Shown here: positions 1 to 64,000 of the stretch, in pieces
Layout: the number at the start of each line of letters is the position of its first letter
Numbering within the stretch: position 1 is the first letter of the stretch
Source: an uncultured Aquimarina sp.
GTDB lineage: Bacteria; Bacteroidota; Bacteroidia; Flavobacteriales; Flavobacteriaceae
Reading direction: 5' to 3'
Length of the DNA stretch: 64,000 nucleotides
Assembly: GCA_947493495.1 (NCBI GenBank)
Contig: CANLRN010000004.1
Coordinates: 1 to 64,000 of the forward strand
Translations under genes and position numbers: made by a program
The notes under the pieces: model-generated
The model's database searches: none
Told to the model about the DNA's origin: nothing
What the model saw: the letters and a program-made list of their open reading frames with translations, nothing else

Positions 1-3000
1 TTTTACAATAGTCCAAAATATCAAAACACTACCAATCCCTATTCAGAGACAATCTTTGAGGCTTCCCCTCTAAATCGCCCCTTAAAACAGGCAGCACCAG
101 GATCAGATTGGAAGGCAAAAACTACAGGAGGAGATCATACCATTAAACTGGAAAGAAAAACAAACAGTAGTGCAGATGCAGTAGTCTATTTTAAGGTCAA
201 CTTTACCAACAATAATACTGAGGTACCTACGCTAAGAAAAGTAGGTACCTATGGAGTAAATGAATTGTATGTAAGCATTACCAAAGATGAAAACTGGAAA
301 TCCAGTGATGGTAATAATCATACAACCAAAGAATATACCGATAAACAAGGTAGAGTCGTCCTAAAAAGAACCTATAACAAGAATGTAGCACACGATACCT
401 ATTATGTATATGATGATTATGGCAATCTTACCTATGTCATCCCACCTAAAGTAACTACTGCCAGTGTATCTACGACAGAGTTAAACGAACTCTGTTATCA
501 ATACAAATACGATCACAGAAACCGACTGATCGAAAAGAAAATACCGGGTAAGGGTTGGGAGTATATTGTTTATAATAAGCTCGATCAACCTGTAATGACC
601 CAAGATGCCAATCAAAGAACAAATAATGAGTGGTTATTTACCAAATATGATGCTTTTGGGAGAGTAGCCTATACTGGTCTGGTTAAACTTGGTGCTGATT
701 TCACTGTTCATAGAAGTTTAGTTCAGAGCGTATCGAATGGTAGAGATCAACAGTTCGAAAACAGAACTCCTTCAAGAACACTTGCAGGAACAAAAGCATA
801 TTATTCTGATACTGCTTATCCAAATGGAGCTAGTATTAACAAGATATATACCATCAATTATTACGACAATTACAGCTTTGACAGAGATGGGATGAACAAA
901 CCTACTCAGGTTTTTGGGGTACCCACTAGTATTGCTGTAAAAAGTTTAGCTACGGGTAGTAAAGTAAGAGTGCTAGGTACGAATGGTTGGATTACTACGG
1001 TTACGGCTTATGATGGCAAGGGAAGACCTATCTGGACAGGCAGTAGAAATGACTATCTAAAGACTACTGATATTGTAGAGACTCAATTAGACTTTGCAGG
1101 TAAAGTACTTAAAACTAGAACCACCCATACCAAAGATGGCAATGCTCCAATTGTGACTACAGATACCTTTACCTATGACCATATGGGGAGACTATTGACT
1201 CAGAAACAAAAAATAGGTGCTTTTACAGAAGAGATGATTGTACACAATACCTATGATGAATTGGGACAGCTAGAAAGTAAAAAAGTAGGGAATGCAGAGC
1301 AAGCTCCCCTACAAACAGTAGATTATACATACAATGTACGTGGATGGTTAACCGAAATTAATGATATAGAAAATATAGGGAGTGATTTGTTTACTTTTAA
1401 GATCAATTATAATACTAGTGATGCTACTACCTATCCTTTTCAGGGAGCTGCCAAACTATTGTATAATGGAAATATCAGTGAAACGCATTGGAAAACGGCC
1501 AATGATGCGAGTACTACCAAACGTTCTTATCGATATCATTATGATGCTTTAAACAGAATTACTAAAGCAGATTTTTCTTTGCCATTTTATCATTTGTCAA
1601 ATGTTACTTATGATAAAAATGGAAATATCACCAAACTCTCTAGATCAGGAAGTTCTGCTAATTTTAGCTTGGATAATCTAACTTATAGTTATGATCAGGG
1701 GAATAAACTAAGAAAAGTAGCAGATGCCGCAAATAAAAATGAAGGCTTTAAAGATGGCACCAATACCAATGATGACTATGTCTATGATGCTAATGGAAAT
1801 ATGATCACTGATCGGAATAAGGGGATTACAGGGATTACTTATAATCATTTGAACTTACCCACAACAGTTGCAATTGCTAATACCACAGATAACGGAAATA
1901 TTAGTTATATTTACGATGCCACTGGAGTGAAACAAAAGAAAATTGTGTCTGGTGGAAGTTCTTTAACAACAGAATATGCTGGGAATTATATCTATAAGAA
2001 TGGGGCACTAGAGTTTATGAACCACCCTGAAGGGTATATAGAACCAGACGGAAATTCTTATAAGTATATTTACCAGCTTAAGGATATCTGGAATAACACC
2101 AGGATTACGTTTGCGGATGGTGATGGTGATGGGCAAATTGATGTGGTGCGAAATAACACCGATATCGATGGTGATGGAGATTTGGCTCATGAGATCAGAA
2201 GAGAACAGAATTACTACCCATTCGGTCTTCAGCATGAAGGATATAACAGTACAATTCGAGGAGTTAAAAACAACCTTAAAGCTTACCAAGGACAAGAATT
2301 TACAGAAGACCTTGGCTTAAATACTCACGAGTGGAGATATCGAGTTAGTGATCCTGCTATTGGTCGTTTTTGGCAGATTGATCCATTAGCAGAGGATTAT
2401 GTATATAACTCTACCTATGCCTTCCAGGAGAATAAAATGGGAATGGGTGTCGAACTTGAGGGGTTAGAGTTAGGACCTTTTGGTAGTCCGACCAGTACTC
2501 AGTCATTCGTTAAAAACCAAAGGAAATATAAGGAACAGGACAGAGCTGCAATGATTACAGCAGGTGTTATAATGGCCGCTGAAATTGGAGTGGCAGTAGC
2601 TGGAGTAGAAGCAACAGTTGGATTTGTAGCTAATGAAATAAAAGATGAAGCTTTATCTCAGGCAACAGGAGGAGCAAGTGATGTTATAGATATAACCAAA
2701 GGAGCTACAAAGTTAGTAAAAGCAGGTGTTGAAAAATTAGCCAAAAATGCAGACGAAGTTGGAACAGCAACTATTTTTCAATATGAAGGAACATCAGATA
2801 ATCCATTTGGACATTTTGCAGTAGAAACAAATGTAAATGGAAATACGGTAATGACCGATCAAGTAATTACAAGTTCAGATTTATCTACAACTACAATCAG
2901 AACACGTGATGCAGGAAATCCGATTAATACAGTAGAAGTTGATTTACCAAATGCCAAAGCTGCTCAAAATCATCAAACAGGTCAAGTCGGTAAACAATTA

Positions 3001-3132
3001 GGGCCATATGACAGAAGGTGTAATTCTTGTGTAAATCACGTTGGTGGTGTCCTAAGAGAAGGAGGGTTAAACGTTCCGACAAGTGCTTTAAGAGAATATG
3101 GATTTATTAAAACATTATTCGATAATCAATAA
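1..3132 (+). CDS. RHS/YD-repeat protein with C-terminal papain-like toxin candidate domain (5' partial)
   Basis: The reading frame is open from base 1, so the start lies outside the window. The visible part has YD-type repeats (many G-N-I/L-T-x-x-x-Y units), a short stretch of DxDGDGD acidic motifs around 2113-2185 that resembles calcium-binding loops, and the RHS core motif near 2350-2400 (DPAIGRFWQIDPLAEDY). After the core the sequence changes character: an Ala-rich linker is followed by a C-terminal domain (about 2750-3132) with a GHFAVE motif (His at 2812) and CNSCVNHV (Cys at 3019 and 3028). A His strand followed by a Cys helix is the order seen in circularly permuted NlpC/P60 or LRAT-like papain folds. 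By family knowledge RHS proteins are large secreted shells that carry a toxic C-terminus. That this tail is a toxin is inference. A candidate immunity gene starts 5 bp downstream. Confidence 0.9.
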   Translation, partial: FYNSPKYQNTTNPYSETIFEASPLNRPLKQAAPGSDWKAKTTGGDHTIKLERKTNSSADAVVYFKVNFTNNNTEVPTLRKVGTYGVNELYVSITKDENWKSSDGNNHTTKEYTDKQGRVVLKRTYNKNVAHDTYYVYDDYGNLTYVIPPKVTTASVSTTELNELCYQYKYDHRNRLIEKKIPGKGWEYIVYNKLDQPVMTQDANQRTNNEWLFTKYDAFGRVAYTGLVKLGADFTVHRSLVQSVSNGRDQQFENRTPSRTLAGTKAYYSDTAYPNGASINKIYTINYYDNYSFDRDGMNKPTQVFGVPTSIAVKSLATGSKVRVLGTNGWITTVTAYDGKGRPIWTGSRNDYLKTTDIVETQLDFAGKVLKTRTTHTKDGNAPIVTTDTFTYDHMGRLLTQKQKIGAFTEEMIVHNTYDELGQLESKKVGNAEQAPLQTVDYTYNVRGWLTEINDIENIGSDLFTFKINYNTSDATTYPFQGAAKLLYNGNISETHWKTANDASTTKRSYRYHYDALNRITKADFSLPFYHLSNVTYDKNGNITKLSRSGSSANFSLDNLTYSYDQGNKLRKVADAANKNEGFKDGTNTNDDYVYDANGNMITDRNKGITGITYNHLNLPTTVAIANTTDNGNISYIYDATGVKQKKIVSGGSSLTTEYAGNYIYKNGALEFMNHPEGYIEPDGNSYKYIYQLKDIWNNTRITFADGDGDGQIDVVRNNTDIDGDGDLAHEIRREQNYYPFGLQHEGYNSTIRGVKNNLKAYQGQEFTEDLGLNTHEWRYRVSDPAIGRFWQIDPLAEDYVYNSTYAFQENKMGMGVELEGLELGPFGSPTSTQSFVKNQRKYKEQDRAAMITAGVIMAAEIGVAVAGVEATVGFVANEIKDEALSQATGGASDVIDITKGATKLVKAGVEKLAKNADEVGTATIFQYEGTSDNPFGHFAVETNVNGNTVMTDQVITSSDLSTTTIRTRDAGNPINTVEVDLPNAKAAQNHQTGQVGKQLGPYDRRCNSCVNHVGGVLREGGLNVPTSALREYGFIKTLFDNQ

Positions 3133-3137
3133 ATGAA

Positions 3138-3467
3138 ATGGGATTAATTATTTGTGAAAATCACGGAGAAAAAGGTATTGTGCAAATGAGTAAAGTATTG
3201 CATAATTATTATATTAAAAATGAGAAAACAGAAGTTTTCAAGATTACTTATGAGATTGAAGGTCTTGACAACTTTATACACTATTTTTCAGGAGAAGAAA
3301 ATTTAGATAAGAGTTTACAAATTAATGACATCGAAGATTTTGAAGATTTTTTCCCAGAAATAAGTGGCGATCCTGGAGCATGTATTAAATGCTTTAAATC
3401 TTATCTAAATGAAAACAATATCAAAATTATAGATAAAGTAATTAAAATTAGTAATATAACAAATTGA
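3138..3467 (+). CDS. Small protein behind the RHS gene, candidate immunity protein
   Basis: A 109-residue soluble acidic protein starting 5 bp after the RHS stop codon, clearly cotranscribed with it. I do not recognise a named family. It has a CxxH motif near the N-terminus (C6, H9) and a CxxC motif near the C-terminus (in GACIKC), which together could bind a metal ion such as zinc. There is no signal peptide or membrane segment, as expected for a cytoplasmic antidote. The immunity role rests on position and size only. A strong terminator follows at 3515-3538, closing the two-gene unit. Confidence 0.7.
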   Translation: MGLIICENHGEKGIVQMSKVLHNYYIKNEKTEVFKITYEIEGLDNFIHYFSGEENLDKSLQINDIEDFEDFFPEISGDPGACIKCFKSYLNENNIKIIDKVIKISNITN

Positions 3468-3514
3468 AAAAATCAATACCTCAAATTTGCGAATTTGAGC
3501 AGATATCTCTTTAT

Positions 3515-3538
3515 AAAACCACCTTCGGGTGGTTTTTT
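3515..3538 (+). terminator. Rho-independent terminator after the RHS/immunity pair
   Basis: AAAACCACC-TTCG-GGTGGTTTTTT: a stem with a UUCG tetraloop and a T run. An additional inverted repeat lies just upstream at 3480-3499 (CTCAAATTT/GAATTTGAG). Confidence 0.9.
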
Positions 3539-3551
3539 ATTGTAGTACCCT

Positions 3552-3613
3552 CTAGCGCGAGCGTCTCGCTCGTGCCGTTAAAGCTTGGTTGGTATGAGTA
3601 ATAAATAAATGCT
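3552..3613. repeat. REP-like hairpin repeat, copy a
   Basis: Begins CTAGCGCGAGCG and contains a GC-rich hairpin (CGAGCG, loop TCT, CGCTCG at 3558-3572), then CGTGCCGTTAAAG and an AT-rich tail ending AAATGCTAT. It matches the unit at 3699-3765. GC content and hairpin resemble REP sequences mobilised by IS200-like RAYT transposases; no such transposase lies in the window. Confidence 0.6.
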
Positions 3614-3698
3614 ATGGAAGCTGTGTTACCTGATAAGTTAACTCTAGCAACATTAGATGGTATGTCCCCAGGCTGGCGCAAGCGAAATTAAGTAACGG

Positions 3699-3765
3699 CT
3701 AGCGCGATGGCTCTAGGCTCGTGCCGTCAAAGATTGGCGGGTAAGAGTAAGAAATAAATAGTATA
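3699..3765. repeat. REP-like hairpin repeat, copy b (degenerate)
   Basis: Shares CTAGCGCGA, GGCTCGTGCCGT, AAAG-TTGG, GAGTAA and AATAAAT in the same order and orientation as 3552-3613. The hairpin arms are eroded (GATGGCTCTAGGCTC). The spacing of about 147 bp suggests tandem decay of an older element. Confidence 0.55.
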
Positions 3766-3797
3766 GAACCAGTTACATGGATTTGTAGCTGGTTTTA

Positions 3798-3893
3798 ATC
3801 AAAATCCATCAACCCTTAGCAAATTTTCTTCGTATCATCAAAACCAGTAAAATAAGCCTCAGTAGTTGCCATATCTTTGACCTCTAGACATAA
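3798..3893 (-). pseudogene. Decayed C-terminal fragment of a tyrosine recombinase
   Basis: Read on the minus strand this encodes LEVKDMATTEAYFTGFDDTKK and then a frameshift and stop. It matches the end of the fragment at 5130-5351 (KDMATRQAYFAGFDDDTKKEF), including the conserved tyrosine context of phage-type integrases. It has no start codon and is frameshifted, so it is a remnant. It lies just beyond the 3' end of the Fic gene. Confidence 0.65.
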
Positions 3894-3930
3894 GTATATT
3901 TCGGTAATTGATTAACTTGAATTATCAATA

Positions 3931-5052
3931 CTATCTATTCTGCTTAATATTTAAGAAATAACGCGTGCTTTTTAGAGTTCCTGTTTTGATAATAACTTCT
4001 TTCTCTAGTAAATCTTTTAAATCTCTTGTTGCCGTTGAAGCAGATGTTTTGGCAATTCGTACATAATTATCTGCACTTAGTCCCCCAAGAAACCCTTCAT
4101 AACCTGCATTAAAAAGTCGTTGTACCACAAGCTGTTGTCTCTCATTTAGTGTATTTCGATAGGCATCAAAAAACTTAGTTTTCTCAATCAGAAAATCTAA
4201 TCGTTGGAGTGTGTTATCTTGTGCTTGTAAAATAGCGTTTCCAAAATAGACTAACCATCCTGTAATGTCCAAAGTTCTATTATAGGTTGCCAGCGAGTTA
4301 TAATATAATTTTTTTTCGCCTTCAATAGTTTGAGAAAGAGAAATGAGTGATGGTCTTCCTGTGCTAAGTGTGATCGATTTTTCTGCAATAGCCCTCCCAA
4401 TTCGTCCATTTCCATCTTCAAAAGGGTGAATACACACAAAATATAAATGAGCCATCCCTGCCTTTGCCAAGGGCATTAGCTTTTGTTTGTTTTCAAAATG
4501 ATTGATATGAAACCAAGTGATAAACTCTTCCATTTCTTTTGTCACCTGATCAGATGGAGGGGCTTCAAAATGCACAGTTGGTTTATCTAATCGGCCAGAG
4601 ACTACCTGCATGGGTTCTTTATGTGTGCGGTATCTCCCTATATCTAGCAGGTCACGTCTTCCATTGGTTAACATTTTATGCCACCTAAAAAGTTGATCAT
4701 GAGTAAGTGGGGTATCAAAGCGAAGATACAAATCCACCATCATTTCTGAAATACCATACGCTGCAGGTTGTACTTTTTGTTTGTCAGTCGTTAGTCCTAA
4801 ATTTTGTTTAATGGATGATTGTACACTATCTCTATCTAAATATTCTCCTTCAATTTCTGAAGTTTTCAAAGCTTCATTGCATAGTATATCTACTAAGAAA
4901 TCTTCCTTTTCCTGATCTTGTACATGTTTTAAAACCCCTAAAACAGTTCCTGTATTGTAAAAAAACTGCTGTTCCAATACCTTTAACACTTCTAGGTCAT
5001 AGGTAAAATGAGGCCAAGATTCGTGTCTCCAATTCCATTTTATATATGCCAT
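3931..5052 (-). CDS. Fic family protein adenylyltransferase (class II, with DUF4172 N-terminus)
   Basis: A 373-residue protein with the complete Fic catalytic motif HPFEDGNGRIGR at residues 209-220, whose His is the catalytic base that transfers AMP (or another nucleotide moiety) from a nucleotide to a hydroxyl side chain. The N-terminal third fits DUF4172 and contains an inhibitory-helix motif [S/T]xxxE[G/N] (T64-E68-G69), which in class II Fic proteins blocks the active site until relieved. The C-terminal 90 residues look like a winged-helix domain, which suggests DNA binding or autoregulation. The target is unknown. The gene stands alone between two fragments of a decayed integrase, so it was probably brought in by a mobile element. 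The start ATG at 5052 gives MAYIKWNWRHE, typical of the family. Confidence 0.92.
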   Translation of the reverse strand: MAYIKWNWRHESWPHFTYDLEVLKVLEQQFFYNTGTVLGVLKHVQDQEKEDFLVDILCNEALKTSEIEGEYLDRDSVQSSIKQNLGLTTDKQKVQPAAYGISEMMVDLYLRFDTPLTHDQLFRWHKMLTNGRRDLLDIGRYRTHKEPMQVVSGRLDKPTVHFEAPPSDQVTKEMEEFITWFHINHFENKQKLMPLAKAGMAHLYFVCIHPFEDGNGRIGRAIAEKSITLSTGRPSLISLSQTIEGEKKLYYNSLATYNRTLDITGWLVYFGNAILQAQDNTLQRLDFLIEKTKFFDAYRNTLNERQQLVVQRLFNAGYEGFLGGLSADNYVRIAKTSASTATRDLKDLLEKEVIIKTGTLKSTRYFLNIKQNR

Positions 5053-5129
5053 GAGCTATAAAAACTTATTTTATAGCTCAAATATAAGCTAATAATGAGC
5101 TATAAGCTAATAATCTTTAGACCAATTTT

Positions 5130-5351
5130 TTAATTAAAACCCATCAATCCTTCCACAAATTCTTTCTTAGTATCATCATCAAACCCTGCAAAATAAGCTT
5201 GCCTAGTCGCCATATCTTTATGGCCAAGACTCTCTTTCATGAATTCTAAAGTAGCTCTAAGTGGTCTTAGGTAAATCCCAACCGATGTGATAGAACGTCC
5301 AGCATCTTTCATACATAACTCATAATCATCAGGGGCATGGTTCGAGCTCAT
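5130..5351 (-). pseudogene. Tyrosine recombinase remnant with internal deletion
   Basis: A 73-codon reading frame that joins a core-binding (SAM-like) segment (YELCMKDAGRSITSVGIYLRPLRA) directly to the extreme C-terminus of a phage-type integrase (ESLGHKDMATRQAYFAGFDDDTKKEF). The catalytic part between them, with its Arg-Lys-His-Arg residues, is missing. Such a fusion is best explained by an internal deletion. The sequence is not usable as a recombinase. A second, more decayed copy of the same C-terminus is at 3798-3893, on the other side of the Fic gene. Confidence 0.75.
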
Positions 5352-5598
5352 GTGGGTTCACATTCATTTCCAAAGAGTTACGATAAAATAATTTCGAAAC
5401 TCTTTTTGGTTTTAGAGCATTCTAGATCAATTTGCATACTTTTTATGGTTTTATATAAACCTAAAAAACGTCTTTTTTGGGAATTTGATTGTCCTATAGA
5501 AATTTTATACCTTCAAATCTTTATTTTTATAAATCAATATGTAAGTATTTATAAAAACAAACGTCTTTTTATGAATACAATAAGTAGCCTCAATAATT

Positions 5599-6210
5599 AT
5601 GAAAACAACAACAATCGAAATACAAGGATTAATAGAAGAAGCAATAAAAAGCTCATATTCGTATCAAGAATACAGAATACTAGTAAGCAATTTATTAGAA
5701 CAAGGTAAATCTACTGGTCAGGTACAATCAGAAGCATTGACTAATTATAGTATGCTTAATGACCGTAGAATGAAACGTTTGGATAAAACGCTAAAGATCG
5801 ATCCAGCTATTACAGAATCTTTTTCTAAAGCCAACACCAATATTACTTGGCTAGTACTTACAGAAGGATGGTGTGGTGATGCTGCGCATTCTATCCCCGT
5901 AATCAATAAATTAGCAGAATTAAATGAAGGTATTGATCTAAAGATCATCTCTAGAGATGACAATGATGATTTGATGAATAATTTTTTGACTAATGGAGGT
6001 AAATCCATCCCCAAATTGATAGCATATGATACCGCTAAACAAGAAGTATTAAATTCTTGGGGGCCAAGACCATCTATTGCAACTAAAATGGTAAATGATT
6101 ATAAAGAGGCTAATGGTAGTCTTGATCCGCAATTTAAAGAAGACCTACAAGTCTGGTATAATAAAAATAAAGGGGAGAATATTGCAGAGGATTTATTAAA
6201 ATTATTGTAG
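5599..6210 (+). CDS. Thioredoxin family protein with single active-site cysteine
   Basis: A 203-residue cytoplasmic protein with a thioredoxin fold (Thioredoxin_9 type). The active-site position reads EGWCGDAAHSIP: Cys92 is kept but the usual resolving cysteine is Ala95, so it cannot run a normal CxxC dithiol cycle. A cis-Pro loop (KSIPKLIAY) is present. The N-terminal 75 residues form a helical extension. It may act as a monothiol reductase, chaperone or bacilliredoxin-like protein; the substrate is unknown. It stands alone, downstream of the integrase remnant and convergent with the TonB-like gene. The start ATG at 5599 gives the length usual for the family. Confidence 0.85.
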   Translation: MKTTTIEIQGLIEEAIKSSYSYQEYRILVSNLLEQGKSTGQVQSEALTNYSMLNDRRMKRLDKTLKIDPAITESFSKANTNITWLVLTEGWCGDAAHSIPVINKLAELNEGIDLKIISRDDNDDLMNNFLTNGGKSIPKLIAYDTAKQEVLNSWGPRPSIATKMVNDYKEANGSLDPQFKEDLQVWYNKNKGENIAEDLLKLL

Positions 6211-6224
6211 TAGTATAACTATTT

Positions 6225-6935
6225 TTATCCGCCGTAATTAAAATAGTATGTGATAGATCCTTTTTGCTCTTTTATATCTGAGGAAGAAAATAGTGCCTCT
6301 CGAGCATAATTTAATGCATTATCGAATAAGCATTCATTTCTGGTCGTTGATTTTCTTTTGTCGATCTTAGCATCAGTGATATATCCATTTTGATTGACTT
6401 CTATTTTTACAACTACTTTTCCACTCCCATTACAGGTGTATATTGGATTAGGTATTTGTCCAATAATTTTTCTGCCTTCTAGTTCATAGGCCGAAGAACT
6501 ATTCCTGTTATTAGAATCTTCACTCTTCGGTTTTTCTACCTTCTTATCTTCTATAATTTCTTCTTTATTAATCTCTTCATCGATAGCAGCTTGTCCTTCT
6601 GCTAGGTCGTTACTCTCTGAGTTCTCCGCTGTAGTTTCAGTAGTTTCGGTCAATGATTTAATCCTTTTTTCAAAATCCTCAGAATCATCAAAATCTTCAT
6701 TGAAGGATTGGTGTGTTCTTTTAGAGGCGATCAATTTTCTGTCTTCTTCAGGTTCTGGTTCTTCTACCTCTTCTTCCTTCATTAGCTCTTCCATAATTTC
6801 TTCAGGAATTTCCATTAATATTTCAGATTGTTCCATCTTCTTATTCACCATATTAATGTTGTATAGCGTTAACACAAAAATCCCCATCAACATAGATGTA
6901 ATAATCAAGGCTTTATGTTTTTCTATAAATTCCAT
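6225..6935 (-). CDS. TonB-like energy transducer family protein
   Basis: 236 residues. The N-terminus has one membrane segment (about residues 9-27). A long Glu-rich periplasmic stretch (EEVEEPEPEED and later repeats) follows, and the C-terminal domain contains GKVVVKIEVNQNGYITDAKI, the pattern of TonB C-terminal or AgmX/PglI-like domains. TonB proteins couple the proton-motive force to outer-membrane receptors; here the linker is acidic rather than Pro-Lys-rich, as in several Flavobacteriia paralogues, so the partner is unclear. No ExbBD genes are nearby. It is the last gene of the ftsX-lgt-uppP-truB direction, 34 bp after truB. Confidence 0.75.
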   Translation of the reverse strand: MEFIEKHKALIITSMLMGIFVLTLYNINMVNKKMEQSEILMEIPEEIMEELMKEEEVEEPEPEEDRKLIASKRTHQSFNEDFDDSEDFEKRIKSLTETTETTAENSESNDLAEGQAAIDEEINKEEIIEDKKVEKPKSEDSNNRNSSSAYELEGRKIIGQIPNPIYTCNGSGKVVVKIEVNQNGYITDAKIDKRKSTTRNECLFDNALNYAREALFSSSDIKEQKGSITYYFNYGG

Positions 6936-6969
6936 AGATCTCTATAACTCATTTTTAGACTAGTATATT

Positions 6970-7677
6970 TTATACGGTTTCAATTTGTGTGTGTAATTGA
7001 TTTTCGAATGTTTCAGGACTTATTGCGTTTTCTACAAAAAATGCACCTATTTTGGTTCTTCTTAATGCACTGAGGTGTCCCCCACTATGCAGTGCTTTTC
7101 CAAAATCATGCGCTAATGATCTGATATAGGTTCCTTTGCTACAAACTACTCTAAAATCTACCTCAGGAAGTTCAATTCTTGTAATTTCAAAGGTGTCAAT
7201 TTTGATTTTTCTGGGAGTAATCTCTACATCTTCTCCTTTACGAGCATATTCATACAACCGTTTTCCATCTTTTTTCAATGCAGAAAAAACAGGAGGATAT
7301 TGCGCTATATCACCTATAAATTGTTTGGTAGTTTCATTAATAATTGACGGAGTGATATGATCTGTAGAATATGTATGATCAATCTCAGTCTCAAGGTCAT
7401 AAGAAGGTGTAGTTCCTCCTAGAGTAATAGTACCAGTATATTCTTTTATCTGCCCCTGAAACTCCTGAATTCGTTTAGTAAACTTACCTGTACAAATAAT
7501 TAACAATCCAGAGGCTAGCGGATCTAATGTGCCAGCGTGGCCTACTTTTATTTTTTTGATACCGAAGTTCTTACGGATAAGCCAACGTAGTTTGTTAACA
7601 ACCTGAAAGGAAGTCCATTGTAATGGTTTATCGATCAATAGAATTTGACCTTCTTTATAATCTTGTTCGGTTAGCAT
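6970..7677 (-). CDS. truB: tRNA pseudouridine(55) synthase TruB
   Basis: 235 residues. It isomerises U55 to pseudouridine in the T-loop of tRNAs. The catalytic motif GHAGTLDPLASGLL is intact, with the nucleophile Asp52. The KPxxxTS motif near the N-terminus (DKPLQWTSFQVV) and the conserved YPPVFSALKKDGKRLYEYAR segment are present. The C-terminal PUA domain is short or absent, as usual in Bacteroidetes. It lies 5 bp downstream of uppP, in the order ftsX-DUF3098-uppP-truB common in Flavobacteriia. Confidence 0.97.
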   Translation of the reverse strand: MLTEQDYKEGQILLIDKPLQWTSFQVVNKLRWLIRKNFGIKKIKVGHAGTLDPLASGLLIICTGKFTKRIQEFQGQIKEYTGTITLGGTTPSYDLETEIDHTYSTDHITPSIINETTKQFIGDIAQYPPVFSALKKDGKRLYEYARKGEDVEITPRKIKIDTFEITRIELPEVDFRVVCSKGTYIRSLAHDFGKALHSGGHLSALRRTKIGAFFVENAISPETFENQLHTQIETV

Positions 7678-7682
7678 TGGGG

Positions 7683-8477
7683 CTATTTTATATAACTAAT
7701 GATGATGGCTAAAACACCAACAACAATACAATATAAGGCAAAATAAGATAATTTACTCTTTTTTACTAGGGAAATCATCCATGTACAAGCAAAAAGACCA
7801 GAAATAAAGGCTGCCAAAAAACCTAGTAATAAAGGAACACTGCTATCTATATTAATAGTAAGGTCACCGCTAAGTATATCTTTTGCTATTTTACCAAATA
7901 TCAAAGGGATGACCATCAGGAACGAAAATCGAGCGGCTTTGGTCTTATCGTTACCTAATAAAACAGATGTAGAGATCGTAGCGCCACTCCTAGAAATCCC
8001 TGGTAACATAGCAATTGCCTGAGCAATCCCAATTACAAAGGCATTAGAGTTACTGACTGATTTAGCGGTATCTTTTGCTTTGTCGGCAAGCCAAAGTAAA
8101 ATAGCAGTGATGATTAACATACATCCAACAAACATAATATTACCCCCAAAAAGTTGTTCTAATTGTTCTTCAAAAAATAAACCTACCAATACTGCTGGTA
8201 TCATAGATATAATAATTTTTAGAGAAAATAGGGTTTGTTCATTTTTTTTAAACTGTAGAAGTCCTTTTATAATCTCCAGAATGTCTTTTCGGAATACCAC
8301 TATAGTACTTAATGCAGTAGCAAAATGTAGAATTACCGTAAATAATAGTGATTCTTCAGGAACACTCTCATCACCCAAAATAGCTTTTCCTAGTTCTAAA
8401 TGTCCACTGGATGAAACTGGGAGGAACTCTGTTAACCCCTGAATAACCCCTAGAATAATTGCATCAATACTTTCCAT
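7683..8477 (-). CDS. uppP: Undecaprenyl-diphosphate phosphatase UppP (BacA)
   Basis: 264 residues, about 7-8 membrane segments. It dephosphorylates undecaprenyl diphosphate so that the lipid carrier can be reused for peptidoglycan and other surface glycans. Both signature motifs are visible: LTEFLPVSSSGHL (residues 15-27, with Glu17 and His26) and PGISRSGATI (about residue 165). Length is normal for the family. A promoter-like box lies at 8503-8510, so uppP-truB may have their own start in addition to readthrough from the upstream genes. Confidence 0.97.
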   Translation of the reverse strand: MESIDAIILGVIQGLTEFLPVSSSGHLELGKAILGDESVPEESLLFTVILHFATALSTIVVFRKDILEIIKGLLQFKKNEQTLFSLKIIISMIPAVLVGLFFEEQLEQLFGGNIMFVGCMLIITAILLWLADKAKDTAKSVSNSNAFVIGIAQAIAMLPGISRSGATISTSVLLGNDKTKAARFSFLMVIPLIFGKIAKDILSGDLTINIDSSVPLLLGFLAAFISGLFACTWMISLVKKSKLSYFALYCIVVGVLAIIISYIK

Positions 8478-8502
8478 GAAGAATCTTGTCTAAAATTTGA
8501 TA

Positions 8503-8510
8503 CAAATATA
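8503..8510 (-). promoter_or_regulatory. Bacteroidetes -7 box for uppP-truB
   Basis: CAAATATA on the plus strand reads TATATTTG on the minus strand, an exact TAnnTTTG match, 25 bp before the uppP ATG. Confidence 0.6.
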
Positions 8511-8539
8511 TAATTACCGTAAGATAAATCGTTTGATTA

Positions 8540-8803
8540 CTATTTTTTCTTCTTCTTATCGGGGTTTAATAAAATAGCATATGCCTGGATCCCAAAACCA
8601 ATCAATACGATGGTAGGTGCCAGTCTGATTCTTCTGAAATTGTAGATATCAGGATTAAATACATTAGGATCATCGCTTCCGCCACCAGACATTAAAATAA
8701 AACCGAATGCAATAACAGCAATACCGATGATCATCATTATATAGTTCTTTTTTCCGAAAACAAAATCTGGTTGATATGGCGTATTATTAGATTGTTTGCT
8801 CAT
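8540..8803 (-). CDS. DUF3098 family membrane protein
   Basis: 87 residues with two membrane segments (about 20-40 and 62-78) joined by a short loop containing GGGSDDPNVFNPDIYNFRRI, a conserved feature of DUF3098. Function is unknown. In Flavobacteriia this family typically sits between ftsX and uppP, which suggests a role in the envelope or division. Here its start overlaps the end of the preceding gene by 17 bp. Confidence 0.85.
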   Translation of the reverse strand: MSKQSNNTPYQPDFVFGKKNYIMMIIGIAVIAFGFILMSGGGSDDPNVFNPDIYNFRRIRLAPTIVLIGFGIQAYAILLNPDKKKKK

Positions 8804-9191
8804 GAATGTCGTTTTTTAATTCATTAAAAATCACCTGGTCATCAATCATCAATTTAGAAATATGACCCATAATTCCATCACGGGTAAATATAGTCCATCT
8901 TTTGATAGAATACAAAGTAACTTTTTTATGTAATATATCTGTTTTTAATTGATGTATAGAAAGCCCATATTGTAATCCCTGATTAATATAATAATAATGA
9001 CTGTCATTCTCCAGAGTTATGACAATATCAAAACCACTTGCCTCTTCTATTTTTAGTACAACTCCTGTGATTTCTATAACATCAGTTGGTTGTACATTTC
9101 TGACCGGTCTGAATGTTTGTATAACCAATACTATAAAAATAACAAAAATGACAGAAGCACATAAAAACCAAATCTTTCCAATGTTTTGCAT
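8787..9191 (-). CDS. Membrane-anchored protein of unknown function
   Basis: 134 residues: an N-terminal membrane anchor (about 8-26) and a soluble beta-rich domain of about 100 residues. I do not recognise the family. Its start is 3 bp after the lgt stop and its end overlaps the DUF3098 start, so translation of the three is probably coupled. Together with lgt it forms an insertion between ftsX and DUF3098. Confidence 0.7.
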   Translation of the reverse strand: MQNIGKIWFLCASVIFVIFIVLVIQTFRPVRNVQPTDVIEITGVVLKIEEASGFDIVITLENDSHYYYINQGLQYGLSIHQLKTDILHKKVTLYSIKRWTIFTRDGIMGHISKLMIDDQVIFNELKNDIHEQTI

Positions 9192-9194
9192 ACA

Positions 9195-10013
9195 TTAAGT
9201 CATTATATGTTTTTTCCTGAAAGGATTGAATATAACAAATAGCCCCAAAAGAACAAAAGGAATGCTTAACCATTGGCCCATATTTAACGTCATAGTATCT
9301 TCAAAAGCTACTTGATTTTCTTTAAAAAACTCTATAACAAACCTTACAGTAAAGAGCACAGATATTAGGATGCCAAATAGTACTCCTTTAGTATCAGAAA
9401 TTCTCGTCTTTTTATATAAATACCAGAGTACCCCGAAGATAATAAAATAAGAAAATGCTTCGTATAATTGTGTAGGGTGTCTTGCAATCAGATCATCTCT
9501 CATAAAAACGACACCATAATTTCCATGAGTCGGTTTTCCGTATATTTCAGAATTCATAAAATTTCCTAGTCTAATAAAGGCTCCTGTGATAGGAGTTACA
9601 ATAGCAATACGATCCAAGATCCAGAGTACCGATGCTTTGTATTTTCTTGCATATAAAAGAATGGCAAGAATGGCACCGATACTACCTCCATGACTTGCAA
9701 GTCCTCTAAAACCAATAAAACTCCAGTTTCCTTCGATTTTTTTGAAAGGGATAAAAATTTCTAAAATATGATTGGAATAATACTCAAAATCATAAAAAAT
9801 ACAATGCCCTAGTCGCATTCCAACTACGATACCTACAAAAAGATAAGTTGCTAATTTTTCAAGACTTTCTGTTGGAACGTTTTCTGATAGATAGATACGT
9901 TTTGCTGTTCGATAAGATATCCAGATTCCCAAAGCGATCAGTAATCCATAATAGCGTATCGGGATAATTCCGAACAGTTGTATAATTTCAGGGTCTACAT
10001 TCCAATGAAACAT
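9195..10013 (-). CDS. lgt: Prolipoprotein diacylglyceryl transferase Lgt
   Basis: 272 residues, multi-pass inner-membrane enzyme that moves diacylglycerol from phosphatidylglycerol to the lipobox cysteine of prolipoproteins. The key HGG motif (H108 in RGLASHGG) and the Lgt signature R148-x-x-N151-x-x-N154-x-E156-x-x-G159 are intact. It supplies lipidation for the several lipoproteins of this window. The gene lies 75 bp after ftsX on the same strand, an unusual place if the standard ftsX-DUF3098 order is taken as reference. Confidence 0.96.
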   Translation of the reverse strand: MFHWNVDPEIIQLFGIIPIRYYGLLIALGIWISYRTAKRIYLSENVPTESLEKLATYLFVGIVVGMRLGHCIFYDFEYYSNHILEIFIPFKKIEGNWSFIGFRGLASHGGSIGAILAILLYARKYKASVLWILDRIAIVTPITGAFIRLGNFMNSEIYGKPTHGNYGVVFMRDDLIARHPTQLYEAFSYFIIFGVLWYLYKKTRISDTKGVLFGILISVLFTVRFVIEFFKENQVAFEDTMTLNMGQWLSIPFVLLGLFVIFNPFRKKHIMT

Positions 10014-10088
10014 AATTTTGTCTTTTGCATATATGTCTTGAAAAATTAAGGAATGTTACTATCGTAAAACATTAATTATAAATTAAAC

Positions 10089-10967
10089 TTAATAATACAA
10101 TTCATCAGTCCTTAGATTAAGAAAACGTTGTGTCGCAAAGAAGGTACTGATCCAGGTGATTAAGACCCCAATGCCTATAACGCCAGCAAATAATCCAATC
10201 AATAAAACCTCATCGTTTACTAATCCCAATTCAGGAAATGTCTTATTTAGATAATACAATACTACAGCAACACCAATAAGTGCAACAATGGCGCCAATCA
10301 TGCCCAGACGCACACTTTTCCAAATAAAAGGTCTTCGTATAAATTTTTTTGTAGCTCCTACCATTTGCATGGTTTTGATAATAAACCGTTTAGAATACAC
10401 CGATAATCGTATAGAACTATTAATAAGTAATACAGCGATAAAAGTGAATATCCCGCTAATTAAGAGTACCCAAAAGCTTATTTTTTTGATATTATCATTT
10501 AATAAAGAAATTAAGGGTTTATCATAGGTTACTTCATCTACAAAATCCTTTTTAGTAATCGAGGTCGTGATTTCATCAATCTTTACTTGATCTACAAAAT
10601 CAGCTTTTAGATATACATCAATAGAATTTTGCAATGGATTATAGCCCAGGAAATCCATAAAATTTTCGCCTATATCTTTACTATGCTCCTCCGCAGCTTC
10701 ATCTTTAGAGATATAGGTGGTGGATTTTGTATAATCAGCAAGTGCCAAACTTTTTTCCATTTGTTTGATCTCTACTTCTTTGGCAGTATCTTTTAGGTAG
10801 ATAGTGAGTGCTATTTTTTCTTTAAAATGATCCGCTACTTTTTTAGTATTCAGCACCAAAAGCCCTAATAAACCCAATAAAAAAAGGACTAGAGAAATAC
10901 TAATCACCACAGAAAAATAAGAAGATATTAGTCTACGTTTCTGATATTTTTCAAAAGATGAACTCAT
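10089..10967 (-). CDS. ftsX: Cell division protein FtsX
   Basis: 292 residues with the FtsX layout: cytoplasmic N-terminus, a first membrane segment (about 15-37), a periplasmic domain of about 130 residues, then three membrane helices. With the ATPase FtsE it forms an ABC-type complex that activates septal peptidoglycan hydrolases. The ftsE gene is not in the window. First gene of the minus-strand series that runs to truB; divergent from the panE-like gene. Confidence 0.93.
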   Translation of the reverse strand: MSSSFEKYQKRRLISSYFSVVISISLVLFLLGLLGLLVLNTKKVADHFKEKIALTIYLKDTAKEVEIKQMEKSLALADYTKSTTYISKDEAAEEHSKDIGENFMDFLGYNPLQNSIDVYLKADFVDQVKIDEITTSITKKDFVDEVTYDKPLISLLNDNIKKISFWVLLISGIFTFIAVLLINSSIRLSVYSKRFIIKTMQMVGATKKFIRRPFIWKSVRLGMIGAIVALIGVAVVLYYLNKTFPELGLVNDEVLLIGLFAGVIGIGVLITWISTFFATQRFLNLRTDELYY

Positions 10968-11074
10968 AGAGAATTGTTTTGCGAGTAAAAATAATAAAGA
11001 ATAGTTAACTAATTTTGGTTTCTTAAGAAATAACGTAAACTTACATACAATCTTATCTTTAATTAAATGATAAT

Positions 11075-11998
11075 ATGCATATAGTAATTATAGGAGCTGG
11101 AGGAGTAGGAGGCTATTTTGGAGGTAAAATTTCTAATTCAGGCCAGAAAGTGACATTCTTAGTCAGAGAAAAACATATTGAAAACATTCGTGAACAAGGA
11201 TTACAGATACATAGTATTGATGGGGATTTTGTGACACATCCTTTTTTAGTAACGGATAGTATTGACAAAATAGAAAAAGTAGATTTGATTTTGATCTGTA
11301 CCAAATCCTGGCAGGTAAAAGAAGCTGCTGAGCATATTAAGCCAATTCTGAAAGATGATACGATTGTGATTCCATTACAGAATGGAGCCGATAATGCCGA
11401 AAAAGTAATTTCTGTGATTGATAAAAAACATGTCTTAGGAGGGCTGTGTAAAATTTATAGTAAGATTGAAGCACCAGGGATTATCTCTCATTTTGGCCAT
11501 ACTCCCGAAATAATATTTGGAGAGTTAGATAAAAGTATAACGGATCGCTTGCAGAAAGTAAAAACAGTTTTTGACACAGCAGGATTTAGTAATAGAATTT
11601 CTGATGATATTCGGGTAGATATCTGGAGTAAGTTTATGTTTATTGCTACTGTAAGTGGATTAGGTGGGTTAACAAGAGCAACTATCGGTGAGATGTATGC
11701 ACATCCAGAATTGAATAAAATGCTTCGCAAAACGGCAACTGAAATACATCAGATTGCCCAAATCAAAAAAATTGCATTGCCCCAAAATATTGTAGATGGT
11801 ATTATGGGTTTTATAGGCAAACAACCTTTTGATGCAACCGCTTCTACCCAACGGGATATTATGGAAGGTAAACCTTCTGAACTACATAATTTTAATGGCT
11901 ATATCGTTAAAGAAGGAAAAAAATTAGGAATCGAAACACCTACAAACGCTTTTATATATACTTGTTTGCAGCCAATGGAAATAAAAGCGCGCAATTAA
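11075..11998 (+). CDS. Ketopantoate reductase family protein (2-dehydropantoate 2-reductase)
   Basis: 307 residues. It begins MHIVIIGAGGVGGYFGG, the NAD(P)-binding Rossmann motif of the PanE/ApbA family. The family's NGADN motif (PLQNGADNAEKV), a C-terminal ketopantoate reductase domain and the GKPSELHNFNGYIV segment are all present. PanE reduces 2-dehydropantoate to pantoate for coenzyme A synthesis, but many paralogues act on other 2-keto acids, so the substrate is not certain. Single gene; a small hairpin at 12005-12021 separates it from leuS. Confidence 0.88.
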   Translation: MHIVIIGAGGVGGYFGGKISNSGQKVTFLVREKHIENIREQGLQIHSIDGDFVTHPFLVTDSIDKIEKVDLILICTKSWQVKEAAEHIKPILKDDTIVIPLQNGADNAEKVISVIDKKHVLGGLCKIYSKIEAPGIISHFGHTPEIIFGELDKSITDRLQKVKTVFDTAGFSNRISDDIRVDIWSKFMFIATVSGLGGLTRATIGEMYAHPELNKMLRKTATEIHQIAQIKKIALPQNIVDGIMGFIGKQPFDATASTQRDIMEGKPSELHNFNGYIVKEGKKLGIETPTNAFIYTCLQPMEIKARN

Positions 11999-12004
11999 AG
12001 CAAC

Positions 12005-12021
12005 AAGGTTTCCGAAACCTT
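12005..12021 (+). terminator. Short hairpin between panE-like gene and leuS
   Basis: AAGGTTT-CCG-AAACCTT is a perfect 7-bp stem 6 bp after the stop codon. The T run behind it is poor (GGGTTTT after CA), so termination may be weak. Confidence 0.45.
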
Positions 12022-12032
12022 CAGGGTTTTAG

Positions 12033-12040
12033 TAAATTTG
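12033..12040 (+). promoter_or_regulatory. Bacteroidetes -7 box for leuS
   Basis: TAAATTTG is an exact TAnnTTTG match, 18 bp before the leuS ATG at 12059, leaving a very short leader. No clear -33 TTTG is seen. Confidence 0.55.
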
Positions 12041-12058
12041 CGATCTTAATTTCAGATC

Positions 12059-14872
12059 ATGAGTTACGATTTTAATACTATTGAAGCCAAGTGGCAGACC
12101 TATTGGGCAGATAAAGGAACATTTAAAGCTGAAAACTACAGTAATAAACCAAAATACTATGTGCTAGACATGTTTCCTTATCCGTCAGGAGCTGGATTAC
12201 ACGTTGGACATCCGCTAGGCTATATTGCTAGTGATATCTATGCTCGATATAAACGTCACAAAGGTTTTAATGTATTACATCCGCAAGGATATGACTCATT
12301 TGGATTACCCGCAGAGCAGTATGCAATCCAGACAGGGCAACATCCAGCAATCACTACTAAAGAAAATATCGCTCGATATCGGGAGCAATTAGATAGAATT
12401 GGATTCTCCTTTGATTGGAGTCGAGAAGTAAAAACCAGTGATCCTACTTTTTATAAATGGACACAATGGATATTTACCGAGCTTTTTAATTCTTGGTATG
12501 ATAAAGATGCCGATAAAGCAAGAGCAATTAGTGAACTAGAAAAGTTATTTTCTGAAGAAGGAAACACCAAAGTAAAGGCAGTTTGTGATGAAGAAGTAAC
12601 CCTATTTACTGCTGAGGCATGGAATGGTTTTTCATCTAAAGAAAAGCAAGAAATAGTATTAAAATATAGATTGACATATTTAGCTGAAACTGAGGTCAAC
12701 TGGTGCCCACAGTTAGGAACGGTATTGGCTAATGATGAAATTGTAAATGGAGTATCAGAGCGCGGTGGGTATCCAGTGATTCGTAAAAAAATGACGCAAT
12801 GGAGTATGCGTATTTCTGCCTATGCACAGCGGTTATTAGATGGATTACATACCATTGATTGGCCGCAACCATTAAAAGATTCTCAGACGAATTGGATTGG
12901 TCGTTCTGAAGGAGCAAGCGTAACATTTAGAGTAAAAGATCACAATGAGGTAATCGAAGTGTTTACCACTCGCCCAGATACTATTTTTGGAGTAAGTTTT
13001 ATGACACTAGCTCCAGAACACGAATTGGTAGCTAAAATTACTACACCAGAACAAAAAGCAGCAGTAGATGAATATATAGAAGCTACAGCAAAACGTAGCG
13101 AACGAGATCGTATGGCCGATGTAAAAACGATAAGTGGCGTATTTACAGGGGCCTATGCAGAACATCCATTTACTAAAGAACCTGTTCCGATTTGGATTGG
13201 AGACTATGTATTAGCGGGATATGGTACAGGAGCCGTGATGGCAGTACCTTGTGGAGACCAACGGGATTATGATTTTGCGAAGCATTTTGGGATTGAGATT
13301 CCCAATATTTTTGAAGGCGTAGATATTTCTCAAGAAGCCTTTGCTGATAAAGAGAAGACGGTTATTGCTAATTCTGATTTCTTAAATGGTCTTAACTACA
13401 AGAAAGCAGTAAAAACTGCAATTTACGAGTTAGAAAAACTGGGGCAAGGAGAAGGAAAAATCAATTATAGATTACGTGATGCCGTATTCAGTCGTCAGCG
13501 CTACTGGGGAGAACCATTTCCAGTATATTATGTAGATGGAATGCCACAGATGATTGATCTAAAACATTTACCTATAGAATTACCAGAAGTCGAAAAATAT
13601 TTACCGACAGAAACAGGAGAGCCGCCATTAGGTCGTGCAGATGTTTGGGCTTGGGACACCGAAAAAAATGAAGTAGTTCCTAATAGTTTAATAAATTATA
13701 CGACTATTTTTCCTTTAGAATTAAATACCATGCCTGGTTGGGCAGGAAGCTCCTATTATTTTAATCGATATATGGACCCCAATAATGAAGATGAAATATT
13801 CTCGCAAGAGGCTATTAACTATTGGAAAGAAGTTGATCTATATATAGGCGGAAGTGAACATGCAACCGGTCATTTATTATATGCGCGTTTTTGGCAAAAG
13901 TTTTTGTTTGATAAAGGAATTGTACCAGTAGATGAGTTTGCAAAAAAATTGATCAATCAAGGAATGATTTTGGGGACAAGTGCTATTGTTTACAGAATCA
14001 GTGGTACAAATAAGTATGTATCTAAAGGTTTAAAAGATCAATATGATGCAGAAGAACTGCGTGTTGATGTTAGCTTAGTTAATTTTTCTGATGAATTAGA
14101 TTTAAATGGATTAAAAAATTGGCAACCACAGTTTAAAGATGCTGAATTCGAGTTGGAAAATGGTAAATATATTGTTGGCCGTGAAGTAGAGAAAATGTCT
14201 AAACGGTGGTATAATGTCGTAAATCCAGATGGTGTTTGTGATCAATATGGTGCAGATAGCTTACGGTTATACGAGATGTTCTTAGGCCCTTTAGAACAAG
14301 CAAAACCTTGGAATACCGCTGGAATTACAGGTGTTCATGGTTTCTTAAAGAAATTATGGAAATTATATCATAATGGAGAAGAGTTCGTAGTGGGCGAAAC
14401 AGCACCTACAAAAGACAATCTTAAAACACTACATAAAACCATCAAAAAAGTAGAGGAAGATATAGAGAGTTTTTCCTTTAATACATCCGTAAGTACTTTT
14501 ATGATTGCTGTGAATGAATTAACAGCTCAGAAATGTAATAGTAAAGTAATTTTAGAACCTTTATTAGTATTAATTTCTCCTTATGCACCACATATTGCAG
14601 AAGAGTTATGGAACAAGCTAGGACATACTACATCCATTAGTACCACTGCATTTCCTGTATTTGATGAAAGTTACTTGGTAGAAAGTACAAAACAATATCC
14701 TATATCATTTAATGGGAAGATGCGTTTTACAATGGAACTATCATTAGACTTAAGCAAAGATGATATCGAAGCTGCGGTTATGGCTCACGAAAAAACCCAG
14801 CAACAATTAGCTGGACGAACACCTAAAAAAATAATAGTGGTTCCTGGTAAAATTGTTAATATCGTTGGGTGA
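12059..14872 (+). CDS. leuS: Leucyl-tRNA synthetase
   Basis: 937 residues, class I synthetase that charges tRNA-Leu. The HIGH motif is HVGH (residues 48-51) and the KMSKS loop is KMSKRWYNVVNPD near 14193. The CP1 editing domain carries the Thr-rich TTRPDTIFGVSF motif and the GTGAVMAVPCGDQRD segment that hydrolyses mischarged products. An anticodon-binding domain and a C-terminal extension complete it. An insertion between the HIGH half and the editing domain (around 12500-12680, KARAISELEKLFSEEG) is typical of Bacteroidetes. Followed by a MITE-like element and, beyond it, the terminator. Confidence 0.98.
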   Translation: MSYDFNTIEAKWQTYWADKGTFKAENYSNKPKYYVLDMFPYPSGAGLHVGHPLGYIASDIYARYKRHKGFNVLHPQGYDSFGLPAEQYAIQTGQHPAITTKENIARYREQLDRIGFSFDWSREVKTSDPTFYKWTQWIFTELFNSWYDKDADKARAISELEKLFSEEGNTKVKAVCDEEVTLFTAEAWNGFSSKEKQEIVLKYRLTYLAETEVNWCPQLGTVLANDEIVNGVSERGGYPVIRKKMTQWSMRISAYAQRLLDGLHTIDWPQPLKDSQTNWIGRSEGASVTFRVKDHNEVIEVFTTRPDTIFGVSFMTLAPEHELVAKITTPEQKAAVDEYIEATAKRSERDRMADVKTISGVFTGAYAEHPFTKEPVPIWIGDYVLAGYGTGAVMAVPCGDQRDYDFAKHFGIEIPNIFEGVDISQEAFADKEKTVIANSDFLNGLNYKKAVKTAIYELEKLGQGEGKINYRLRDAVFSRQRYWGEPFPVYYVDGMPQMIDLKHLPIELPEVEKYLPTETGEPPLGRADVWAWDTEKNEVVPNSLINYTTIFPLELNTMPGWAGSSYYFNRYMDPNNEDEIFSQEAINYWKEVDLYIGGSEHATGHLLYARFWQKFLFDKGIVPVDEFAKKLINQGMILGTSAIVYRISGTNKYVSKGLKDQYDAEELRVDVSLVNFSDELDLNGLKNWQPQFKDAEFELENGKYIVGREVEKMSKRWYNVVNPDGVCDQYGADSLRLYEMFLGPLEQAKPWNTAGITGVHGFLKKLWKLYHNGEEFVVGETAPTKDNLKTLHKTIKKVEEDIESFSFNTSVSTFMIAVNELTAQKCNSKVILEPLLVLISPYAPHIAEELWNKLGHTTSISTTAFPVFDESYLVESTKQYPISFNGKMRFTMELSLDLSKDDIEAAVMAHEKTQQQLAGRTPKKIIVVPGKIVNIVG

Positions 14873-14998
14873 TTTTTTGATAACATTCTTCAGATAATAC
14901 TATATCTAGTAAAAAGGTTAAGCAAAAATATCAAGGCATCTCAAAAATGAGAATACTGTCCATAATTTTGCTATGATATAATCTGTAATTGATGTCTG

Positions 14999-15161
14999 AT
15001 ACGATTTACGGATGAGAATTTCGTAAAAATAATGGCAAGGATTTTTCGCTAGATTGATGAATCAAATTAAAGAATAGCCATAGCTATTGTTTCATTTTAT
15101 GAAGAAAATATAGTAGAAAAAGAATGTCATTAGATGCGAAATTTTTATTCGTAAATCGTAT
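14999..15161 (-). mobile_element. MITE-like inverted-repeat element, copy 1
   Basis: 163 bp bounded by ATACGATTTACG and CGTAAATCGTAT. The terminal inverted repeats extend over about 25 bp with three mismatches. In inverted orientation it differs from the copy at 44184-44346 at one position and from that at 60460-60622 at two. It contains the central palindrome AATAGC-CATA-GCTATT. No coding capacity. It lies between leuS and the terminator-like hairpin. Confidence 0.85.
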
Positions 15162-15165
15162 GAGT

Positions 15166-15194
15166 AAACCACCACCGTTTTAGATGGTGGTTTT
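15166..15194 (+). terminator. Terminator downstream of leuS
   Basis: AAACCACCA, ten-base loop, TGGTGGTTTT: 9-bp stem plus short T run, 5 bp after the right end of the MITE-like element. Probably the original leuS terminator. Confidence 0.75.
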
Positions 15195-15418
15195 CATAAC
15201 TAACTAAAATTAAACTAATGATAAAAATGCGATTACTAATTTTCTGTGTGTAATTCATAATAATTACAATAAGTTGGTATATCAAAGGGAATAATCCCTT
15301 TTCAATTTATTCATAATTTAACAAAACACAAATGATTTAGAAAACTATTTTTGGAAACATAACTTTTTTTTAGAAACTCATTAAGTGTTCTAAAAAAACA
15401 GAAAGAAATTCTGTAAAA

Positions 15419-15548
15419 TGAACTCCCCCGAAGTAGAGCCATCGGAATATCAAGCGGATTTTTTTAGTTTTATGAAAATCATCCGTTTACAAGCTTTCCT
15501 TTAAAACTTAGAGAAATTCATTAGATTAAAAAAATCTAAATGAGTTCA
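15419..15548. other. Nested hairpin cluster, possible structured RNA or element remnant
   Basis: A closing 7-bp stem TGAACTC (15419-15425) / GAGTTCA (15542-15548) encloses three smaller hairpins: CCGA/TCGG (15428-15445), AAGCGGAT/ATCCGTTT with one mismatch (15452-15488) and TTAGATT/AATCTAA (15521-15539). No reading frame crosses it. It ends about 105 bp before the ald promoter. It could be a structured RNA or the trace of an insertion. Confidence 0.35.
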
Positions 15549-15652
15549 CAATCTACAAAACTATCAAAAGCCTATAGAATCACATAAACCTCTACCTTAT
15601 ATTCATAGTTCATTCCAGAATTACGAATATGTTATTTTTTTAATTAATTTTA

Positions 15653-15681
15653 TTGTTTTATTTCATCAAAAATTATATTTT
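15653..15681 (+). promoter_or_regulatory. Promoter of ald
   Basis: TTG at 15653 and TATATTTT at 15674, a near match to TAnnTTTG, spaced 21 bp apart and 19 bp before the ATG at 15700. Confidence 0.5.
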
Positions 15682-15699
15682 CGACGAAAAATTAAGAAT

Positions 15700-16815
15700 A
15701 TGATAATCGGTATTCCTAAGGAAATCAAGAATAACGAGAATAGAGTGGGTGTCACACCTGCTGGAACGATGGCACTCGTTAGACAAGGCCACACCGTTTT
15801 TATTCAGCAAAATGCTGGTTTTCAGTCTGGTTTTACTGATGAGGAATATGTAGAAGCAGGAGCTAAGATATTACCTACTATAGAAGAGGTATATCATACT
15901 GCGGAGATGATTATTAAGGTTAAAGAGCCTATAGAACCAGAATATAAATTGATTAAAAAGGATCAATTGTTATTCACTTATTTTCATTTTGCATCCAGTG
16001 AAACCCTCACAAAAGCAATGATAGAAAGTGGTTCGGTTTGTATTTCTTACGAAACGGTAGAAGATCCTGATCGCAGTTTGCCATTACTTACTCCAATGAG
16101 TGAGGTGGCAGGACGTATGTCTATCCAACAAGGCGCCAAATATCTAGAAAAACCATTAAAAGGTAAAGGAATTCTTCTAGGTGGTGTACCTGGAGTTGCT
16201 CCAGCTAAAGTATTAATTTTAGGAGGGGGAGTTGTAGGAACACAAGCCGCAAAAATGGCTTCAGGAATGGGTGCAGACGTAACTATCCTAGATATAAGTA
16301 TGAAACGTTTACGCTATCTAGATGATGTGATGCCTGCAAATGTAAATACAGAATATTCTAATGAATATACAATTCGTAGACATATAAAAACTTCGGATTT
16401 AATTATTGGTGGGGTATTAATACCAGGAGCTAAAGCACCAAAACTGATTACTCGAGATATGCTCAAAGATATCTGTCCAGGTACGGTTCTAGTAGATGTC
16501 GCTGTAGATCAGGGAGGATGTTTTGAGACAACTAAGCCAACTACCCATGAAGATCCAGTTTATATCATAGATGATGTAGTACATTATTCTGTAGCTAATA
16601 TGCCAGGAGCTGTACCTTATACATCCACTCTGGCATTAACCAATGTTACTTTGTCATATGCCATACAATTGGCTAATAAAGGGTGGAAAGCTGCTTGTGC
16701 AAGCAATGAACCGCTAAAAAAAGGCTTAAATGTAATTCAGGGAAAGGTAGTATATCCTGCTATTTCAGAAGCATTTAACCTCCCTCTAGAAGATATAAAT
16801 AATTTTTTAAGTTAA
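15700..16815 (+). CDS. ald: Alanine dehydrogenase
   Basis: 371 residues. NAD-dependent interconversion of L-alanine with pyruvate and ammonia. The N-terminus MIIGIPKEIKNNENRVGVTPAG is the family signature, with the substrate-binding Arg and Lys region (IKVKEPI). The Rossmann motif GGGVVGTQAAKMASGMGADV lies at about residues 173-193, and the C-terminal VANMPGAVPYTSTLALTN segment is conserved. Length is standard. Monocistronic, with a promoter and terminator of its own; likely links amino-acid catabolism to central carbon metabolism. Confidence 0.97.
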   Translation: MIIGIPKEIKNNENRVGVTPAGTMALVRQGHTVFIQQNAGFQSGFTDEEYVEAGAKILPTIEEVYHTAEMIIKVKEPIEPEYKLIKKDQLLFTYFHFASSETLTKAMIESGSVCISYETVEDPDRSLPLLTPMSEVAGRMSIQQGAKYLEKPLKGKGILLGGVPGVAPAKVLILGGGVVGTQAAKMASGMGADVTILDISMKRLRYLDDVMPANVNTEYSNEYTIRRHIKTSDLIIGGVLIPGAKAPKLITRDMLKDICPGTVLVDVAVDQGGCFETTKPTTHEDPVYIIDDVVHYSVANMPGAVPYTSTLALTNVTLSYAIQLANKGWKAACASNEPLKKGLNVIQGKVVYPAISEAFNLPLEDINNFLS

Positions 16816-16850
16816 TCGAACTTATTGGCTAATTCAAGTTTATTTAACTG

Positions 16851-16878
16851 AAAACCTCGTCTCTATGGCGGGGTTTTT
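16851..16878 (+). terminator. Terminator after ald
   Basis: AAAACCTCG, loop TCTCTATGG, CGGGGTTTTT: 9-bp stem with one G-T pair, T run, 36 bp after the stop codon. Confidence 0.85.
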
Positions 16879-16967
16879 GCTTTTATTATTGTAATTTAGT
16901 ATTTGTACTCATTATAGTTTGAATTAGATGCAAGCTATATAGATGTGTAACATAAAAACAAAAAAGT

Positions 16968-17669
16968 ATGTTTTCAGGATATATGGGTTATTATGTAATA
17001 GCCGGAATTATAGCATTAGTAAGTGGTTTAGTAAGTTCTCGATTAAAAAGTAAATTTAATCACTATTCTAAATTACATCTCCAGAATGGAATGAGTGGTG
17101 CTGAGATTGCTCAAAAAATGTTAGATGATAATGGAATTAGAGATGTGCAGGTCATATCCACACCAGGAATGCTGACAGATCATTATAATCCCAGAAAAAA
17201 AACGGTTAACCTTAGTGAGGGGGTGTACAATCAGCGGAATGCCGCTGCTGCCGCTGTTGCTGCTCACGAAGTAGGTCACGCTATTCAGCATGCCACTGCA
17301 TACTCTTGGTTAACGATGCGTTCCAAGCTGGTTCCTATGGTAGGTATAGCTTCTAAGATGTCCATGTGGGCAATTATGGGAGGTGTTGCACTAATGGCAA
17401 CTATGAAATTAGGTCAGACAATTGCTTTGATAGGGCTTGCATTATATGCGGTTAGTACATTATTTAGTTTCATCACATTACCTGTAGAGTATGATGCCAG
17501 TAAAAGAGCATTAGTTTGGTTAGAAGATACTAATATGCTCACCGGAGAAGAGCATGCTGGTGCTAAAGATGCACTAAAATGGGCTGCAAGAACCTATGTG
17601 GTAGCAGCTATTGGTTCGTTAGCGACCTTATTATATTTTGCAGTTCAAATTCTAGGAAGAAGAAGATAA
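16968..17669 (+). CDS. Zinc metallopeptidase (YugP-like)
   Basis: 233 residues. An N-terminal membrane helix (about 5-22), the zinc-binding motif HEVGH (H100, E101, H104) and two or three further membrane segments match the neutral zinc metallopeptidase family of which Bacillus YugP is a member. The NPRKKTVNLSEGVYNQRN stretch ahead of the HExxH is a conserved part of the family. Physiological substrate unknown; presumably acts at the inner membrane. Single gene. Confidence 0.9.
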   Translation: MFSGYMGYYVIAGIIALVSGLVSSRLKSKFNHYSKLHLQNGMSGAEIAQKMLDDNGIRDVQVISTPGMLTDHYNPRKKTVNLSEGVYNQRNAAAAAVAAHEVGHAIQHATAYSWLTMRSKLVPMVGIASKMSMWAIMGGVALMATMKLGQTIALIGLALYAVSTLFSFITLPVEYDASKRALVWLEDTNMLTGEEHAGAKDALKWAARTYVVAAIGSLATLLYFAVQILGRRR

Positions 17670-17747
17670 CCGTTTTATACAATATTTCTGTTTTATCGCT
17701 TAAAATTATGTACCTTTTCTCACTAATTACAGATACTAATTAAATTG

Positions 17748-19163
17748 GTGAAGAAAGTAATCATTATCGGTGCTGGGCCTGCTGGTTTAAGCGCTGCTTA
17801 TGAATTAAGTAAAAATGATATCGATGTTGAGGTATTTGAGGCTTCTCCATATATTGGTGGGATGTCACGTAGTTTTGATCTCTGGGATCAAAGGGTAGAT
17901 TTAGGACCCCACCGATTTTTTTCTAAAGAACCAAGAGTCAATAATTTTTTTGATGAAATTATAAAAGATGACTACACACTAGTACATAGACTCACACGTA
18001 TTTACTACAAAAAAAAATTCTTTGATTATCCCCTAAAATTGTGGAATGTTCTAAAGAACCTTAAGTTCATCACAATCATTACTATCTTAATAGATTACGG
18101 GAAACAAAAAATGACGCCCATTAAAAATCCAGATACTTTTGAAAAATGGGTTACCAATAGATTTGGCAAAAAACTATACACTATTTTCTTTAAGTATTAT
18201 ACCGAGAAACTTTGGGGAATTTCTTGCTCTAAAATAGATGCAGACTGGGCTTCACAGAGAATTAAAGGGCTTTCTTTAATGGAAGCTGTTATGAGTGCAT
18301 TAAAAGGCAATAAAGGGAACAACCATAAAACCTTAGTAGATCAATTTGCTTATCCTAAAAATGGAACAGGCTCACTATATGAAAAAGCAGAAGCACTGAT
18401 TATAAATAAAAAAGGAGTCATCCATAAAGAAACCCCAGTTAAAAAAATTATCATAGAAAACAACAGCTGTAAAGGAATCATTACTCAAGATGGAATAGCA
18501 CATTATGCTGATTATGTAATTTCTTCAATGCCCCTTACTTCATTGATTAAAGGGATAGATATCACACCCAAGGATATTTTAGAAGCTGGAGAAAAACTAT
18601 ATTTCAGAAATACGATATTAGTATACTTAGAAATTAATAAAAAAGACTTATTCAAGGACAATTGGATCTATGTCCATTCTCCAGAGGTACGCCACGGTAG
18701 AATAACCAATTTTAGGAACTGGTGCCCTAGCCTGAATAAAGGACACAAAAGTACAATTCTATGTTTGGAGTTTTGGGCATTTGACATAGATGAAATATGG
18801 GTGGCTAAAGATAGTTATCTTACAGATTTGGCTATAAAAGAGCTCAAAACATTACACCTTATTGATGCAAATGAAACGATCCAAAATTCTAAAATTGTAA
18901 GAGTGCCTAAATGCTACCCTGTCTATGAAATAGGATATAAAGAACATCTGAAAAAAATTGAAGGGTATCTAAATAGTATTGACAAGCTTATTCCTATTGG
19001 TCGTTACGGCGCTTTTAAATATAATAATCAAGATCACTCTATATTAATGGGTATTCTAGCTGCGCAAAATATTATAAATACTACAGATATTGATCTCTGG
19101 AGTATTAATACAGATACAGAATATCATGAAGATGGCGAAGTTAAAGATGTTTTGATCCAGTAA
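17748..19163 (+). CDS. FAD-dependent oxidoreductase, UDP-galactopyranose-mutase/protoporphyrinogen-oxidase-like
   Basis: About 471 residues. It begins VKKVIIIGAGPAGLSAAYELSK, the FAD-binding GxGxxG Rossmann fold, followed by the second FAD contact FEASPYIGGMSRSF and the GPHRFF motif seen in enzymes annotated as UDP-galactopyranose mutase-like or amine-oxidase-like. The exact reaction is not determined; the location next to a GT39-like membrane protein suggests surface glycan work. No ATG is available: start is GTG at 17748 or TTG at 17745. The stop codon lies in the first bases of a dispersed repeat (19160-19229). Confidence 0.85.
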   Translation: MKKVIIIGAGPAGLSAAYELSKNDIDVEVFEASPYIGGMSRSFDLWDQRVDLGPHRFFSKEPRVNNFFDEIIKDDYTLVHRLTRIYYKKKFFDYPLKLWNVLKNLKFITIITILIDYGKQKMTPIKNPDTFEKWVTNRFGKKLYTIFFKYYTEKLWGISCSKIDADWASQRIKGLSLMEAVMSALKGNKGNNHKTLVDQFAYPKNGTGSLYEKAEALIINKKGVIHKETPVKKIIIENNSCKGIITQDGIAHYADYVISSMPLTSLIKGIDITPKDILEAGEKLYFRNTILVYLEINKKDLFKDNWIYVHSPEVRHGRITNFRNWCPSLNKGHKSTILCLEFWAFDIDEIWVAKDSYLTDLAIKELKTLHLIDANETIQNSKIVRVPKCYPVYEIGYKEHLKKIEGYLNSIDKLIPIGRYGAFKYNNQDHSILMGILAAQNIINTTDIDLWSINTDTEYHEDGEVKDVLIQ

Positions 19164-19229
19164 ACTACTTGGGAACAAGTCTACCTAGCATCAATTAGAC
19201 AGGCTTAGAGGTATTAGACCCGAGACCCC
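19160..19229 (+). repeat. Dispersed ~70-bp repeat, copy A
   Basis: Shares about 85% of positions with 49909-49979 in the same orientation, including ACAAGTCTACCT, GCATCAAT, AGACAG and CTTAGAGGTATTAGACC. It overlaps the stop codon of the FAD protein and supplies the last codons of the GT39-like gene on the other strand. Origin unknown; may be the end of an old insertion element. Confidence 0.65.
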
Positions 19230-20556
19230 ACTTTTTTTTATCCATATAAAAATTCTTTAGTGTTGCCAATAAATCACTACACCCTAGTACAGAAAAAACT
19301 AGATATGCTGGTAAAACAGGAACAAAAAATCGAGATGCTCCTAATGGTCCTGTTAAAGCAACTACGTACAAAATGAGAAATAAAGTAGTGACTATTACAA
19401 AATTTGTTTTTCTATAATTTTTGATCCAAAACCAAACAAAACCAACTCCTTTTATAAGATTTAGTAACAGAATAACAAAAAATGATAGAACTAAAAATAT
19501 TGGTTGAGATTTCAAAAATTTAAAAGCTCTTTTTAGTCCTCCATTATTTAAATAATGTAAAATCCCTTTTTCTGGATTTTCTAGTTGTATGTTGAAAAAT
19601 TTAAAAAGATCAAACCTGCCGGGATCGATAAACATTCTTAGACAACCTTTTCCATGAAAAATGCCATATCCTATCAGGTCCTGTTTGAGGTATTTGATTG
19701 ACTGATTCCTAATATAATGCTGCCGCTTAGGGTATTCTTGTATTTTAGAGGCCTCAGACAGAACAGAACTGGTTATCGCCAGTGCTTTTTCTGGTCCGTA
19801 TTTATGCTGATGAAAATACTTTAAATTCCATTCTAATAAATTAGAATTCTGCAGGCTAGAAAAATCATAACTCCCCGTCCTATTATAATTCCAATGACAA
19901 TACAATAAGAATACCAGTAAAGGAATCACACTACTTAAGAAACCATATTTTATTTTTGTCTTTCTACAAATTAGTAGTGTTATTATAATATTGGGGATGA
20001 TGAATAGGTAAAAAACAGGTTTGGTTAGAAATAAGAGTATGATAATGAGTTGAAAAAAAATCAAATGCTTCCAAGAAGGGTTTTTGAACAACTTATGTAA
20101 GGTATACAATAAAAGAATAATAAAAAACTGGAGTAATATCTCACTCATAACCAAATTTGTATAAACAAACTGATTGATAGAAGTTCCTATAAAAATGAAA
20201 AACCATAACTGATTTATTTTAAATGAGTTTTCTTCAAAAATTTGCTTAATCCAGAGTAACGAAATTATAGAAAGCAGATTTTGGAACAACAATATTGCAA
20301 TAGTAGATTTTAGAAACCCAGATGTAATGATGATGAATAATGAATATATGGGAGGCCTTCGGGTATAATTACTTTCTTCGATTTGAGTCTGTAAATCTCC
20401 GCAATAAAACTCAAAGGTATTCACTATATTTTCGGCTAACTGATAGTACTCATATGAATCAACAATGAAAAAATCTCCAATGATAATTTTTATAACAAAA
20501 AATAGTAAATGAATACCGATAAGACTAGTGATAAAAATATGGTGCTTAACTTTCAT
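19195..20556 (-). CDS. GT39-like multi-pass membrane glycosyltransferase
   Basis: 453 residues with about ten membrane helices. The first extracytoplasmic loop has DSYEYYQLA (D33, E36), the acidic pair that binds the lipid-linked sugar in the PMT/ArnT superfamily, and then NYTRRPPIYSLFI, the conserved Pro region. Likely transfers a sugar from a polyprenyl-phosphate carrier to a glycan or lipid. Acceptor unknown. The last 11 or so codons lie inside a dispersed repeat, so the natural C-terminus may have been replaced. Last gene behind saccharopine dehydrogenase and Lrp, 6 bp after Lrp. Confidence 0.8.
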   Translation of the reverse strand: MKVKHHIFITSLIGIHLLFFVIKIIIGDFFIVDSYEYYQLAENIVNTFEFYCGDLQTQIEESNYTRRPPIYSLFIIITSGFLKSTIAILLFQNLLSIISLLWIKQIFEENSFKINQLWFFIFIGTSINQFVYTNLVMSEILLQFFIILLLYTLHKLFKNPSWKHLIFFQLIIILLFLTKPVFYLFIIPNIIITLLICRKTKIKYGFLSSVIPLLVFLLYCHWNYNRTGSYDFSSLQNSNLLEWNLKYFHQHKYGPEKALAITSSVLSEASKIQEYPKRQHYIRNQSIKYLKQDLIGYGIFHGKGCLRMFIDPGRFDLFKFFNIQLENPEKGILHYLNNGGLKRAFKFLKSQPIFLVLSFFVILLLNLIKGVGFVWFWIKNYRKTNFVIVTTLFLILYVVALTGPLGASRFFVPVLPAYLVFSVLGCSDLLATLKNFYMDKKKWGLGSNTSKPV

Positions 20557-20562
20557 CAGCTT

Positions 20563-21033
20563 TTATATTCTAATCTGCCTGCTTATTTGTTGATCCAACG
20601 AAATAAAAGTCTCTGTTCTGGAAACTCCTTCAATTGCCTGAATTTCTTTATTCAATAAATTCATTAAGTGTTCATTATCTTTACAAAGAATTTTGATAAA
20701 GATAGACCAATTCCCCGTAGTATAATGACATTCAATCACTTCGGGGATATTTTCTAATTGTTTAACTGCCTTAGGATTACTCACTGCTTTATCCAAGTAG
20801 ACACCTACAAACGCCATGGTTTTATAGCCTAATACTTTTGGATCTATAATAAATTTAGAACCAGCAATTAAACCAGAGGCTTCTAATTTTCTTAATCGTT
20901 GGTGAATCGCTGCTCCCGAAATCCCAATTTTACGTGCTATTTTTAGAATAGGTCTCCGTGCATCTTCCATTAGATTGCGAAGAATCTCCTTATCGATACC
21001 ATCTATTTTTAAATTGCTGTTTTGCACTTTCAT
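20563..21033 (-). CDS. Lrp/AsnC family transcriptional regulator
   Basis: 156 residues: N-terminal helix-turn-helix (about 12-60, with IDGIDKEILRNLMEDARRPILKIARKIGISGAAIHQRLRKLE) and a C-terminal RAM/AsnC ligand-binding domain. These regulators sense amino acids and often control neighbouring catabolic genes. It lies 69 bp behind the saccharopine dehydrogenase family gene on the same strand, suggesting that it regulates that gene and perhaps others in amino-acid metabolism. Confidence 0.93.
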   Translation of the reverse strand: MKVQNSNLKIDGIDKEILRNLMEDARRPILKIARKIGISGAAIHQRLRKLEASGLIAGSKFIIDPKVLGYKTMAFVGVYLDKAVSNPKAVKQLENIPEVIECHYTTGNWSIFIKILCKDNEHLMNLLNKEIQAIEGVSRTETFISLDQQISRQIRI

Positions 21034-21102
21034 AGAAAAATAAGTAACAATTAGAAAGTAAATGTACCAATTATGATTTAAATCTAAAGGCTATAAACTA
21101 TA

Positions 21103-22473
21103 TTATCCTTTTACACCATCAAGATTGTATCCCAAATACTCGCGTTCTTTTTCTTTAAAAATAATACCATATGTCTCTAATTCTTCCAGGATAGGCGTAT
21201 ATATTTCTTTCTGAATCGGAATTTGTACTCCTGGTGTTGTGATATCCTTATTCAGAATTTTTAGAGTGGCAATAGCTACTGGTAATCCTACTGTTTTTGC
21301 CATAGCTGTGTATTTCTGATTTTGCCCAACACATACCATAGTGGCGTCAATTTGCTTACGTTCTCCTTCAAGCTCATATCCAAATTTATGATACATTACA
21401 ATCATATCTTTATCATCCTCATTTAACGTCCATTTATCCATTAATATTTTCTGAAGAACCATAGCTGGAGTGGCATTAGGGATACCGATTTTTTTATTGG
21501 GATTAAAAATATCTAGCTCTACTAGTTTATCCCATATACTATCGTCTTGATCAATTTTTAGGTAATGACGTAGTTTTAACTCTACAGAATCTGATGGAGA
21601 ATATGCCAAAAATGAATTGGTAAAATCGCGATAACTCATATCTTCTGAATTTGTTAAGGTATAGTCATCTGCTGTCATCCCTAATTGTACAAATATATTC
21701 CAGGCTTTAGAAAATCCAACTCTTCTTATGGTTCCTCTGTATAGTGTTAAAACATCATCTAGGCCATAAATCTTTTGATATTTTAATGAGTTTCTATTGG
21801 CATATGCCTCAAAACGTCCGTAGTTTTCTACTTCCAGGAATTCTGTTCTCCTAAATAATTTGTGGTACGGAATATACTTATAGGCCCCTTCCTGAAGAAA
21901 TTCTGCAGCACTTCCTTGACCAGCGACAACTACATTTCGGGGATTCCAGGTAAATTTATAATTCCAAAGATTGGTATCACTTTCGGGAGCTACCAATCCG
22001 CCAGTAAATGACTCGAACAATAGCATTTTGCCTCCTTGATCACGTATACGATCTATGACGTGCATGGCACTCATATGATCAATTCCAGGGTCTACACCAA
22101 TCTCGTTCATAAAAACGAGCTTCTTTTTTTTAACCTCTCCATCTAATGCCTGCATTTCTGGGCTTACATAAGATGCAGTAACCATAGATTTATTAAATTG
22201 TAAGCAATCTCTAGCTACTTCGATATGAAATCTAGCAGGTAGCATCGATACTACAATATCCGCATCTTTTATTGCCTCTTCTCTTGCAGATTTATTAAAA
22301 ATATCTAATGCAATAGCGGTTGTATTACTATGATTCGCCGCTAACTCTTTAGCCTGATCAATGGAGATATCTCCAATCGTAATGTGCAAGTTTTCTGAAA
22401 CAGATTTATCCTGAAAATATGTAACTAAAACTGCAGTGGATTTACCTGCTCCAATAACCAATATTTTTCGCAT
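21103..22473 (-). CDS. Saccharopine dehydrogenase family protein
   Basis: 456 residues. N-terminal Rossmann fold with MRKILVIGAGKSTAVLVTYF and a DIVVSMLPARFH segment typical of the LYS9/saccharopine dehydrogenase C-terminal (glutamate-forming) family; GVDPGIDHMSAMHVID and the catalytic-domain segments GLVAPESDTNLWNYKFTWNPRNVV follow. In lysine degradation the enzyme splits saccharopine into glutamate and aminoadipate semialdehyde. A glutaryl-CoA-dehydrogenase-like enzyme is encoded at 48596-49774, in line with lysine catabolism, but the two are not linked. Divergent from DUF423. Confidence 0.88.
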   Translation of the reverse strand: MRKILVIGAGKSTAVLVTYFQDKSVSENLHITIGDISIDQAKELAANHSNTTAIALDIFNKSAREEAIKDADIVVSMLPARFHIEVARDCLQFNKSMVTASYVSPEMQALDGEVKKKKLVFMNEIGVDPGIDHMSAMHVIDRIRDQGGKMLLFESFTGGLVAPESDTNLWNYKFTWNPRNVVVAGQGSAAEFLQEGAYKYIPYHKLFRRTEFLEVENYGRFEAYANRNSLKYQKIYGLDDVLTLYRGTIRRVGFSKAWNIFVQLGMTADDYTLTNSEDMSYRDFTNSFLAYSPSDSVELKLRHYLKIDQDDSIWDKLVELDIFNPNKKIGIPNATPAMVLQKILMDKWTLNEDDKDMIVMYHKFGYELEGERKQIDATMVCVGQNQKYTAMAKTVGLPVAIATLKILNKDITTPGVQIPIQKEIYTPILEELETYGIIFKEKEREYLGYNLDGVKG

Positions 22474-22623
22474 ACCTAATATTTTTTAATAACTTTGATA
22501 CGAATGTAATAAATACCTTAAACGTAACTTCTCGATTATAGTGTATTAATTATAAATTCATAAAAAATGTGTCTAAAAATATTGGTTTTTATAAAAACAT
22601 AATCAATTATCGCCTAAAAAAGA

Positions 22624-23007
22624 ATGAATAAAACAATTTTGATTACTGGAACGGTTGCAGCATTATTAGCAGTAGTATTGGGAGCTTTTGGAGCGCACGG
22701 ATTAGAGAAGCTAGTAGATGCAGGTGGTATAGATTCTTTTGTAACAGGTGTTCGATATCAGATGTATCATGCAATTGTTTGCTTGGTACTGGGTACTATG
22801 ACACTATTATCGGAAACGTCTAAAAAACGGATTTTTTATTTTTTCCTGAGCGGAATGATTCTTTTTTCTGGATCTATTTATCTTTTGGTTATTGACGAAG
22901 TTTTGGGGATTTCTCTCTCTGCTATTGGTTTTATAACCCCTTTGGGAGGTTTGTTGTTAATTTTAGGATGGATTTTCTTTTTGATTGCACTTATCAGGGT
23001 GAAATAA
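22624..23007 (+). CDS. DUF423 membrane protein
   Basis: 127 residues, four membrane segments, with the family pattern GAFGAHGLEKL near the N-terminus and YHAIVCLVLG after it. Members (YwdK/YgdD) are small inner-membrane proteins of unknown role. Single gene; start ATG at 22624. Confidence 0.88.
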   Translation: MNKTILITGTVAALLAVVLGAFGAHGLEKLVDAGGIDSFVTGVRYQMYHAIVCLVLGTMTLLSETSKKRIFYFFLSGMILFSGSIYLLVIDEVLGISLSAIGFITPLGGLLLILGWIFFLIALIRVK

Positions 23008-23530
23008 CTTTCTTTCTTTTACTTAGAGAAGATTATTTATCAAAAAGGAGTACTTCTTAAGAATTCTATATAAGTATCTGTTCTTCGAATACCTTTTACA
23101 TAAAATATGGCAATAAAATATTTAATACAGGTACTTATCCCAATATGATGAGTAGAGAATAACAAAAATTGTTTTGTGTCATTAAGACCTATATAAATTA
23201 CATTGCTTTCTTTTATTTCTTGTATAGAGGTTTTATTTTTTATACCAATGGAGACGTCTGAAAAGTCAATAAATCCTGTAATTATCAATTTGAGCTTGTC
23301 AAAAATATTTTGAAAACCAGCATATTAAAAACTTATTTTTATCTTAGAATGCTCGGTTTGATTACTTTTCAGAGAATCTCATTGTTCTTGAATTTAGAAG
23401 TATCAAGTTTGATATTATTTGAGAAAATAAAGTTACATTTATCTTGTTTTTTAAAAAACGTTTAGGACGCTATTGATCATATATAAATAGATGTTTATCT
23501 GCCAAGGAAAACATTGCAATATTTTTAAAG
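23008..23530. other. Gene-poor stretch with degenerate LytTR-like reading frame
   Basis: On the minus strand an open frame from 23324 down to 23040 reads like a faint LytTR DNA-binding domain (SNVIYIGLNDTKQFLLF ... FYVKGIRRTDTYIEFLRS), but the only start is a TTG at 23288 and no preceding domain is visible. I treat it as a possible remnant. Between 23330 and 23530 I see only AT-rich sequence ahead of the GH117 gene. Confidence 0.4.
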
Positions 23531-24769
23531 ATGAAAACTTCTATAATTACAAGTTTACTAGTATTATTTTTATTTCTCAGTGCCTCGTGTGCGCACCCAG
23601 AAAAAAAAGTGCCAGAAGAAATTGCTTCAAAAAAAATGAGTGCTTCCTATAAACGATTTAGAGAAAGTAAACTCCGTTTTGAAAAGTATAATGAATTTAA
23701 TACTGATTTTAAGTTTAAAGAGATTAGTGGTATTGGTTATGAAGAAGGAGTGACAAGAAGGGATCCATCGAGTGTAATTAAGGTTGGAGATCTTTATTAT
23801 GTATGGTATACAAAACCACAAGCAAATACTCCATTGGTAGGCCCTAAAAAAGCTACAGACTCTACAAGAGCATTTCATTGGGATTTGTGTGATATATGGT
23901 ATGCTACCTCTGCTGATGGTTATGATTGGAAAGAGCAGGGAATCGCTGTTTCGAGAGGTGTCAAAGGGAGTTATGATCACAGGAGTGTATATACTACTGA
24001 TGTTTTGGTAGCAAACGGAAAATATTACTTGGCATATCAAGCGGCTGGTAGTTTACAACAGGCAAGATGGGCAGGAAGTTATTTTCATGCTGGGGACTTT
24101 AATAAAAATGTGATAGGAATGTCGTGGGCAGATAGTCCAGATGGCCCTTGGCATCGTTTTGAAGAACCTGTTCTAAAAGTAGGTTCAGAAACATCCTGGG
24201 ATGGAGAAGTCGTACACGATCCTAGTTTTGTAGTACGTGAGGGCAAGTATTGGATGTATTATAAAAGTGCTGGACGAGTGCCTTGGAAACCAAATATTTC
24301 TGATGGAGAGTTTACTAAAGAATTTGCTGATATGCCCCATGCTGTAATAGGCGTAGCGGTTTCAGAAAACCCAGAAGGGCCTTATATTAAATCTGAATAT
24401 AATCCTGTATTAATAGGAGGACATGAGTGCATCGTTTGGCCATATCGCAATGGTGTCTGTGCTTTTTTAAGCGAAGGTCCCGAAGGAAAAAGTATTCAGT
24501 TTGCAGAAGATGGAATAAATTTTTACCCTGTAAAACATGGATTAAAAAAACCGGAGGCTGGTGGAGTGTTCCGCACAAGTAATTTTGTAGATACTGATAG
24601 TTTACCAGGAAAAGGGATTACTTGGGGACTCATGCATATACTTGGTAAATGGAATTATTTAAGGCGATTCGAGTGCAATCTGTCCCTAGAAAAAGGAGAT
24701 AGCATCAATGCCGAATATCAAAAAGTATTGAACTATAAAAACAGTGAGGGATATGATTATGAAAAATAA
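23531..24769 (+). CDS. GH117 family glycoside hydrolase, lipoprotein
   Basis: 412 residues. Signal peptide with lipobox LSASC (lipidated Cys20). The five-bladed propeller sequence matches GH117: RRDPSSV (Asp78), YYVWYTK, WDLCDIWYATSADGYDWKEQG, DSPDGPWHRF, VVHDPSF (Asp230) and GGHECIVW (His298, Glu299). Known GH117 enzymes remove terminal 3,6-anhydro-L-galactose from neoagaro-oligosaccharides. Whether this one acts on agar, porphyran or a related galactan is not certain from sequence. It likely sits on the periplasmic or outer-membrane face, and is followed 60 bp later by a GH2 enzyme, an expected partner for stripping oligosaccharides. Confidence 0.88.
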   Translation: MKTSIITSLLVLFLFLSASCAHPEKKVPEEIASKKMSASYKRFRESKLRFEKYNEFNTDFKFKEISGIGYEEGVTRRDPSSVIKVGDLYYVWYTKPQANTPLVGPKKATDSTRAFHWDLCDIWYATSADGYDWKEQGIAVSRGVKGSYDHRSVYTTDVLVANGKYYLAYQAAGSLQQARWAGSYFHAGDFNKNVIGMSWADSPDGPWHRFEEPVLKVGSETSWDGEVVHDPSFVVREGKYWMYYKSAGRVPWKPNISDGEFTKEFADMPHAVIGVAVSENPEGPYIKSEYNPVLIGGHECIVWPYRNGVCAFLSEGPEGKSIQFAEDGINFYPVKHGLKKPEAGGVFRTSNFVDTDSLPGKGITWGLMHILGKWNYLRRFECNLSLEKGDSINAEYQKVLNYKNSEGYDYEK

Positions 24770-24829
24770 TATCGTAAATGCCTTATTCCAGTAAATTCAT
24801 AATAATTACAAGAGTCATACAAAAAATAC

Positions 24830-26869
24830 ATGTTTAAAAACACACTTCTTTTACTTACATTTTTAAGTACTATCGCACAAGGGCAAATATCTTTTGTTAA
24901 AGAGAGAAATCATATATCGCTAACAGAGTGGAAATTCAAAAAAGGAACTGTTTATAATGCTTTTCAAAAAGATTTTGATAGTACTTCTTGGGAAGAAATT
25001 AAGGTGCCACACACCTATTCTATGGATGCTATTAATGAAGTAGGGTATTATCGTGGTCAAGCTTGGTATCGCTCGCGTGTTCGTATTCCTGAGTCCATGG
25101 GAGGACAGCGTATCTTTATTCGTTTTGAAGCCGTAGGACATGATTCTAAAGTTTTTGTGAATGGAAAAGAGATAGGTGCCCATATAGGTGGATATTCCGC
25201 CTTTTGTTATGAGATTACGGATGCAGTAACTGCGGATCATGATGCAATACTAGCAATTCATGTGACTAATGAGCCTAATTTTAAGCGTATTCCAGTAAAT
25301 GATAAGCTATTCAATATATATGGAGGGATTTACAGACCTGTTCAAATTTTTTCGACTCCAAAAACAGCTATTGATCCCACATATTATGCTTCATCAGGAG
25401 TGTTTGTAGCGCTTAAAGAAAAGAATAAATCAAATGCCAGAATAGAAGTCAGAACTCATATAGCAGCTTCTGATACATCGAATAAGCGCTCTAAAATAGA
25501 ATATCATATTTTTAATCGTGATAAAAAATTACTAGCATCAGTAACCAAAGATATCTATTTGTCTGCCACAGATACCGTTATTACTGAGCCTATCAATATT
25601 GAGAATCCTATATATTGGAACGGGCGCAAAAATCCTTATCTATATACTGTAAAAGTCGCTATAATAAGCGATGGAAAAAAGGATGAAATCCATCAATCTT
25701 TTGGTTTAAAAACATTTAAAATCGATGCTCAAAAAGGAAGTTATTTAAACGATGCTCCATATCGTATGTACGGGGTGTGTATGCATCAGGAATGGAAGCA
25801 ATATGGTCCAGCGCTAAAAGGTGAGCACCATATAAAAGATATGGAAATGGTTGATGAGATTGGGGCTACTACATTGCGTTTATCTCATTATCAACATTCT
25901 GATATTACCTACCAGCAAGCTGATGAGAAAGGAATTTTAGTTTGGGCAGAAATTCCTTATGTACACGATTATAGCGGGCGAGAGGGCGATAATGCCAAAC
26001 AACAACTCAGGGAGTTGATTCTACAAAATTACAATCATCCCAGTATCTATGTTTGGGGACTTTGGAATGAAGTGAGGGCATATCAGAGCAGTGAAGAACC
26101 TTGCGTGTCTCTTACGCATGAGCTTAAAAAAATAGCTCATGATCTTGACCCTACCCGATTAACAACCTCTGCTAGTGATCGAGGAATGGAATCGAATATG
26201 GGGAATATCACAGATCTACAAGCCTGGAATAAATACTATGGTTGGTATTATGGCTACTATAAAGATATGGCTACTTGGTTGGATGAATCGCACAAAAAGT
26301 ATCCAGATATAGCTTTGGGAATCAGTGAATATGGTATTGGAGGTAATATATTTCAACAAGATAGCACTAGATTAGAAAAACCTTCTGGAAATTATTTTCC
26401 AGAATCCGAGCAAACTAAGTATCATGAGATTACTTGGCCTATTATAAAAGATCGCCCTTTTGTTTGGAGTTCTTTTGTTTGGAATATGTTTGATTTTTCT
26501 GTTGGTGGCTGGAATCGTGGAGGAATACCTAATCTAAATCACAAAGGCTTGGTTACCTATGATAGAGCTGTTAAAAAAGATGCATTCTATTTTTATAAGG
26601 CCAACTGGTCTGATGAACCAGTACTTTATATTACAGAAAGGAGAAATAGTATTCGCACTGCCAAGAATATTGATATAAAAGTATATACAAATTTACCAGA
26701 AGTAACCTTGTTTATCAACGAAAAGAAAATAGCCAAAGAAAAATTAACTTCGGATACTAGTACAATGGTTTTTAAAAATGTTTCTTTATCTAAAGGTGAA
26801 AATACTATAAAAATAACCGCAAAATATCAGAAAGAGGTATACACAGATACTATTGTTTTAAGCTATTAA
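24830..26869 (+). CDS. GH2 family glycoside hydrolase (beta-galactosidase-like)
   Basis: 679 residues with a cleavable signal peptide (MFKNTLLLLTFLSTIAQG). The domain order is jelly-roll sugar-binding, immunoglobulin-like, TIM-barrel catalytic domain and a C-terminal beta domain. The acid/base is Glu414 in WGLWNEVRA and the nucleophile is probably Glu500 in GISEYG. GH2 enzymes release terminal beta-linked sugars; next to a GH117 it probably removes galactose units from agar-type oligosaccharides. No SusC/SusD pair, sulfatase or endo-acting agarase lies nearby, so this is at most a part of a utilisation locus. Confidence 0.92.
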   Translation: MFKNTLLLLTFLSTIAQGQISFVKERNHISLTEWKFKKGTVYNAFQKDFDSTSWEEIKVPHTYSMDAINEVGYYRGQAWYRSRVRIPESMGGQRIFIRFEAVGHDSKVFVNGKEIGAHIGGYSAFCYEITDAVTADHDAILAIHVTNEPNFKRIPVNDKLFNIYGGIYRPVQIFSTPKTAIDPTYYASSGVFVALKEKNKSNARIEVRTHIAASDTSNKRSKIEYHIFNRDKKLLASVTKDIYLSATDTVITEPINIENPIYWNGRKNPYLYTVKVAIISDGKKDEIHQSFGLKTFKIDAQKGSYLNDAPYRMYGVCMHQEWKQYGPALKGEHHIKDMEMVDEIGATTLRLSHYQHSDITYQQADEKGILVWAEIPYVHDYSGREGDNAKQQLRELILQNYNHPSIYVWGLWNEVRAYQSSEEPCVSLTHELKKIAHDLDPTRLTTSASDRGMESNMGNITDLQAWNKYYGWYYGYYKDMATWLDESHKKYPDIALGISEYGIGGNIFQQDSTRLEKPSGNYFPESEQTKYHEITWPIIKDRPFVWSSFVWNMFDFSVGGWNRGGIPNLNHKGLVTYDRAVKKDAFYFYKANWSDEPVLYITERRNSIRTAKNIDIKVYTNLPEVTLFINEKKIAKEKLTSDTSTMVFKNVSLSKGENTIKITAKYQKEVYTDTIVLSY

Positions 26870-26893
26870 ATCATTGTTGTATTGAACAAATAA

Positions 26894-27640
26894 CTATTTC
26901 TTATTTGCTTCTTTTATATATTTCTGTAACGCCATTGTCATCGAGGGTGTTTCAGGTGTGGGGGCCTGAATATTTACGATAAGGTCGTGTTCTTCTGCTG
27001 CTCTTACTGTGGAGTTGCCAAAGACAGCAATACGCGTATTATTTTGTTTAAAATCAGGGAAATTTTCGAATAACGATTTAATTCCTGAAGGGCTATAGAA
27101 CACTAAGATATCATAAAAAACATCTCGTAACTCAGAGAGATCACTTACTACCGTTCTATAAAAAATCCCTTGTGTCCAATCCACTTTTAATCCATCTAAG
27201 GTATCTGGGATAAGAGGTTTTAGTTTATCCGAAGAAGGCAATAAAAATTTCTCGTTCTTATATTTCTTGATTAGCGGAGTCAACTCCTGGAAAGTACGCT
27301 TACCTACATATATCTTTCTTTTTCTGTACACTACATATTTTTGTAGATAATACGCTACAGCTTCACTCTGGCAAAAATACTTTAAGGTATCAGGCACTTT
27401 GTATCGCATATCTTCTGCAATCCTAAAAAAATGATCTACAGAATTTCTACTAGTAAGTATGATAGCAGTAAATTGAGATAAGTCCAGTTTTTGTTGTCTT
27501 ACCTCTTTAGCATCTACGCCTTCTACATGAATAAACGGGATAAAGTCAATCTTTACCTTTTCTTTTTCTTCAAGCTCGAAATAAGGTGAATTTTCTACTT
27601 TAGGCTCTGGCTGTGAAACCAAAATCGTTTTCACTTTCAT
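26894..27640 (-). CDS. hemD: Uroporphyrinogen-III synthase
   Basis: 248 residues. Cyclises hydroxymethylbilane into uroporphyrinogen III in heme synthesis. It shows the loose but characteristic HemD pattern, including AIILTSRNSVDHFF near residue 80 and the C-terminal DILVFYSPSGIKSLFENFPDF. The start MKVKTILVSQPEPKVENSPYF is highly typical of Flavobacteriia. It lies 31 bp behind the DUF4271 gene, the usual partner in this group. Confidence 0.93.
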   Translation of the reverse strand: MKVKTILVSQPEPKVENSPYFELEEKEKVKIDFIPFIHVEGVDAKEVRQQKLDLSQFTAIILTSRNSVDHFFRIAEDMRYKVPDTLKYFCQSEAVAYYLQKYVVYRKRKIYVGKRTFQELTPLIKKYKNEKFLLPSSDKLKPLIPDTLDGLKVDWTQGIFYRTVVSDLSELRDVFYDILVFYSPSGIKSLFENFPDFKQNNTRIAVFGNSTVRAAEEHDLIVNIQAPTPETPSMTMALQKYIKEANKK

Positions 27641-27671
27641 ATATAGTATTTTATGTAAACGTCCTATGTGC

Positions 27672-28325
27672 CTATATAATTAGTTTATACAGTATGAAAT
27701 AGGGTGCGATTTCAAGTGTGCAAAGATATAAAATAAAATAAAACAAGTGGTTTAAAATTACATTTTCATTTTTCTTGTACACCAAAATTAGTACTATTAA
27801 ATTAAGAACAAGTAATGTAATCAACATCACAAGTAAAAGAATTTTTGAAGGCTGGATACTATAGACAAATAATAAATTAAACGGCAATAATAGAATCCCT
27901 AAGAAATTACGATATGACACCTTATAGAAAAGGTAATTATCAATCAATATTTCTATAGAAAAAATGGTAGCCACTATTTTTTCTATTAATATTTTAAAAA
28001 TAGATATGAGTGCATAAAATGCAGCGATTTTTAGAAAAAAAACAACTCCGCTTGCAGTATCTTTGATTTTTAGAATATCTACACAGATGTACATAAATAA
28101 TGATATCGAAAGAATCTGTACAGTCATTAAAACCACATTGAACAATGAAGATAGCTTATTGCCTTTATTCGTAAGAACTATATATTTGTTGGTAGTAAAA
28201 AGGTCGATAAAATCAACAAATAATACAGAATTCATATACTTTGCAACAGCTAATAGTGTAACACATAGAAGCATCACAATTGTAATCCAGTCATTCGTAG
28301 TTATTTCTCTTAATATACTATCCAT
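27672..28325 (-). CDS. DUF4271 family membrane protein
   Basis: 217 residues with six or so membrane helices. The family is Bacteroidetes-specific and commonly precedes hemD, as here. Function unknown. Its conserved parts seen here are NDWITI near the N-terminus and the central FYKVSYRNFLGILLLPFNL. Confidence 0.82.
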   Translation of the reverse strand: MDSILREITTNDWITIVMLLCVTLLAVAKYMNSVLFVDFIDLFTTNKYIVLTNKGNKLSSLFNVVLMTVQILSISLFMYICVDILKIKDTASGVVFFLKIAAFYALISIFKILIEKIVATIFSIEILIDNYLFYKVSYRNFLGILLLPFNLLFVYSIQPSKILLLVMLITLLVLNLIVLILVYKKNENVILNHLFYFILYLCTLEIAPYFILYKLII

Positions 28326-28474
28326 ATTATTAGTAATGTGATAAAATTAAGGTTTACTCATTAGATAATAAAATTAATGTGATAACTATGGTGCAACAGC
28401 CACTATCTGAGTGCGTCTTCTATATCAAAGAAAAATAGCATAAAAAACTAAAAATAATCTAGTAATTATTTAGT

Positions 28475-28482
28475 TATATTTG
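28475..28482 (+). promoter_or_regulatory. Bacteroidetes -7 box for GT2-pyrC-DUF4296
   Basis: TATATTTG, an exact TAnnTTTG, 18 bp before ATG 28501. It overlaps a possible TTG start at 28480 and so supports 28501 as the true start. Confidence 0.65.
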
Positions 28483-28500
28483 CCTACAAAAAGTCTTTCT

Positions 28501-29232
28501 ATGGTAGATTCTTTAGTAATTATACCTACCTATAATGAAATTGAAAATATAGAACGCATCATTAAAAATGTATTCTCTCTTCAACGTAATTTCCATATTC
28601 TAGTGATTGATGATAATTCTCCTGATGGGACTGCATCACGGGTTAAAGAGTTACAGCTAGAATATGAAAAACAACTTTTTATACTAGAGCGAGAAGGTAA
28701 ATTAGGCTTAGGGACTGCATATATTGTTGGTTTTAAATGGGCATTAGATCATACATATGAGTATATTTTTGAGATGGATGCCGATTTTTCGCATAACCCT
28801 AATGATCTTATACGGTTATATAATTGCTGTGCAAAAGGCACTTCTGATATAGCAATCGGATCCAGATACGTAACGGGTGTAAATGTTGTTAATTGGCCTA
28901 TGAGTAGAGTGTTATTGTCTTGGATCGCATCGAGATATGTCCGCTTTATTACAGGTATGGATATTTATGACACTACTGCAGGTTTTATTTGTTATAAAAG
29001 AGCAGTATTAGAGAAAATAAATCTCGAAAAAATTAAATTTGTAGGCTATGCTTTTCAGATAGAAATGAAATTTAAGGCATATTTGCTAAAATTTAAAATA
29101 AAAGAAGTTCCTGTAATATTTACAGATAGAACACGAGGAAACTCTAAAATGAGCAAAGGAATTATTTCTGAAGCCATTTTTGGAGTAATTACCATGAAAT
29201 TTAAAAGTTTATTTAGCCGTTACGAAATATGA
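28501..29232 (+). CDS. Polyprenol monophosphomannose synthase (GT2, DPM1-like)
   Basis: 243 residues from ATG 28501 (MVDSLVIIPTYNEIENI). GT2 catalytic motifs: DDNSPDGT for nucleotide binding and EMDADFSHNP (DxD) for metal and sugar. The single-domain DPM1 type without large membrane domain transfers mannose from GDP-mannose to a polyprenyl phosphate at the cytoplasmic face of the membrane. It could supply the GT39-like and other lipid-linked-sugar enzymes in this window. The ATGA overlap with pyrC indicates one operon. Confidence 0.9.
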   Translation: MVDSLVIIPTYNEIENIERIIKNVFSLQRNFHILVIDDNSPDGTASRVKELQLEYEKQLFILEREGKLGLGTAYIVGFKWALDHTYEYIFEMDADFSHNPNDLIRLYNCCAKGTSDIAIGSRYVTGVNVVNWPMSRVLLSWIASRYVRFITGMDIYDTTAGFICYKRAVLEKINLEKIKFVGYAFQIEMKFKAYLLKFKIKEVPVIFTDRTRGNSKMSKGIISEAIFGVITMKFKSLFSRYEI

Positions 29233-30575
29233 TTCCAAACAGTATATTGATCAAGAATGCCAATATTGTTAATGAAGGTAAAATCACCAATAGCGATATC
29301 TATATAGAAAATGGCTTATTTAAAGAAATAGCTCCTCAAATTAGTGCCAAATCTGCTGATGTACAAGTGATTGACGCCGAAGGAAAATATCTATTCCCTG
29401 GAATAATTGATGATCAGGTACACTTTAGAGAACCTGGATTAACGCATAAGGCTACTATAGAAACAGAATCTAGAGCTGCTATTGCAGGAGGAATCACTTC
29501 TTTTATAGAAATGCCTAATACGAATCCGCAAACTACTACCATAGAAAAACTAGAAGCTAAATTTGATATTGCGGCAAAAACTAGCTATGCTAATTATTCT
29601 TTTATGTTTGGTGGGACTAATGATAATCTCGAAGAAATATTAAAAGTAGATCCAAAAACTGTAGCAGGACTGAAATTATTTTTGGGATCCTCTACAGGAA
29701 ATATGCTAGTAGATGATACAGCTGTTCTGGAAAAGATTTTTTCATCTACAGATTTAGTAATTTCTGTACATTGCGAAGATGAGCAGACCATTAAAAGCAA
29801 TACCCTTGCGTATAAAGAAAAATATGGAGATGACATCCCTATTGAGATGCATCCGATTATCAGAAGTGAAGATGCTTGCTATATATCATCTTCTAAAGCA
29901 GTAGCGCTTGCCAAAAAAACGGGAGCAAGATTGCATGTATTTCATCTCTCTACTGCCAGGGAATTAGAGCTATTTACTAATAAAATTCCTTTAAAAGATA
30001 AAAAAATCACAGCAGAAGTCTGTATCCATCATTTATGGTTTTCTGATGATGATTATAAAGAAAAAGGAACCTTTATTAAATGGAATCCAGCTGTAAAAAC
30101 AGCAAAAGATAGAGATGCTTTGTTTAAGGCATTACTCAATGATACCATAGATGTAATTGCTACTGACCATGCACCTCATACCATAGAAGAAAAAGACAAC
30201 GTATATACGAAAGCTCCTTCTGGTGGCCCCTTAGTACAACATGCGCTGCCTGCCATGTTAGAGTTTTATCATCAAGGCCGTATTACTTTAGAAAAAGTAG
30301 TAGAAAAAATGTGTCATAATCCAGCTATTTTATTTCAGGTAGAAAAAAGAGGGTACATTCGTAAAGGGTATCATGCAGATGCTGTATTAGTAGATCTTAA
30401 TTCCCCTTGGACTGTAAACAATGAAAATATCGCATATAAATGCGGGTGGTCTCCTTTCGAAGGAACAACATTTAAGTCTAGAATCACCCATACCTATGTA
30501 AATGGTAGTTTGGTCTATAATAACTTTAGATTTTATGACATTAAAAATGCGCAACGATTAACATTTAATAGATGA
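29229..30575 (+). CDS. pyrC: Dihydroorotase
   Basis: 448 residues, third step of pyrimidine synthesis: ring closure of carbamoyl aspartate. Amidohydrolase fold with LKLFLGSSTGNMLVDD (carboxylated Lys), HCEDE, HVFHLST and ATDHAPHT metal-binding sites. The first metal motif is DDQVHFREPG (residues 61-70), in which the usual first His of HxH is Gln63; from memory this variant occurs in other Bacteroidetes, so it is probably functional. Overlaps both neighbours by 4 bp. Confidence 0.94.
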   Translation: MIPNSILIKNANIVNEGKITNSDIYIENGLFKEIAPQISAKSADVQVIDAEGKYLFPGIIDDQVHFREPGLTHKATIETESRAAIAGGITSFIEMPNTNPQTTTIEKLEAKFDIAAKTSYANYSFMFGGTNDNLEEILKVDPKTVAGLKLFLGSSTGNMLVDDTAVLEKIFSSTDLVISVHCEDEQTIKSNTLAYKEKYGDDIPIEMHPIIRSEDACYISSSKAVALAKKTGARLHVFHLSTARELELFTNKIPLKDKKITAEVCIHHLWFSDDDYKEKGTFIKWNPAVKTAKDRDALFKALLNDTIDVIATDHAPHTIEEKDNVYTKAPSGGPLVQHALPAMLEFYHQGRITLEKVVEKMCHNPAILFQVEKRGYIRKGYHADAVLVDLNSPWTVNNENIAYKCGWSPFEGTTFKSRITHTYVNGSLVYNNFRFYDIKNAQRLTFNR

Positions 30576-31036
30576 TTAGAAAAGTAATATATTGTAGTTT
30601 AGGAGTTTTTATGGCTTGTCAGAGTATTGATACACCACAAAAACCAGAAACCTTGATTTCTGAAGATAAAATGGTATCCATTCTAACAGATATTGCTTTT
30701 GTAAAAGCTGCTAAGGGTTCGTATAAAAAAGTCTTTGATATAAAAAAAATAAACTCAGAAAAATATATTTTAGAAAAATATGGAATCGATAGTTTAGTGT
30801 TCGCCCAAAATAATCAGTGGTATACTGGTCAATTAGAAACATATGAAGCAATTTTCACAAAAGTTAAAAAGAATCTAGAAATTGCTAAGGATACATATGA
30901 AAAGATGGTGAAAGAAGAAGATTCAATCCAAAAAATAAAGGATTCTATCAATCGGGCTAAGAAAATTAAAACCCATCAGAAACCATCAGATATAATGAAG
31001 GAGTTGGAAGAAATAGATAGTGAAGAATTAGAATAA
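30572..31036 (+). CDS. DUF4296 lipoprotein
   Basis: 154 residues. N-terminal signal peptide with lipobox FMAC. The following DUF4296 region (ISEDKMVSILTDIAFVKAAKG and YGIDSLVFAQNNQWYTGQLETYEAIF) is a Bacteroidetes family of unknown function often found beside pyrC. A charged, coiled-coil-like C-terminus follows. ATGA overlap with pyrC shows coupled translation. Confidence 0.85.
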   Translation: MIRKVIYCSLGVFMACQSIDTPQKPETLISEDKMVSILTDIAFVKAAKGSYKKVFDIKKINSEKYILEKYGIDSLVFAQNNQWYTGQLETYEAIFTKVKKNLEIAKDTYEKMVKEEDSIQKIKDSINRAKKIKTHQKPSDIMKELEEIDSEELE

Positions 31037-31080
31037 ATGATCAATGGGTACTCTAATCGAAAAACTATTGATTTCTTATG

Positions 31081-32094
31081 TTAGGAAACTGTTTTTAAAA
31101 AATAAGTAGTTGTCTCACTAATTGCTTTTTTAATAGGAATAAAAGTATAGGATAATTCATTTTTTATTTTGTCATTCTCATAAAATGAATCCGAAAACGC
31201 GCTTTTTATTGATGATTTGAATATCGATCTCTTCTTTCCAAAAAAGGAATGTAAGAACCATTGTATACTATATGCTAACTTCATTAGAAATGGGGTAGCT
31301 TTTTTTTGTGGAGCTGTCTTGCCCAGTCCTTCTGCAATCATCGTAAATGCATTTTTAAAACTTAGATTTTCCCCAACCAAAATGTAGCGTTCCTTGGTAA
31401 TAGCGCTATTCATTAAAGATTGCATAATAGCAACCACATCTTGAATAGCCACATATCCGGTTATTCCAGTTGTATAATATTTCATTCCATTGTATATTTT
31501 CTTAAAAAAATATCCGCTTCCAGAATTAAAAAAACCAGGGCCTATAATAATCCCTGGATTCACAATTACTGCATCTAATCCTTCTTGCATACCTCTCCAT
31601 ACTTCCATTTCTGCTCCATATTTTGTAATGGCATACACAGAATTAAGAACTTCAGAGTTCCACTCATTAGTTTCATTTATAGAGGTATTAGATAGTGCTT
31701 CTCCTATAGTAGCAATAGAACTTACATAGCATAGTTTGTCTACTTTATGTAACATACATAAATTGACAATATTTGCAGTACCTTCAATATTAACTTTACG
31801 AAGTTTTCGGTAATGAGAAGGATTAAAAGATATCATTGCTGCACAGTGATATACACGTTGGACTCCCTTAAAAGCAGTTGTCAATCTAGGAATATCATTA
31901 AGATCCCCTACGACCCAATCTATCCTATCAAAAGTATTTTGATCCTCTAGATCGCAACATTGTAGAAATACTGATTTAGCATAATTTTTTTTGGGTTCTG
32001 AGCGATATAATGCGCGTATTGGATAGTCTTCTTGTGCCAATTTAATCAATAAATGTGTTCCGACTAAACCTGTAGCTCCAGTTACTAATACCAT
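31081..32094 (-). CDS. NAD-dependent epimerase/dehydratase family protein
   Basis: 337 residues of the extended short-chain dehydrogenase type: GATGLVGTHLL at residues 5-15 binds NAD(P), and the catalytic pair is YAITK (YxxxK). Members next to glycosyltransferases usually act on nucleotide sugars, but the sequence also resembles the dihydroflavonol-reductase/steroid-dehydrogenase-like subgroup (VYHCAAMISFNPSHYRKLRKVN), so the substrate is open. Convergent with the DUF4296 gene and divergent from the MORN-glycosyltransferase operon. Confidence 0.88.
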   Translation of the reverse strand: MVLVTGATGLVGTHLLIKLAQEDYPIRALYRSEPKKNYAKSVFLQCCDLEDQNTFDRIDWVVGDLNDIPRLTTAFKGVQRVYHCAAMISFNPSHYRKLRKVNIEGTANIVNLCMLHKVDKLCYVSSIATIGEALSNTSINETNEWNSEVLNSVYAITKYGAEMEVWRGMQEGLDAVIVNPGIIIGPGFFNSGSGYFFKKIYNGMKYYTTGITGYVAIQDVVAIMQSLMNSAITKERYILVGENLSFKNAFTMIAEGLGKTAPQKKATPFLMKLAYSIQWFLHSFFGKKRSIFKSSIKSAFSDSFYENDKIKNELSYTFIPIKKAISETTTYFLKTVS

Positions 32095-32307
32095 ATTGAA
32101 TTATCAAGTTCAAGTTTTACATTTTGCTACAAATAGTGTTTGAAAAACTAAAATCTTGCAGTCCTTTTGCAGCTCTGTACTAATGTAAACAATTAGAAAT
32201 GAATATTTATTTTACATATGAAAAAAAACTATTTAAATTTAATCTTTATATATTCGTTGGTATTTGTATATTATTTCGTCTAAGTAGAGACAAATCAATT
32301 ATTAGGC

Positions 32308-32802
32308 ATGTTACACTTTTTTATTTCTATAATTATATATTCTTTTATAGGCTCTCAAATTACAGTAGAAAAGCAATATCATAAAGAATACTATCAAAAC
32401 GGTAGTATTAAAGCCGAAGGTTGGAAAATAAATGATAAAAAAATTGATTATTGGTACGAATATTATCCTAATGGTCAGGTTGCTAAAGAAGGACATTTTT
32501 ACAACAATAAAAAAAATGGATATTGGTTTTTTTATACTTCAGATAATAAACTTGCTAAGGAAGGTCACTTTATAGATAATAATGCTGAAAAATGGTGGAT
32601 TATTTACGATATTGCCAGTGCAAATAAAAAAACTCAAATTACGAGAAAATTTCAATATAGGAAAAACAAAAAAAATGGATATTGCTTGCTCTACAAAGGC
32701 AAAAATCTTTTTAAAGCTGAAAAATACAAGGACGACAAAAAAACTGGTGAATGGACAGATATTGCTAGTTTTAAAAGAGACAATCCCAATGCTTCTCTAT
32801 AA
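32308..32802 (+). CDS. MORN-repeat (YwqK-like) protein
   Basis: 164 residues, with a hydrophobic N-terminus (signal peptide or anchor, about 2-16) and four or five repeats of the type YYxNGxxKxEGxxxNxxKxGxWxxYY. Such MORN_2 repeats form beta-hairpin ribbons; the function is unknown, perhaps structural or binding to lipid or protein. First gene of a tight operon: the next start codon follows the stop directly. Confidence 0.85.
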   Translation: MLHFFISIIIYSFIGSQITVEKQYHKEYYQNGSIKAEGWKINDKKIDYWYEYYPNGQVAKEGHFYNNKKNGYWFFYTSDNKLAKEGHFIDNNAEKWWIIYDIASANKKTQITRKFQYRKNKKNGYCLLYKGKNLFKAEKYKDDKKTGEWTDIASFKRDNPNASL

Positions 32803-33495
32803 ATGAATACCATTATAAAAGTAATTATCCCAGCCTTTAATGAAGAGGGGTCGATAAAACATGTTATTCAGGATATCCCTGATATAGTATCAGAAATAAT
32901 AGTAGTAAGTAATAATTCAACAGATAATACCGAGCAGGTTGCCCAACAAAGTGGAGCCACTGTACTTAGAGAAGAAAGAATGGGGTATGGATATGCTTGC
33001 TTAAAAGGAATCCATTATATTTCTACACTAGAAATAAAACCCGATATTATTGTATTTCTTGATGGTGATTATAGTGATTATCCTTCAGAATTAGTTCATA
33101 TTGTTTCTCCTATTATCGATGATAATATTGATTTGGTTATTGGAGCTAGAGATAAAAAATTGAGAGAACCTGGGTCTATGACCACTCCACAAATTTTTGG
33201 TAATTGGTTAGCAACCAGTTTAATGAAATTATTTTTTGGAGCTAATTTTACAGATCTTGGCCCTTTTAGAGCTATTAAGTATGATAAGCTCATAGCACTA
33301 AATATGCAAGATAAAACCTATGGATGGACAGTCGAAATGCAATTAAAAGCAATTAGACATAAATACAAATTTATTGAAGTTCCTGTGCATTATAAAAAGA
33401 GAATTGGTGTCTCAAAAGTTTCAGGAACCATAAAAGGTGCTATCTTTGCAGGCGTTAAGATTTTAAGTTGGATTTTTAAATATAGCTTTGTGTAA
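32803..33495 (+). CDS. GT2 glycosyltransferase, cytoplasmic
   Basis: 230 residues, single GT-A domain: IIPAFNEEGSIKHVI at the start, VVSNNSTDNT, and the DxD at FLDGDYSDYP. No membrane segments. It resembles the UDP-glucose or dolichyl-phosphate-sugar synthase group (the C-terminal VPVHYKKRIGVSKVSGTIKGA pattern), so it may load a lipid carrier. The ATG follows the upstream TAA without gap and its own stop overlaps the next start (TAATG). Confidence 0.9.
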   Translation: MNTIIKVIIPAFNEEGSIKHVIQDIPDIVSEIIVVSNNSTDNTEQVAQQSGATVLREERMGYGYACLKGIHYISTLEIKPDIIVFLDGDYSDYPSELVHIVSPIIDDNIDLVIGARDKKLREPGSMTTPQIFGNWLATSLMKLFFGANFTDLGPFRAIKYDKLIALNMQDKTYGWTVEMQLKAIRHKYKFIEVPVHYKKRIGVSKVSGTIKGAIFAGVKILSWIFKYSFV

Positions 33496-34970
33496 TGATG
33501 GATATTGCTATCATCTTAATATATACAGTAGCGCTACTAATCATTTTCTTGTATAGTTTAGCGCAGTTAAGCCTGCTTTTAAACTATCTAAAGTCTAGAA
33601 AACAGCATGATAATGCACCCACCTTTGACTTAAATAAGGAGAATCAAATTCCTAATGTAACCATACAGCTTCCTGTTTATAATGAACTGTATGTTATGGA
33701 AAGACTATTGGATAATATTGCTCTACTAGAATATCCAAAAGATAAACTAGAAATCCAAGTGCTAGATGATTCTACTGATGAATCCGTAAACACTACAGCT
33801 GCTCAAATTAAAAAATTACTAGAAGCAGGTTTAGATATACAACACATACGCCGTGATGATCGCACAGGTTTCAAAGCTGGAGCACTAAAAGAAGGGTTAA
33901 AAATTGCCAAAGGAGAATTCATTGCCATATTTGATGCTGATTTTCTTCCTGGAAAAAAATGGTTATTACAAACTATTCCTTACTTTAAGGATGAAAAAAT
34001 TGGTGTAGTACAAACCAGATGGGGGCATATTAATAGAAATTATTCTATGCTTACTAAGATACAAGCCTTTGCCTTAGATTTTCATTTTACTATGGAACAA
34101 GTGGGGCGTAATTATAAAAATCACTTTATTAATTTTAATGGTACAGCTGGTGTATGGCGAAAAACATGTATTGAAGATGCAGGAAATTGGCAAGGTGATA
34201 CATTGACAGAAGACCTAGATCTTAGTTACAGAGCGCAACTAAAAAAATGGAAATTTAAATATCTAGAAGACGTAGAAACTCCTGCAGAGTTGCCAGTAGT
34301 AATTAGTGCTGCACGGTCTCAACAGTTTAGATGGAATAAAGGCGCAGCAGAAAATTTTCAGAAATTATATTGGAAAATGTTCAAAGACAAGACCGTTCCT
34401 TTTAAAACTAAATTTCATAGTTTCTTCCATTTATTAAACAGCAGTATGTTTTTGCTAGTACTTTTAGTTGCTGTATTAAGCGTGCCTGTGATGTATATCA
34501 AAAATAACAATCCCATGTTTAGTTGGTATTTTAATGTAATTGCTTTTTTTGCAATGAGTACTGTCATATTTTTCTTCTGTTATTGGCATACGTTCAAGAA
34601 AATACATAGTGGTGGTTTCTGGAATTTTATCGAGTATACAAAAATGTTTTTCACCTTCTTTTCTATTGCTATGGGATTTTCTGTCCATAATTCAATGGCT
34701 GTTTTAGAAGGGCATTTTGGTAAGAAAAGTGAATTTGTAAGAACTCCAAAATTTAATATAAACTCATTAAAAGATTCTTGGAAAGGAAATAAATACATCA
34801 ATAAAAATATTTCTGGAAACACTATCATTGAAGCATTGCTAATGTGCTATTTTGGATACGCGTTATACAGTGCATTTAAGCTTCAGGATTTTGGTTTATT
34901 CTTATTTCATATTATGCTATTTTTAGGATTCGGATTTGTATTCTTTAAATCAGTTACTTCTAAATTATAA
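33495..34970 (+). CDS. Processive-type GT2 glycosyltransferase (cellulose-synthase-like)
   Basis: 491 residues. One N-terminal membrane helix, a GT2 domain with VTIQLPVYNE, LDDSTDES, FDADFLP, TEDLDLSYRA and the QQFRW motif (QxxRW), then about four C-terminal membrane helices. The D,D,D,QxxRW set is that of enzymes that make beta-linked polymers or ceramide-type glycolipids at the inner membrane. Product unknown. The start codon shares a base with the upstream stop (TAATG; a second ATG follows at 33498). Confidence 0.92.
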   Translation: MMDIAIILIYTVALLIIFLYSLAQLSLLLNYLKSRKQHDNAPTFDLNKENQIPNVTIQLPVYNELYVMERLLDNIALLEYPKDKLEIQVLDDSTDESVNTTAAQIKKLLEAGLDIQHIRRDDRTGFKAGALKEGLKIAKGEFIAIFDADFLPGKKWLLQTIPYFKDEKIGVVQTRWGHINRNYSMLTKIQAFALDFHFTMEQVGRNYKNHFINFNGTAGVWRKTCIEDAGNWQGDTLTEDLDLSYRAQLKKWKFKYLEDVETPAELPVVISAARSQQFRWNKGAAENFQKLYWKMFKDKTVPFKTKFHSFFHLLNSSMFLLVLLVAVLSVPVMYIKNNNPMFSWYFNVIAFFAMSTVIFFFCYWHTFKKIHSGGFWNFIEYTKMFFTFFSIAMGFSVHNSMAVLEGHFGKKSEFVRTPKFNINSLKDSWKGNKYINKNISGNTIIEALLMCYFGYALYSAFKLQDFGLFLFHIMLFLGFGFVFFKSVTSKL

Positions 34971-34971
34971 T

Positions 34972-36357
34972 ATGCTTACCGCATGGAAAAATAATCGTCT
35001 TTCGGTCATTTTTATTTTTTTTAGCGCTCTTTTGTACTGGGTTTTTGGGTATCAATTAGAGCGAACAGATTTCATCAACATGTTTTGCCTGTGGAGTGGA
35101 CTCTTTATTAGCACCTATATATTGATCCGACACAATAAACAGAATACTAAAATACTGGTCGTAGCAGGATTACTTTTTAGAATTATTTTTATTTTTGCAA
35201 TCCCTAATTTATCTCAGGATTTTTATAGATTTATCTGGGATGGTAGGATGCTATTAGAAGGTATAAACCCTTATTTAAACACTCCCGAAAATTGGATTAA
35301 TATAGGGAATATTCCCATCAATCAAGCTCTTGAGTTATATGAAGGCATGGGTGCTCTTAATGGCAGTCATTATACCAATTATCCCCCTGTTAGTCAATTT
35401 TGTTATGCAATTGCAGCAATTTTTTCTAGTAAAAGTATTTTAGGTGCAGCAATTGTTTTACGCTTGTTGATCATTCTAGCTGATGCCGGAATATTGTTTT
35501 TTGGCAGAAAATTATTAAATGCACTACAAATACCTGAAAATAGAATTTTTTGGTACGTTCTTAATCCTTTTATTATAATTGAACTTACTGGTAATCTTCA
35601 TTTTGAAACTGTGATGATATTTTTTATTATCTGGTCACTTTATCTATTGCAAAAAGGATATTGGTATTGGGCAGCAATCGCTTTAGCACTTTCGGTATCG
35701 GTAAAATTAATACCATTATTATTTTTGCCCCTATTTTTTCAAAAATTTACAGTCGGTTCAGACAAATCCAGTCTTATACATCGATTTTTTAGATTACTTA
35801 GCTTTTACAGTATTGTTATCATAACAACAATACTACTTTTTGCACCATTTCTATCTTCAGAATTTATTGCCAATTTTAGTACAACTATAGGACTTTGGTT
35901 TCAGAATTTTGAGTTTAATGCAAGCATATATTATATAATTCGTTGGATAGGATATCAAACTATCGGTTGGAATATAATTGGTACTGTAGGTAAAATATTG
36001 CCTCTGATTGTTATTGGTGTTCTGTTATTACTCACTTTTTTTAGAAAAAATAGAGAGACATCTCAATTAATCGCAGTACTGCTTATCGGTATCTGTAGTT
36101 ACTATTTCTTGTCTACCACAGTGCATCCATGGTATATAGCTGTACCTTTAGCTCTTTGTATTTTTACAAGATATAGATTCCCTATTTGGTGGTCTTTTAT
36201 TATTATATGTAGCTATACGGCATATATCAATCCTGATTTTAAAGAAAATTTATGGTTTGTTGCGTTAGAGTATATGATCGTATTTGGTATTTTTATTTTT
36301 GAAGTAAGAAAAAACACTAAAATAATTTCCCTAAAATCTGTATATCTTGAAAATTAA
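34972..36357 (+). CDS. Multi-pass membrane glycosyltransferase (GT87/mannosyltransferase-like)
   Basis: 461 residues from ATG 34972, one base after the upstream stop codon; an in-frame TTG at 34936 would overlap the previous gene and is less likely. Ten or more membrane helices. The first large loop carries SQDFYRFIWDGRMLLEGINPY, the acidic motif of the polyprenyl-phosphate-mannose-dependent GT-C enzymes, and later NYPPVSQFCYAIAA. It probably takes a sugar from a lipid carrier at the outer face of the inner membrane. Confidence 0.87.
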   Translation: MLTAWKNNRLSVIFIFFSALLYWVFGYQLERTDFINMFCLWSGLFISTYILIRHNKQNTKILVVAGLLFRIIFIFAIPNLSQDFYRFIWDGRMLLEGINPYLNTPENWINIGNIPINQALELYEGMGALNGSHYTNYPPVSQFCYAIAAIFSSKSILGAAIVLRLLIILADAGILFFGRKLLNALQIPENRIFWYVLNPFIIIELTGNLHFETVMIFFIIWSLYLLQKGYWYWAAIALALSVSVKLIPLLFLPLFFQKFTVGSDKSSLIHRFFRLLSFYSIVIITTILLFAPFLSSEFIANFSTTIGLWFQNFEFNASIYYIIRWIGYQTIGWNIIGTVGKILPLIVIGVLLLLTFFRKNRETSQLIAVLLIGICSYYFLSTTVHPWYIAVPLALCIFTRYRFPIWWSFIIICSYTAYINPDFKENLWFVALEYMIVFGIFIFEVRKNTKIISLKSVYLEN

Positions 36358-37174
36358 TTTTAGAAAAATAGGTCGGCGATTACTACGAACTATAGCATTT
36401 TTGATTGTTCTGGTAATTCTTATCTATATCTTTTTTTACATAAGACAGGAACGATTCTTTTTTAACCCAAAAGTGTTAGACAAGAATTACACATATTCTT
36501 TTGATCAACCTTTTGAAGAGATTAATATTCCTGTAGAAAAAGATATTGTCCTTAATGCTTTATTGTTTAAAACCGATTCTATTCGCAAAGGTGTTATTCT
36601 TTATTTTCATGGAAATGCAGGTGCTATTCATGAGTGGGGAGAACGCGCATATCTATATACAGAAAATAAATATGATGTTTTATTTGTAGACTATAGGGGA
36701 TATGGTAAAAGTGATAGTTTTTATAAACAAGAATCAGAACTATACCATGATGCTCAAAAAATATATGATTATGTCCTTACGCGTTATGATGAAAAAGATA
36801 TTGTTGTATTAGGGTACTCTATAGGAACAGGATTTGCGTCATATACCGCCGCTATGAACAATCCCAAACTTCTTATTCTAGAAGCTCCATACTATGCATG
36901 GAATGAATTCATAGCCAATATAGCTCCTGTTCCACAAGCATTAATTAATTACGAAATTCCATCGTATAAATTCTTAGGAGAAGTCAATTGCCCCATTCGG
37001 ATTTTTCATGGTTCCAAAGATTTTCTGATTAAACCCGAAGAACATTCTAAACGATTAAAAAAATTATATCCTGATAAAATTGAACGTACACTTATCAAAG
37101 GTGCTGGGCATAATGGTATCTACTTTTCTAAACAATATTATGATGAATTAAAGGAGTTGTTGAGGAGGTATTAA
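36347..37174 (+). CDS. Alpha/beta hydrolase with N-terminal membrane anchor
   Basis: 275 residues. Membrane helix at about 13-31. The hydrolase fold has the oxyanion segment LYFHGNAGAIHEWGERA, the nucleophile in GYSIGTGFAS, an acid at GSKDFLI and the His in GAGHNGIYF, as in the BAAT/FrsA-like or bem46-like family. Starts at a TTG (36347) that overlaps the upstream gene by 11 bp; no in-frame ATG is near. Last gene of the operon, possibly a deacylase or esterase acting on the glycolipid made by the upstream enzymes (inference). Confidence 0.85.
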   Translation: MKINFRKIGRRLLRTIAFLIVLVILIYIFFYIRQERFFFNPKVLDKNYTYSFDQPFEEINIPVEKDIVLNALLFKTDSIRKGVILYFHGNAGAIHEWGERAYLYTENKYDVLFVDYRGYGKSDSFYKQESELYHDAQKIYDYVLTRYDEKDIVVLGYSIGTGFASYTAAMNNPKLLILEAPYYAWNEFIANIAPVPQALINYEIPSYKFLGEVNCPIRIFHGSKDFLIKPEEHSKRLKKLYPDKIERTLIKGAGHNGIYFSKQYYDELKELLRRY

Positions 37175-37222
37175 TTACATAGTAATTGTTTAGGAATACA
37201 GTAAAATCATATTCATATTTTT

Positions 37223-38062
37223 TTACATCATCCTTAAATTAATAACTTCTTGCTCAGTTAAAATACGCCAATGACCTCTTGGAAGGTCTTTCTTGGTCAA
37301 CCCCGCAAAAATAACCCTGTCTAATTTCAGCACATTATAATTAAGATACTCGAAAAGCTTAGTTACGATTCCATTTTTAGAAGACATTAATTGTACCCCC
37401 AACTCATTTTTAGACGCACCTTCTATATAAGAAATCTCATCTACCTTAATGAAGCCTTCTTCTAGTTTAATACCTTTTTGTATTTTTTCGAGATCTTCAA
37501 ACTTAAGATTACGATCCAATTCTACGTGAAAGATTTTACGAACTCCTGTCTTATGATGTGTTAATTTTTTTTCGAGATCTACATCATTTGTAAATAATAG
37601 TAATCCTGTTGTATTGCGTTCTAACCTACCCACTGGCTTTAATCTACTCTTAGACGCGTTTGCTACTAAATCCATAACTGTTCTAGTTTTTTCAGGGCTT
37701 GTAGAAGTCACAAAACCTTTAGGCTTATTTAGCAATACATATTCTTTTTTCTCTGGAGTAATAAGTCTCCCGTCAAATTTAACCTCATCAGTTAACTTTA
37801 CTTTATACCCCATTTCTGTGATCGGTTTTCCGTTTACCCAAACACTCCCGGTCTGGATATACAAATCCGCATCCCTTCTAGAACAAACTCCAGAATTTGC
37901 CACATATTTATTTAATCGGATCTCATCAGAATTAGAGATCTTTTTAGGTGAATTATTTGTCTTTTTTTTAGGTGATTTGCCTCTAGCATACGACTTTTCT
38001 TTTGGTTTTCCTCCTTGTCTTCCAGTACCTTTTTCTCTATTGGAATTGTCTCCACGACTCAT
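37223..38062 (-). CDS. RluB-family pseudouridine synthase with altered catalytic residue
   Basis: 279 residues: a long basic, low-complexity N-terminus (about 1-48), an S4 RNA-binding domain (RLNKYVANSGVCSRRDADLYI) and the RsuA/RluB synthase domain. The catalytic motif, normally GRLDxxTxGLLL, reads GRLERNTTGLLLFTND: Glu148 (GAA at 37619-37621, minus strand) stands at the position of the essential Asp. All other motifs (LNKPKGFVTS, KIFHVELD) are kept. It may be an inactive RNA-binding relative or a rare active variant. Convergent with the alpha/beta hydrolase gene. Confidence 0.88.
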   Translation of the reverse strand: MSRGDNSNREKGTGRQGGKPKEKSYARGKSPKKKTNNSPKKISNSDEIRLNKYVANSGVCSRRDADLYIQTGSVWVNGKPITEMGYKVKLTDEVKFDGRLITPEKKEYVLLNKPKGFVTSTSPEKTRTVMDLVANASKSRLKPVGRLERNTTGLLLFTNDVDLEKKLTHHKTGVRKIFHVELDRNLKFEDLEKIQKGIKLEEGFIKVDEISYIEGASKNELGVQLMSSKNGIVTKLFEYLNYNVLKLDRVIFAGLTKKDLPRGHWRILTEQEVINLRMM

Positions 38063-38077
38063 ATCTTACATTTTTTG

Positions 38078-38085
38078 CAAAGATA
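38078..38085 (-). promoter_or_regulatory. Bacteroidetes -7 box for the RluB-like gene
   Basis: CAAAGATA, i.e. TATCTTTG on the minus strand, 15 bp before the ATG. Confidence 0.6.
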
Positions 38086-38110
38086 GTTGTTTAGTATTTA
38101 GAAATAACAA

Positions 38111-39067
38111 CTATTCTCCATCAAAGCTAACTGTACTCTGACGGGCTCTATTTACACTCAATTGAGTAACATCTGGACGAGAATAATGACCTACAGGATC
38201 AAAATTCTGACGTTCCTGTAATACCCGATTAAAATCTAAGGTTTCTATTAGTATCCCTTCTTTATGAAGTACTGGTTCTAAAACCCATTCTCCATCTGGA
38301 CCAGCTACACAAGATCCCCCATTTGCCAAAACATCTGGTGCTTTTGCAAGAATTTTATCCAGATGGGGTGTTCCAGAAGGAAAATCTTCTTTATGCATTA
38401 AACTAGCGACAGAAATCACATAGGATCTTGATTCTCGAGCTATAAAACGTGTAATATCCTTAGTGTTATAATCGCTTCCTGGCCAAACAGCGACATGCAG
38501 ATTTTCTCCTTGACCATATAATGCAGCTCTTGGCAGAGGCATCCAGTTTTCCCAGCAATTCAATCCTCCAACAGTAAACGCTTTTAAGGAATGTACACGA
38601 AGGCCATTTCCATCTCCCGGAGCCCAGGTCAATCGCTCTTCATAGGTAGGTTGCAGTTTACGATGCACTGATTTGATTTCTCCTTGTTGATCAATATACA
38701 CCAATGAAGCGTATAAACTGTGACCTCCTCGATCCATAGGTCGTTCTATAATCCCAATATATATCGAAATCTTATATTCTTTAGCCAATTGACAGATCGT
38801 ATCCAGATCTCCATTGGATATCACGATTGCATTCTGAGCATAATGGGCGTGAATCTCTTTTTGCACCGTAGCATCAAATTGCGCTCCATCGGTAAGTGAA
38901 ACCCAAAAAGGATATCCTGGTAACAAGGTTTCACCAAATACAACAAGTTCTGCCCCTTTTGAAGATGCTTCAACAATCGATTTTTGAATTTTTTCTATAG
39001 TTCCGTGCTTGTCCAACCATATAGGAGATATCTGAGCCAATGCCACAGTGAGTAACTGATTTTCCAT
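38111..39067 (-). CDS. Nitrilase/carbon-nitrogen hydrolase
   Basis: 318 residues with the full catalytic triad of the nitrilase superfamily: Glu46 (FGETLLPGYP), Lys137 (HRKLQPTYEER) and Cys171 (GGLNCWENWMPL). The GLNCWENWMPLPRAALY pattern and HRKLxPT motif point to true nitrilases (nitrile to acid plus ammonia) rather than amidases. Substrate unknown. Single gene; ATG at 39067. Confidence 0.92.
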   Translation of the reverse strand: MENQLLTVALAQISPIWLDKHGTIEKIQKSIVEASSKGAELVVFGETLLPGYPFWVSLTDGAQFDATVQKEIHAHYAQNAIVISNGDLDTICQLAKEYKISIYIGIIERPMDRGGHSLYASLVYIDQQGEIKSVHRKLQPTYEERLTWAPGDGNGLRVHSLKAFTVGGLNCWENWMPLPRAALYGQGENLHVAVWPGSDYNTKDITRFIARESRSYVISVASLMHKEDFPSGTPHLDKILAKAPDVLANGGSCVAGPDGEWVLEPVLHKEGILIETLDFNRVLQERQNFDPVGHYSRPDVTQLSVNRARQSTVSFDGE

Positions 39068-39514
39068 AAAAGAGATTTATATGTTTTCGTTCATGTATTT
39101 GGATTATGAGCTATATTTTAGAACGTTTTGAATTTTACTTAACAAATAATTAACATTCAAAAAATTGATTATCAAATACTTAAGTCTGTCAATCTGCGTT
39201 ACGGCTAAACCATCAGGTAACGTTAAATTAACATTGCAACACCCCTGAAAATTAAATTATTCACATCACATCTAAGTAAAAGCTTGTGAATTTTTTATCA
39301 AAAAAACCCATATCTCAAAATACTTCTAAAGTAAACTTATAAAAAGTATATATCATTCAAAGTTCATTTTATGTTAAAACCTACTCTTTTTTACCTAATG
39401 GTAAACTTAGAATTACGTTCTAATAAAATTCAAACCAAAAAAAATGCAAGTATTGCTTCTACATTTGTCTTGTACAATAAAACAAACAATATCTTAAAAA
39501 CCAAAACACGTAAA
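39068..39514. other. AT-rich intergenic region upstream of secreted protein
   Basis: 447 bp. No coding frame that looks real; an in-frame start at 39371 for the downstream gene is unlikely because the signal peptide begins at 39515. There is one inverted repeat CGTTAC/GTAACG at 39197-39222, otherwise nothing recognisable. Confidence 0.6.
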
Positions 39515-39859
39515 ATGAAAAAATTAATTTTAGTATTAGTAGCTGTTTTAGCATCAACTCAGATTTTTGCAAATGACAAAACATCAAAAGAGACCTCAGA
39601 AGAAAAACTAAGAAATGAAATTGTAGTTTTACTAGACAAACCACAAATAAAATTAGATCAAAACGAGATCAAAGCTAATATCGAATTCGTCTTAAATGCA
39701 AAAGGTGAAATCGTGATCCTAACTGTTGACTCCGAAAAAGTAGCAGTAGAAGATTATGTAAAATCAAGATTAAACTATAAAAAAGTGGATTCTGATGTTT
39801 CCGTAACTCCAAACAAAGTATACACATTTAGCTTAAAAGTGTTGAATCCAAAGGCATAA
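39515..39859 (+). CDS. Small secreted protein of unknown function
   Basis: 114 residues from ATG 39515, beginning with a typical signal peptide (MKKLILVLVAVLASTQIFA, cleaved before NDK). The mature domain of about 90 residues has the pattern KANIEFVLNAKGEIVILTVDSE, resembling the small beta-alpha TonB-C-like fold of several Flavobacteriia secreted proteins. No further identity. Terminator 22 bp downstream. Confidence 0.8.
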   Translation: MKKLILVLVAVLASTQIFANDKTSKETSEEKLRNEIVVLLDKPQIKLDQNEIKANIEFVLNAKGEIVILTVDSEKVAVEDYVKSRLNYKKVDSDVSVTPNKVYTFSLKVLNPKA

Positions 39860-39881
39860 ATAAGCGAAAAAATCTTTTAAC

Positions 39882-39918
39882 GAAGCAGTTGCATATACCT
39901 ATGCTGCTGCTTTTTTTA
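39882..39918 (+). terminator. Terminator after the 39515 gene
   Basis: GCAG-TT-GCATA / TATGC-TG-CTGC stem with a short loop and an interior mismatch, then seven T. May also serve the ubiA gene on the other strand. Confidence 0.75.
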
Positions 39919-39923
39919 TGATC

Positions 39924-40832
39924 TTACCAGAGTATTCTATCCAGAATTAAATTAATGTCAATAAGGATAATACTAAACACACCAGACACGATAATTAATT
40001 TTAAGATATTATGTAGCCAAACATAATGTGTTCTTTTACGTGATCTCCATAGCAGTATTAGAAACAAAAGCAACAATCCCAGACAGACATAAAAATAAAG
40101 ATACATAAACCCTATCTCATACCTCGTTAACAATAAAAATATAGGAATACAACAAATTAATATAAGTATGCTTATCATTTTTTTAGAAACACTTTCTCCA
40201 TACAGAATAGGGATAGTCTTATAATTTTGTGCCACATCGCCTGTTAAGTTGCTTAAGTCTTTTATCATCTCTCTCATTATCAATATTATAAATAAGAATG
40301 TAGCATGGACAAAAATCACCTCATCAAAATTCTTACAGTAGACGAATACTGCAAAAAAAGGGGCAATGGATAGTATAGATGCAGTTATATTGCCTACAAA
40401 TGGTCTCTTTTTTAGCTTGTGCGAATACAACCATATGCCAAAAATATATCCAGAAAAAAACAACACTGCTCTAAATGACACATAACTAGCCAAGATCACC
40501 GAAAGAAAATTGACCACAAAATACCCAGTTAATTTTGTTTGTTGACTTACCAAACGATCCAACATTGTTTTCCTTGGTCTATTGATAAGGTCTTTCTCTC
40601 TGTCATAAAAGTTATTAATTATATATCCCGCGGCAATAACTCCAGAGGATGCTAAAACTATTACAAAAAGGTTTGGATCAAAAAGAACATCTCTCAATCT
40701 GATATCTGGTGCCAATATAAAAACAGAGGTAAGATATTGTGCCAGAACAATGATAAGAATATTATAACCACGTACAATAGAAAATAAACTCAATAGCTTA
40801 AGTAGTATGAGTCTGTTTTTTCTAGAAAGCAT
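39924..40832 (-). CDS. UbiA family prenyltransferase
   Basis: 302 residues, eight or so membrane helices. The first Asp-rich motif is NNFYDREKD (N73, D77, D81) and the second is KDLSNLTGD. In Flavobacteriia the copy next to mevalonate genes is annotated as geranylgeranylglycerol-phosphate geranylgeranyltransferase-like; the actual acceptor is unknown. It lies 12 bp behind a GHMP kinase gene, in one minus-strand operon that feeds isoprenoids to it. Confidence 0.88.
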   Translation of the reverse strand: MLSRKNRLILLKLLSLFSIVRGYNILIIVLAQYLTSVFILAPDIRLRDVLFDPNLFVIVLASSGVIAAGYIINNFYDREKDLINRPRKTMLDRLVSQQTKLTGYFVVNFLSVILASYVSFRAVLFFSGYIFGIWLYSHKLKKRPFVGNITASILSIAPFFAVFVYCKNFDEVIFVHATFLFIILIMREMIKDLSNLTGDVAQNYKTIPILYGESVSKKMISILILICCIPIFLLLTRYEIGFMYLYFYVCLGLLLLFLILLWRSRKRTHYVWLHNILKLIIVSGVFSIILIDINLILDRILW

Positions 40833-40844
40833 AGATAATGCTTA

Positions 40845-41780
40845 TTAAAAGTTATATACCACTTCTAATTTGTAGTCTTTTAGAACAGATTGTGCTTTAT
40901 CAAAATCTTGGGTAAACCCTAGAATATATCCTCCTCCTCCAGATCCGCATAGTTTTAGGTAATATGCATTAGTCTCAATTCCTTTTTTCCATAATGCATG
41001 AAATTGATTAGGGATCATCTGCTTGAAATTATCCAAAACTACATTGGATAGTTGCTTGATATTAGAAAAAAGAGATTTAATATCTCCTTTAAGGAAATCA
41101 TCAACACAGGCATCAGTATGTTTTACAAATTGATTTTTAAGCATTGATCGAAACCCTTCTTGTTTCATTTTTTCCATAAAAATACTAACCATTGGTGCAG
41201 TTTCTCCTACAATCCCACTGTCTAGTAGAAATACTGTTCCCTTTTTATGATCTAGACTTTGCGAAGGAATTCCTGCTGTTTCTATATTATCTTTAGAAGT
41301 AATAAGAATAGGCAAACTAAGATAGCTGTTCAATGGATCTAAACCAGAACTACTTCCGTGAAAGAAAGATTCCATCAGGCCAAAAATCTTTTTTAGCCTA
41401 AGTAACTTATCTCTGGTTAGGTTTTCTAAAACGGTGATTTTATCTTCTGCATATTTGTCATATACCGCTGCTACCAATGCACCGCTACTCCCTACACCAT
41501 ATCCTTGAGGGATACTACTATCAAAACACATCCCAGAATCAATATCCGCTTGTAATCTGACTAAATCAAATTGCACTATATTTTTTTGCTCAATTTCGGC
41601 AAGATAATCCGCAAATTTGCGTAAGCTTTCATTCGATTTTATGGTTTCTTCGTTAGGGTTTTCTGGCACTTTTAGTGCTCCTTTAAAAAAATTATAGGGT
41701 ATAGAAAGACCTTTAGAGTCTTTGATAATCCCATATTCACCAAACAAAAGTATTTTAGAATAAAATAATGGTCCCTTCAT
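40845..41780 (-). CDS. GHMP kinase, mevalonate kinase-like
   Basis: 311 residues. GHMP motifs: an N-terminal SKILLFGEYGIIKDSKG, the ATP loop GYGVGSSGALVAA, and the C-terminal LCGSGGGGYILGF. This fits mevalonate or phosphomevalonate kinases of Flavobacteriia. With mvaD next door it takes part in the mevalonate route to isopentenyl diphosphate. 49 bp after mvaD. Confidence 0.9.
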   Translation of the reverse strand: MKGPLFYSKILLFGEYGIIKDSKGLSIPYNFFKGALKVPENPNEETIKSNESLRKFADYLAEIEQKNIVQFDLVRLQADIDSGMCFDSSIPQGYGVGSSGALVAAVYDKYAEDKITVLENLTRDKLLRLKKIFGLMESFFHGSSSGLDPLNSYLSLPILITSKDNIETAGIPSQSLDHKKGTVFLLDSGIVGETAPMVSIFMEKMKQEGFRSMLKNQFVKHTDACVDDFLKGDIKSLFSNIKQLSNVVLDNFKQMIPNQFHALWKKGIETNAYYLKLCGSGGGGYILGFTQDFDKAQSVLKDYKLEVVYNF

Positions 41781-41829
41781 AGTTATTTAGTATTCATACA
41801 ACTTAGTTGTATTTCCAAGTAAGATAAAG

Positions 41830-42915
41830 TTACAATAATTTAGTACCTAATCCTATTTTATCGCAAATATACTGCCCTTTATGACAATACGCAACTAACT
41901 CTCTAGTAATGAATTCTTTTACTTCTTTGAGTTCTTCCTCGGGATATAATAAATGGATGTTGGCTCCTGCATCTAGCGTAAAGCATAGTTTGGATCCTGT
42001 GTCTTCTCTATATTCCCATACCTTATTGATTACAGAAAGTGTATTTGGTTTCATTAATATAAAATACGGAAATGAGGTCATCATCATAGCATGGAGGGTA
42101 AGTGCCTCACTTTCTACGATTTCTATGAATGCATCTATATCTCCAGATGATAATATTTCTTTAAGCCTGCTTATATTATTATTTGCCTGTTCAAAACGGC
42201 GAGTTGCAAATGGATGTCCGTGCATCAGATCATGACCTACCGAGCTACTTACTTGTTTCTTTCCTTTATCTATTAATAAAATTGTATCCTGGTAGTTTGC
42301 AAAATTTTCATGCAACTGCCCTGGAAACTTTATTGCATACAGATCACTACTCTGATCAATATCTTTATGTGATCCCCAAACGGTCACTGGGCCTTCAATG
42401 CTCCTGCAAGCACTTCCTGATCCTAATCGAGATAGAAACGAGGTTTTTTGTAGAAAATAAGACTCACTACTCTCAGGGTGTATCTGTTTTTCTAATTGAA
42501 TCAAGCAATATGCTAATGCACTCATTCCACTAGCAGAAGAAGCAATCCCACTACTATGAGGAAAATTATTAGTAGTCTCTATACTAAATTTATAGTTTTT
42601 TAGAAAAGGCATATAAACCTCAATTCTTTTGAAGAAGCTTTGGATTTTTGGTTTAAAATCTGGTTTAGGTTTTCCATCAAACAGTAATTCGAAATTAAAA
42701 CTATCCGAAAGCTCTTTACATTTCTCAAAACGCAAGCTTGTTTTAGTAGTACATTGCTCTAGTGTAAAACTTATAGATGGGTTTTCTGGCAATTGCACTG
42801 GACGCTTACCCCAATATTTCACAAGAGCTATATTACTAGGAGATATACAAGATATCTTTCCTTTATCAGGTAGTGAATCGGTTTTTTTAGAAATAAATTG
42901 ATCATAATTATCCAT
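41830..42915 (-). CDS. mvaD: Diphosphomevalonate decarboxylase
   Basis: 361 residues from ATG 42915. It converts mevalonate 5-diphosphate to isopentenyl diphosphate. Signature SPSNIALVKYWGKR (residues about 25-38), PHSSGIASSASGMSALAYCL (ATP-binding) and LDAGANIHLLYP near the C-terminus. A longer reading frame from a TTG at 42936 would begin inside the promoter box at 42934-42941, so it is rejected. First gene of the mvaD-kinase-ubiA operon, divergent from tspO. Confidence 0.95.
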   Translation of the reverse strand: MDNYDQFISKKTDSLPDKGKISCISPSNIALVKYWGKRPVQLPENPSISFTLEQCTTKTSLRFEKCKELSDSFNFELLFDGKPKPDFKPKIQSFFKRIEVYMPFLKNYKFSIETTNNFPHSSGIASSASGMSALAYCLIQLEKQIHPESSESYFLQKTSFLSRLGSGSACRSIEGPVTVWGSHKDIDQSSDLYAIKFPGQLHENFANYQDTILLIDKGKKQVSSSVGHDLMHGHPFATRRFEQANNNISRLKEILSSGDIDAFIEIVESEALTLHAMMMTSFPYFILMKPNTLSVINKVWEYREDTGSKLCFTLDAGANIHLLYPEEELKEVKEFITRELVAYCHKGQYICDKIGLGTKLL

Positions 42916-42933
42916 GCCATAAAATAATTTGAG

Positions 42934-42941
42934 CAAAGATA
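42934..42941 (-). promoter_or_regulatory. Bacteroidetes -7 box for mvaD operon
   Basis: CAAAGATA, TATCTTTG on the minus strand, 18 bp before the ATG at 42915; it fixes the start of mvaD. Confidence 0.65.
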
Positions 42942-43015
42942 AGTTCTTATGCTGTTTTAGGAAGCTTCTAGTAAAAATAAATTGTTATTTTAGTAATTCA
43001 CACTAATTCATCTCA

Positions 43016-43489
43016 ATGAAAATAAAATTACTACGTATTGGCATTGCTGTGTTATTATGTCTTTTGATTGGTTTTTTGAGTAGTATTGCTACCCAAACAT
43101 CGATACAAAATTGGTATGTAACACTAGAAAAGCCTATTTTTACACCTCCCAATTGGCTTTTTGCACCTGTATGGACTATTCTTTATATCATGATGGGTAT
43201 TTCTGCAGGAATTGTCTGGAGCAAAGGTTTTTATCATAAATGGGTAAAAACTGCGTTATATCATTTTGGGTTTCAACTTTTACTCAATGCTGCGTGGTCC
43301 ATTTTTTTCTTTGGAGTACGCAATCCATTGATTGCACTACTGGATATTATTGCCCTTTTTATCCTATTATTGTTTACAATAAAGTGGTTTAAAGTTGTAA
43401 ACGCTACAGCTGCTTACCTACTGATCCCTTATTTAATGTGGGTTGCTTTTGCAGCTGCATTGAATTTTTGTATATGGCAACTTAACTAA
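43016..43489 (+). CDS. TspO/MBR family protein
   Basis: 157 residues, five membrane helices. The family motifs WYVTLEKPIFTPPNWLFAPVWTILYIMMGIS and LNAAWSIFFFGVRNP are clear. Bacterial TspO proteins bind porphyrins and are linked to stress or tetrapyrrole signals. Followed 24 bp later by a TetR regulator that probably shares its transcript. Confidence 0.95.
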   Translation: MKIKLLRIGIAVLLCLLIGFLSSIATQTSIQNWYVTLEKPIFTPPNWLFAPVWTILYIMMGISAGIVWSKGFYHKWVKTALYHFGFQLLLNAAWSIFFFGVRNPLIALLDIIALFILLLFTIKWFKVVNATAAYLLIPYLMWVAFAAALNFCIWQLN

Positions 43490-43513
43490 ACCAAGAATAA
43501 GGAATACAATTTT

Positions 43514-44071
43514 ATGAACAAAAAATCAATAGTTTTACAAACTACTTTAGAATTAATCACCAAACAAGGAATACGGGCAACATCCCTATCGCAAATTATA
43601 AAAGAATCTGGTGTTGCTAATGGAACAGTATATCATCATTTCAAAAATAAAGAAGAGATTATTACCGAATTATATTTAATGCTTACTCAAGATTTTGGTA
43701 CGGTTGTTATGCGAAATACGCCAGAAGATGATATAAAAAAGCAATTCTCTATTATGTGGCTTAATCTATTTCATTATTTTGTGAATAACCCGCTAGCTTT
43801 TGTTTTTTCAGAGCAAATTGCGAGATCTCCAGAAATCCCTCAATCGCTAAAGGATAAAGCAAGGCAGTATTATAGTGAAATAGAAAGTTTTTTTAAAAAT
43901 GGAATTCGCGAAAAAGCATTTAAACCTTACAATCCTATGGTTATGGAAGAACTATTTTTTGGTAATGTGGTTTCTATCGTAAAAATTCACGAAAATGAAA
44001 AAGTAAAACTATTAGAGAAACATATTAATCAAGCTATAGAAATTTCTTGGAAAGGATTTCTTAAAGAATAG
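43514..44071 (+). CDS. TetR/AcrR family transcriptional regulator
   Basis: 185 residues. N-terminal helix-turn-helix (about 13-50: ITKQGIRATSLSQIIKESGVANGTVYHHFKNKEEII). The C-terminal domain of about 130 residues should bind an unknown ligand. Cotranscribed with tspO, so the pair may respond to a porphyrin or lipophilic compound (inference). Confidence 0.93.
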   Translation: MNKKSIVLQTTLELITKQGIRATSLSQIIKESGVANGTVYHHFKNKEEIITELYLMLTQDFGTVVMRNTPEDDIKKQFSIMWLNLFHYFVNNPLAFVFSEQIARSPEIPQSLKDKARQYYSEIESFFKNGIREKAFKPYNPMVMEELFFGNVVSIVKIHENEKVKLLEKHINQAIEISWKGFLKE

Positions 44072-44104
44072 ATTTTCTTTTATCTATTATTCTCAAAAAA
44101 ATAC

Positions 44105-44153
44105 TAAATAACATGTCCAGCCAAATCTTTATTTTGGCTGGACATGTTATTTA
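44105..44153. terminator. Perfect 21-bp stem-loop after tetR
   Basis: Perfect inverted repeat of 21 bp with a 7-nt loop (arms 44105-44125 and 44133-44153; core CATGTCCAGCCAAA). No long T run on either side. Lies between convergent genes, so it is probably a bidirectional terminator. Confidence 0.7.
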
Positions 44154-44183
44154 TGTTCGTTAATTCAGAAGATAAATGATATA

Positions 44184-44346
44184 ATACGATTTACGAATAA
44201 AAATTTCGCATCTAATGACATTCTTTTTCTACTATATTTTCTTCATAAAATGAAACAATAGCTATGGCTATTCTTTAATTTGATTCATCAATCTAGCGAA
44301 AAATTCTTGCCATTATTTTTACGAAATTCTCATCCGTAAATCGTAT
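44184..44346 (+). mobile_element. MITE-like inverted-repeat element, copy 2
   Basis: 163 bp from ATACGATTTACG to CGTAAATCGTAT, no coding capacity. It has the central hairpin AATAGC-TATG-GCTATT at 44257-44272. It differs from the copy at 60460 at three positions and from the inverted copy at 14999 at one. Located between the convergent tetR and the 44350 gene, 3 bp from the latter's stop codon. Confidence 0.85.
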
Positions 44347-44349
44347 AAT

Positions 44350-45132
44350 TTAATTAAAGATAACATCAACACATGAGTCTTTATATAATTTCTTTACAAC
44401 TGCTTGTATGGCTTTTTTAGGTTCTTTGGTCTTTCCGATAGCCGTATTTTTATAATATACTCCTCCATTTCCTTTCCAAGTAAACTCATCCCCGTGTGAT
44501 TTAATAATTCGCAAATCATCTTTTCTAGTGATCTGAAAAGACTCTAATTTTTGATCATATTCTAATCCCGCAGGGAAATATACCTCTGTTACAAATTTTG
44601 ATTCTCCATTGCCATACATATAGCATACACATTCTCCAATATCCTTAGCTTCAGAGACTCTAATCATATTATTTTGTACAATCTTCCATTTCTGATCAAT
44701 CTTGATTCCAACCATATCTAATAACATGGTTCCTTTTTCTGCTAATTTTTTATTGATAAAAGATTCAAAATTAACTACTGCAGAGATAATTCCTGCATTT
44801 TCTTTCTGGTTTTGAAAAACAACTTTGTCTAGTGTAAGCTTAAAACTATAGTTATCATCATTAACAATATCATCTAATTGCGATGAGATATTCTTTTTAT
44901 CATAATCTTTTCTCACTAATGCTCCAGACAAATTAACATAAACTGTATTGCCGCTATATTTTTCATCAAATAGATACAAAACATTATTTTTATTGGCTCC
45001 TTTTTCTAAATTATTAATCTTACTAATGTAATCCATTAATAGTTTTTTTATTGGCTCATTATCGTTTGCTCTAGCAACGAATAGATTAGTTCCTGTAAAA
45101 ATAATAACAAGTAGTAGTGTAATTTTTTTCAT
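44350..45132 (-). CDS. Secreted protein of unknown function
   Basis: 260 residues with a signal peptide (MKKITLLLVIIFTGTNLFVARA). The mature part has about 235 residues with no family that I recognise; a segment around DYISKINNLEKGANKNNVLYLFDE and later KWKIVQNNMIRVSEAKDIGECVCYMYG suggests an NTF2-like or lumazine-type fold but this is weak. Single gene. The MITE copy 2 abuts its 3' end. Confidence 0.7.
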   Translation of the reverse strand: MKKITLLLVIIFTGTNLFVARANDNEPIKKLLMDYISKINNLEKGANKNNVLYLFDEKYSGNTVYVNLSGALVRKDYDKKNISSQLDDIVNDDNYSFKLTLDKVVFQNQKENAGIISAVVNFESFINKKLAEKGTMLLDMVGIKIDQKWKIVQNNMIRVSEAKDIGECVCYMYGNGESKFVTEVYFPAGLEYDQKLESFQITRKDDLRIIKSHGDEFTWKGNGGVYYKNTAIGKTKEPKKAIQAVVKKLYKDSCVDVIFN

Positions 45133-45206
45133 AGTAAATGAGATAATGGTTAAACCTCATTAAGGTACGAAATTTTCTGCAAGTTTCCGAGAAGTAATCT
45201 GATAAC

Positions 45207-45764
45207 TTATTTTAGTAAAGAATTTATTTCCAACAACTTATTCATTGTTTTAAAGTTTCTGGTTGTCGCTTGGCATTTTAGTTTTTTTTCAAAAAAATTA
45301 GTGTGTAGTTTTGTTTTTCCATAACCATTTGCCGCAAAAAGATAAATCACATCTTTGGTAATACTAAACTCTTCGGGGGTAAAAGAAATTGCAGAAAGCT
45401 TTGCTGTTGCTACTTTATCTGGGGATTCATATAGTAACATGAAATACATTTTCTTGACTTCCACTTCACCATTTTCTATTCTTTTTGCAAATGGGTTATC
45501 TATAAGTATGCGGCGAAGCGTATCATTTGTAATTAATAAGACTGGGATGTCAAAACCAAAGCGTTTTTTAATTCCAGTACGAATCTTTAGTGTTAAAGCA
45601 TCCATATCTTCTGAAGCATCTCTAAAAACAACATTGCCACTTTGAATATATGTAATAACAGACCTAAACCTCAATGTAAGAAATAAGTCTTTAAGGTCCG
45701 CCATTTTAATCTTATGATGTCCCCCTACATTAATTCCTCTAAGTAAAGCAGTATATGTTTTCAT
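45207..45764 (-). CDS. DUF1697 family protein
   Basis: 185 residues from the ATG at 45764 (MKTYTALLRGINVGGHHKI, the diagnostic start of DUF1697). A longer frame with 15 extra residues lacks the family start. Its ATG overlaps the stop codon of the BaiN-like gene by 2 bp and its frame by 4 (ATGA). Function unknown; the C-terminal TNFFEKKLKCQATTRNFKTMNKLLEI pattern is conserved. Confidence 0.92.
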   Translation of the reverse strand: MKTYTALLRGINVGGHHKIKMADLKDLFLTLRFRSVITYIQSGNVVFRDASEDMDALTLKIRTGIKKRFGFDIPVLLITNDTLRRILIDNPFAKRIENGEVEVKKMYFMLLYESPDKVATAKLSAISFTPEEFSITKDVIYLFAANGYGKTKLHTNFFEKKLKCQATTRNFKTMNKLLEINSLLK

Positions 45765-46975
45765 TTTTTTGATGTAATAGCTTGGGCAGCAATATAGGCT
45801 CCTGTCCAAGCATTCTGAAAATTAAACCCTCCAGTAATAGCATCTATATTTAATATTTCTCCTGCAAGATATAGATTTTTATGTTTCTTACTTTCAAAGG
45901 TTTTGAAATTTACTTCCTGTAGATCAATCCCTCCTGCTGTTACAAATTCTTCCTTAAAGGTACTCTTACCATGAACCTTAAAAACACCTTTAGTCAATTC
46001 TTCAGAGAGTTTAGTAAGCTGCGATTTATTCATATCTGCCCATCGCATCGAATTCTCAATGCCAGATGCTATAACCAAAGTCTGCCATAGTCTTTTGGGT
46101 AATTCAAACTGAGCGTGTTTTAATACTTGTTGTTTTGGATTTTGGGTTTTTAATTCTTTTAGAGCATCTACAATTTCTTCTTGAGAATACTCTTGTAACC
46201 AATTAATACTAATTTCAAAATTATACTTATACGCGTTTAATTCTATCGCTCCCCAAGCCGAAAGCTTTAGAATTGCAGGACCACTCATCCCCCAATGAGT
46301 AATCAATAATGGACCTTCACTAGATAATTTAGAGTTCTTCACTTTTACTACCGCATTTGTAGCGATGCCTGATAAACCTTTAATTCTATCATCTACTATA
46401 TTAAATGTAAACAAAGAGGGTACAGCTTCGATGATATGATAGTTCATCCTATGGAGTTTTGCCCATATTTTTGAATTACTTCCTGTAGCAATCATTAATT
46501 TTTTAGTTTCGAATAAGCCTTGATTAGTAATTACTTTCCACGTATTACTTTCTGTATAAAAATCCTTGACCGCATGATTTTTTAATAGTTCTACACCTAG
46601 TTTTTCTGTTTCGGATAAAAAACAGTCAATGATAGTTGTAGAAGAGTCCGAAACTGGAAAAACTCTGCCATCATTTTCTATTTTTAATGCTACCCCTCGA
46701 TTAGCAAACCACTCCATAGTATCTCCAGTCATAAAAGTATGAAACGGTCCTATAAGTTCTCGCTCTCCTCTTGGGTAGTTTGTGCTTAATTGACTAGGAA
46801 TAAACTCTGCATGCGTAACATTGCAGCGGCCGCCTCCTGAGATACGAACCTTAGATAGTACTTCTTTTCCTCTTTCTAGAATTGCTATTTTTAGGCTTGG
46901 ATCATTTTCTGCTACATTAATGGCTGTAAAAAAACCTGCCGCTCCTCCTCCAATTATTATAAGATCATATTGCAT
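45761..46975 (-). CDS. NAD(P)/FAD-dependent oxidoreductase, BaiN/HI0933-like
   Basis: 404 residues. N-terminal FAD fold YDLIIIGGGAAGFFTAINVAE, RISGGGRCNVTHAE and the C-terminal LAGEILNIDAITGGFNFQNAWTGAYIA define the HI0933/BaiN group of flavoproteins. Reaction mostly unknown; the gut homologue BaiN reduces bile-acid intermediates. Middle gene of a GDPD-BaiN-DUF1697 operon with overlapping start and stop codons at both ends. Confidence 0.93.
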   Translation of the reverse strand: MQYDLIIIGGGAAGFFTAINVAENDPSLKIAILERGKEVLSKVRISGGGRCNVTHAEFIPSQLSTNYPRGERELIGPFHTFMTGDTMEWFANRGVALKIENDGRVFPVSDSSTTIIDCFLSETEKLGVELLKNHAVKDFYTESNTWKVITNQGLFETKKLMIATGSNSKIWAKLHRMNYHIIEAVPSLFTFNIVDDRIKGLSGIATNAVVKVKNSKLSSEGPLLITHWGMSGPAILKLSAWGAIELNAYKYNFEISINWLQEYSQEEIVDALKELKTQNPKQQVLKHAQFELPKRLWQTLVIASGIENSMRWADMNKSQLTKLSEELTKGVFKVHGKSTFKEEFVTAGGIDLQEVNFKTFESKKHKNLYLAGEILNIDAITGGFNFQNAWTGAYIAAQAITSKK

Positions 46976-47652
46976 TAGGCTAAATTAGGGAAATCCGTAA
47001 TGATACCATCCACCTTCCAGTTTTTTGATGATGTTATCAAGGAAGGTTCATTTACTGTCCAGGTGTATACTTTGTATCCTTCTCTTCTGGCCAAGGCGAT
47101 ATCTTCTTCTTTCAGAGAATATATGGGGGGATGTACCGAAAATGCTTCTACTGTTTTAGCTACATTGAGTATTGAAGAAATCTTTTTTTCTGTTAAAACT
47201 CCTAATTTAAATGCTGAAGTAGTCGCTTTTATCTGAAACAATTGTGAGTGATCAAAACTAGATAAAATAAAATGATTTGATTCCCACTTAGAACCTTTAA
47301 TGTGTTTTTCTAACAGCTCTACAGTAGGTTTTGCCGTTCTTATTCCTTTTAATTCTATATTTAAGGCACACCTAGCATCTATTAGGTCTAATACCTGCTT
47401 TAGGGTAGGGATCTTATATCCTTCTATTGTTCTATATTTTGATAATTCCTGCCAAGTAAGCTCTGATACTTTTCCAGTTCCGTTGGTCGTTCTATTTAGA
47501 GTTTCGTCATGGAGCACTACTAATTCTCCAGATTTGCAAAGATGTATATCTATTTCTATTCCATCTACGCCAAACTCTAATGCTTTTTCGATAGATTCTA
47601 ATGTGTTCTCTGCTACTAATCCTGCAGCTCCACGATGTCCGAATATTTTCAT
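46975..47652 (-). CDS. Glycerophosphodiester phosphodiesterase
   Basis: 225 residues, GDPD TIM barrel: FGHRGAAGLVAENTLESIEKAL, GVDGIEIDIHLCKSGELVVLHDETLNRTTNG and the catalytic His pair in HRG and HDE. Hydrolyses glycerophosphodiesters to glycerol-3-phosphate and an alcohol. No signal peptide, so cytoplasmic, probably for phospholipid turnover. First gene of a three-gene operon; stop and next ATG share a base. Confidence 0.95.
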   Translation of the reverse strand: MKIFGHRGAAGLVAENTLESIEKALEFGVDGIEIDIHLCKSGELVVLHDETLNRTTNGTGKVSELTWQELSKYRTIEGYKIPTLKQVLDLIDARCALNIELKGIRTAKPTVELLEKHIKGSKWESNHFILSSFDHSQLFQIKATTSAFKLGVLTEKKISSILNVAKTVEAFSVHPPIYSLKEEDIALARREGYKVYTWTVNEPSLITSSKNWKVDGIITDFPNLA

Positions 47653-47758
47653 ATGGATATATACTATTTCAATTTAGTACAAATATCTATAATAAATCTT
47701 TATAGAAAATCTAAGAACTTCTTAATTTTATACAATCCACATCCACAGTAGGACAATA

Positions 47759-48322
47759 TCAAAAAGCATATCCTATAGTGAAGGATACTATGGGTAATAC
47801 TAAATTATCAAACCGTGTTTGTCCAAATCCTATACCTCCTTCAAATGCAATATGAAGCCAATCAAAATATGTTCTTTGTAGCCCATAAGCAACTCCAATG
47901 ATAGATAAATCACTTTCATCCGTAAAAAGATTTTCTTCATTCCCTTCGAGTGCTTTTAGAAAGCTTTTTGTAAAGTAATATGTTCCTTTTAGCGCTATAA
48001 AATTACCACTGTTTTTAGCTATGTTCTTTCCTATTTCTTGTCTTCGTTTTAGATTGTAATAGTATCTATATTGTCCATCAATTATAGGAAGTATTGCAAA
48101 GTTAGTTGTTGAACTTCCATTAAAATCTTCGCTTGATCCTATGCCCCATAAAAACCCTGCATTAAATAGTATACTACTATTCTGAGCTATGCCAAACTCA
48201 ACTTCTGCTCCAGGAACCAAAAAATTAATTCTATACTGTATCGGTTCTACATTTGCTTTATTTTGAGCGTTACACAAATTTGCACAAAGGAATATAAAAA
48301 ATAGTATGCTTGCTTGCTTCAT
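47759..48322 (-). CDS. Outer-membrane-beta-barrel-like secreted protein
   Basis: 187 residues with a signal peptide (MKQASILFFIFLCANLCNA). The mature part has alternating aromatic and hydrophobic strands (VEFGIAQNSSILFNAGFLWGIG; FIALKGTYYF; LHIAFEGGIGFGQ) and ends in SFTIGYAF with a C-terminal Phe, a common sign of a small outer-membrane barrel. No specific family. Single gene. Confidence 0.75.
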   Translation of the reverse strand: MKQASILFFIFLCANLCNAQNKANVEPIQYRINFLVPGAEVEFGIAQNSSILFNAGFLWGIGSSEDFNGSSTTNFAILPIIDGQYRYYYNLKRRQEIGKNIAKNSGNFIALKGTYYFTKSFLKALEGNEENLFTDESDLSIIGVAYGLQRTYFDWLHIAFEGGIGFGQTRFDNLVLPIVSFTIGYAF

Positions 48323-48369
48323 TTTTTGTTTGCTTATCTATAATTGAATGTATTAGTATATATAAAATA

Positions 48370-48408
48370 AGCTACAGTAGGTTTCCCCATTACTACTGCA
48401 GCTTTTTT
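48370..48408 (+). terminator. Terminator-like hairpin upstream of the 47759 gene
   Basis: AGCTACAGTAG / CTACTGCAGCT (one mismatch) with 12-nt loop and TTTTTT on the plus strand. On the minus strand the tract is TATTTTATA, weaker, but may stop transcripts from the acyl-CoA dehydrogenase gene. Confidence 0.55.
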
Positions 48409-48595
48409 CTGATTAATAATGACCTCTTTTTTTATAAAGAACGTCCTTACTATATATTAATATCTTGTATAAGAATAATGTTACCTTATATTTTTAATTT
48501 TTTTAAGGCATTCCTGTTAATTAATTGACAATCAGTATTGAAAATATAAATATTTATCGTCTTACTCTATTAAATAACTCAAATTAGTCTTCTTT

Positions 48596-49774
48596 TTATT
48601 TAAAAGCAGCAATTCCGGTAATGTCCATTCCGGTTATTAATAAATGAATATCGTGTGTCCCTTCATAAGTAATCACACTTTCTAGGTTCATCATATGCCT
48701 CATGATACTGTATTCGCCAGTAATACCCATTCCTCCAAGGATTTGTCTTGCTTCTCGAGCAATTTTTATAGCCATCTCTACATTATTACGCTTGGCCATT
48801 GAGATTTGTGCAGTGGTTGCTTTTCCTTCTTCTCGCAATACACCTAATCGCCAAGCCAGTAATTGTGCTTTGGTAATTTCTGTAATCATTTCGGAAAGTT
48901 TCTTCTGTTGTAATTGGGTTCCTGCTATAGGTTTATCAAATTGGATACGCTCTTTTGCATAACGTAATGCGGTATCATAGCAATCCATCGCTGCTCCAAT
49001 AGCACCCCAGGCAATTCCATAACGAGCAGAATCTAAGCAACCAAGTGGCGCTCCTAATCCACTTTTTCCTGCTAATAGGTTTTCTTTAGGTACTTTTACA
49101 TTATCAAAAATAAGTTCTCCTGTGGCAGAAGCTCTTAGCGACCATTTATTATGGGTTTCTGGAGTAGAGAACCCTTCCATTCCTCGTTCTACCACCAATC
49201 CATGGATTCTTCCTTCTTCATTTTTTGCCCAGACAACTGCAATATCTGCAAATGGCGCATTAGAGATCCAGAGTTTTGCCCCATTCAATAAATAGTGGTC
49301 TCCCTTATCCTTAAAATTGGTCGTCATCCCTCCTGGATTAGAGCCGTGATCTGGTTCTGTAAGACCAAAACACCCCATAAACTCCCCAGAAGCTAGTTTA
49401 GGAAGGTATTTTTTTCGTTGTTCTTCATTACCATATTTCCATATGGGATACATCACTAATGACGATTGCACAGAAGCAGTAGATCTTACTCCAGAGTCTC
49501 CTCTTTCTATCTCTTGCATAATCAAACCATAACTTATCTGATCTAATCCTGCTCCGCCATATTGATGAGGAATATAAGGCCCAAATGCTCCAATCTCCGC
49601 TAGCCCTTTGATAATCTGATTAGGGAATTCTGCTCGCTGGGCATATTCTTCTATAATAGGTGAGACTTCTCTTTTTACCCAACTACGGGCAGCATCACGA
49701 ACTAATTTATGCTCATCGGTAAGAAGTTCATCTACATTATAATAATCCGGTGCTTCAAAAAGGTCTGGTCTCAT
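48596..49774 (-). CDS. Acyl-CoA dehydrogenase, glutaryl-CoA-dehydrogenase-like
   Basis: 392 residues. The FAD and substrate motifs FMGCFGLTEPDHGSNPGGM and the catalytic Glu in VITYEGTHDIHLLITG are those of the glutaryl-CoA dehydrogenase branch, which oxidises and decarboxylates glutaryl-CoA to crotonyl-CoA at the end of lysine and tryptophan breakdown. Length and the start MRPDLFEAPDYYNVDELLTDE fit Flavobacteriia homologues. Single gene, with a -7 box at 49791-49798. Confidence 0.92.
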   Translation of the reverse strand: MRPDLFEAPDYYNVDELLTDEHKLVRDAARSWVKREVSPIIEEYAQRAEFPNQIIKGLAEIGAFGPYIPHQYGGAGLDQISYGLIMQEIERGDSGVRSTASVQSSLVMYPIWKYGNEEQRKKYLPKLASGEFMGCFGLTEPDHGSNPGGMTTNFKDKGDHYLLNGAKLWISNAPFADIAVVWAKNEEGRIHGLVVERGMEGFSTPETHNKWSLRASATGELIFDNVKVPKENLLAGKSGLGAPLGCLDSARYGIAWGAIGAAMDCYDTALRYAKERIQFDKPIAGTQLQQKKLSEMITEITKAQLLAWRLGVLREEGKATTAQISMAKRNNVEMAIKIAREARQILGGMGITGEYSIMRHMMNLESVITYEGTHDIHLLITGMDITGIAAFK

Positions 49775-49790
49775 TTGATTGATTTTTATT

Positions 49791-49798
49791 CAAAAATA
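49791..49798 (-). promoter_or_regulatory. Bacteroidetes -7 box for the glutaryl-CoA dehydrogenase-like gene
   Basis: CAAAAATA, TATTTTTG on the minus strand, 16 bp before the ATG. Confidence 0.55.
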
Positions 49799-49908
49799 TA
49801 AAGTTTTTATTAGGAAACGATTACGAATCAGCCTTAAAATTTTTGTTTTCATGAAGAATCTCTAAAAAACAATACTATTTTATCTATAACTTAGTGTTCG
49901 GTCGGGAG

Positions 49909-49979
49909 TAAATTACCTCGGAGCAAGTCTACCTGGCATCAATCAGACAGACTTAGAGGTATTAGACCGAGATCCCGCT
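49909..49979 (+). repeat. Dispersed ~70-bp repeat, copy B
   Basis: Counterpart of 19160-19229: AGCAAGTCTACCTGGCATCA, AGACAGACTTAGAGG, TATTAGACC and a CCCGC end are shared, same orientation, about 85% identity by eye. GC-richer than its surroundings. Not coding. Confidence 0.65.
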
Positions 49980-50302
49980 AGATACTGAAAACTGAGGGAT
50001 TAGCCTTTCTGCTTAAAACGGGTAGATTTAACTGTCTGATTTGAAGGCATTGCAGCGTTACTTTTCAAATCAGAGTTTCGCTAATAAATGGTTTTCATAA
50101 TTTTTGAAAGATTTTTGAGTATTAATTCTACATAAAACCCCTGATTTCTACACATTTTTGATCTTTTTAACAGTTGTTTTGTTTTTATTTAATTCATTGA
50201 TTTTATGATGTTTATCTGTTTTTTATGTAATTTTTTCCCTATGGCATAATTATTCCTCTATCTAAATCATTAAACGGAAATTAATTAAAATTCAATAAAA
50301 CA

Positions 50303-50614
50303 ATGAAAAATTTATTTGTATTACCACTGTTAGCATTAGGCTTATTATTAGGAACTCAAACTATTAATGCACAAGAAGCATCATCTGATGATATTGCTGT
50401 TGTTACTCCTCAAGAGAAGTATATTGAGCTAGCTGCAGAAAATTTACCTCAACCTGTACTTGATGCAGTTGCTAACGATTTTAAAGGAGCAACTATCAGT
50501 AAAGCTGAAGCTAAAGAAGATGCTTCTGAGTTTAAGCTAGAATTAACAAAAGAAGATGGAGAAACTGTACAAGTTTTTTGCGATGCAGAAGGAAAATGGG
50601 TTTCTAAAGAGTAA
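50303..50614 (+). CDS. Small secreted PepSY-like protein
   Basis: 103 residues, signal peptide MKNLFVLPLLALGLLLGTQTINA cleaved before QEAS. The mature 80 residues are acidic and contain LPQPVLDAVANDFKGATISKAEAKE, a pattern of PepSY-like/DUF2874 domains found in small periplasmic Bacteroidetes proteins. Function unknown. Strong bidirectional terminator behind it. Confidence 0.82.
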   Translation: MKNLFVLPLLALGLLLGTQTINAQEASSDDIAVVTPQEKYIELAAENLPQPVLDAVANDFKGATISKAEAKEDASEFKLELTKEDGETVQVFCDAEGKWVSKE

Positions 50615-50690
50615 CCTATCAAAATCTTAAGAATATTTTAATTTGTATTTGCCCATATAAGTTAAAATTCGTAGAGTGATTGAATTTAGG

Positions 50691-50722
50691 AAAAAGGAGA
50701 ATTATATAATTCTCCTTTTTTT
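50691..50722. terminator. Bidirectional terminator
   Basis: AAAAAGGAGAATTA / TAATTCTCCTTTTT, a near-perfect palindrome with A tract and T tract, between convergent genes 50303-50614 and 50727-51437. Confidence 0.92.
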
Positions 50723-50726
50723 AATT

Positions 50727-51437
50727 TTATAGATAGAAATCCTTGGTTAGCTCTATATATTCTTGAGTATAGTGATGCCTAGAGTTTTCTATAATTAATT
50801 CTTCTATCTCATATTCGATTTTATTAAAACCAAAAAACAGTAAGCTTCTTTTAATTTTAGAATCAGGGTTTCCTTTTACTCTCATAATTTTCTCAGGATA
50901 TAATCCCACATCTTTAGCTATTGCAGTTATATTCTCTTCTTGTTTATGAGGGATTATTATAGCAAGATTCCCGTTTTCTGTTAATAACTTAACGGCACCA
51001 ATAAACAGATCTTTAAAAGGTAATGCTGTTTCAAACCTAGCAGTATTTCTACTCCTATTTGTGCTTTTATAATCTTCGGTATAAAATGGTGGATTAGTAA
51101 TTAATAAATCATACGTGTCATCTATCTCTTGAAAAAATTCCTGAAATGATGCATGATAACAAAATAATCGATCTCCCCAATCAGAGGCTTCAAAATTATC
51201 TACTGCTTGTTCATATGATTTGTCATCGATTTCTAGCGCATCTATAACTTCTACATCAGAAGAGCGTTGCGCCATCATTAAAGCTATTACTCCAGTACCT
51301 GCCCCAATATCGAGAATACTATTCACTTTGTCACCTATAGGAGCCCAAGCTCCTAACAAGACTCCGTCTGTGCCTACTTTCATAGCACATTTATCTTGTA
51401 GGATGCTAAATTTTTTAAAATTAAATGGTTTTGACAC
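50727..51437 (-). CDS. tRNA1(Val) (adenine(37)-N6)-methyltransferase-like
   Basis: 236 residues. Class I methyltransferase with SAM motif ILDIGAGTGVIALMMAQR and the N6-adenine signature NPPFY (LLITNPPFYTEDYKS), as in YfiC/TrmN6. The KFSILQDKCAMKVGTDGVLLGAW stretch before motif I is conserved. Start is GTG at 51437; there is no in-frame ATG upstream before a stop. It lies 202 bp behind rimM on the same strand. Confidence 0.92.
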   Translation of the reverse strand: MSKPFNFKKFSILQDKCAMKVGTDGVLLGAWAPIGDKVNSILDIGAGTGVIALMMAQRSSDVEVIDALEIDDKSYEQAVDNFEASDWGDRLFCYHASFQEFFQEIDDTYDLLITNPPFYTEDYKSTNRSRNTARFETALPFKDLFIGAVKLLTENGNLAIIIPHKQEENITAIAKDVGLYPEKIMRVKGNPDSKIKRSLLFFGFNKIEYEIEELIIENSRHHYTQEYIELTKDFYL

Positions 51438-51639
51438 GAAGGCTATAGTTTTGAATGACGTTGATAATTTGATTTTAAATTACAAGTTTGCTCAATAAAT
51501 TGTTGATTTTTAAATCAAAAACATCCAGTCACAATCTTTTGTTTTAAAGAAGGGAGAGTCCAGAGAGATGTTTAATACCACTTCTGATGTATAAAATCAA
51601 CATTAATGTAAACTAGAATAGGCTTGAATATTACCTATA

Positions 51640-52164
51640 TCATATATAAAGAGCTATCAATCCATCTGGAGTATTCACAAAAATAGTATTTGAGGTTCTA
51701 TCTACTTTATCAATAAATTCATCATTTATGGGTATTAGAACTTCTTTGCCATTACGATCAATCTCAAACAATGCTTGCGCTGTACTATCATTAACCCCAG
51801 TTATAGTACCTACTTCGCCAAAAGAGTTGTCTATAATTTTAAACCCTATTACCTCATGATAATAAAATTGATTTCCTTCTAGTTCAGGTAATATATCCAA
51901 TGGCAAATAGATTTCTGCTTTCATTAAATCATCTGCATCTTCTTCAGAGTCTACATCTTCAAACTTAACCCGCAATAGATTACTTTTATGGAGCGCGCTT
52001 TTTTCAATAAAAAATGGAATCAAGTTTTTGTTATAATCAACAAATACTGATTCCATTTCCACATAATTTTGAGGTTCGTCAGTATCAAGTTTTATTAATA
52101 CTTCTCCCTTAAAACTAAATTTACTTACGACTTTACCTAGATAGAAGCAATTTTCTTTCTTCAT
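51640..52164 (-). CDS. rimM: Ribosome maturation factor RimM
   Basis: 174 residues, normal length. N-terminal RimM domain (YLGKVVSKFSFKGEVLIKLDTD) and C-terminal PRC barrel (YYHEVIGFKIID, EVLIPINDEFIDKVD). Assists 30S subunit head assembly with S19 and 16S rRNA. 18 bp behind rpsP, the conserved operon order. Confidence 0.96.
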   Translation of the reverse strand: MKKENCFYLGKVVSKFSFKGEVLIKLDTDEPQNYVEMESVFVDYNKNLIPFFIEKSALHKSNLLRVKFEDVDSEEDADDLMKAEIYLPLDILPELEGNQFYYHEVIGFKIIDNSFGEVGTITGVNDSTAQALFEIDRNGKEVLIPINDEFIDKVDRTSNTIFVNTPDGLIALYI

Positions 52165-52182
52165 CCTTATCTTAGTCGTAAA

Positions 52183-52731
52183 CTATTCTTCTTCGCTACT
52201 AGCTTCTTCATTTACTGCTGCTGTAGCTTCTTCAGTAACTTCTTCTGCTTTATCTGCTGCGTCTGCGATTGCTTCTTCTGCATCAATTGATACAGCTGCT
52301 TCTCGTTTATCACTTACTTCTTTTTCTGCTGCCAGTGCTTTGGCTTCTGCTGCTGCTGCTGCTTTAGCTAACGAATCTTTCTTCGCATTTACTGTACTTT
52401 CTTTTTCTTGAATCCAAGCATTAAATTTTTCTTCTGCTTGCTCCTCAGTTAATGCTCCTTTCTTAACACCTCCAGCAAGATGGTTTTTAAGCAATGCTCC
52501 TTTGTACGATAAAATCGACTTTGCAGTATCTGTTGGTTGGGCTCCATTTTGTAACCATTTTACAGCTCCATCTACATTTAAATCGATGGTCGCAGGGTTA
52601 GTGTTAGGATTGTATGTACCAATTTTTTCTAAATATCGGCCATCTCTTTTTGATCTAGCATCTGCTGCTACAATCCAGTAAAAAGGTTTTCCTTTTTTAC
52701 CGTGTCTCTGTAATCTAATCTTAACAGGCAT
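52183..52731 (-). CDS. rpsP: 30S ribosomal protein S16 with C-terminal extension
   Basis: 182 residues; the first 80 ([42 protein letters not shown]) are canonical S16, while E. coli S16 has only about 82. The rest is a Glu/Ala/Lys-rich tail, helical in appearance ([37 protein letters not shown]), that is common in Bacteroidetes. First gene of rpsP-rimM, with a TACATTTG box 47 bp upstream. Confidence 0.96.
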
Positions 52732-53087
52732 AATAAATTAATTCTTGGGTGCTCGACCCTGTTTATAATTAAGTTTGCAAATGTAATCATTTTTAGGAAA
52801 AACACATCGATAAAAAATTGTTTTATTCTTTTTTAAAATGAACCCTAATTTTATCGTTTTAAAGGCTTGTGGCTACAAAAATTGTTCATCCTTTAAAGAA
52901 AATTAAACCCTACATATTATATACAAATATTGCTATTTTGTGTATTTCATCGTTATTTTAAATCATTTATCTACAAAAATTGAATATTTTGTATCAAAAA
53001 AATTGCTTAATAACTTTTTTCATCTTATGTTTGCCTTAAGTAATTAAATTATGGTTTTTCCATATTTAATTTTTAAACCCCAAAGAG
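52732..53087. other. Divergent intergenic region rpsP / DUF6252-like lipoprotein
   Basis: 356 bp, AT-rich, holding the rpsP -7 box. No clear promoter for the 53088 gene and no reading frame of note. Confidence 0.6.
52778..52785 (-). promoter_or_regulatory. Bacteroidetes -7 box for rpsP-rimM
   Basis: CAAATGTA, TACATTTG on the minus strand: exact TAnnTTTG, 46 bp before the ATG. Confidence 0.65.
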
Positions 53088-53942
53088 ATGATTAAAAAAA
53101 TTACCCCACTTATGGCAGTATTCTGCCTGATTTTTAATTCTTGTACTACTGACATTGAGATCAACTCACCTGCATTACAAGCTACAATAGATGGAAAACT
53201 ATTCAGGCCTGATATAAAAAAGGCAATCTTACATGATGATGGAACACTTGTTATCATGGGAATAGCAAACTCTGAAATAATTAGTTTTACTACCTCATCA
53301 CTAAATGAAGGAACCTATAAACTATCACAACAAGCGATTAGTCACGCAAGTTTTGAGGATAATAGTGCTAATTCTACATTCATTTCTAAGGAGAACATAA
53401 GTATTGGAGAGGTTAGAATTACAGAAATATACAATAATGAGATTACTGGAAATTTCTTTTTTACAAATTTAAAAAGTGATGATGGCAAATCTGTAAGTTT
53501 TCAGAATGGATGGTTTTATAGATTGCCTGTAGAGAATTACGAAGCTCCAAAAGATGAAGAAAATAATACTATTAATCCTTGCCTACTTAATGCTTCTCTT
53601 ACCGCTAGCATTGATGGTGTAGAAATGATTACTGATGATCATCAAGCAGCTGAGTTCGGAGTACGACCTCCATACCCATCTATTAGAATTACTGCTAGTG
53701 ATGATGCTCAAGATATAGAAATTGTATTCTCTATTGATGCTACACCAGGTCAATATTCACTGTCTGGTTCTGGAGAGTATAGTGCCTCTTATGCATTAAA
53801 TAATGAAAAAACAGCTGCCGCCTCTGGTATATTAACTATCGTAGAACACAATCAAGATACGAAATGTATTAGCGGATCTTTCGAATTTACAACTCAATCA
53901 GGAGTAAAAGTGACTGGCGGAAATTTTGATTTTGGATATTAA
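53088..53942 (+). CDS. Two-domain lipoprotein, DUF6252-like
   Basis: 284 residues. Signal peptide with lipobox ending in Cys19 (FNSCTT). Two similar beta domains in tandem: LQATIDGKLFRPDIKK...SFTTSSLNEGTYKLS...GNFFFT and LTASIDGVEMITDDHQA...FSIDATPGQYSLSG...GSFEFT. This ATIDG ... PGTY ... GxFxFT plan is that of DUF6252, a surface lipoprotein family in Flavobacteriia with unknown function. Strong terminator follows. Confidence 0.85.
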   Translation: MIKKITPLMAVFCLIFNSCTTDIEINSPALQATIDGKLFRPDIKKAILHDDGTLVIMGIANSEIISFTTSSLNEGTYKLSQQAISHASFEDNSANSTFISKENISIGEVRITEIYNNEITGNFFFTNLKSDDGKSVSFQNGWFYRLPVENYEAPKDEENNTINPCLLNASLTASIDGVEMITDDHQAAEFGVRPPYPSIRITASDDAQDIEIVFSIDATPGQYSLSGSGEYSASYALNNEKTAAASGILTIVEHNQDTKCISGSFEFTTQSGVKVTGGNFDFGY

Positions 53943-53965
53943 TTACATCTCGATTATATGGTTAG

Positions 53966-54000
53966 AAAAGCGTTTATCAGGTATTTGATAAACGCTTTTT
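53966..54000 (+). terminator. Terminator after the DUF6252-like lipoprotein
   Basis: AAAAGCGTTTATCA, loop GGTATTT, GATAAACGCTTTTT: 13-14 bp stem with T run. Confidence 0.92.
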
Positions 54001-54053
54001 ATTTGGTTAATAATTCTGAATAACTTTATTAGATACATCCTACAGCTTTTAGT

Positions 54054-54061
54054 TATTTTTG
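54054..54061 (+). promoter_or_regulatory. Bacteroidetes -7 box for dnaE
   Basis: TATTTTTG (TAnnTTTG) 49 bp before the dnaE ATG. No clear -33 element. Confidence 0.45.
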
Positions 54062-54110
54062 AAAATCAGTTTTTTATCTAGAATTGATTCTTCTCTAAAA
54101 CAAAAAATGT

Positions 54111-57100
54111 ATGTATTTAATCTTTGATACCGAAACTACGGGATTACCAAAACGTTGGGATGCACCTATTAGTGACACCGACAATTGGCCCAGATGTATC
54201 CAGATTGCCTGGCAATTACATGATGAAATGGGTAATTGCATAGAACATCAAGATTATTTGGTAAAACCAGAAGGGTTTAATATTCCATATGATGCAGAAA
54301 AGATTCACGGTATTTCTACAGAATTAGCAGAACAAGATGGAATCGCTCTTTCTGAAGTCTTAGAGAAATTTAATATTGCTTTATCTAAAACTAAATTTGT
54401 TGTTGGACAAAATGTAGGCTTTGACGTTTCTATTATGGGGGCTGAATTTTACCGGCTTGATGTTCAAAATAAACTACAAGAATTACCCGTTCTAGATACC
54501 TGTACAGAAACCACAGCTAGTTTATGCCAAATTCCTGGAGGTCGTGGAGGAAAATTTAAATTACCTACGCTAACAGAACTTCATGAATACTTATTCGGCA
54601 CTGCTTTTGGAGAAGCGCATAATGCTACTGCCGATGTAGAAGCTACTACTCGATGTTTTCTTGAATTAATTCGCAAACAAGCTTTTACTAAAGAAGAACT
54701 TGATGTAGCGACAGATTATTTTGAAAACTTTAAAGAAAAAAATCCATCACCTATTCCATTAATAGGTCTTAAACATATCAATCTTAAAAAAGCTTCTCAA
54801 AAAATAATAGAAGCTCAAAATAAAAATCCAGATTTATCCCAACAAGAGATAAAAGACAATATAGCAGTGCTTGACACTGCTAATTTTGCTCATTTACACA
54901 ATCATACGCAATTCTCGGTATTACAATCCACAACAAGTATTCTTGATTTAGTAAAAGAGACTGCCAAACACAATATGACGGCTGTTGCCATGACCGATCA
55001 TGCTAATATGATGGGAGCTTTTCATTTTGTACAAGCGATTACCAATCATAATAAGAGTGTAAAAACAGCCAATGAAGAAGCCATCCAAAACGGAGAAGTA
55101 CCTTCGGGAACAGAAATAAAACCAATTGTAGGCTGCGAATTTTTTGTTTGTGAAAATCATAAGGACAAGTCTAGAAAAGACAATGGATATCAAGTCGTAT
55201 TACTTGCTAAAAACAAAAATGGGTATCATAATCTAGCAAAAATGTCTTCTATTGGTTTTGTAGATGGGTTCTATTATCTGCCTCGTATTGATAAAGAGGT
55301 TATCAAACAATATAAAGAAGATATCATTGTGCTTACTGGGAATCTCTATGGTGAAGTTCCAAGTAAAGTGCTTAATATAGGAGAAAAACAAGCAGAAGAA
55401 GCATTGCTTTGGTGGCATCAAGAATTTGGGGACGATTTATATGTCGAAATTATGCGTCACAATCAGGAAGATGAAAATCGAGTAAATCAAGTCTTGATCA
55501 GTTTCTCTAAAAAACATAACATAAAAACCGTTGCCACTAACAACACCTACTACTGTGAGAAAAAAGATGCTAATGCTCACGATATCTTATTGTGCGTAAA
55601 AGACGGAGAAAAGCAAGCAACACCAATCGGTCGCGGAAGAGGATATCGATATGGTCTGCCCAATCAAGAATACTATTTTAAGTCATCCGAAGAGATGAAA
55701 AATCTTTTCAAAGATCTTCCTGAAGCTATTATCAATATTCAGGAGATTGTAGACAAGATAGAGCCTTTCGTGCTGGCAAGAGATGTATTGTTACCTGCTT
55801 TTGATATTCCTAAAGAATTTCAAGCAGAAGAAGATACTATCGATGGTGGTAAAAGAGGAGAAAATGCGTATCTAAGACATATCACCTATGAAGGTGCAAA
55901 AATACGATATGGAGAAATAACTCCAGAGATTGATGAGCGTCTTGATTTTGAATTAAAAGTAATTGAAAACACAGGATATCCAGGATATTTCTTGATCGTA
56001 GAAGATTTTATTAGAGCTGCCAGAGATATGGGAGTCTCGGTAGGCCCTGGTCGAGGATCTGCTGCGGGATCTGCTGTAGCTTACTGTTTGTGGATCACCA
56101 ATTTAGATCCAATTAAGTACGATCTGCTTTTTGAGCGTTTTTTGAATCCTGATCGTGTAAGCATGCCCGATATAGATATTGATTTTGATGATGAAGGACG
56201 AGGACGTGTTATGGAGTATGTGATTGAAAAATACGGAGCTAATCAGGTGGCACAGATCATTACCTATGGCACCATGGCTGCAAAATCTTCTATAAGAGAT
56301 ACCGCTCGTGTATTAGATCTACCTCTAGGGGATGCAGATCGAATTGCCAAGCTCATTCCTAATATGTCTAAACTAGGAAAGATATTTGGTGTAGATGAAG
56401 CAGTACTAAAGAAAAAATTTAGAAGTGACGAATTAGAAAAAGTAAATGAATTACTCAATATTGCAGAAGGTAGTGATCTCGAAGCAGAAACGCTGAACCA
56501 GGCAAGAGTATTAGAAGGTTCTGTAAGAAATACCGGGATTCATGCCTGTGGTGTGATCATTACTCCAGATGATATTACCAAATTCGTTCCTGTTGCTTTG
56601 GCCAAAGATTCGGATATGTACTGTACACAATTTGACAACTCTGTTGTAGAAAGTGCAGGTCTGCTTAAGATGGATTTCTTGGGATTAAAAACGCTAACGC
56701 TAATCAAAGACACTGTAAAAATTGTTAAAGCAAAACATGGAATAGAGCTGGATCCAGAAAATTTCCCGCTGGATGATGAAGAAACCTATGCGTTATTCCA
56801 GAAAGGAGAAACTGTTGGGGTGTTCCAATATGAATCCCCTGGAATGCAAAAGTATATGAAGGAACTAAAACCTACTGTTTTTGCAGATCTTATCGCAATG
56901 AATGCATTGTATCGCCCTGGCCCTTTAGAATATATTCCTAGTTTTATTAATCGAAAACACGGTACAGAAGAAATTATATACGACTTAGAAGCCTGTGAAG
57001 AATACTTGCAAGAAACCTATGGTATCACGGTATATCAGGAGCAAGTTATGTTGCTATCTCAAAAATTGGCTGATTTTACCAAAGGTGAAGCCGATGTATT

Positions 57101-58490
57101 ACGTAAAGCCATGGGTAAAAAACAAAAGGCGGTTCTAGATAAGATGAAACCCAAGTTTATCAAACAAGCTGTTGCAAAAGGTCATGCCGAAAATAAGCTT
57201 GAAAAAATATGGAAAGATTGGGAGGCTTTTGCAGCCTATGCTTTTAATAAATCTCACTCTACTTGTTATGCTTGGATTGCCTACCAAACTGCGTATCTAA
57301 AAGCGCATTATCCAGCTGAATATATGGCTGCTGTTCTATCTAATAACATGAATGATATCAAGCAAGTTACCTTCTTTATGGAAGAATGTAAACGCATGAA
57401 ACTAGATGTTTTAGGCCCTGATGTTAATGAATCCTACAGGAAATTCTCTGTAAATAAAGATGGTGCTGTTCGATTTGGTATGGGGGCTATAAAAGGAGTG
57501 GGTACAGGAGCCGTTGCCACGATCGTAGAAAACAGAAAAAAAGACGGGCCTTATAAATCCATTTTTGATATGGCTAAGCGTATTGATTTACGTGCAGCTA
57601 ATAAAAAAGCCTTTGAAAGCTTAGCTTTAGCTGGTGGTTTTGATTCTTTTGTAGAAACACACAGAGGACAATATTTTCATCAAGATGGAGATGGAATTAC
57701 CTTTCTCGAAAAAGCCACAAAATATGGAGCTAAGTACCAAGAAAATGAAAATTCTTCTCAGGTAAGCTTATTTGGTGAGTCTAGTGATGTACAAATCCCT
57801 GAACCTATTGTTCCTCCCTGTGAAGAATGGGGAACTATGGAAAAACTTGCCCGAGAAAAAGAAGTAGTAGGTATCTATCTGTCTGGACATCCACTAGATG
57901 ATTTTAAATATGAAATGAAATATTTTTGTAATGGAACACTTCATAATTTTGCAGATCTAAACAGTAATTTAAATCGCGAAATCTCTTTTGGTGGCGTTAT
58001 CACATCAGTAGAACATCGTACTTCTAAAAACGGAAAAGGGTGGGCAACATTTACGATTGAAGATTATAACACTGCTCACGAGTTTAGAATTTTTGGAGAA
58101 GATTATCTAAAACACCGCCCTTTTCTGGTACAAAGCACCTTCGTATATGCAAAAGCTTTTATAAAAGAGGGCTGGGTAAATCGAGATACTGGCAAAAAAG
58201 GAGATCCAAGAATACAATTCAATAGTTTTCAATTGCTACACGATGTGATAGAAACCTATGCCCGCAAATTAACGATACAATTAGATATCAATGAACTTTC
58301 GGATCGCAGAATAGATAATTTAAAAAAATTGTTGACCGAACATACTGGAAATCATACCCTAAATTTTGTAATCTATGAAATGGCAGAACAATTAAAATTA
58401 CATATGCCAAGTAGAAAACAAAAGGTGCAGATATCTCCAGAGTTACTTATTGCCCTAGAAAATGATGCTGTTTATTATAAATTGAATTAA
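54111..58490 (+). CDS. dnaE: DNA polymerase III alpha subunit with fused N-terminal exonuclease
   Basis: 1459 residues, about 300 more than E. coli DnaE because of an N-terminal DnaQ-like DEDDh exonuclease (residues 1-190: FDTETTGLP, IHGISTE, GQNVGFD, AHNATADVEAT). Then a PHP domain (FAHLHNHTQFSVL from about residue 262), the polymerase domain with GPGRGSAAGSAVAYCL and the catalytic Asp residues of PDIDIDFDDEGR, a thumb/tau-binding region and an OB fold near the C-terminus (ISFGGVITSVEHRTSKNGKGWATFTIED). The replicative chromosome polymerase; proofreading is in cis, as is usual in Bacteroidetes. ATG 54111 starts directly at the exonuclease motif. Confidence 0.98.
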   Translation: MYLIFDTETTGLPKRWDAPISDTDNWPRCIQIAWQLHDEMGNCIEHQDYLVKPEGFNIPYDAEKIHGISTELAEQDGIALSEVLEKFNIALSKTKFVVGQNVGFDVSIMGAEFYRLDVQNKLQELPVLDTCTETTASLCQIPGGRGGKFKLPTLTELHEYLFGTAFGEAHNATADVEATTRCFLELIRKQAFTKEELDVATDYFENFKEKNPSPIPLIGLKHINLKKASQKIIEAQNKNPDLSQQEIKDNIAVLDTANFAHLHNHTQFSVLQSTTSILDLVKETAKHNMTAVAMTDHANMMGAFHFVQAITNHNKSVKTANEEAIQNGEVPSGTEIKPIVGCEFFVCENHKDKSRKDNGYQVVLLAKNKNGYHNLAKMSSIGFVDGFYYLPRIDKEVIKQYKEDIIVLTGNLYGEVPSKVLNIGEKQAEEALLWWHQEFGDDLYVEIMRHNQEDENRVNQVLISFSKKHNIKTVATNNTYYCEKKDANAHDILLCVKDGEKQATPIGRGRGYRYGLPNQEYYFKSSEEMKNLFKDLPEAIINIQEIVDKIEPFVLARDVLLPAFDIPKEFQAEEDTIDGGKRGENAYLRHITYEGAKIRYGEITPEIDERLDFELKVIENTGYPGYFLIVEDFIRAARDMGVSVGPGRGSAAGSAVAYCLWITNLDPIKYDLLFERFLNPDRVSMPDIDIDFDDEGRGRVMEYVIEKYGANQVAQIITYGTMAAKSSIRDTARVLDLPLGDADRIAKLIPNMSKLGKIFGVDEAVLKKKFRSDELEKVNELLNIAEGSDLEAETLNQARVLEGSVRNTGIHACGVIITPDDITKFVPVALAKDSDMYCTQFDNSVVESAGLLKMDFLGLKTLTLIKDTVKIVKAKHGIELDPENFPLDDEETYALFQKGETVGVFQYESPGMQKYMKELKPTVFADLIAMNALYRPGPLEYIPSFINRKHGTEEIIYDLEACEEYLQETYGITVYQEQVMLLSQKLADFTKGEADVLRKAMGKKQKAVLDKMKPKFIKQAVAKGHAENKLEKIWKDWEAFAAYAFNKSHSTCYAWIAYQTAYLKAHYPAEYMAAVLSNNMNDIKQVTFFMEECKRMKLDVLGPDVNESYRKFSVNKDGAVRFGMGAIKGVGTGAVATIVENRKKDGPYKSIFDMAKRIDLRAANKKAFESLALAGGFDSFVETHRGQYFHQDGDGITFLEKATKYGAKYQENENSSQVSLFGESSDVQIPEPIVPPCEEWGTMEKLAREKEVVGIYLSGHPLDDFKYEMKYFCNGTLHNFADLNSNLNREISFGGVITSVEHRTSKNGKGWATFTIEDYNTAHEFRIFGEDYLKHRPFLVQSTFVYAKAFIKEGWVNRDTGKKGDPRIQFNSFQLLHDVIETYARKLTIQLDINELSDRRIDNLKKLLTEHTGNHTLNFVIYEMAEQLKLHMPSRKQKVQISPELLIALENDAVYYKLN

Positions 58491-58904
58491 TTTTTCCCCA
58501 AAATTACACACTACAGGTTAACAAAAAATAGAGATCACCACTTAATTTTAACATTTACAGTTTTCAAACTTTTGTTCAATATGTTAGCTATCTAACATCT
58601 GTAGGTTGTTTTTTAATGTCAAAAACTCAATTATTTTGTTAAAAAATTGTGAATAATAAAGTTTAACAATTTTTATTATTTTGTTAAAAAATCACTTAAA
58701 AAACTTTAAATCAGCTTGTTAAAAGTTTATTAAATCCTTAAACAAGTATATTATTTAATTTTTAAAAAAAACTGTGTAAGTATAAAATATTGCTGTCGTC
58801 TCAATTTATATCAGATCTTAAAACCTTTGATACTTTAAAAACGATTGGCCGATTGTTTTAATTTTTTTAGAATTTTTTAGAATATAACATTAAAAACACA
58901 AAAA
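58491..58904. other. Very AT-rich intergenic region after dnaE
   Basis: 414 bp of poly-A/T-rich sequence with repeated TTTTGTTAAAAAAT units (around 58631 and 58680). No open frame, no clear terminator. It may hold the promoter of the 58905 gene, but no exact TAnnTTTG with good spacing is seen. Confidence 0.55.
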
Positions 58905-60287
58905 ATGAAAAATTTAAAATTAACAATCTTAAGTATATTTATTACTTCCGCATTTATCGCTTGTAATAATGATGAAGCTTTCACACCCGCTCCCGAAGAA
59001 CAACTAGTAACTGACGAAATAGCAGAAGATGAACTTGAAAGAGAAGCACAATCCAAAGGCTTTTTTCAATCGTTTAGAGCTTTAAAAGAAGCTAAAGTCC
59101 TATTAAAAAGTATTCGTAGAGATGGAGGAACTCCATATAATGTATTCAATCCTGCACTAAGATTTACTAAGCAACAAAACGTTTTTTTACCAAGTGTTTT
59201 AGGTATTGATTTTAGAATAGACAGATCTGTAGTTCCTGCGGGACCCACAGCAAGATTTCCTATGTTTCAAGGTATAGAAACTCTACCTGATGGAAACAAA
59301 AGAAAAGGGTATTATGTGATCACTGAAGCGTCAGATAAATTTATGGCAAAAAAATTAGGAGTTATCTTTTCTCCTAGAATGGCTGAATCAGTAGGATCTG
59401 GAGGCGACCAAAATGCATATTTCAATCGTCAAGGAAGATTAGTTTTTGAAGGATCAGTAGATTTTTCTCCAAAAAGATCTTTAGTTACTGGACCAGCAGA
59501 TGGATTGTTATTTGGTTTCCCACCTGCAGAAGCTAATCCTGGAGCCATTGCAGATGCCAATTGGTCTTCGTATGTTGTATTACCTAGCGGTGTAGTAATT
59601 AATGCGCAATTAGTAGCTAATAATACAGGTATCCACGATAGAATTCCAAACCCAAATGGAAACAGTATTGGAGATCAAGATGATTTAAACAATCCTAATC
59701 TAGCTATTAATCAAGCTTCTGTTGTAATGCAATTATTAGATGGATGGCATGATGAGAAACCTTATTACTTCCACATTGTTACCGACACATCTGATCCAGG
59801 GCCAGCAACGATCGAATTAGGAGTTTTTGCTCCCAGATTAGCAAATTTACCAACATTTGGATTATTTCCAGGGGGTTCTATGTTACCTTTTAGCCCAACA
59901 GCAAATGGTAGAACTACAGATACAGATGGTTTTGGAGTACAAGGATTGAATACTGCTTCTTTAAGTGATCAACAAGTACAAGATCCAACAAATACTTTTC
60001 CGATTGATCCTAGTGATGTGAGATATGCACCGATGTGGGATGCACACGTGACAGAATTTACTATTCCTGAGTCTGATCGCCCGATATTAAGAAGTTTTGA
60101 TCAGGTAAATCAACTTTTAAGAGAAGGTGTTTTAATTCCTTTTAGAGGAAATGCAAACCCAAGTCCATTGGCTAATTCATTATCTGATTTACTAACTGCT
60201 ACTGGAGCAATTATTAACTGTCCAGTAATCACACAACCTGATGCTAGTGTGATTGGCACTCAGATTGGATCGCCGACTAATAATTAA
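58905..60287 (+). CDS. Lipoprotein of unknown function
   Basis: 460 residues. Signal peptide with lipobox FIAC (Cys20), a short acidic linker (EEQLVTDEIAEDELERE) and a single large domain of about 400 residues, rich in Pro, Gly and Asn, that I cannot assign. Recurrent features are FNPALRFTKQQNVFLPSVLGIDFRID, QNAYFNRQGRLVFEGSVDFSPKR and APMWDAHVTEFTIPE. Probably anchored to the outer membrane. Monocistronic, followed by a terminator and MITE copy 3. Confidence 0.8.
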   Translation: MKNLKLTILSIFITSAFIACNNDEAFTPAPEEQLVTDEIAEDELEREAQSKGFFQSFRALKEAKVLLKSIRRDGGTPYNVFNPALRFTKQQNVFLPSVLGIDFRIDRSVVPAGPTARFPMFQGIETLPDGNKRKGYYVITEASDKFMAKKLGVIFSPRMAESVGSGGDQNAYFNRQGRLVFEGSVDFSPKRSLVTGPADGLLFGFPPAEANPGAIADANWSSYVVLPSGVVINAQLVANNTGIHDRIPNPNGNSIGDQDDLNNPNLAINQASVVMQLLDGWHDEKPYYFHIVTDTSDPGPATIELGVFAPRLANLPTFGLFPGGSMLPFSPTANGRTTDTDGFGVQGLNTASLSDQQVQDPTNTFPIDPSDVRYAPMWDAHVTEFTIPESDRPILRSFDQVNQLLREGVLIPFRGNANPSPLANSLSDLLTATGAIINCPVITQPDASVIGTQIGSPTNN

Positions 60288-60387
60288 TATGAAGAAAAGC
60301 TGCCTAATACTAATTTCAATTGATAAGAATGATACTAAAATTTATCTCTCTTAAAACCTTTTAGGCAGTTCCTTTCTGTTTTTATCT

Positions 60388-60422
60388 AAAAACCTGGTTG
60401 TGTTATGCTTCCAGGTTTTTTT
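60388..60422 (+). terminator. Terminator after the 58905 lipoprotein
   Basis: AAAAACCTGG, 13-nt loop, CCAGGTTTTTTT: strong stem with T run, 100 bp after the stop codon. A second inverted repeat, GCTGCCTAA / TTAGGCAG, lies between. Confidence 0.88.
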
Positions 60423-60459
60423 AGTTCTTCAGTTCTTGTAATTCAATAGCAGTTATGTT

Positions 60460-60622
60460 ATACGATTTACGAATAAAAATTTCGCATCTAATGACATTCT
60501 TTTTCTACTATATTTTCTTCATAAAATGAAACAATAGCTATGGCTATTCTTTAATTTGATTCATCAATCTAGCGAAAAATCCTTACCATTCTTTTTACGA
60601 AATTCTCATCCGTAAATCGTAT
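60460..60622 (+). mobile_element. MITE-like inverted-repeat element, copy 3
   Basis: 163 bp bounded by ATACGATTTACG / CGTAAATCGTAT in the same orientation as copy 2; three substitutions relative to it. Central hairpin retained. Lies between convergent genes. Confidence 0.85.
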
Positions 60623-60648
60623 TAGATCAAACTACTATACAGAAAAAG

Positions 60649-61008
60649 TCAATCAAAAAAACTTTTGGCCCAATCTTCAGCTTCGCTAAGTTCTTTAAAA
60701 AAAGTAAAGGCTTCATTCCATAAAGGTTGCTCCTGCATCGCTCTTTTAATTTCTTCTGGATTTTTAGAAACAATTGCAAAACCGATCATATTCTTCAAAA
60801 TTCTACCTTTATATACATTCAGGTCAATATCATGAGGGTATTTTCTATGTGTAATAAATATGAAATTCTTTCCTTTATAATATGTTTCGAGGTGACCTGT
60901 AATCTCCGACGCAGTCTCCATAGTAATAAACGAATTAGGTTTCATCTCTAAAATTGCGTGATGATCTTTAAAAAATAATGAACAATACGGTAATTGAATT
61001 TCCTTCAT
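60649..61008 (-). CDS. Small cytoplasmic protein, STAS/SpoIIAA-like
   Basis: 119 residues from the ATG at 61008 (MKEIQLPYCSLFFKDHHAILEM); a longer frame from TTG 61035 would start in the promoter box. The size, the FKDHHAILEMKPNSFITMETASEI beginning and the YPHDIDLNVYKGRILKNMIGFAIVS middle resemble SpoIIAA/STAS-like Bacteroidetes proteins of unknown function. Single gene, convergent with the 58905 lipoprotein; its 3' end lies 26 bp from the MITE. Confidence 0.75.
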   Translation of the reverse strand: MKEIQLPYCSLFFKDHHAILEMKPNSFITMETASEITGHLETYYKGKNFIFITHRKYPHDIDLNVYKGRILKNMIGFAIVSKNPEEIKRAMQEQPLWNEAFTFFKELSEAEDWAKSFFD

Positions 61009-61032
61009 TTGTTTTCTATGGAATATAAAATA

Positions 61033-61040
61033 CAAATATA
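61033..61040 (-). promoter_or_regulatory. Bacteroidetes -7 box for the 60649 gene
   Basis: CAAATATA, TATATTTG on the minus strand, 24 bp before ATG 61008. Confidence 0.65.
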
Positions 61041-61194
61041 ATGTTAATTAATTTTTTTTACTTACAGTAAGAATTATTTTGGCAATCCTATTAATAATGA
61101 ACGTATTTTCTTTCTGTTATTTAATTTAAAACTATATTTTAGTATCAGAAAAAACGATACCTCTATAATCAAAACAAATTTTCCGATTGTAAGC

Positions 61195-61220
61195 TTTGGT
61201 AGAATTATTGACTAATTTTG
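61195..61220 (+). promoter_or_regulatory. Promoter of trxA
   Basis: TTTG at 61195-61198 and TAATTTTG at 61213-61220: both Bacteroidetes elements at near-ideal spacing (18 bp start to start), 41 bp ahead of the ATG. Confidence 0.75.
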
Positions 61221-61261
61221 TGCAATAATAGTATAAACAAGAATTTAAATATAAAAAAACT

Positions 61262-61579
61262 ATGGCATTAGAGATAACAGATGCTACTTTTGATGAAGTA
61301 GTACTTAAAAGTGATAAACCTGTATTGGTTGATTTTTGGGCAGCTTGGTGTGGTCCATGTAGAATGGTAGGCCCTATCATCGAACAGATTAGTGAAGAAT
61401 ATGATGGAAAAGCCATTGTAGGTAAAGTAGATGTGGATGCTAATCAAGAATTTGCTGCTAAATATGGAGTAAGAAACATCCCTACAGTATTGGTATTCCA
61501 AAATGGTGAAGTAGTGGGTAGACAAGTAGGTGTTTCCCCTAAGAATGTATATGCAGAAGCATTGGATTCTTTAATCTAA
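61262..61579 (+). CDS. trxA: Thioredoxin
   Basis: 105 residues, standard length. Active site WCGPC with Cys30 and Cys33, and the cis-Pro motif RNIPTVLVF. Reduces protein disulfides in the cytoplasm using thioredoxin reductase. Own promoter and own terminator, so monocistronic. Confidence 0.98.
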   Translation: MALEITDATFDEVVLKSDKPVLVDFWAAWCGPCRMVGPIIEQISEEYDGKAIVGKVDVDANQEFAAKYGVRNIPTVLVFQNGEVVGRQVGVSPKNVYAEALDSLI

Positions 61580-61598
61580 GAGTAACTCATAAAAAATT

Positions 61599-61629
61599 AA
61601 AAAAGGTTGGCATTAAGCCAACCTTTTTT
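61599..61629 (+). terminator. Terminator after trxA
   Basis: AAAAAAGGTTGGC, loop ATTAA, GCCAACCTTTTTT: 12-13 bp stem with T run. Confidence 0.95.
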
Positions 61630-61734
61630 AGTGCTATCTTATTGTAATTTTAATTTATAAATGATATTAATAGGTATCGAATACGTATATTGTAGTTCCA
61701 ACCTTATCCCTAATAAAGAAGTATCCTGGAAACT

Positions 61735-62664
61735 ATGAACATCCAAAATGAAATTAATAAAACATCGGGGTTTACTAATCTCGAGTTATTAGCAAAACAA
61801 GTCGTCGAAGGGTTTATATCTGGGATGCATAAGAGTCCTTTTCATGGATTCTCTGCCGAATTTGCAGAGCATAAGGTCTATAATAATGGAGAAAGTACTA
61901 AACATATCGATTGGAAATTATATGCTAAGACCGATAAACTGTTTACCAAAAGGTATGAAGAAGAAACTAATCTACGTTGTCATATTATTATCGACAATTC
62001 TTCTTCTATGCATTACCCTAAGATAAAAGAGCATCATTTAGGATCATTAAATAAAATTAGTTTTACGGCATTGGCAACAGCTTGTTTAATGGCTATTCTC
62101 AAAAAACAAAGAGACGCAGTAGGAATTAGCGTATACAGTGACTCTTATGATTTTTATGCTCCAGAAAAAGGAAGTGAACGTCATCACCAAATGATACTGA
62201 ATATATTAAGTGATTTAGTTACCACAAAGCCGGATTCGGCAAACACGGATACATATACATTCTTGCATCAGATAGCAGAAAAAATACATCGCCGGTCTTT
62301 GATTTTTCTCTTTACCGATATGTTACAAGCCACCTCAAGTCCCGAAAAACTGTTTGAGGCTCTTAGACATCTTAAGTACAATAAACATGAGGTTGTTCTG
62401 TTTCATACTTTTGATAGCAATACCGAGTTACATTTTGATTTCAGTAATAAGCCTACTCGTTTTGTAGATGTAGAAACCAATGAGTATATTAATCTATATG
62501 CTGATACTATTAGAGACAATTACAAGAAGGATATTTCTGCATACTTTTATGATCTTAAAATGAAGTGTTCACAGTATAGAATAAAATATGTTGAAGCTGA
62601 TATTACCAAAGATTTTGACAAAATACTGACCACATATTTAGTAGAAAGACAAAAATTTACATAA
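61735..62664 (+). CDS. DUF58 domain protein
   Basis: 309 residues. DUF58 signature: SGMHKSPFHGFSAEFAEHKVYNNGESTKHIDWKLYAKTDKLFTKRYEEETNLRCHIIIDNSSSM. The rest is a von Willebrand A-like fold with the metal-site DNSSS and TDMLQA. In Bacteroidetes such genes usually sit with MoxR ATPases and aerotolerance operons; here it stands alone. Cytoplasmic. Confidence 0.93.
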   Translation: MNIQNEINKTSGFTNLELLAKQVVEGFISGMHKSPFHGFSAEFAEHKVYNNGESTKHIDWKLYAKTDKLFTKRYEEETNLRCHIIIDNSSSMHYPKIKEHHLGSLNKISFTALATACLMAILKKQRDAVGISVYSDSYDFYAPEKGSERHHQMILNILSDLVTTKPDSANTDTYTFLHQIAEKIHRRSLIFLFTDMLQATSSPEKLFEALRHLKYNKHEVVLFHTFDSNTELHFDFSNKPTRFVDVETNEYINLYADTIRDNYKKDISAYFYDLKMKCSQYRIKYVEADITKDFDKILTTYLVERQKFT

Positions 62665-62701
62665 TGGCATTGTAATTAAGGTAAAAAAAAGCAAAAAAAC
62701 A

Positions 62702-62732
62702 TTTGTGAGTAATAAAATGAGGTGTATATTTG
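62702..62732 (+). promoter_or_regulatory. Promoter of tRNA-Asp
   Basis: TTTG at 62702 and TATATTTG at 62725-62732 (23 bp start to start), 18 bp before the tRNA. Confidence 0.65.
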
Positions 62733-62750
62733 CATCCGCAATAAGGCAAT

Positions 62751-62824
62751 GGTCTGGTAGTTCAGTTGGTTAGAATACCTGCCTGTCACGCAGGGGGTCG
62801 CGGGTTCGAGTCCCGTCCAGACCG
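62751..62824 (+). tRNA. tRNA-Asp (anticodon GTC)
   Basis: 74 nt with GGTCTGG / CCAGACC acceptor stem, D-loop AGTTGGTTAGA, anticodon stem-loop CTGC-CTGTCAC-GCAG with GTC at 62785-62787, and T-arm CGGG-TTCGAGT-CCCG. Discriminator base G; CCA not encoded. Confidence 0.98.
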
Positions 62825-63268
62825 CAAATTGCAGTCCGCAATTAAACTTGTTGTGTTGTCCACGTTAAGCGTGGAGGTTTAGTAGTAAACCAATGAGAGG
62901 CTTTTCCTGAAAAATGGAGAGGCTTTTTTTGATTTTATAGATATCTCCGAAATGAATCTAGCCTAATCGGTGATCATTCCTAAAAGTTGTGTGTGAATTG
63001 ACTTTATAATTTGATCTTTGCAAAAAAGAACAACGATTAGATGGATTAAGCCTAATTGGGAAAAACTCTACGTTTTTTAGCTTTCTCAATCACTTCTAAA
63101 AAATTAATGCTTTAGTAAAACCACCCATATCTTTTTTAAATTTTAACCCTCAAGATTATCTCTTCTTAAACAATAAAATTAAAATGTAGTATTTTTCTTA
63201 CTAATATTACATATTTTGATTTATAATATGTTAAAATTACATTTTTTATAGATAAAATACACAAAAAA

Positions 63269-63299
63269 TTTGTTGTTTACCAATTTTATACTATCTTTA
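63269..63299 (+). promoter_or_regulatory. Possible promoter ahead of a terminator
   Basis: TTTG at 63269 and TATCTTTA at 63292, 23 bp start to start, a near match to the Bacteroidetes consensus. The expected start near 63306 lies just before the hairpin at 63320. Confidence 0.4.
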
Positions 63300-63319
63300 C
63301 AAAGTGTTAATGAGTTAAT

Positions 63320-63350
63320 ACTTTCATTCTCCCCAAGATGAAAGTTTTTT
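63320..63350 (+). terminator. Terminator not linked to an upstream gene
   Basis: ACTTTCAT, loop TCTCCCCAAG, ATGAAAGT, then a T run: perfect 8-bp stem. No plus-strand gene ends within 490 bp upstream other than the tRNA. Confidence 0.75.
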
Positions 63351-63407
63351 TAAAAAGTGAGTTTTAATTTTAGAATAAGCCCCTAAATTAAGATGATTTG
63401 TGTGAAG

Positions 63408-63436
63408 AAAAAGAGTGCGTTATTGCACTCTTTTTT
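63408..63436. terminator. Bidirectional terminator after the DUF456 gene
   Basis: AAAAAGAGTGC, loop GTTATT, GCACTCTTTTTT: 11-bp stem with A and T tracts, 28 bp past the stop codon of the minus-strand gene. Confidence 0.92.
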
Positions 63437-63464
63437 AGTTCGTATTATTTACTTCTCAATCGAA

Positions 63465-63965
63465 TCAAAATAATGCTTCTTTATACTGCCAAACTTTATT
63501 GATGAATAGAATAATAAAAACAATAGAAACTACAAATTTTACAAAAGTTCCTGCAAGAAACCCAAGAAAAGAACCAATAGCAGCTTTTAAGGCTTTAGCA
63601 GAATCATTACTATCTTTTATCAACTCTCCAATAAAAGCCCCTGCAAAAGGCCCTACTATAATACCAAAAGGTCCTAAAAACAAAAGACCAATAATAAGAC
63701 CTATAGAGCTTCCTATCATTCCATATTTAGTACCTCCAAATCGCTTGGTACCCCAAGCTGGAACGATATAATCCAATATCCATACTATAATTGCAACACC
63801 TAATGTAATGCCTAGAAATCTCCAATCACTAGAAATAACATTAGTAAAATGTAATAGTAATAGTCCTAACCATGAGGTAAATGGCCCTGGTAGCACAGGA
63901 AGAAAACTTCCTACAATACCGATAAGACATAAAATAAAACCAATAATTATTAAAGCTATATCCAT
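63465..63965 (-). CDS. DUF456 family membrane protein
   Basis: 166 residues with four or five membrane helices and the family's glycine-rich pattern VGSFLPVLPGPFTSWLGLLLLHF, TKRFGGTKYGMIGSSIGLIIGL and GPFGIIVGPFAGAFIGEL. Function unknown. Start ATG at 63965; its upstream region is at the window edge. Confidence 0.92.
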   Translation of the reverse strand: MDIALIIIGFILCLIGIVGSFLPVLPGPFTSWLGLLLLHFTNVISSDWRFLGITLGVAIIVWILDYIVPAWGTKRFGGTKYGMIGSSIGLIIGLLFLGPFGIIVGPFAGAFIGELIKDSNDSAKALKAAIGSFLGFLAGTFVKFVVSIVFIILFINKVWQYKEALF

Positions 63966-64000
63966 AGTACTTTATTAGACTACTAAAAATCAATTTTGTT

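Follow-up and report, generated by a model that had tools for sequence, protein, structure and literature searches.

Three nearly identical 163-bp repeats lie in a 64,000-nucleotide stretch of DNA from an uncultured Aquimarina sp. (contig CANLRN010000004.1, positions 1 to 64,000; the window), and they raise the question of whether such sequences are mobile elements, conserved structured RNAs or transcription stops. Copy 1 occupies 14999..15161 on the + strand, which is its best-folding strand, with a mobile core at 15000-15160. Copies 2 (44184..44346, core 44185-44345) and 3 (60460..60622, core 60461-60621) are on the - strand. As described in the first-pass annotation, each copy measures 163 bp, has the ends ATACGATTTACG and CGTAAATCGTAT and contains the central hairpin AATAGC..GCTATT. 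Copies 1 and 2 differ by one base, copies 1 and 3 by two and copies 2 and 3 by three, and copy 1 is inverted relative to the other two. None of the three overlaps any of the listed open reading frames (ORFs), all of at least 80 aa. The inverted ends of copy 1 are 28-nt arms with 86% complementarity. Its outer 27-pair stem (the terminal inverted repeat) comprises a left arm at 14999..15025 and a right arm at 15135..15161, and its apical hairpin AATAGCCATAGCTATT is located at 15073..15088, all on the + strand; in relatives from other genera the hairpin is recognisable as (G)CATAGCCNTAGCTACG. The copies are also intergenic at the 3' ends of genes, as proposed: copy 1 starts about 127 bp after leuS and is followed by alaDH on the same strand as leuS, and copies 2 and 3 are each situated between convergent ORFs.

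The bases flanking each copy match (G/G, A/A and T/T), which had been put down as possibly due to chance. They in fact correspond to the N in TNA, a target duplication of 3 bp. Based on the sequence and the TNA rule, the duplication is TGA for copy 1 (14997..14999 and 15161..15163), TAA for copy 2 (44182..44184 and 44346..44348) and TTA for copy 3 (60458..60460 and 60622..60624). Since the flanking base belongs to the duplication, the mobile unit is limited to the inner 161 bp.

The genome holds many more copies, a point on which the mobile-element reading had been made to depend. At least 52 copies have both ends, all 40 candidates that were scored (40 of 177) are full length at 98-100%, and a genome-wide count of the exact 12-mer end gives 125 occurrences, compared with 0 for the reversed control. 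A TNA duplication flanks 50 of the 52 both-ended copies (TTA 26, TAA 21, TCA 2 and TGA 1), a count that covers the 52 of 70 matches reaching both ends and leaves out nine more partial loci; copy 3 of the window is outside this set, was checked separately and fits TNA. The two misfits (L025/L026) are mutually reciprocal, with their duplications swapped, and look like the products of one reciprocal exchange. In a second genome (G019), the duplication pairs match in 36 of 40 cases. Unfilled paralogous sites carry exactly one TNA (L001/L015 compared with L116; L010 compared with L144 and L002). Each of the outer 9 nt of the terminal inverted repeats is either invariant or conserved at 90% or more in an alignment from which one row (L151), identical to another, was removed. 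Three named Aquimarina lack the element at the site of copy 1, but the spacer has diverged and contains an extra ORF; the orthologous leuS-alaDH site was therefore rejected as a clean unfilled site. The element is also found at several contig ends in the draft assembly. Carriage by phages or plasmids was looked for and none was found.

The first-pass reading of the repeats as miniature inverted-repeat transposable elements (MITEs) is thus supported by the large number of near-identical copies, by their TNA duplications and by unfilled sites. The element is short, its 161-bp core has no transposase gene (no ORF of at least 80 aa), and it has inverted ends. A known autonomous partner is usual for a MITE but is not required for the name. 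The transposase that had been expected elsewhere in the genome was not found by DDE_Tnp_1, DUF4096, IS5-protein or DDE_Tnp_4 searches. The element ends (ATACGATTTAC and ATACCANTT) are absent next to the examined DDE_Tnp_1 places (30 of 47 places with loci, plus two more loci), DUF4096 places (5/5), IS5-protein places (30/30) or DDE_Tnp_4 places (6/6). These scans covered DDE_Tnp_1 and DUF4096 in five MITE-bearing genomes, IS5 transposase in 66 and DDE_Tnp_4 in 11, and the IS5 transposase and DDE_Tnp_4 loci have other ends or none. Several candidates were rejected. At L216/L220 only a 44-bp fragment adjoins an insertion sequence (IS), at L199 the end sits just outside an IS4-family IS, and single ends in three genomes (G055, G003 and G002) are halves, deletion derivatives or decayed pieces, with L284 fitting none of these.

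IS1031-group insertion sequences are described as generating TNA duplications (PMC12016507). The element shares this 3-bp TNA duplication, which suggests a mobiliser from the IS5/IS1031 group. In the genus, an 884-bp IS5-family IS (NF033580) has TTA/TAA duplications at nine copies in G031 and one in G026 and shares its first 15-18 bases with a 155-bp MITE in G026. Among the IS5-family insertion sequences the ends observed were GAGTATGTTTA and GAGCATGTTTA, and another DDE_Tnp_1 IS has GGGCATCTCTA; since no IS5-family IS was seen with the end TACGATTTACG, we did not file the element as an IS5/IS1031 member. The assignment to IS5 may be wrong, because a second MITE family in these genomes matches an IS1380-family end.

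Relatives of near-constant length are present in many Flavobacteriaceae genera. At the DNA level (E ≤0.001), relatives are present in 29 of 66 genomes of the genus, which was assigned to Aquimarina from the nearest named relatives; some of these are weak partial matches. With a covariance model, relatives are recovered from 49 of the 66 genomes of the genus and from 74 of 299 genomes of the family, corresponding to 64 of 236 genera, with the own genome included. The E limit of 0.001 may admit unrelated palindromes: one copy of the family III MITE (see below) scored 33.8 bits with the model of the window element, and the best E is 1e-9 or weaker in 3 of the 49 genus genomes and 8 of the 74 family genomes. 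Per-genome copy numbers are lower bounds from the matches listed (at most 12 for DNA in the genus, 44 for the covariance model in the genus and 9 in the family). They are highest in G053, G000 and G019, with approximately 148 copies in G053 as judged by 295 ends. The distribution is patchy, and bursts are largely genome-specific. In 40 elements examined, median identity is about 64% and length is 160-163, the lengths being taken from matches to the model, a procedure biased towards full length.

The element folds far better on one strand than on the other. Copy 1 scores 164.6 bits on the + strand versus 62.1 on the - strand, with RNA fold z values of -10.0 and -4.6, respectively, and the consensus folds at -40.5 kcal/mol on + versus -1.3 on -. 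An alignment of 24 copies drawn from 14 genomes has 93.9% of its cells paired. In it, changes on both sides occur in 22 of 57 pairs (shuffled mean, 16.0), and cells with two-sided changes number 117, whereas shuffling gives 42.7 and sliding no more than 25. The outer stem has a G.U:A.C ratio of 89:9 in 24 elements and 115:19 in the 40 elements, 29 of which (from other genera) were chosen by a model that prefers G.U over A.C and full length; orientation was set solely from the inner core, and no element was flipped. Elements with more G.U than A.C outnumber the reverse by 21 to 2 (24 elements) and 36 to 2 (40 elements), and the ratio is still 62:13 in 24 elements with less than 75% mutual identity. 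Within this genome, in the 41 of 52 copies that are exactly 163 bp, pair-breaking changes are mildly short (12 versus 16.9 expected, P ~0.01) and pair-keeping changes show no excess (10 versus 9.4).

Because of the compensatory changes and because the outer stem has far more G.U than A.C, the folded strand appears to be selected, and one strand is likely under selection to stay foldable as a full-length hairpin, which is unusual for MITEs. A conserved structured RNA had been proposed as an alternative to a mobile element. The conserved, one-stranded fold stands, with its compensatory changes, but as a second property of the MITE and not as its rival. The element has no match above the gathering score in Rfam 15; Flavo-1 (24.2 bits, gathering score 42) lies beside the element at L318 and outside it.

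The palindrome might instead have arisen incidentally in a plain MITE, through its inverted ends and arm-to-arm copying, with wobble pairs inherited or produced by a one-strand mutation bias. A nearly palindromic sequence is also seen in other TNA MITEs from the genus, single copies are only weakly constrained, and template switching between arms can yield double changes. Part of the wobble excess is inherited, and G.U at some columns is common to most members (column 13, 20 of 24). Yet arm-to-arm copying gives Watson-Crick pairs on both strands and not G.U on one, and in the 40 diverse elements G.U occurs in 21 of 27 outer-stem columns and A.C in 11. The length is also kept at 160-163. We regard this explanation as rather improbable.

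Other TNA MITEs in these genomes bear on it in both directions. The 169-bp family III is a near palindrome with ends like those of an IS1380-family IS and has no sequence similarity to the window element by blastn. One and the same strand folds better in 8 of 8 copies, with a G.U:A.C ratio of 19:8; the strand preference is thus present, more weakly, in a second, sequence-unrelated TNA family, contrary to what a plain MITE would predict. In favour of a plain MITE, the single measured copy of family IV shows no strand preference (fold -47.8 versus -46.6, G.U:A.C 0:2). A ratio of 4:7, which had placed both families among those lacking a preference, was discarded since its copies were unoriented; oriented alike, family III shows the preference.

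The selected form could also be single-stranded DNA that folds during excision, replication or uptake, with the transposase or the host acting on the folded form. The presence of the trait in family III, and a one-strand constraint that comes without any preference for gene orientation, both fit selection during movement, and in DNA G.T is tolerated better than A.C. However, among pairs of copies on the same contig, the orientation is shared by only 8 of 18 in G000 and 23 of 41 in G019, so no replication-strand preference is seen. The TNA duplication, moreover, points to staggered cutting by a DDE transposase, unlike the single-strand transposases of the IS200/IS605 kind. We consider folded single-stranded DNA an unlikely but possible basis of the constraint.

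The placement of copies relative to genes bears on a role for the host. Of 53 copies examined, two lacked a neighbour to one side and were excluded; 26 of the remaining 51 are situated between convergent ORFs, compared with 26% of intergenic bases (a small background). This placement and the strong hairpin would fit a domesticated regulatory RNA or a bidirectional terminator retained for host genes, but avoidance of promoters would account for the convergent placement. In tandem-gene settings there is no orientation preference (7 ++ and 10 --). No U tract is visible by eye, and the sole terminator-like site near copy 1 lies outside the element; with none inside, the transcription stop suggested in the first-pass annotation was rejected for this copy. 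Unfilled paralogous sites and patchy, mostly genome-specific bursts also argue against retention for host genes, which we judge very improbable.

Taken together, we think it probable that the repeat is a 161-bp MITE that inserts at TNA, is moved in trans by a putative IS5/IS1031-like transposase and has one strand selected to fold. The non-autonomous transposon duplicates 3 bp upon insertion, and its movement would depend on a DDE transposase whose class is suggested by the duplication. Selection would keep one strand foldable into a single full-length hairpin. Since copies at tandem genes show no orientation preference, the hairpin would matter to the element itself, in movement or in tolerance by the host, and not to one neighbouring gene. 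The selected form is most likely a putative RNA arising by read-through from adjacent genes, where a long hairpin at 3' ends may be harmless or stabilising, with folded single-stranded DNA as the runner-up.

Several known systems resemble the element in part. IS5-family (IS1031-group) MITEs, including the 155-bp MITE of G026, are likewise short (~155-163 bp), gene-free and nearly palindromic, with inverted ends and a TNA duplication. The G026 MITE has a different end sequence, and the window element has no autonomous IS with the same ends among the places examined. The strong one-strand fold preference of the window element is absent in the one measured copy of this IS5-paired MITE; family III shares the TNA duplication, near palindrome and one-strand fold and differs in its weaker outer-stem wobble excess. 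REP/BIME sequences, which are moved by Y1 transposases (RAYT), are palindromic and intergenic with a strand-specific hairpin, but they consist of 20-40 bp units without target duplication, whereas the window element has 161 bp and a TNA duplication.

ERIC/IRU, Correia/NEMIS, RUP and YPAL are described as small intergenic mobile repeats with long stem-loops, and NEMIS is proposed to act via RNase III on transcripts (PMC2229807). According to the same source, ERIC, NEMIS and RUP occur in other hosts and carry a TA motif at each end, whereas the target here is TNA with a variable N and not a TA dinucleotide; YPAL (~168 bp) differs from the window element in its duplications of 3-26 bp and in its inner repeats (PMC2229807). 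Eukaryotic PIF/Harbinger and PHIS elements have TWA or TNA duplications and transposases related to bacterial IS5, and the available text makes no mention of selection for a one-strand fold (PMC4482050). The available text of a survey of stem-loop repeat families (PMC2267715) has no words starting with flavobacter or bacteroid. No description of the element was found in open-licence PubMed Central literature or in Rfam 15.

It is conceivable, though we lean slightly against it, that these elements form a Flavobacteriaceae superfamily of selfish hairpins, locked at ~161 nt, which spread only while one strand folds end to end. Movement or survival would depend on the folded RNA or DNA strand despite ordinary cut-and-paste duplication, and an unrelated MITE family would have converged on the same fold. 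MITEs are usually viewed as passive leftovers of insertion sequences, constrained at their ends alone; here, length and fold are kept across many genera while the sequence drifts. The wobble asymmetry offers a simple, sequence-only test for a partial life as a folded single strand, which two unrelated families pass, and the element, found in many genera and with several end types, provides a natural series for studying how a small transposon makes use of a long hairpin.

The window holds three near-identical 163-bp copies of the MITE-like repeat, legible in the sequence itself at 14999-15161 (copy 1, + strand), 44184-44346 (copy 2, - strand) and 60460-60622 (copy 3, - strand). They differ from one another by 1 to 3 bases, which confirms the first-pass annotation. 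A perfect hairpin with 21-bp arms (44105-44153), which may serve the gene upstream as a terminator, lies just ahead of copy 2. In relatives, the leuS-alaDH spacer (L031, L032, L033) has, by eye, an extra small ORF where the window has copy 1.

The host genome is a 5.02-Mb draft in 333 contigs. Its closest LeuS relatives with a name come from Aquimarina species (83-90%), so the genus is probably Aquimarina. The 12-base end of the element has 125 exact matches in it (reversed control, 0), and all 40 scored copies, the best 40 of 177 candidates from a whole-genome search, are full length with 98-100% identity. The fetched loci of this genome contain 52 both-ended copies, or 53 with window copy 3, which lies outside the set. 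Twelve of the 52 are identical to copy 1; the median identity is 98.8% and the minimum 77.3%, in a copy with an internal deletion. Partial copies account for 18 more matches within the fetched set and nine additional loci, and since several stop at contig ends, the short-read assembly evidently breaks within the element. Two window-type elements (L134:1-202 and L149:1-144) are split at position 73, at a TAA, by a nested repeat that starts ACCCGC. A further fragment (L221:2353-2409) lies within a gene resembling an IS66 transposase, a family assigned by eye.

The second base out from the 163-bp unit is T on the leading side and A on the trailing side in every one of the 52 copies, and in 50 of them the base in between agrees across the two sides (TTA 26, TAA 21, TCA 2 and TGA 1). 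The two exceptions, L025 (TAA/TTA) and L026 (TTA/TAA), are mutually reciprocal; one exchange event involving both copies, or a misassembly, would produce this pattern. In a second genome, G019, 36 of 40 duplication pairs match and four are misfits. Unfilled sites were found as well. L116 has the sequences flanking L001 and L015, which represent a single site, joined with no gap, and L144 and L002 do the same for L010; exactly one TNA remains in each case. The mobile unit is thus the inner 161 bp, and the matching flank base, which the annotation had thought possibly due to chance, is the N of the TNA duplication.

Among 51 copies with both flanking ORFs found, 26 lie between convergent, 17 between tandem and eight between divergent genes, against a convergent share of 26% of intergenic background bases (binomial P 1.4e-4; the background is small, 12.95 kb, and the ORF calls crude). 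In tandem settings the element is oriented with the genes in seven cases and against them in ten. Orientation along contigs is mixed, being equal in 8 of 18 pairs in the host genome and in 23 of 41 in G019.

DNA matches at E <= 0.001, some of them weak, occur in 29 of 66 genus genomes, host included. The well-populated genomes mostly each have their own near-uniform version, and by end counts G053 would have about 148 copies, G019 about 42 and G002 about 30. We aligned 24 copies from 14 genomes, built a covariance model and searched again. With the host included in each count, the model matched 49 of the 66 genus genomes and 74 of 299 Flavobacteriaceae genomes (64 of 236 genera), eight of the 74 weakly enough for chance palindromes. 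The ends differ in many of these relatives, being ATACCANTT in place of ATACGATTTAC, yet such elements align with model positions 1 to 163. The 40 relatives we examined (29 spread over 24 other genera, and 11 belonging to the same genus) measure 160 (n=2), 161 (n=10), 162 (n=23) or 163 bp (n=5); 21 retain a perfect TNA duplication, and their median pairwise identity is about 64%. A subfamily with ends ATACGATTTGTGATTA (L145:1227-1388, L191:1335-1496 and L151:2052-2213) is near-identical between the host and G026 and is apparently an older one. In G002, L300:1261-1530, L301:851-1060 and L288 are longer variants; their centre is altered, or an assembly gap falls in the middle of the hairpin.

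Fused ends alone, about 35 bp, are left at four host loci (of L118, L136, L139, L215 and L299) and one in G003; G002 has 28-bp, TNA-flanked remnants at L287, L293, L294 and L295. These are likely palindrome deletions, of the type expected when short repeats at the foot of a long hairpin slip against each other.

Copy 1 has a predicted end-to-end fold of -56.7 kcal/mol (z -10.0) on one strand and -30.2 on the other; for the consensus the values are -40.5 (+ strand) and -1.3. Stability is higher for the + strand in 23 of 24 distinct copies (exception L229) and in 39 of the 40 other relatives (exception L003). In the alignment 93.9% of cells are paired, both partners have changed in 22 of 57 pairs (mean of shuffles 16.0), and compensatory changes occupy 117 cells (mean of shuffles 42.7; at most 25 with the partner slid).

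Wobble pairs were counted in the outer 27 mirror pairs, with orientation set by the inner core alone, against circularity; no element was flipped. G.U exceeds A.C by 89 to 9 in the 24 aligned copies, which came from a plain DNA search, and by 115 to 19 in the 40 others, whose other-genus members were selected by a model preferring G.U. By element, G.U prevails in 21 versus 2 and 36 versus 2, respectively. These counts include shared ancestry; limited to 24 elements below 75% mutual identity, the ratio is 62 to 13. A double-stranded or arm-copying constraint would act equally on both strands, in contrast to this one-strand excess. Read-through RNA is the most probable form in which the hairpin would be under selection; single-stranded DNA is a less probable one. 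Of 34 distinct substitutions within the host genome, 12 break pairs (16.9 expected; P ~0.01) and ten keep them (9.4 expected), so the constraint on single copies is weak; selection on copies that move appears to fit these substitutions better.

The genus has other palindromic TNA MITEs. Family III (169 bp, ends ACCCGCTTTATGCAAT, TNA duplication; L010:1274-1442, L023:2141-2309, L214:924-1092 and L013:1844-2010 in the host) has no blastn similarity to the window element, and one copy scored 33.8 bits with the covariance model versus at least 75 for the 40 relatives. One and the same strand folds better in eight of eight copies (host, G002, G019), by 8.6 to 19.8 kcal/mol, with G.U at 19 versus A.C at 8; one-strand preference is therefore not unique to the window element. 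In 14 of 16 bases the family III end agrees with the left end of a likewise TAA-flanked IS1380-family IS of the host, which lies on contig C130 (L179) and has a broken transposase. Family IV (L181:944-1098 in G026; 155 bp, TNA duplication) was not among the matches listed in the covariance model search, and the one copy measured has no strand preference (-47.8 versus -46.6 kcal/mol; G.U:A.C 0:2). It has its first 15-18 bases in common with an 884-bp IS5-family IS (NF033580; L187:1138-2021 in G026, TNA duplication), which has TTA/TAA duplications in nine G031 copies and one G026 copy. Family IV is a MITE with a visible partner IS in the same genus. Another DDE_Tnp_1 IS in G026 has a TTA duplication.

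These end matches, all at TNA, point to DDE transposases acting in trans, by which the small TNA palindromes of these genomes seem to have been moved. No element with the ends of the window element was found beside the DDE_Tnp_1, DUF4096, IS5-family and DDE_Tnp_4 loci inspected; a passage in PMC12016507 describes TNA duplications as habitual in the IS1031 group of IS5, and we infer a putative IS5-like transposase as mobiliser. Such an enzyme, acting in trans, would move the 161-bp core into TNA sites. The window element is a MITE of known kind; its structural constraint is undescribed and held over many genera.
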